From contig JAHRBS010000011.1 in the NCBI GenBank assembly GCA_024305745.1, positions 1,047,501 to 1,065,000 on the forward strand: a stretch of DNA of 17,500 bases, read 5' to 3'. Each line of letters starts with the position of its first letter. Position 1 is the stretch's first letter. Source of the stretch: Polyporus tsugae (lineage: Eukaryota; Basidiomycota; Agaricomycetes; Polyporales; Polyporaceae). The position numbers and the translations under genes were made by a program. The notes below the pieces were generated by a model. That model saw only the letters and a list, made by a program, of their open reading frames with translations, did no database searches and was not told the origin of the DNA. Positions 1 through 17,500 of this stretch are shown here, one piece after another.

Positions 1-427
1 TGTCGAAGTCCTCACCAGCCGAGTGAGTGTCTCTAGCAGCAGTCCTCCAAACCTATTCTCGGTTCTACCATCAGTGAAGTTTGTACTCGCAACTGGTGCA
101 CATTTATTGTGTTCTACCCGTCTTAGCCAACAATTAAAGAGGTGAATGCGACGCTACTTTACGGCATTAAAGGAAGCTGATTGTAAGACTAAGGGCAGTA
201 TGGTCAGGCGTCATGACAGCGGTGTCCGTCCGGGACGGACACTCTGCACGGGTTGGGACCAAGTGCGGTACTCGCTGAGCCGCCAAAACAGCAAACGTCT
301 CCAACTGACGTACTGCCACTAATAGATACTGTCCCTTGCGAGTGCAAACTTCACTGATGGTAGAACCGAGAATAGGTTTGGAGGACTGCTGCTAGAGACA
401 CTCACTCGGCTGGTGAGGACTTCGACA
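1..427. repeat. Fold-back (inverted-repeat) element 1, probably truncated by window edge
   Basis: Bases 1-92 are the reverse complement of 336-427, ungapped with about one mismatch. The left arm begins at base 1, so the element may extend beyond the window. A copy of the 19-bp palindrome with central G lies inside at 223-241. The left interior (about 93-222) is related to the left arm of the element at 1755-2297: both carry the same order of blocks around 'catttattg', 'gttctac', 'aggtgaatgcgac' and 'ggcatta' leading into the palindrome. The right interior (243-335) is not the mirror of the left interior, so this copy is asymmetric, perhaps rearranged. No coding sequence is visible in it. Confidence 0.85.
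223..241. repeat. 19-bp odd palindrome, copy with central G
   Basis: This is TGTCCGTCC-G-GGACGGACA, a perfect 9+1+9 palindrome extended by one more pairing base on each side. It lies inside fold-back element 1. The central G is rare here: most copies in the window have A or T. Confidence 0.9.
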
Positions 428-819
428 ACCGTCTCGTCACACACTTCTCACAGGAGTTCAATCCCATTTACAATTGAGTGAGAACATATGTGTAGGTGAA
501 ACACAAAGAGTAGAAAACATATAGCACAGTGTGGGAGGACGTCATATTCTGTCAATTAACAATATAGTAGGTTCACGCCCACATTGGCTTCTGAAGCGGA
601 CACGAAGTGGCCTGATATAGGAATTACGTGTTCTGTTGTAGAAGGAAGGAAGGGAAGGGATGTTCCGCGGTACCGAGGAACATGACTGTCTATGTATAGA
701 ATGAACCTGATGGACTTGAATGTACTAAGGAGTGTTGATGGAGACCCCGGCAAGAAGGGAGGACTTATGGGACGGACGGTGAAGTGAAAAGGAAGGCCGT
801 GGAGGTGCTGGCCGCATGG
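428..819. other. Intergenic region with no recognised feature
   Basis: The stretch between the first fold-back and the first gene is AT-richer up to about 560. An in-frame reading joined to the downstream gene is open from 739, where a TGA at 736-738 closes it, but it has no ATG in that frame. An upstream exon of the next gene could lie here; I could not define one. No palindrome copy was found. Confidence 0.5.
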
Positions 820-1518
820 ATGAGCCCGCCTGGCGATGAATATAAAGGGACCGCAAGTTGGGAGAGCAGCCATCGCATCACTGTCATTCTCACCGCTATG
901 AACTCTGTCGACCAGTTTGTGTCCTATGAGCTCAAGGCCTTCGTCGGCCGCATTGTCACCAGTAACCTATCCCCACCATCGACCCCCATCCCAGGCCCGA
1001 GGCCGCAGCCTGTTAGGTTCAGCGCGTCGTATGCGATGTCAGCATTCCTAATGCTAGTGCGCGCGCTGCCTCCGTTGGTGAATGTGGATAGCGAGTTCAG
1101 CACGCTGTACAGCCACCTCGCCAGCCTGCCGTATCACGAGCGGCCTAGCAGTCGGGCGCTGAGGGAGTTTGGTGAAGAATACTCCATCATTACGCGGGTG
1201 AGGCAGATGAACACGGCGCAAGACAACTTCAGCAACGCGATGCACTCGTACTTGCAAGCACGCAGGAAGGCCGAGAAAGCCGCAGCTCAGTATGCCCAGG
1301 AGGTGACCAACGGGGCAGAGTTCGCGCTGCAAATGGCGGATGCGGAGGTCGTGGACGCGAGGGTGCAACTGTTGGTGTACCTCAAACAAGACGTTACCAG
1401 TCTCCGCGAGCGTGCGTATTACCCGATCTATTCGCGGTGTAGAGTTGCTAACTGTTTCTCTGCAGTGACCACCGTTGTCAGGCACGGTGTGTTCTGGGGC
1501 TCGACAGCCGCGCCGTGA
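820..1518 (+). CDS. Unrecognised protein, about 214 aa, two exons
   Basis: I do not recognise this protein. The frame is GC-rich and protein-like from an ATG at 820 (MSPPGDEYKG) to TGA at 1516-1518. A probable intron lies at 1412-1465: donor GTGCGT, branch-like GCTAAC, pyrimidine tract and GCAG, 54 nt long like other introns in the window. Because 54 is a multiple of three, the frame is open with or without splicing, so the intron is inferred. Residues around 140-190 are Ala/Gln/Glu/Arg-rich and probably helical (NAMHSYLQARRKAEKAAAQY), suggesting a coiled coil. An earlier GTG at 784 is in frame but unlikely as a fungal start. The ATG context is weak and no TATA box precedes it, so the 5' end may be incomplete. 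It is isolated between two fold-back elements. Confidence 0.5.
   Translation: MSPPGDEYKGTASWESSHRITVILTAMNSVDQFVSYELKAFVGRIVTSNLSPPSTPIPGPRPQPVRFSASYAMSAFLMLVRALPPLVNVDSEFSTLYSHLASLPYHERPSSRALREFGEEYSIITRVRQMNTAQDNFSNAMHSYLQARRKAEKAAAQYAQEVTNGAEFALQMADAEVVDARVQLLVYLKQDVTSLRERAYYPIYSRCRVANCFSAVTTVVRHGVFWGSTAAP
1412..1465 (+). other. Probable 54-nt intron of the 820-1518 gene
   Basis: The donor is GTGCGT, GCTAAC lies 21 nt before the acceptor, and the acceptor tract is TTTCTCTGCAG. Length and signals match confirmed introns on the other strand. Phase 1; splicing joins C + TG into a Leu codon and keeps the frame. Confidence 0.5.
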
Positions 1519-1754
1519 GCGTTGATGTCGTCCTCCGGCGGCCGTCCTCGATACCCTCCAGTGGGCGAGAAAGCAGGCGAAGAGGACGGAGAAGGCGGGA
1601 GGAGGGTGCACGCGTGATGGTTGGGTCGGCGACAGCGATGTTTGGCGGGGGTGTCTGTATTTTGCGCATGGAGTTGGTTGATACGTTGTCATATCGCATA
1701 TTGTTTTGTAACATAATGTCATGGCCTGTCTTGGAGATGACTAGTGCATGAAGT
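1519..1754. other. 3' flank of the first gene
   Basis: GC-rich sequence to about 1620, then AT-richer sequence. It is probably 3' untranslated and intergenic DNA. No clear polyadenylation signal, palindrome or further gene was seen. Confidence 0.4.
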
Positions 1755-2345
1755 GGACGGACAGGTCGGATGTAAGGCCCTATGCAGACTGGCCTGCAAG
1801 GTTATCATTCGACGCTACTATTAAGTGGTGGATTAATGAATGCATCAATGCCTTTACCTGGCCGAGTTATTAGCACACCAGTGCGCATTTATTGGGTTCT
1901 ACTGGTGTTAGCTAATGATTAATAAAAGGTGAATGCGACACTACTCTAAGGCATTAACGGAAGCCAGTGGTAAGTTCACGGTCAGTGGTGGGAACACGGT
2001 CGGGCGCCATGCTAGAGGTGTCCGTCCTGGACGGACACCACTAGCGTGGCGCCTGACTGTGCTCCCACCACTGATCGTGAACTAATGACTGGCGTCCGTT
2101 AATGCCATAGCATCGCACTCACCTCTTTATTAATCATTAACTAACACCAGTAGAACCCAATAAATGCGCACTGGTGTGCTAATAACTCGGCCAGGTAAAG
2201 GCATTGATGCATTCATTAATCCACCACTTAATAGTAGCGTCGAATGATAACTCTACAGGCCAGTTTGCATAGGGCCTTACATCCGACCTGTCCGTCCTGG
2301 ACGGACACCTGCTGCACTGGCCCTGTCCACCACATATGCGTGCGG
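1755..2345. repeat. Fold-back element 2: about 540-bp near-perfect palindrome with 19-bp core
   Basis: The left arm (1755 to about 2027) pairs with the right arm (about 2029 to 2297) almost throughout, with small indels and scattered mismatches. The exact centre is a 19-bp palindrome copy at 2019-2037 (central T). The right arm runs into a second full copy at 2289-2307. The left arm begins with only the inner half of a copy (GGACGGACA, 1755-1763), so the outer limit coincides with the motif midpoint. To the right, 2308-2345 resembles the sequence following the motif in the array at 4003-4256 (cacctgcYgcactg), so the element probably continues there. No transposase frame is present, as expected of a non-autonomous fold-back or MITE-like element. 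Confidence 0.9.
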
Positions 2346-2672
2346 GGCTTAACCTCAGCAGTTGGAGTGAATATTAACAACAAACTAAGGGTGTACTTCG
2401 CTGTCAAGGCTTCAATTTCGTTATCACATTGCGTCATGAGCAACTTATAGGGCAAGAGTCTGCGGGCACTGCGCGAACGACGGTGGTGGCCGACACATTC
2501 CTCAAGTACGGATACCATGCACGAAGGTGCTGACATTGAACCGTAGTCAATGTTCTTCCTCAATGGAGAGGCCTGCCCTGTTGGACTTAGTCCCAGAACC
2601 GCAGTATAGCTTCGACGGATATCTTGAACCTCTACTCCGTCATGCGCACTCCGCGGCAGTGATATAATGACG
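2346..2672. other. Intergenic region with no recognised feature
   Basis: AT-richer DNA between fold-back element 2 and the promoter side of the gene at 2916. I see no coding exon, palindrome copy or RNA gene. Confidence 0.4.
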
Positions 2673-2817
2673 TAAGGTCGAAGTCCGAGAACTGGCTGAC
2701 ATCGACCTTTCCTCGGCTGTGGTTTGGCTGGAACCTTACCGTAAACGGTAGCTTCGCATACCTTCGCTTGTGGGCTAACTATTTTCCCCCTAGGCCAGCT
2801 TCCGGACTTCGGCCTTA
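2673..2817. repeat. Imperfect inverted repeat upstream of the 2916 gene
   Basis: Bases 2673-2697 and 2793-2817 are inverted copies matching at 20 of 25 positions, separated by 95 bp. The shared core is GTCCGAGA/TCCGGACTTC-like. It is unrelated to the 19-bp palindrome. It could be a small decayed element or a promoter feature. Confidence 0.5.
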
Positions 2818-2870
2818 CTTTGTCGTCCTAGCCCTTGCCGTAAGGAAGGCACGACTCTCACACTTTCGGG

Positions 2871-2878
2871 ATATTTAA
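2871..2878 (+). promoter_or_regulatory. TATA-like box of the 2916 gene
   Basis: ATATTTAA lies 45 nt before the ATG at 2916. The position is similar to the TATA box of the 14998 gene (39 nt). Inferred from sequence and spacing only. Confidence 0.5.
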
Positions 2879-2915
2879 TCCAGTCCCGACCTCACTGACC
2901 CCGCATTGAGTCACG

Positions 2916-3617
2916 ATGCGCCCCCTCCCCGTAGCGTCACGCACCAGCACCAGTACCGACGAGACTGTCCGCCCCCCCGTGCGTCCGCGGGACGTGGATG
3001 CTCAGAGCCTTCACCCGCTCTCTGCGGAGGATGCTGACGAACATGGAGAGGATGGGAGTCTCACTTCTACGGAGTCTGGCACCAATGACTCCGGGCAGTG
3101 CTCCATTGTTCTCACCAACAACCTCGGGGTCGATTGCTTGGTATCTGGGCGGGAGCTTGACGACGAAATTGAACTCGCCAACTACAATGCAACACAGCAT
3201 CGTGGGGTTAGAATACGCTCACTTGAAAAGGTCAGATCCACATGTTTGTCAGGATGCCAACCCCTCTGATGAATATGGTTTGCTAGCTCCCTCCGTGCCG
3301 CCCTCCTCCTCTAGGCCCATTACCACCCCCTCCTATTCAGCCTCTGCCTCCTGTGCGCTTCAGCGAGGCTCCACCTCCTGCTCAGCCTATGGGCATTGTC
3401 GACTCTTCTCCCTGGCGTCTTGCAAGGGCTTACAGTCCCGTTCGCCCCACTACTCGCCTGAGGGACGTAAGCACCCCACCGTAAGCCCAAGTTGTCTGTT
3501 TCTAGAGGCGTTTGCTTACCGGAATCTAGCTTTGACAGTGGTGGACCGTCGAGGGCTATTTCTTTCAAGCGCGAAGTGAATAAGAAACCTTGGTATGATG
3601 GATGCTGTTTCCAGTAG
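2916..3617 (+). CDS. Unrecognised proline-rich protein, about 198 aa, three exons
   Basis: I do not recognise this protein. Exon 1 is 2916-3230, starting at MRPLPVASRT. Intron 1 is 3231-3286 (GTCAGA...TGCTAG, 56 nt, phase 0). Exon 2 is 3287-3480. Intron 2 is 3481-3529 (GTAAGC...ATCTAG, 49 nt, phase 2). Exon 3 is 3530-3617, ending at TAG. The joined length is 597 nt, a whole number of codons. Exon 1 is acidic and Ser/Thr-rich. Exon 2 is strongly proline-rich (PPPPLGPLPPPPIQPLPP), then carries an Arg-rich segment (SPWRLARAYSPVRP). Exon 3 is basic and ends in KKPWYDGCCFQ. The sequence could be a Gag-like or other low-complexity fungal protein; nothing seen decides this. The second intron is less certain than the first, since a competing donor exists at 3467. 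A TATA-like box lies at 2871. Confidence 0.55.
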
Positions 3618-3869
3618 GCAAAAACTGCTACAGCTTATCTTGGCTTGTGAGGATTAGTAGGACGGCCTGTGGGTTACAAGTTGGGAGTTACATTGATTTG
3701 TGTTAGGCGAATATTGTGTATAATGTGATGATCTGTCTGGAGCTTAACGCCCTGAGGTGGCTGTAGCTAATGAGCTGCTTATGTGAACACCACGTAGACG
3801 TAGAACTTGATGGCGAAGTAGTGAGTTAGTCATCAACTTTTTACTAGATAAAGACGGAGCAGATACACT
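3618..3869. other. 3' flank of the 2916 gene
   Basis: AT-rich DNA with stops in all frames, probably 3' untranslated and spacer sequence. No motif copy or further exon was seen. Confidence 0.4.
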
Positions 3870-4002
3870 CTACACCAGTGTACCAATAATAACACACAGG
3901 GTGTCAAGACTTGATGTTAATGCGTCTATTGATGCAATGTTTAATAGCAGCATTGAATGAGAACAAAGCAATACATAGTAATGCCAGTCGGTATAGCATT
4001 GT
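3870..4002. repeat. Diverged arm related to fold-back element 2
   Basis: This stretch shares an ordered set of short blocks with the right arm of element 2 (about 2170-2290): a 'ccagtgt...aataa' block, 'attgatgca', 'ttaatagYagc', 'gaatga' and a 'ccagt...atag' block, ending just before a 19-bp palindrome copy. It seems to be an older, single-armed relative leading into the tandem array. Similarity was judged by eye. Confidence 0.5.
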
Positions 4003-4256
4003 GGTGTGAGCACCCGTCCTGTCCGTCCTGGACGGACACCTGCCGCACTGCATGTGCGTCCCACCATCCTCGGCCGTCCGTCCTGGACGGACACCTGCTA
4101 CACTGCATGTGCAGGACGGATACCACTGGGGTGTGAGCACCCGTCCTGTCCGTCCTGGACGGACACCTGCCGCACTGCGCGTGCGTCCCCCGATCCCCAG
4201 CCGTCCGTCCTGGACGGACACCTGCCACACTGCATGTGCAGGACGGATACCACTGC
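4003..4256. repeat. Tandem array, 2 x 127 bp, with four 19-bp palindromes
   Basis: Unit 1 is 4003-4129 and unit 2 is 4130-4256, about 94 percent identical. Each unit holds two palindrome copies, at 4020-4038 and 4075-4093, then at 4147-4165 and 4202-4220, so spacing alternates 55 and 72 bp. Each unit also ends in a motif half (caggacggata). The sequence just after each motif (cacctgcYRcactg) repeats within the unit, so the 127-bp unit is itself built from two related half-units. Confidence 0.9.
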
Positions 4257-4460
4257 TCTGTCACCTGCTGCCATTTACATCTGTACAATTGCGAGTGTGA
4301 TTCGTCATAATGAAATTCGGCAAGTAATAGTTATTGGATAACGAGAAGTTGCGCTAATAACAAGTGGCACGCTGAACAACGACCCATAGAACTTGAACAC
4401 GCACGAACGGCTGCTTTCACACGTGGCTGGACATGGGCCAGACAGGCATGGGTGCGTGGC
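4257..4460. other. Intergenic region with no recognised feature
   Basis: AT-rich stretch between the array and the next pair of palindromes. Nothing coding is supported. Confidence 0.35.
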
Positions 4461-4536
4461 CGTCCGTCCTGGACGGACAGGTGTCGTGCGAGGGGTGTGT
4501 GGGTGCCCGTGCAGCCGTGTCCGTCCAGGACGGGCT
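4461..4536. repeat. Pair of 19-bp palindromes
   Basis: A near-perfect copy with central T is at 4461-4479 (first base C). A damaged copy with central A is at 4518-4536 (right half ends GGACGGG). Starts are 57 bp apart with unrelated sequence between. They lie downstream of the helicase gene's 3' end. Confidence 0.8.
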
Positions 4537-4726
4537 CTTCTGGGTGCACAGCGCCAGCAGCACACACCTGTGATATTCCGCGTGAGCACAGCCTTGAGGA
4601 TTGATAGACGCGACAGTTCGTCGGGGAGAGGAATGTAGATGAGCTGGTCGGGAGGGGATCTGGTCAGGCCTGTTCGTCAAAAGGTTTGGAATCCGTCATG
4701 GACAAGGCAGGTAAGCCCTACATCCA

Positions 4727-4732
4727 TTTATT
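4727..4732 (-). terminator. Polyadenylation signal of the helicase gene
   Basis: AATAAA on the minus strand, 200 nt after the helicase stop codon. It is the only canonical signal seen in the 3' flank. Inferred. Confidence 0.45.
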
Positions 4733-4931
4733 GTACCGCGCAATTCAACCCGTGCTGTTCTGTTGAAGGGGGGGTCACAGATTGAGATTAAGAGGTATGG
4801 ATAAGGTAAACATATGGGAAGATACAGTCCTATCGACAGTCCAACAAACAATCTCAGCCGTGCGTCGTATCCAGAATGCTATAGTACAGTTGTCCGAGTC
4901 AAACGAGAGCGATATGCGAAGAATAACAAGT

Positions 4932-7900
4932 CTACTTGCGGCCGAGCTGACTCGCCTTACCAGGCCGGCCGCTCCCCGCGACCCGCTTCAGAAAAATGTC
5001 CTTGGCCTCCATTGGCCGATCGCTGTCGCTATCGTCGCGCCTAGATGCGCGGCCGGCAGAAGCCCCACCACCACGACCGCCGGCGGGAGAAGAGCCAGAG
5101 GCACCCGCGCCGCTCCCAGAGGCACCCGCGCCGCTCCCAGAGGCACCCGCGCCGCTCCCAGAGGCACCCGCGCCGCTCCCAGAGGCACCCGCGCCGCTCC
5201 CAGAGGCACCCGCGCCGCTCCCAGAGGCACCCGCGCCCTCTCCTGCAACCCTCTTCGCCGGTGGGCTGCGACCTTCGGGCGCCGGGTCCACGTCGAAGTC
5301 GAAATGAAAGTTCTGGGGGAGGGTGACTGCCTGGGCCAGTTGCTCTCTCTCGGCTTCCTCGCGTTTGCGCTTTAGGGCCTGCCTCTCCTTCTTCTCCTTC
5401 TTCTTCTGCCGCTTGGCCTTCTGCTCGTCGTCCACCTCTTCATCGCGATGCCCTGACACGTTGGCCGTGCGCTTCAAGGGGGGAGCGTTGGGGGTGGCGG
5501 GGGCGTCGGGACGGGTCTGACGCGAGGGCCCGGGCTCCGCGCGTGTGTCCTCGGTGCGCGCCGACGATGAGGCCGCTGGTGCCCTCGGTGTAGGCCTAAC
5601 CTTGGGCTTGGACACCTTGGGCTGGGGGGCTGGCTCGGGCACGGGCTCGGGCACGGGCTCGGGCGCGGGCTCGGGCGCGGGGTGCTTCTTCTTGTCCTTC
5701 TTGCTGTTCTTCCCCGCCGGCGCAGACTGGGACTGGCGCGATTCGAGCACCACTTCTGGCACGAGCTTCCTGCGGTCGCGCTTGGAGGGCTGGGTTGGGG
5801 CGGGCTCAGGCTGCTGGTCGTTGTCATCCTCGGGAGCGACCCTTGCGGTGGCGGCGACCTTGCTCTTGCCCTTGGCTCTCGGTTGCTCGGCCTCCTCGCC
5901 CTCGTCAGCGACGACGGCGGGCGACTTGGGCTTGGGCTTGGGCTTGGGCTTGGGCTTGGGCTTGGGCGTGGATGCACGGGTGGAGGCGGGGGGGGCTGCC
6001 TTGGCCTTACCCTTAGCCTTGCCTTTCGGCTGCTCGTCCTCGCTCTCCTCGTCGTCGCTCTCCTTGCTCTCCTCGTCTTCGTCAGCGACGACGGCGGGCG
6101 ACTTGGGCTTGGGCTTGGGCTTGGGCTTGGGCTTGGACGCGGGGGGGGCTGCCTTGGCCGCAGGCTTGGCCTTGCCTGTCGGCTGCTCGTCCTCGCCCTC
6201 CTCGTCCTCGCTCTCCTTGTCCTCGCTCTCCGAGCTCTCCTTGTCCTCGTCAGCGACGGCGGGCGGCTTGGCCTTGGCCTTGGACGTGGACGCCCGGGTG
6301 GACGCCTGGGTGGATGCACGGGTGGATGCCCGGGTGGCTGCCTTGGCCGCAGGCTTGGCCTTGGTCTTCGTCGCGGGCTCGGGCTCGGGCTCGTCATCCT
6401 CGTCACTGTCATCCCGGAGCCCGGCCGGAAGGAGATGACGGAAGATGGATTCTACAGTACATTAGTAAACAGCTGTTAGAGTCATAAAGATAATAATTAA
6501 AAACTTACTTGTCTGCTTCGACGACTTGGTGAAGGCGGCGAGGAGCGCGTTCTTCGAGAACGAGAGAACGCTCAGGAACATGTCCGTGGCGTGCTCGAGG
6601 CAAGGCTGGTAAACCAACACCTGCTTCTTCTGGGGGTGGCGCCAAATGCGACCGATCAGTTGAAGCAAGTCCTGGTGCGACCACATTTGATCCTGTTTGG
6701 ATGTTAGGTAAGAAATAACAACAGTAAGACATAGAACCTTACCAAGGCGACGAGGATGTTGGCCTGGGGGAGGTTGAGGCCCATCGTGCCAACGTTCGAC
6801 AACAGGCAAACACGGGGTCCGTCGCGGTCGGAGTTGCGGAACTTGGCTATGTCCTTTGAGCGCACGGACATGCGCTTGGAGCCGTTGACCTCGATGTACT
6901 TGATGCCGTAGAAGCTCAAGACCTGCGAAATCAAAGTGTATAAGTAATGATAACGACAGAAGAAAAGTGTTAATTGCCTTCGTGATGAGGTGGTTGTTGG
7001 AAGGGAAGGCGACGTAGACGATGATGCGGTCGGGATAGTCGGTTTCGTCGTCGCGCTCCTGCATTTTCCATTCGGGATCCGCCTCCAAGTCGTTGCTGTC
7101 TTGCGAGGGGCGGCGAAGGAGCGGGGCGTTGTCGTCGGCGAGGTGATGGAGGAGGATGTCGATGAGGTTCTGGAGCTTCGTAGAGGTGGTGGCCTCCCAC
7201 TCCTCCATATCTTTCGGCGCCCAGAGCGGGTCATCAAGGAGCTTGTAGTGGAGGTGGCTGCGGCGGAAACGACCGTAGAAAGCCTGGATGAACAGTGTGT
7301 GAGCAACAGTGGAGATGAACAAAGTGTGTCCGTCCCGGACGGACACCGGGGGATGGGCCCCTGCGGTTCAATAACAAATCGACGTGAAATCCACCACGCC
7401 GCATTTCACGAGGTCTCAGTGGAAATCTATCCGTCCAGGACGGACAAGGAGAGCGAGGGGCCTGCCCGATGTCTTCTCGTCTCCCCACGCGCCAATGGTA
7501 TCCGTCCCGGACGGACAGGTGAGAGGGAGGGGCCCGCCTGCCAGTGGTCTCGCGGAGATCCACGACACTCTTGGCGGCATCCGGCCCATAGACAGGAGTC
7601 AGCGCAGAAGTGTCCGTCCCGGACGGACACCTGCAGCCACCGTGCTTGCATCACGATTGCCACCAGTGCGAAACCGTGAACAGGCATCGGCGCGCTATGT
7701 GTCCGTCCTGGACGGACACCTCTGACACTCCAGCCTGCCGCATGTTGGGACGCGGCACTGTGCCCCTGTGTGTCCGTCCAGGACGGACACTTCGAGACCC
7801 GGTCGTGTCTCGAAGCGTCCGCCCTGTGTGTCTTGAGTATCAACGAGAACGAGAAGACTTACGTGTCCTTCAGCCTGCGCAACCATCGCGGCAGTGCGCG

Positions 7901-10452
7901 CGGTGTCGTGCTCAGCGACGATCGCGGCTGCTGTCGCCTCCAACACCTCCGACTCCTCGTCCAACGGCGTGAGCATTATTTGTTGGGCGACGTAAGGGCT
8001 CAGCCCCGAGATGGGACGCCCCTCCCAGTCGACGGCGTCCAGGGTGCGGCGGATGGTGTGGCCGTTGAACATCTTGCGAAGCGCGACGGTGTACGAGGTC
8101 ATTTGCTTGACCTGCTCCTTCTTGGCCGGGAGGTCGATCTCGCCGTTGAGGATCCCCTGTACGAAGTCGCCGTCCTCGCGAGCGTTGCGGAACTCGATGT
8201 TGGACTTGCGCGCGGCGGCCATGAGCTTCTTCTTCATGTCGACCAAGAGTGTTTCCTCCTCGCAGGCGGGGATCCCGATACACCGGCCGATGTACACCAA
8301 GTCCTGTTAAAGGGCAGTCAGTATGGTCCCACAACCAGCATAAGAAACGTACTTACCAAGGGCGAGTTCGTGATGGGCGTCGCCGTCGCCGCGATGGTGC
8401 AGTGGGAGAGGAGGGAGAGCTCGTTCATCGTCGTCCAGTGGTGGCTGGGGTTGCGCATCTTGGCCGCCTCGTCGATGGTGGTGATGCCGAACTGGTAATC
8501 GTACAGCATCGACCTCATGGGCAGCGCGGAGTCACGTTCGGGCCGCTGGGGAGCGATCTTCTTCGTGTTCGTGAACCGCTGCGAACAATCGGACTCGGCG
8601 GCCTACAGACGTTAGCATGCATATTCAGAAGTTAATAAACAAAGCTGGGCTGCTTACCGTGTACGCGACGAGCAGAACCTTGTGGCTCAGCGTCTGCTTG
8701 TCGTCCTTGAGGTGGAACACTTCGTCCCAGATCGCCATCCTCCCGGACTGGGCCCACTGGTGCTTGTACGGGTAGATGTCGACAGAGCCGAACTTGACGT
8801 ACCGCTTGAACTCGAACATCCATTGGTCGAATAGCGGGACCGGGACGATGATGAGGTGGGGACGGTCGGGCAAGTTCCCGTCCGGCGTGTCGCACTTCAG
8901 GCCCTCTGTAATACACACTGTTAGTAAATGCAAGTAACGAGCAGAAAAGGCAAAGACTTACTGAATTGCGGGGGGAACCTTTTGTTCCTCTGGTAGTACG
9001 CGCGAAGCATCGGGTACATGACTATGGCGCCGACGATCTGGAGCGTCTTGCCGACGCCGACTTGGTCCATGAGGAGGAGGGGTTTGCCCTTGATGATGAG
9101 CTCGCACATCTTCGTGATCCCGACGAGCTGATGCCACCGGGGACCGAAAGCGAGCGCCTTGTCGGTGTTGACGAACTTAGCCCACTGCGTCGGGTCCCAG
9201 GGGTTGACCTCGCCACGCGGATCCTCGACCTCGTTGAACCCAGGGATCTGCTCGTTGTTCAGCCCAAGGCCGGCCCAAAGCTCCTGCGGGTCCTTGTCCT
9301 GGAGGTCCTCGACGCCCGTCAGCCAGTCCGAGAAGTCGAACTCGTCGGCAGCTTCGGCGACCGCGTCGAGGTAGTGTTCGGGGAGGTCGTCCATCGCTTG
9401 CTCGAGCTCGCACAGGACGATGTGCACCGTTGGCGTGTCCGCGAGGGCCTTGAGGGCCTTCAGGAGGCCGGCGGGAATGCCTGTAAATCAAACGCGTCAG
9501 TAACACAAATGTAAGAACAGTAACAAAAGGTGTTTACGGTCGTGCTTCGCCTCCTTGACTTTCGCCGCCACCTCGTACATCTGCTCGAGCCTGGTCTTCC
9601 ACGCAGCGACGAGCTCCACCATGGCCGCGTCGCCGAACAATTCCGACTTGGTGACCGTCCGCTTGATACGCTGGATGATCCGAGCGATCTCGGAGGGGGT
9701 GGGCACTGCGTCGGGGGACTCGAGTGCTACAAACAAAGGTCAGCCTGCAAGCTGCGAAATGGGACTTGGGGCTTACCTGCAACGTCCCGCGCCAACTTAT
9801 CCTCGCTCTTGACCGCGCCCGCACGCGCCCGCTTCCACGCCCGCCCCCTCGAGTCCCACGCCGAAACGATGAGACCCCCAACGACCGGCATGAGGGGGAT
9901 GTGGACGACCTGGATCGACCCCACCCCCGTGACGCAGTCGGGGCCGAACATCGCAAGGGCGAGGTTGGGGGCGACTACGTCACGGATACCGAGGTCCGTC
10001 GCATTCGGCCACTGTGCACATAAGTCAGTAAACCGTATAATAAACAACTACACTAAATAAACTACTTGGTCGCGCTTGAGGGCCTTGGGGACGTCGAACG
10101 TCTTGAAGCTGCAGGTATCGAGAGTCGAAGCGACCAACTCCGAGATCTCCCATTCCGCCCACTTGTCAGCCGCCCACTTCTTCACGATCACGCGCCCCTC
10201 CTGGTGCGCGTCGGTCCGCCCGCGAACAAACTGCAACCGTTTGGCGGACCCCACTTCCTCCAACCAGCGCCGATAAAAAACCTTTGCTAATTTGTATTCC
10301 TTTTTGTTCATGCCGGCCGTCTTGTAAGTCGCCTCTGGGCCGAACGGCATCGCGAGGAGGCCGGTACGGTCTTGCCAAACGTTCCACGTGAACGACTCCG
10401 GCGTGTCCGCGCAGATGGTGAGGAGGTGGCTGACGTTGTCGAGGGAGGGCAT
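4932..10452 (-). CDS. SNF2-family helicase/ATPase with long low-complexity tail, about 1484 aa, 11 exons
   Basis: Exons on the minus strand: 10452-10066, 10011-9777, 9726-9538, 9480-8962, 8905-8658, 8602-8357, 8303-7863, 7283-6978, 6922-6743, 6692-6509, 6451-4932. They total 4455 nt, exactly 1485 codons. Helicase motifs appear in order: Walker A (LLLMDQVGVGKT, about 405-416), Ia-like (PHLIIVPVPLFDQW), II as DEAA at 570-573, III (AATATPITN, about 600), IV (RIIVYVAF, about 840), V (LSNVGTMGLNL, about 898-908) and VI (QLIGRIWRHPQKK, 928-940). This order is that of SNF2 ATPases, nuclear proteins that translocate on DNA and remodel chromatin. After about residue 980 the tail is low complexity: acidic stretches, Lys-Pro and Glu-Pro repeats, a basic KAKRQKKKEKKERQ nuclear-localisation-like patch and a seven-fold GAGASGS repeat. 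The canonical DEAH is DEAA here. The start at MPSLDN is preferred because an ATG at 10524 lies only about 14 nt after the TATA box. Confidence 0.88.
5096..5242. repeat. 21-bp minisatellite, about 7 copies, in helicase tail
   Basis: Copies begin at 5096, 5117, 5138, 5159, 5180, 5201 and 5222; the first six are essentially identical and the last diverges after about 16 bases. On the minus strand each copy encodes the heptad GAGASGS. The unit length is a multiple of three, so copy-number change keeps the helicase frame. All three plus-strand frames are also open across it, giving spurious open frames. Confidence 0.95.
5904..6300. repeat. Imperfect coding repeats (about 170-180 bp) with hexanucleotide runs in helicase tail
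   Basis: The block around 'gtcagcgacg' recurs near 5904, 6081 and 6249. The first two lead into runs of the hexamer GGGCTT (about 5928-5967 and 6104-6136), which read as Lys-Pro dipeptides on the minus strand. Each module encodes an acidic stretch, a PAVVADE-like motif and an Ala/Lys/Pro stretch. A similar Glu-Pro run lies at about 5635-5685. The repeats are part of the helicase coding sequence. Confidence 0.8.
6923..6977 (-). other. GC-AG intron (intron 8) of the helicase gene
   Basis: The donor is AAG|GCAATT and the acceptor TTTCGCAG. The length of 55 nt matches its neighbours, and phase 0 joining restores TK|VLSFYG and motif V. The only GT donors nearby would give introns under 40 nt. All other introns of this gene are GT-AG. 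Confidence 0.7.
7284..7862 (-). repeat. Expanded 579-nt helicase intron carrying six 19-bp palindromes
   Basis: Donor GTAAGT (7862-7857) and acceptor CATCCAG (ending 7284) are phase 0 and join AEGH to AFYGRF. The other nine introns of the gene are 50-57 nt. Palindrome copies are at 7327-7345 (centre C), 7428-7446 (A), 7499-7517 (C), 7611-7629 (C), 7700-7718 (T) and 7771-7789 (A). Two copies begin TATCC instead of TGTCC. Inverted bases 7790-7798/7807-7815 (cttcgagac) add a hairpin beside the last copy. The sequence outside the outermost copies (about 73 nt on the donor side and 43 nt on the acceptor side) would by itself be close to an ordinary intron, so the motif-bearing middle looks inserted. 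Confidence 0.85.
7547..7580. repeat. 34-bp block shared with 10761-10794
   Basis: It matches 10761-10794 in direct orientation at 31 of 34 positions; the shared core is tctcgcggagatccacga. Here it lies between two palindromes in the expanded helicase intron. Confidence 0.8.
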
Positions 10453-10537
10453 GCTGTCGAGTTGGTGGGTGCTGGTGAGCTTGAAGGTGGTGGGGAGAAA
10501 GGGGGTTGGAGGGAGCGGGCGCATCGAACTCTGTCTG

Positions 10538-10544
10538 ATATATA
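10538..10544 (-). promoter_or_regulatory. TATA box of the helicase gene
   Basis: TATATAT on the minus strand, about 86 nt before the preferred ATG at 10452. A pyrimidine-rich stretch (CCTTTCTCCCCACC) lies between, typical of fungal core promoters. It is only about 14 nt before the in-frame ATG at 10524, which argues against that start. Confidence 0.6.
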
Positions 10545-11017
10545 CCGCCCAACATGAGGCGGCGGCGACCACAATGAGCCCTGGCCCGACCCTGAACACG
10601 CGGTGTCCTCAACGATCCCTCGAGGAAGTTGCATGGCCTTTTCGGGAAAAGAACCTCGTGGAGGTTGCAATTGACTTCCTAAATAGAAACCTCGACGTGA
10701 TGGCCGCGGACACAACGACCACATGCTCCGTGGCCTGCCTGTCACGTCCTCGGACTCCGAGTCTCGCGGAGATCCACGATACTCTGGGCGGTATGTTTCT
10801 TTGTACCCAACGCGGGTGCGGGGCTGCACTTGTTGATGGGCTTGTTATTTACTTCTAGGAGGTCAAGCAAAAGCACCTCTCTGGCAATCCATTCCCGGGC
10901 TGAGACAGCGCGTCCTGGACGGACACGCACAGTGGAAACTGGCATTCGCTGGTGCATGTCACCGTACCTCAGCTGACTGATGGCTTCACTCACCGCGCCG
11001 CACCGCGGGGCGAGATG
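10545..11017. other. Helicase upstream region with one decayed palindrome
   Basis: This lies between the helicase TATA box and the fold-back. It contains the 34-bp block shared with the helicase intron (10761-10794) and a half-decayed palindrome at 10907-10925, whose right half GGACGGACA is intact. No coding exon is supported. A CT/AG-rich segment lies at about 10610-10690. Confidence 0.5.
10761..10794. repeat. 34-bp block shared with 7547-7580
   Basis: Second copy of the block found inside the helicase intron, matching at 31 of 34 bases. It stands 113 bp from the nearest (decayed) palindrome. Confidence 0.8.
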
Positions 11018-11705
11018 AGTCTGTCCTGGACGGACACAGACAGAGGCGGGGATGTTCTGCCATAGTTCAACTGGCAAGACCGGCAAATGTGTCCGTCCTG
11101 GACGGACACATAGGGAGGGAGCCCTGCACTGTACTTTGCTCCAATGATCACATTTCAGGGAGCAGAACTGTCCGTCCTGGACGGACACATGGGGTGTGGG
11201 AGCTGTTCGGGCGCTCTCAGGCCTCACCGACTCTTTATCCGTCCTGGACGGACAAACTGGGCTTATGGCCTGCACTATATTTGACATATCATTTGCATTT
11301 GTTAATCCTCAGTCGCTGGGCATTTGTTGATCCCCTGTCAATGGCTAAGCCACGGAGCAACCTCCTTGGCCGAGCCATTGACAGAGGATCAGCAGCCTCT
11401 GGGGCCCAGCACTTGACAGAGGATTAACAAATGATATGTCAAATATAGTGCAGGCCATAAGCCCAGTTTGTCCGTCCAGGACGGATAAAGAGTCGGTGAG
11501 GCCTGAGAGCGCCCGAACAGCTCCCACACCCCATGTGTCCGTCCAGGACGGACAGTTCTGCTCCCTGAAATGTGATCATTGGAGCAAAGTACAGTGCAGG
11601 GCTCCCTCCCTATGTGTCCGTCCAGGACGGACACATTTGCCGGTCTTGCCAGTTGAACTATGGCAGAACGTCCCCGCCTCTGTCTGTGTCCGTCCAGGAC
11701 GGACG
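11018..11705. repeat. Fold-back element 3: 688-bp palindrome with eight mirrored 19-bp motifs
   Basis: The left arm 11018-11291 and right arm 11432-11705 are reverse complements, ungapped, with only a handful of differences. Motif centres pair exactly (positions sum to 22723): 11027/11696, 11099/11624, 11178/11545 and 11245/11478. Motif spans are 11018-11036, 11090-11108, 11169-11187, 11236-11254, 11469-11487, 11536-11554, 11615-11633 and 11687-11705. The inner 140 bp is also mostly palindromic, centred near 11361, apart from small indels (one is a duplicated 'catttg' in the left arm). Both ends lie in a motif copy. It sits between the 3' end of the 1028-aa gene and the helicase promoter. The two mirrored open frames it holds are by-products of the symmetry. 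Confidence 0.95.
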
Positions 11706-11803
11706 CGTCTCGACCGAGCCACGCGTGAAACGAACACTCGCAGCTGAGAATCAAACTACGCATATATTTGTATGAAACACGTTCGGTGTACTTTCACGAA
11801 ACA

Positions 11804-14800
11804 CTAAACATCACTGTACGCGTCGAAATCTACGAAACGGTCAGAGTTCACGCGGCGGCGCTTCGGGCCCCGTTCCTCGTCAGACGCGTCAAGTCCGTCG
11901 AAAAGGGCACACTCAACGAGCTCCGGGCTAGAAGGGAACATGAGTACGGGCGAGGGCGGCGGGCTCCAGTCGTCGTGACCGCGAGTGAGTCCGATGGAAA
12001 AGACATCCACCGGGGGCTCGCTCAGAGCCCGGCCCACTTCGACCCCACTGCTAGACTCCTCTTCTTCTTCGCGACGATAAGCGTTACCGCGGCCCGCCCC
12101 TCCGGCCTGACTGGCACTACTCCCCGCAACGCTCGGGGAACGTTCACGCTCGCGGGCATGCCCACCACCTGGGAGGCTGCGAATGCTGTCGAGGAGGGGA
12201 CCGACGCTGTGGGCGAGATCGAGGCGAGGCTCTCCGTGGGTCATGTTGATCGTTTGGAGGCGTTGGGCTAGCTCGACCCACGCGGCGTCTTCCTCGTCTT
12301 CCGGCTCGGCCTCCCGAGCGCGCGGGTTAGGCGCGCCGAGCAGAAAGACGGCGCGAGGATCGGGGCACTTGGCGCTGTTGACGACGATATGAACGGCTGG
12401 TTCGTCGTGCCCGGGAGGAAGGGCCCTCCAGCCTGCAGGGAGCGGATGCCAGGCCTTGCTCTTCCACATGCGATCCGAATAAGGATGCGGGAGCCAGGAC
12501 AGCCCTCGGAATAGAATCCAAAGCTCATCGCGGATAACCGTGGCGTCGTGGTCTGAGAGGCGGCCTATCTCGCCAATGTAGCTCGAGAAATAGCGGGCGT
12601 TGCGGAAGTTCTGAAGGCGATCGGAGAGAACAGTCCCTTTGGGCGGGAAGAACTTGTCGAAGACGAGTTCTCTCCATTGCTGCTCATTGCAAAGGCGCAG
12701 GTACGCGGCCTCGAAAGGAAGCTCGACAGCTCGGAAGAAGTCGTGGGTCACAGCCTCGCGCGCAGCTTGGCTCAGCTTGATGTACGAAGGCTTGTGCCGA
12801 TTCTTCTGGTTCGGGGAGCATTGGATGATGTCGGAAGGGAACTGGGCCCAGAGAAGAGAGAAGGCGCGATCCAAGGAAACTTCTTCGTCCTCCGGGTCGT
12901 CGAGGTTCTCGATGTCAGGGCCCGTCATTTGCATGGTGGGGATGCGCGCGACGCCGTGTTGAGTGAGGGTGAAATTGTGAAGGGTAAGCTGACCTCTGAC
13001 AGCCTGGATGGGGACGGTGGGCCGCCTGGTGTTGGTCCGGTCCTTGTGTGATCGACTGTAGATGGAGAGGCCAAAAGAACGCCCGCCGAAGGCCTTCGCG
13101 ATGTCGTGTAGGTTGGGCTTCTTGTAGAGGATAGCGAGTTCCTCCCGTTCTAACTGACGGACAGCGGCGAGACGGAAGACGCCATGAGTTTCGTCGCGCA
13201 CGAGACCGGCGATGAAGTAGAGGCCACGGTCGAGGGTGCAAGGGACGAGGTTGACGTTCTCGAACTCGGCATCCGCATAGTCTGCCTCGTAGGGGTGGAC
13301 GTGGGGATGGGTCCAAAACGCGCACTGCCTGCCAAGCTCCTCCTCGATCCTCTTCCCGGAAGGGCGGTAGATGACAGCGTTGAACATGTAGACGCAGACA
13401 GCACCCAACATGAGGCTGGGTGTCCAAGAACGAGCATCGGGAGGGGAGCTTGCCAACTCTTTGAAGAGCCGGTAGAGCGCCGATGCGCGGAAGAACTTGA
13501 AGTACCTTTATAAATGAACTATTAGAAAGCTTACAGGTAACCATAGACAGAGGACTTACCACCAGATGGCGGAGTCCACGGCGAGAATCGACTCCGTGAC
13601 GAGGTCGTCGGGGATGTCTGCGAGAGCCTGCTTGGCATACAAGAGGCCGACGCGGGCCTCCATACGAGCTGCACCGTTCTGGAGGACACCGGAACCCCCT
13701 GCGCAGTCGGCGAAGGTCTCTGCGACGGTGTCGACGTCGGAAAGGAACTTCTCGAAAGGGTTGGGCAAGAGGTCCTGCGCGGTGCGACGCCGATAGGTCC
13801 CTGCGTGCTGCTGATAGGTCGCTGACTTGTCGGTGGTGTAGACGTTGATATAGGAGACATGGTCAGCGCGCCCTTTCGTCCCCGTCTCGAGGCGGAAGCC
13901 GGACAATGCTGTGAGGTGTCCGCTGAGGTCCTCCTTGAAAGCTTTGCTGCGCTTCAAAGCGATGGCCTGGTCCTCTGAGATAGAGGGAAGCATGTGTCGA
14001 ATGAGCCGGGTGTGACTTTCGGTCAGCCATTGCATAACCCGGCCCTCAGCGTGAACTTCCAGGGCGACGTCGACAAACCAACGTGACTCCAACTCCTCGT
14101 CGGGAATAAGCTGCTGGTCGATGGGGTCCAAGACCGCTGCAAGGGCCTCACTGCGAGCCCACCAATCCTGGGGGTTGTGAGCGCTGGAAGCCTTCACGCC
14201 TTTGGCCTCGATCTCGAAGAAGGCATCCGCGAAGCTCTCGTCGAGCTGGGCCAGGCGATCGAGGAGCTCGCGCGCGAAGGCCTCAAGAAAGACCTGGGTG
14301 ATGTCCTTGGTAAGGGCGCCGAGCTGGCCAGTGCGGCTCCGAACGAGACGAGTGACGTGACTGAAATTCACCGGCCACTGGACTGCGAGTTCGGGGGCGA
14401 CAGCCCCGAGGGCGGGACGGATGGCATCATCGTAGATGGAGGCCAAGACCTCGTTACTAAGCGTGGGAGGGACGTGCGGGTCGTATCGCTTTGGGAAGAA
14501 GAGACGACCCTGGTGGCGGGTCCTGAACTTGAAGCAAAGGCAGTTCGGAATTTTGTGAAGCGGGACCTGAAGGGTGGCGTTCTGAATAACAGAGTGGGTG
14601 AGAGTGGTGACGATTGATGTAGGTTATTTACTTACATTTCTGGTGATAGGCCACTTGATGTGGACGGAAGTGGTAAGGGTCTCGGAGAAAGGGGGAAACA
14701 AGTGCCAGGTGATAGACTTGCTGAATGGAAGGAGACGAGTGAGACCGATAACAGAGTCAAAGTCGCCAAGAATGGTGTAACATTCGGGAAACTCGCATTC

Positions 14801-14998
14801 GTAACGGGGATTAATGAAAAGACGGCGTTGGTTGGTGTTCGCATTGGGGCGGGTTATGGGTGCGCGACCCGCGAGGACTAGGTTGACGAAACGGTCGATG
14901 TTCTCGTCGTTACAGTACTGTTCAGCGAGTTGTACGAACTCCGTAAGGCCGATGGTTCGAGGAGGGAGAGGCTCATCAGGGAACAGCGGTGGCGCCAT
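11804..14998 (-). CDS. Unrecognised large protein, about 1028 aa, three exons
   Basis: I do not recognise the family. Exons on the minus strand are 14998-14636, 14581-13560 and 13505-11804. The introns are 54 nt each: 14635-14582 (GTAAGT...TTCAG, phase 0) and 13559-13506 (GTAAGT...TAAAG, phase 2). The joined length is 3087 nt, exactly 1029 codons. The start MAPPLFPDEP has a good context (AACCATGG) and a TATA box 39 nt upstream. The first 750 residues look globular, mixed alpha/beta with Trp and aromatic residues throughout. No signal peptide, membrane segment or catalytic motif is evident. The last 250 residues are disordered: acidic stretches, REREREP/Ser-rich parts, a run of five Glu (REEEEESSSG) and a basic nuclear-localisation-like GPKRRRVNSDR near the C-terminus. 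This suggests a nuclear protein. It lies upstream of the helicase on the same strand, separated by fold-back 3; no shared function can be claimed. Confidence 0.85.
13506..13559 (-). other. 54-nt intron 2 of the 1028-aa gene
   Basis: Donor GTAAGT, branch-like CTAATA, acceptor TTTATAAAG. Phase 2 joining gives TG|G (Trp) and restores the frame into the last exon (WYFKFFRAS). Confidence 0.8.
14582..14635 (-). other. 54-nt intron 1 of the 1028-aa gene
   Basis: Donor GTAAGT, acceptor TTATTCAG, phase 0. It joins WPITRN to NATLQV. Confidence 0.8.
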
Positions 14999-15029
14999 GG
15001 TTGCAGATCGACTTGCACGGAGCGATGTG

Positions 15030-15037
15030 ATTTTATA
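15030..15037 (-). promoter_or_regulatory. TATA box of the 1028-aa gene
   Basis: TATAAAAT on the minus strand, 39 nt before the ATG at 14998. It is the best TATA match in the window. Confidence 0.7.
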
Positions 15038-15063
15038 CCGAGGCCTGCACTGGGATACAGACC

Positions 15064-15082
15064 TGTCCGTCCTGGACGGACA
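15064..15082. repeat. 19-bp palindrome in the promoter of the 1028-aa gene
   Basis: A perfect copy with central T, 26 bp upstream of the TATA box. It is isolated: the next copy is 239 bp away and no fold-back arm surrounds it. Confidence 0.9.
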
Positions 15083-15303
15083 CGGAGGACAGGTCACCTG
15101 TCGACTTTGCGGGTGGGTGCCCGCTGGGCCGCTGGGCCCCGACACGCGGTGACGAGAGGCTCGTCGTTGCGACTGGAGTGATACAATAGGTGGAATACAG
15201 TGTCCGTTGCTAAGGCGGCCTCGAGGACTCAACATGTGTCGAATTCAGGACCAATGTGCAACATGAGGACGATGGGCCGCGAGCGGGAAACAGTTGAACC
15301 TCC

Positions 15304-15687
15304 CTGGGCGGTGGCGGATGTGTCCGTCCAGGACGGACAGCTGCGGTGGGACGCACGCACTTTGCCTCGTGTCTGCCGCGTTGAACGTAAGCTTAGAGGT
15401 ATCTATCACACGAGGACAATACTCAACGGTGGATAAATGTTCAACAGTCGGGGACAGTGCCCGACGTTACCGTCCAGGACGTACACCACGCTGTACTGGG
15501 CGGTGGCGGATGTGTCCGTCCTGGACGGACAGCTGCGGTGGGACGCACGCACTTTGCCTCGTGTCTGCCGCGTTGAACATAAGCTTAGAGGTATCTATCA
15601 CACGAGGACAATACTCAACGGTGGATAAATGTTCAACAGTCGGGGACAGTGCCCGATGTTACCGTCCAGGACGTACACCACGCTGTA
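15304..15687. repeat. Tandem duplication, 2 x 192 bp, each with one good and one decayed palindrome
   Basis: Unit 1 is 15304-15495 and unit 2 is 15496-15687, with only a few differences. Good copies are at 15321-15339 (centre A) and 15513-15531 (centre T). Decayed copies are at 15467-15485 and 15659-15677 (TTACCGTCCAGGACGTACA), identical in both units, so the decay predates the duplication. The one-base centre difference between the two good copies arose after it. Because 192 is a multiple of three, a repetitive open frame runs through, but I do not regard it as a gene. Confidence 0.95.
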
Positions 15688-15959
15688 CAGATATGCCTCA
15701 TGGCCAGACCCTCAGTTACACATGAGAGTCCGAGGAGCCTAGAAACTTGACGACAGCGGGAGCTTATGACACTCCTCTTCGCCTAAAAACACGTTGAACA
15801 AGGGCATTATTATTACTCATCTAGTGGGGCAGACAAACACGGTAGCGTCCTCGCTACTGCCATCTCCCCTTGTCCTGTCCAATGCCATGATACTTGCCGA
15901 ATTCCCTTGGTGCCGCCAGCACTCGAGGGTGCACTCGTGGACGAGAATGGACGGGATAC
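15688..15959. other. Region with no recognised feature
   Basis: No supported exon, palindrome or RNA gene. The open frames crossing it are short and lack fungal-gene composition. Confidence 0.35.
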
Positions 15960-16150
15960 CACCTAGCTTTTGGGGCAGATGTGAAAATTCGATATTTGCC
16001 AACGTGTCGAGACCAACATCAACAACGCAATTGCACCACCTCAGTCACCTTCCAGCGTTGCAGGCAAGAACCGGATCCCCAGGGACCTCGCAACTTCGAA
16101 GACGCTGAGCGTCTCATCGGTCGCAAGTTCCGAAAGCCAAGGCAATACCG
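15960..16150 (+). pseudogene. Probable decayed Hsp70 N-terminal fragment
   Basis: One plus frame reads DAERLIGRKF at 16101-16130, very close to the conserved Hsp70 ATPase-domain segment D-A-K-R-L-I-G-R-K-F. In the same frame, QQRNCTTSVTF at about 16014-16046 resembles the phosphate-binding GNRTTPS-VAF segment. An adjacent frame reads GRCENSIFAN just upstream, resembling RVEIIAN. The order agrees with Hsp70 residues about 25-80, but the segments lie in two frames and the intervening residues are shortened. No start and no downstream domain were found. This is recognition by eye from known family motifs; an active gene is excluded by the shifts. Confidence 0.45.
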
Positions 16151-16232
16151 GGTGATTTTACGGGTTGGGTAGTGGTGGCTACTGGGCAACACAGCGAAGA
16201 GAGACCGATCAATTCATGTGGGGCGCAGCGAA

Positions 16233-16251
16233 CGTCCGTCCTGGACGGATG
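16233..16251. repeat. 19-bp palindrome, slightly decayed
   Basis: CGTCCGTCCTGGACGGATG: core intact, outer bases changed. Single copy just before a CT-rich stretch (16275-16385). Confidence 0.75.
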
Positions 16252-16422
16252 GTTCTCGTTTCGGTGAGTAGGTGTGTCCGCCCCTACCTCCTGAGTTACT
16301 ACTTACTCCTTCACCTTGCCCCTATCGTCTCCTCCGGCCCTCTCAACATCCCTTCCTCTGCCCCCTCCGGCGCCTTCACTGCCTACGTTCTCGCTGAATT
16401 AGGGAGCCTGGGTTGAACGCTC

Positions 16423-16493
16423 ATGAACGACTCGAGCTTGAACTTCGAGCGGGACTTCGCGGCGTGGTTTGACCCCGAGAACGCGAACGCATT
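16423..16493 (+). CDS. Orphan first-exon-like segment, unrecognised (partial)
   Basis: The frame starts at an ATG at 16423 and reads MNDSSLNFERDFAAW then FDPENANA, with strongly protein-like composition, up to a perfect donor GTAAGG at 16494. Unspliced, the next codon is TAA. A CT-rich stretch (16275-16385) lies upstream, as in fungal promoters. I could not find a convincing second exon; the sequence after the donor holds palindromes at 16591 and 16655. It could be the first exon of a gene whose intron was invaded, or a relic. Confidence 0.35.
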
Positions 16494-16590
16494 GTAAGGG
16501 GTGTCCGCACCCTGGGAATGGGAATTCGATGCCGCTCTTTGCTTGTTCCTTCCATGCGGTGATCTTCCTTTCCGGCGCACATGCCCCGAG

Positions 16591-16673
16591 TGTCCGTCCT
16601 GGACGGACAAGGCGGTGAGTGTGCCCGTGGCGGCAATTGGCCTGGGGCCCCCGGTGTCCGTCCTGGACGGACA
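16591..16673. repeat. Pair of perfect 19-bp palindromes
   Basis: Perfect copies with central T at 16591-16609 and 16655-16673, starting 64 bp apart. They lie downstream of the GTAAGG donor of the orphan exon. Confidence 0.9.
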
Positions 16674-16822
16674 CGTAATTGAGGAGTCGTGACGGGGTAA
16701 CGAAGGTGTACAGGCGACTATGAGACCATTCAATCAGTCAGCCAACGTCAAAAAATAGATAACATGTACATGCAGGGCACTAGGGCATCTTAGCTCCTGT
16801 AGCTGATTGTCTTTGCAACAGC

Positions 16823-16996
16823 TGCTCGTTCAGGACGGACACCCTGCCACTTCCTGTCAACTATTTGGTAATCCTGGACGGACGCACCCCGCTGGGAGTC
16901 CAGCCTGATATTGAAACAGTCCGTCCAGGATGGGATACCTCCTACCACTCGCCCCCTGTCCCTCCTAGTGCCGAACCGGTCCATCCTGGACGGACA
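16823..16996. repeat. Run of four decayed 19-bp palindromes
   Basis: Degenerate copies are at 16823-16841 (right half intact), 16866-16884 (right half nearly intact), 16919-16937 (left half intact) and 16978-16996 (one change in the left half). Starts are 43, 53 and 59 bp apart. In each, one half is preserved better than the other, consistent with an old array. Confidence 0.7.
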
Positions 16997-17096
16997 ACTG
17001 CAACCTCGAACTCACATGCCGCCTTCGACTGCAGTGAACCCTGCGCGCCGACAGTACTTACCTAGAAGGGCCCCCTAAATGTTTTCTGCAGGGATA

Positions 17097-17491
17097 GACA
17101 CTGTACGCGGGGTCATTCAAGCTAGGGAAGTTACATTTCATCATAGACTTGACATTGTCTGACCAATCAGTGCAAGAAATGAAAATCCTCTGTAAGAAAG
17201 TTTTCTCTCTGAAACAGCATGTTTCCCAGTCAAACCCACAGAGAGGTCGTCATTGGATCTGTTCAGCTTCTGTGATTTGCTTGCAGAAAAGGGAAAAATG
17301 GTCACAAACAATGCTCACAGTCTGCATCTATGTTGGCTTCTTGTATCCGGTTCCGGTTGGTCCAGTTGACAAATCATGAGGCCTTGGACCTCGATGCCAT
17401 CCTCGAGATTGAGGATTTTCATGCCCTCCGAGGGACTAGTATCCTCATACCAGAGGAGTTCAACACAACTTTATGGAACCGCAACATATAG
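17097..17491 (+). CDS. 3' end of an unrecognised, AT-richer coding region (partial or relic)
   Basis: One frame is open from 17097 to 17379 (FKLGKLHFIIDLTLSDQSV, later KREKWSQTML). A second frame ends in a protein-like stretch from about 17366 (ALDLDAILEIEDFHALRG, then IPEEFNTTLWNRNI) to TAG at 17489-17491. A 46-nt intron at 17320-17365 (GTCTGC...TCCAG, phase 0) would join them, but the donor is weak. GC content is clearly lower than in the helicase and the 1028-aa gene, suggesting a transposon-derived or otherwise foreign reading frame. I see no start or family signature. The acidic C-terminal stretch is the best-supported part. Confidence 0.35.
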
Positions 17492-17500
17492 TAGCAAGAA

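Follow-up and report, generated by a model that had tools for sequence, protein, structure and literature searches.

A short palindrome recurs throughout the 17,500-nt stretch of DNA analyzed here (the window). What are these copies, and what, if anything, reads them? We analyzed their abundance, form and placement, and compared them with the palindromes of two paralogous loci in the same genome.

The palindromes of the window

An earlier note had described a dispersed 19-bp palindrome in about 35 copies, and this was borne out. The window holds 34 matches with up to three mismatches: 18 perfect, 8 with one mismatch, 3 with two and 5 with three. Dinucleotide shuffles of the window gave a mean of 0.01. 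In the whole genome, 197 perfect sites are found, compared with 0 for a reversed-pattern control, and 339 with up to two mismatches, compared with 4. The note had also considered that one annotated repeat family might account for all copies. This holds in part. The genome matches listed are all no more than about 40 kb from a contig end, in one subtelomeric duplicon or pieces of it, but the flanks of palindromes inside this duplicon are unrelated to one another.

The two conserved half-sites were confirmed, but the unit is longer than 19 bp. Base preferences reach 18 bp beyond the core on both sides and then end. Nor is the center free, contrary to the note: 30 of the 34 window sites have A or T there, as do 26 of 30 independent members of the window family. 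A CCTG box lies exactly at +15 to +18 outside the core. It is found in 14 of 63 deduplicated flanks, which none of 1000 rotations reached. We rejected a Helitron 3’ end (a hairpin followed by CTRR) as an identity for this unit; the conserved tetramer is CCTG, and the next base shows no constraint (C in 20, A in 16, T in 14 and G in 12 of 62).

Many sites are arranged in arrays, or lie in repeats. A perfect palindrome with a G center (223..241) is located between the inverted arms 1-92 and 336-427. A right half alone (1755..1763) marks the outer edge of a 172-nt inverted repeat arm, and a half-site is present in the paralogous stretch of L025 as well. Two perfect palindromes with T centers follow, one near the middle of the 1755-2297 inverted repeat (2019..2037) and the other with CCTG at +15 (2289..2307). 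A four-site array (4020..4220; sites at 4020, 4075, 4147 and 4202) and a pair (4461..4536; 4461 and 4518) precede six sites within a long helicase intron (7327..7789; 7327, 7428, 7499, 7611, 7700 and 7771). Between the helicase gene and its neighbor, gene2, there are five sites (10907..11254; 10907, 11018, 11090, 11169 and 11236) and a mirror array (11469..11705; 11469, 11536, 11615 and 11687), the latter in the right arm of a 288-nt inverted repeat. The left arm of this repeat starts at 11008. A perfect palindrome with CCTG at +15 lies upstream of gene2 (15064..15082), and two 192-bp tandem units follow (15321..15677; sites at 15321, 15467, 15513 and 15659). The remaining sites are a decayed one with three mismatches (16233..16251), two perfect ones (16591..16673; 16591 and 16655) and two more decayed ones (16823..16996; 16823 and 16978).

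A subtelomeric cassette and its two paralogues

The window is located 3.5 kb from a contig end, within a duplicated subtelomeric cassette. The predicted gene2 (11804..14998, minus strand) is intact, encodes 1028 residues and has two 54-bp introns. Pfam assigns it no family, and its second exon (about residues 122-462) gave no clear fold match. The helicase gene (4932..10452, minus strand) is also intact, with 1484 predicted residues and 10 predicted introns, and its spliced model is collinear with Ganoderma adspersum V8D89_016232. A gene2-like gene, V8D89_016230, is located on the same G. adspersum contig. One intron is long (7284..7862, 579 bp); the other nine measure 50-57 bp. The predicted protein has a C-terminal tail rich in Lys and Pro. 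A RecQ-type helicase was rejected, since Pfam gives only SNF2-rel_dom (7.5e-16) and Helicase_C and the best solved relatives are SNF2-family remodellers. Gene1 (739..1518, plus strand) is an open frame of 259 residues, or 206 from the ATG at 898. No Pfam family was found in it. It has 10 genome matches at 99-100% identity and 12 at 62-63%, none of them on contig C2.

The window-type cassette is present in at least 8 places. The gene2 exon searched is found in 8 places at 100% identity and the helicase exon in 9 at 99-100%, all within about 30 kb of contig ends, and TTAGGG arrays are found at contig ends. Like Y’/TLH-like elements, the cassette thus recurs almost unchanged beside telomere repeats at many chromosome ends. 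In all, the gene2 exon has 10 genome matches and the helicase exon 11; for each, only two diverged paralogues were found. These paralogues of the gene pair, on contigs C2 and C5, are 44-56% identical to it in amino acids over the exons searched. All three cassette types contain gene2 and the SNF2-type helicase gene.

The C2 and C5 cassettes each carry their own dyad family, nearly confined to that cassette. The palindrome of one is TGGNCYTCC-N-GGARGNCCA, and that of the other is ACCCGACC-W-GGTCGGGT. The three families have CCNNCC-W-GGNNGG in common, a 9-1-9 or 8-1-8 layout (17-19 bp) and a center that is mostly A or T. Median spacing of neighboring sites is 72-85 bp. With up to three mismatches, the window motif is absent from C2:1-17000 and from C5:17501-26500; at C5 it gives one three-mismatch match (16251), and a window-type block (32600-33140) holds five sites. 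C2-type sites (up to three mismatches) are absent from the window and C5 loci, and C5-type sites (up to two) from the window and C2 loci. Of the 32 C2-type sites found genome-wide with up to two mismatches, 26 belong to the C2 cassette itself; a copied block on C13 contains 2, and 4 are lone (control 4). Of the 43 C5-type sites with up to one mismatch, 37 belong to the C5 cassette itself; a copied block on C17 contains 4, and 2 are lone (control 0).

Sites avoid coding sequence in all three types. In the window, C2 and C5 stretches, respectively, exons of gene2 and the helicase or tblastn matches to them make up 43%, 36% and 31% of the DNA, and overlap 0 of 34, 0 of 32 and 0 of 38 sites; at a looser threshold of up to four mismatches, two C2-type matches (6533 and 11669) fall inside coding matches. 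The equivalent helicase intron measures 579, 607 and 643 bp, and contains 6, 7 (up to four mismatches) and 6 (up to three) sites of its own family.

Conservation and symmetry of the sites

Where flanks, with the core masked, are 78-91% identical, the core is identical at 19 of 19 positions in 70 of 77 comparisons; 50 of the 77 come from telomere-side 70-bp arrays and are not independent, and 330 comparisons with flanks more than 93% identical were left out. Between recent cassette copies, CpGs in sites changed in 9 of 312 cases, compared with 14 of 1900 for other non-coding CpGs. Non-CpG bases in sites changed no differently from the background (2 of 1055 cases, compared with 28 of 13682). Several of the in-site differences are at module junctions and may be misaligned. 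There is no measurable purifying selection on the sites between recent copies.

The C2 family is the most variable and was used to analyze half-site independence; there is too little variation for this in the window and C5 families. Perfect symmetry is found in 17 of 30 independent window-family sites, 2 of 28 in C2 and 6 of 26 in C5. Of the 28 C2 sites, 8 are symmetric at position 4 (shuffled mean 11.0) and 12 at position 6 (13.5); symmetric cells number 193 of 252 (197.0). Half-sites in this family therefore vary independently, and no compensatory changes that keep pairing are evident. Half-sites of a protein may differ independently, whereas the two sides of a paired stem may not. This supports the proposal of two inverted half-sites like those of a dimeric protein. 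An outer box is found in C2 as well, GCAG at +6 in 11 of 50 deduplicated flanks (equalled in 0 of 1000 rotations). The outer-box signal in C5 is weak.

Possible readers of the palindromes

The reading we favor, to which we give about an even chance, is that the palindromes are arrays of putative binding sites for a dimeric protein likely encoded by the same cassette, with a private version of the site for each type. Hairpins, mobile palindromes and Zn2Cys6 CGG sites all account less well for the dyad arrays. The dimer would read both half-sites and contact the outer boxes. The reader, or part of it, may be one of the two genes found in all three types, gene2 or the helicase. Site and reader would have diverged together, as judged from three cassette types within one genome. 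Bound arrays might then recruit the SNF2 motor to the cassette that encodes it, so that the cassette is packaged, silenced or held at the chromosome end; this recruitment is the least supported step of the explanation. Known systems in which a protein encoded by the element reads such arrays include ParB-parS, plasmid iterons and CENP-B boxes. There too, many short, partly symmetric sites cluster near the gene of the presumed reader, and site sequence differs between lineages. Here, in contrast, the setting is a eukaryotic subtelomere, some sites are intronic, the 17-19-bp core has outer boxes, and the reader is putative.

Alternatively, a host dimeric regulator, for example a Zn2Cys6 protein, may happen to control or silence the subtelomeric cassettes. 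The independently variable C2 half-sites would suit it. The everted CCG-N7-CGG of Zn2Cys6 sites can be written into the window family, and CCG is also present in the C5 half-site. However, the homologous C2 family lacks a CCG/CGG triplet at the equivalent place, so the Zn2Cys6 reading of the earlier note is not supported; outer boxes and private families are further differences from such sites. Three families nearly confined to one cassette type each would require three host regulators, and few sites are found elsewhere in the genome (the lone sites above). We consider a host regulator unlikely.

We regard it as quite unlikely that the palindromes are mobile, as self-copying units of 19 bp (or 55 bp) with one family per cassette, in the manner of mitochondrial GC clusters or bacterial REP elements. 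They do occur in many copies amid unrelated flanks, and the long helicase intron resembles a short one filled by an array. Dispersed palindromes are also known from REP/RAYT, Helitron ends and yeast mitochondrial GC clusters, and a palindrome with a tetranucleotide at a fixed distance recalls REP/RAYT and Helitron ends. The signature of transposition was not seen here. Over 16.8 kb, the window and its C8 copy differ by no 19-bp indel, and none is found in the other partial copies, for which the comparison covers indels inside matches. The two large indels that involve sites run from palindrome center to palindrome center: the C8 copy has an extra 55-bp module in the 4020..4220 array and an additional 68-bp module at 7508 in the intron array. 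Recombination between repeats gives such centre-to-centre indels. Several positions between core and box are near random beside an intact core, which copying followed by decay would not give, and the C2 half-sites are not kept complementary. Because clean 19-bp presence or absence is not seen between the compared copies, and because nearly all members of each family remain in one cassette type rather than spreading widely through the genome, the suggested likeness to GC clusters is not supported.

A structural element, acting as a DNA cruciform or an RNA hairpin in transcripts, replication or recombination, seems distinctly improbable. The earlier note had expected a one-base loop to make an RNA hairpin awkward. 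As DNA, the palindrome is in fact predicted to fold at -7.5 kcal/mol, with a stem of 8 bp and a loop of 3 nt, and the predicted hairpins are stable (-7.5 to -8.3 kcal/mol). Edges of indels and inverted repeats also coincide with palindromes. Pairing is nevertheless not what is kept, because the C2 half-sites vary independently with no compensatory variation. Rfam finds nothing at gathering score, and intergenic DNA and telomere-side tandem repeats contain sites too.

Passive remnants of old tandem arrays, homogenized by subtelomeric recombination with no reader, are highly improbable: they would account for dyads within 70-bp, 127-bp, 192-bp and 218-bp tandem units and inverted duplications, and for the lack of visible purifying selection between recent copies, but leave unexplained why cores are intact where flanks are unrelated, why outer boxes keep a fixed distance, why sites avoid exons and occupy the same intron in three paralogues, and why three families have symmetric cores with a common CC-W-GG center.

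Returning to a cassette-encoded reader, we tentatively extend it, at somewhat less than an even chance, to the cassette as a whole. The cassette may be a self-addressing chromosome-end element: a gene pair for an SNF2 motor and a protein that belongs to no known family, with a private dyad address in the gaps between the genes and in an intron of the motor gene. The address would have co-diverged with the proteins, so that the cassette lineages of this fungus no longer read each other’s sites. The helicase genes of fungal chromosome ends are long known but have no clear function. A private dyad array with an SNF2-type helicase and an uncharacterised partner offers a biochemical handle, in the form of which protein binds which dyad, on what chromosome-end elements do for themselves or for the telomere, and one genome with three paralogous systems amounts to a natural specificity-switch experiment. 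Near-identical, multi-copy helicase genes near the telomere at several ends are shared with yeast Y’ and with the fungal subtelomeric RecQ-like cassettes. The latter are described in Ustilago, Magnaporthe, Metarhizium and Agaricus bisporus var. burnettii (PMC7473861), a report whose main text does not contain the term ‘palindrome’. Compared to these systems, the helicase here is SNF2-type, is paired with the unknown 1028-residue gene and is accompanied by private dyad arrays.

The palindrome and its cassette at chromosome ends

With at most three mismatches, TGTCCGTCC-N-GGACGGACA is matched 34 times in the window, compared to 0.01 expected from shuffles; 18 matches are perfect, 8 differ at one position, 3 at two and 5 at three. 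The roughly 35 dispersed copies claimed in an earlier note are thus borne out. The 43.2-Mb genome contains 197 perfect sites of this window family, and none are found with the reversed pattern used as control. The genome-wide count proposed as a check, allowing two mismatches, gave 339 sites against 4 for the control. The central base, which the note took to be free, is A or T in 167 of the 197 perfect genome sites.

The window (C14:1047501-1065000) is located near the end of a contig 1,068,522 long and is therefore subtelomeric. TTAGGG repeats are found at contig ends. Near the telomeres of contigs C14, C16 and C3, a tandem repeat of 70-71 bp has the palindrome as its core; it adjoins the telomere directly on C14 and is within ~2.5 kb of it on C16 and C3.

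The window cassette contains three genes, whose models are predictions made without transcripts. The SNF2-type helicase gene is intact and encodes 1484 aa (Pfam SNF2-rel_dom and Helicase_C), gene2 is likewise intact (1028 aa), with no family found in Pfam, and the third is gene1. One gene2 exon occurs with 100% identity at 8 places and one helicase exon with 99-100% identity at 9, all close to contig ends. Named gene2 homologues are from Dichomitus, Polyporus and Ganoderma adspersum, which makes a host within the Polyporales likely. The helicase search matched G. adspersum at 40% and, more remotely, a Pisolithus protein at 28%. The G. adspersum V8D89_016232 is collinear with the spliced window helicase, the long intron being spanned; its contig is 33,846 long, as is the one listed for the gene2-like V8D89_016230. 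The C-terminal tail of the helicase (window 4932-6451, minus strand) is composed of coding repeats with units of 21, 153, 6 and 12 bp, some of which occur in different numbers in the window and its C8 copy. Among the helicase introns, a GC-AG one is predicted at window 6923-6977 (minus strand).

Private palindrome families in diverged cassettes

The genome search turned up just two diverged paralogues of the gene2-helicase pair, on C2 (56% identity to the window in the gene2 exon, 49% in the helicase exon) and C5 (48% and 44%). The window palindrome was not found with up to three mismatches in C2:1-17000 or C5:17501-26500. Within C5:14501-33500, position 16251 has a single match with three mismatches, and the five sites between 32600 and 33140 belong to a window-type block at the edge.

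Both paralogue loci were searched for any 9-1-9 odd palindrome, with five shuffles per locus as null. C2 has seven perfect palindromes and C5 three (12 if the arms are 8 long), compared to zero or at most one in each shuffle. With a gap of 0 or 2, neither locus yielded any. The C2 family is TGGNCYTCC-N-GGARGNCCA, and the first 17 kb of C2 contain 32 sites with up to three mismatches to TGGCCYTCC-N-GGARGGCCA. The C5 family is ACCCGACC-W-GGTCGGGT, with 38 sites in 19 kb (up to two mismatches). At these thresholds, neither type is found in the other two loci. Genome-wide, 26 of 32 C2-type sites (up to two mismatches; control 4) are in their own cassette, two in a copied block at C13 and four alone. 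For C5-type sites (up to one mismatch; control 0), the numbers are 37 of 43, with four in a copied block at C17 and two alone. The frame CCNNCC-W-GGNNGG is common to all three families.

At the left ends of contigs, eleven further 10-kb stretches, one read only in small part, contain no comparable arrays. Two of these, L011 (C7) and L015 (C11), each contain two copies of an unrelated A/T-ended odd palindrome, AAAAGTCGA-W-TCGACTTTT, at 2675 and 6546 and at 815 and 866, respectively. Similar sequence is present in L025, at the C3 right end.

Site architecture and a putative reader

Predicted helicase and gene2 exons occupy 7,544 of the 17,500 window bases, and none of the 34 sites overlaps them. 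A single 579-bp helicase intron holds six sites; the other nine helicase introns are 50-57 bp and both gene2 introns 54 bp. The homologous intron measures 607 bp at C2, with seven local-family sites (up to four mismatches), and 643 bp at C5, with six (up to three). For neighboring sites less than 200 bp apart, the median spacing is 72 bp (window), 85 bp (C2) or 81.5 bp (C5). No C2-type (up to three mismatches) or C5-type (up to two) site overlaps gene2 or helicase coding matches; at a looser cut-off of four, two C2-type matches do.

Of the independent sites, 26/30 in the window family, 26/28 in C2 and 25/26 in C5 have a central A or T. C2 half-sites vary independently, position 4 being symmetric in 8/28 sites (shuffled 11.0) and position 6 in 12/28 (shuffled 13.5); variation in the window and C5 families is too low to judge this. 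From these sequences, the C2 arms look like two protein half-sites and unlike a stem, which supports the earlier proposal of inverted half-sites for a dimeric protein.

Outer boxes are also present in the window and C2 families. With related flanks removed, CCTG is found at +15 to +18 in 14/63 outward flanks of the window family, compared to a maximum of 7 in 1000 flank rotations; an earlier count on a slightly different set gave 15/62. Information per 5-base block drops from 1.18 (positions 16-20) to 0.19 (21-25), with a null of 0.35. CCTG or a one-base variant (CCCG, GCTG) flanks three of the 34 window sites on both sides, 14 on one and 17 on neither. In the C2 family, GCAG is found at +6 in 11/50 flanks, where the null reaches at most 6; for C5 the signal is weak, at 10/52 against a null maximum of 9.

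The palindromes are most likely site arrays for a putative dimeric protein. The three families, each nearly confined to one cassette type and occupying corresponding positions, suggest that the cassette itself encodes the reader. Of the genes found, only gene2 and the helicase gene are common to all three types, because gene1 has no match on C2. Once bound, the arrays would target the SNF2 motor to the cassette that encodes it, so that this DNA is packaged, silenced or maintained at the end of the chromosome. This targeting role is a guess that fits the gene content, drawn from one genome and three cassette types. ParB-parS, CENP-B, iterons, REP and Y' elements are systems with which such arrays may be compared.

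Change between cassette copies

The earlier note also considered a mobile palindrome core. Such a core seems less likely here: comparing the window with its C8 copy reveals neither gain nor loss of a 19-bp unit. Indels of 55 and 68 bp each start at the centre of one palindrome and stop at that of another; the others are short or within coding repeats of the helicase tail. Three inverted repeats in the window, with arms of 92 nt (1-427), 172 nt (1755-2297) and 288 nt (11008-11715), are 97-99% complementary and contain dyads inside or between the arms. The spacer of the 288-nt repeat appears inverted in C8.

With cores masked, 77 comparisons had flanks 78-91% identical, 50 of them from 70-bp tandem units and hence not independent. 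The core matched at 19/19 positions in 70. Five others had 17 or 18 matches and two fell in a gap; 330 comparisons with flanks above 93% identity were excluded. Between recent cassette copies, no protection of sites was seen at CpG positions (9/312 differences in sites, 14/1900 in other non-coding sequence) or at other positions, which changed at the background rate (2/1055 and 28/13682). Therefore, long-term upkeep may rest on turnover and homogenisation, not on single sites.

C2-type palindromes lie near window-type ones at C13 (L031 582-707 and 1072-1159), and C5-type ones at C17 (L032 273-547 and 968-1055). Judged by their ~98-99.8% identity to other cassettes, these junction blocks are recent segmental exchanges. 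Beside the telomere at the C3 right end, L025 ~2900-4700 contains other repeats, with inverted copies of TTGGCGCAAGG, and a possible spliced gene starting MASTSTSTGSKKC, read by eye.
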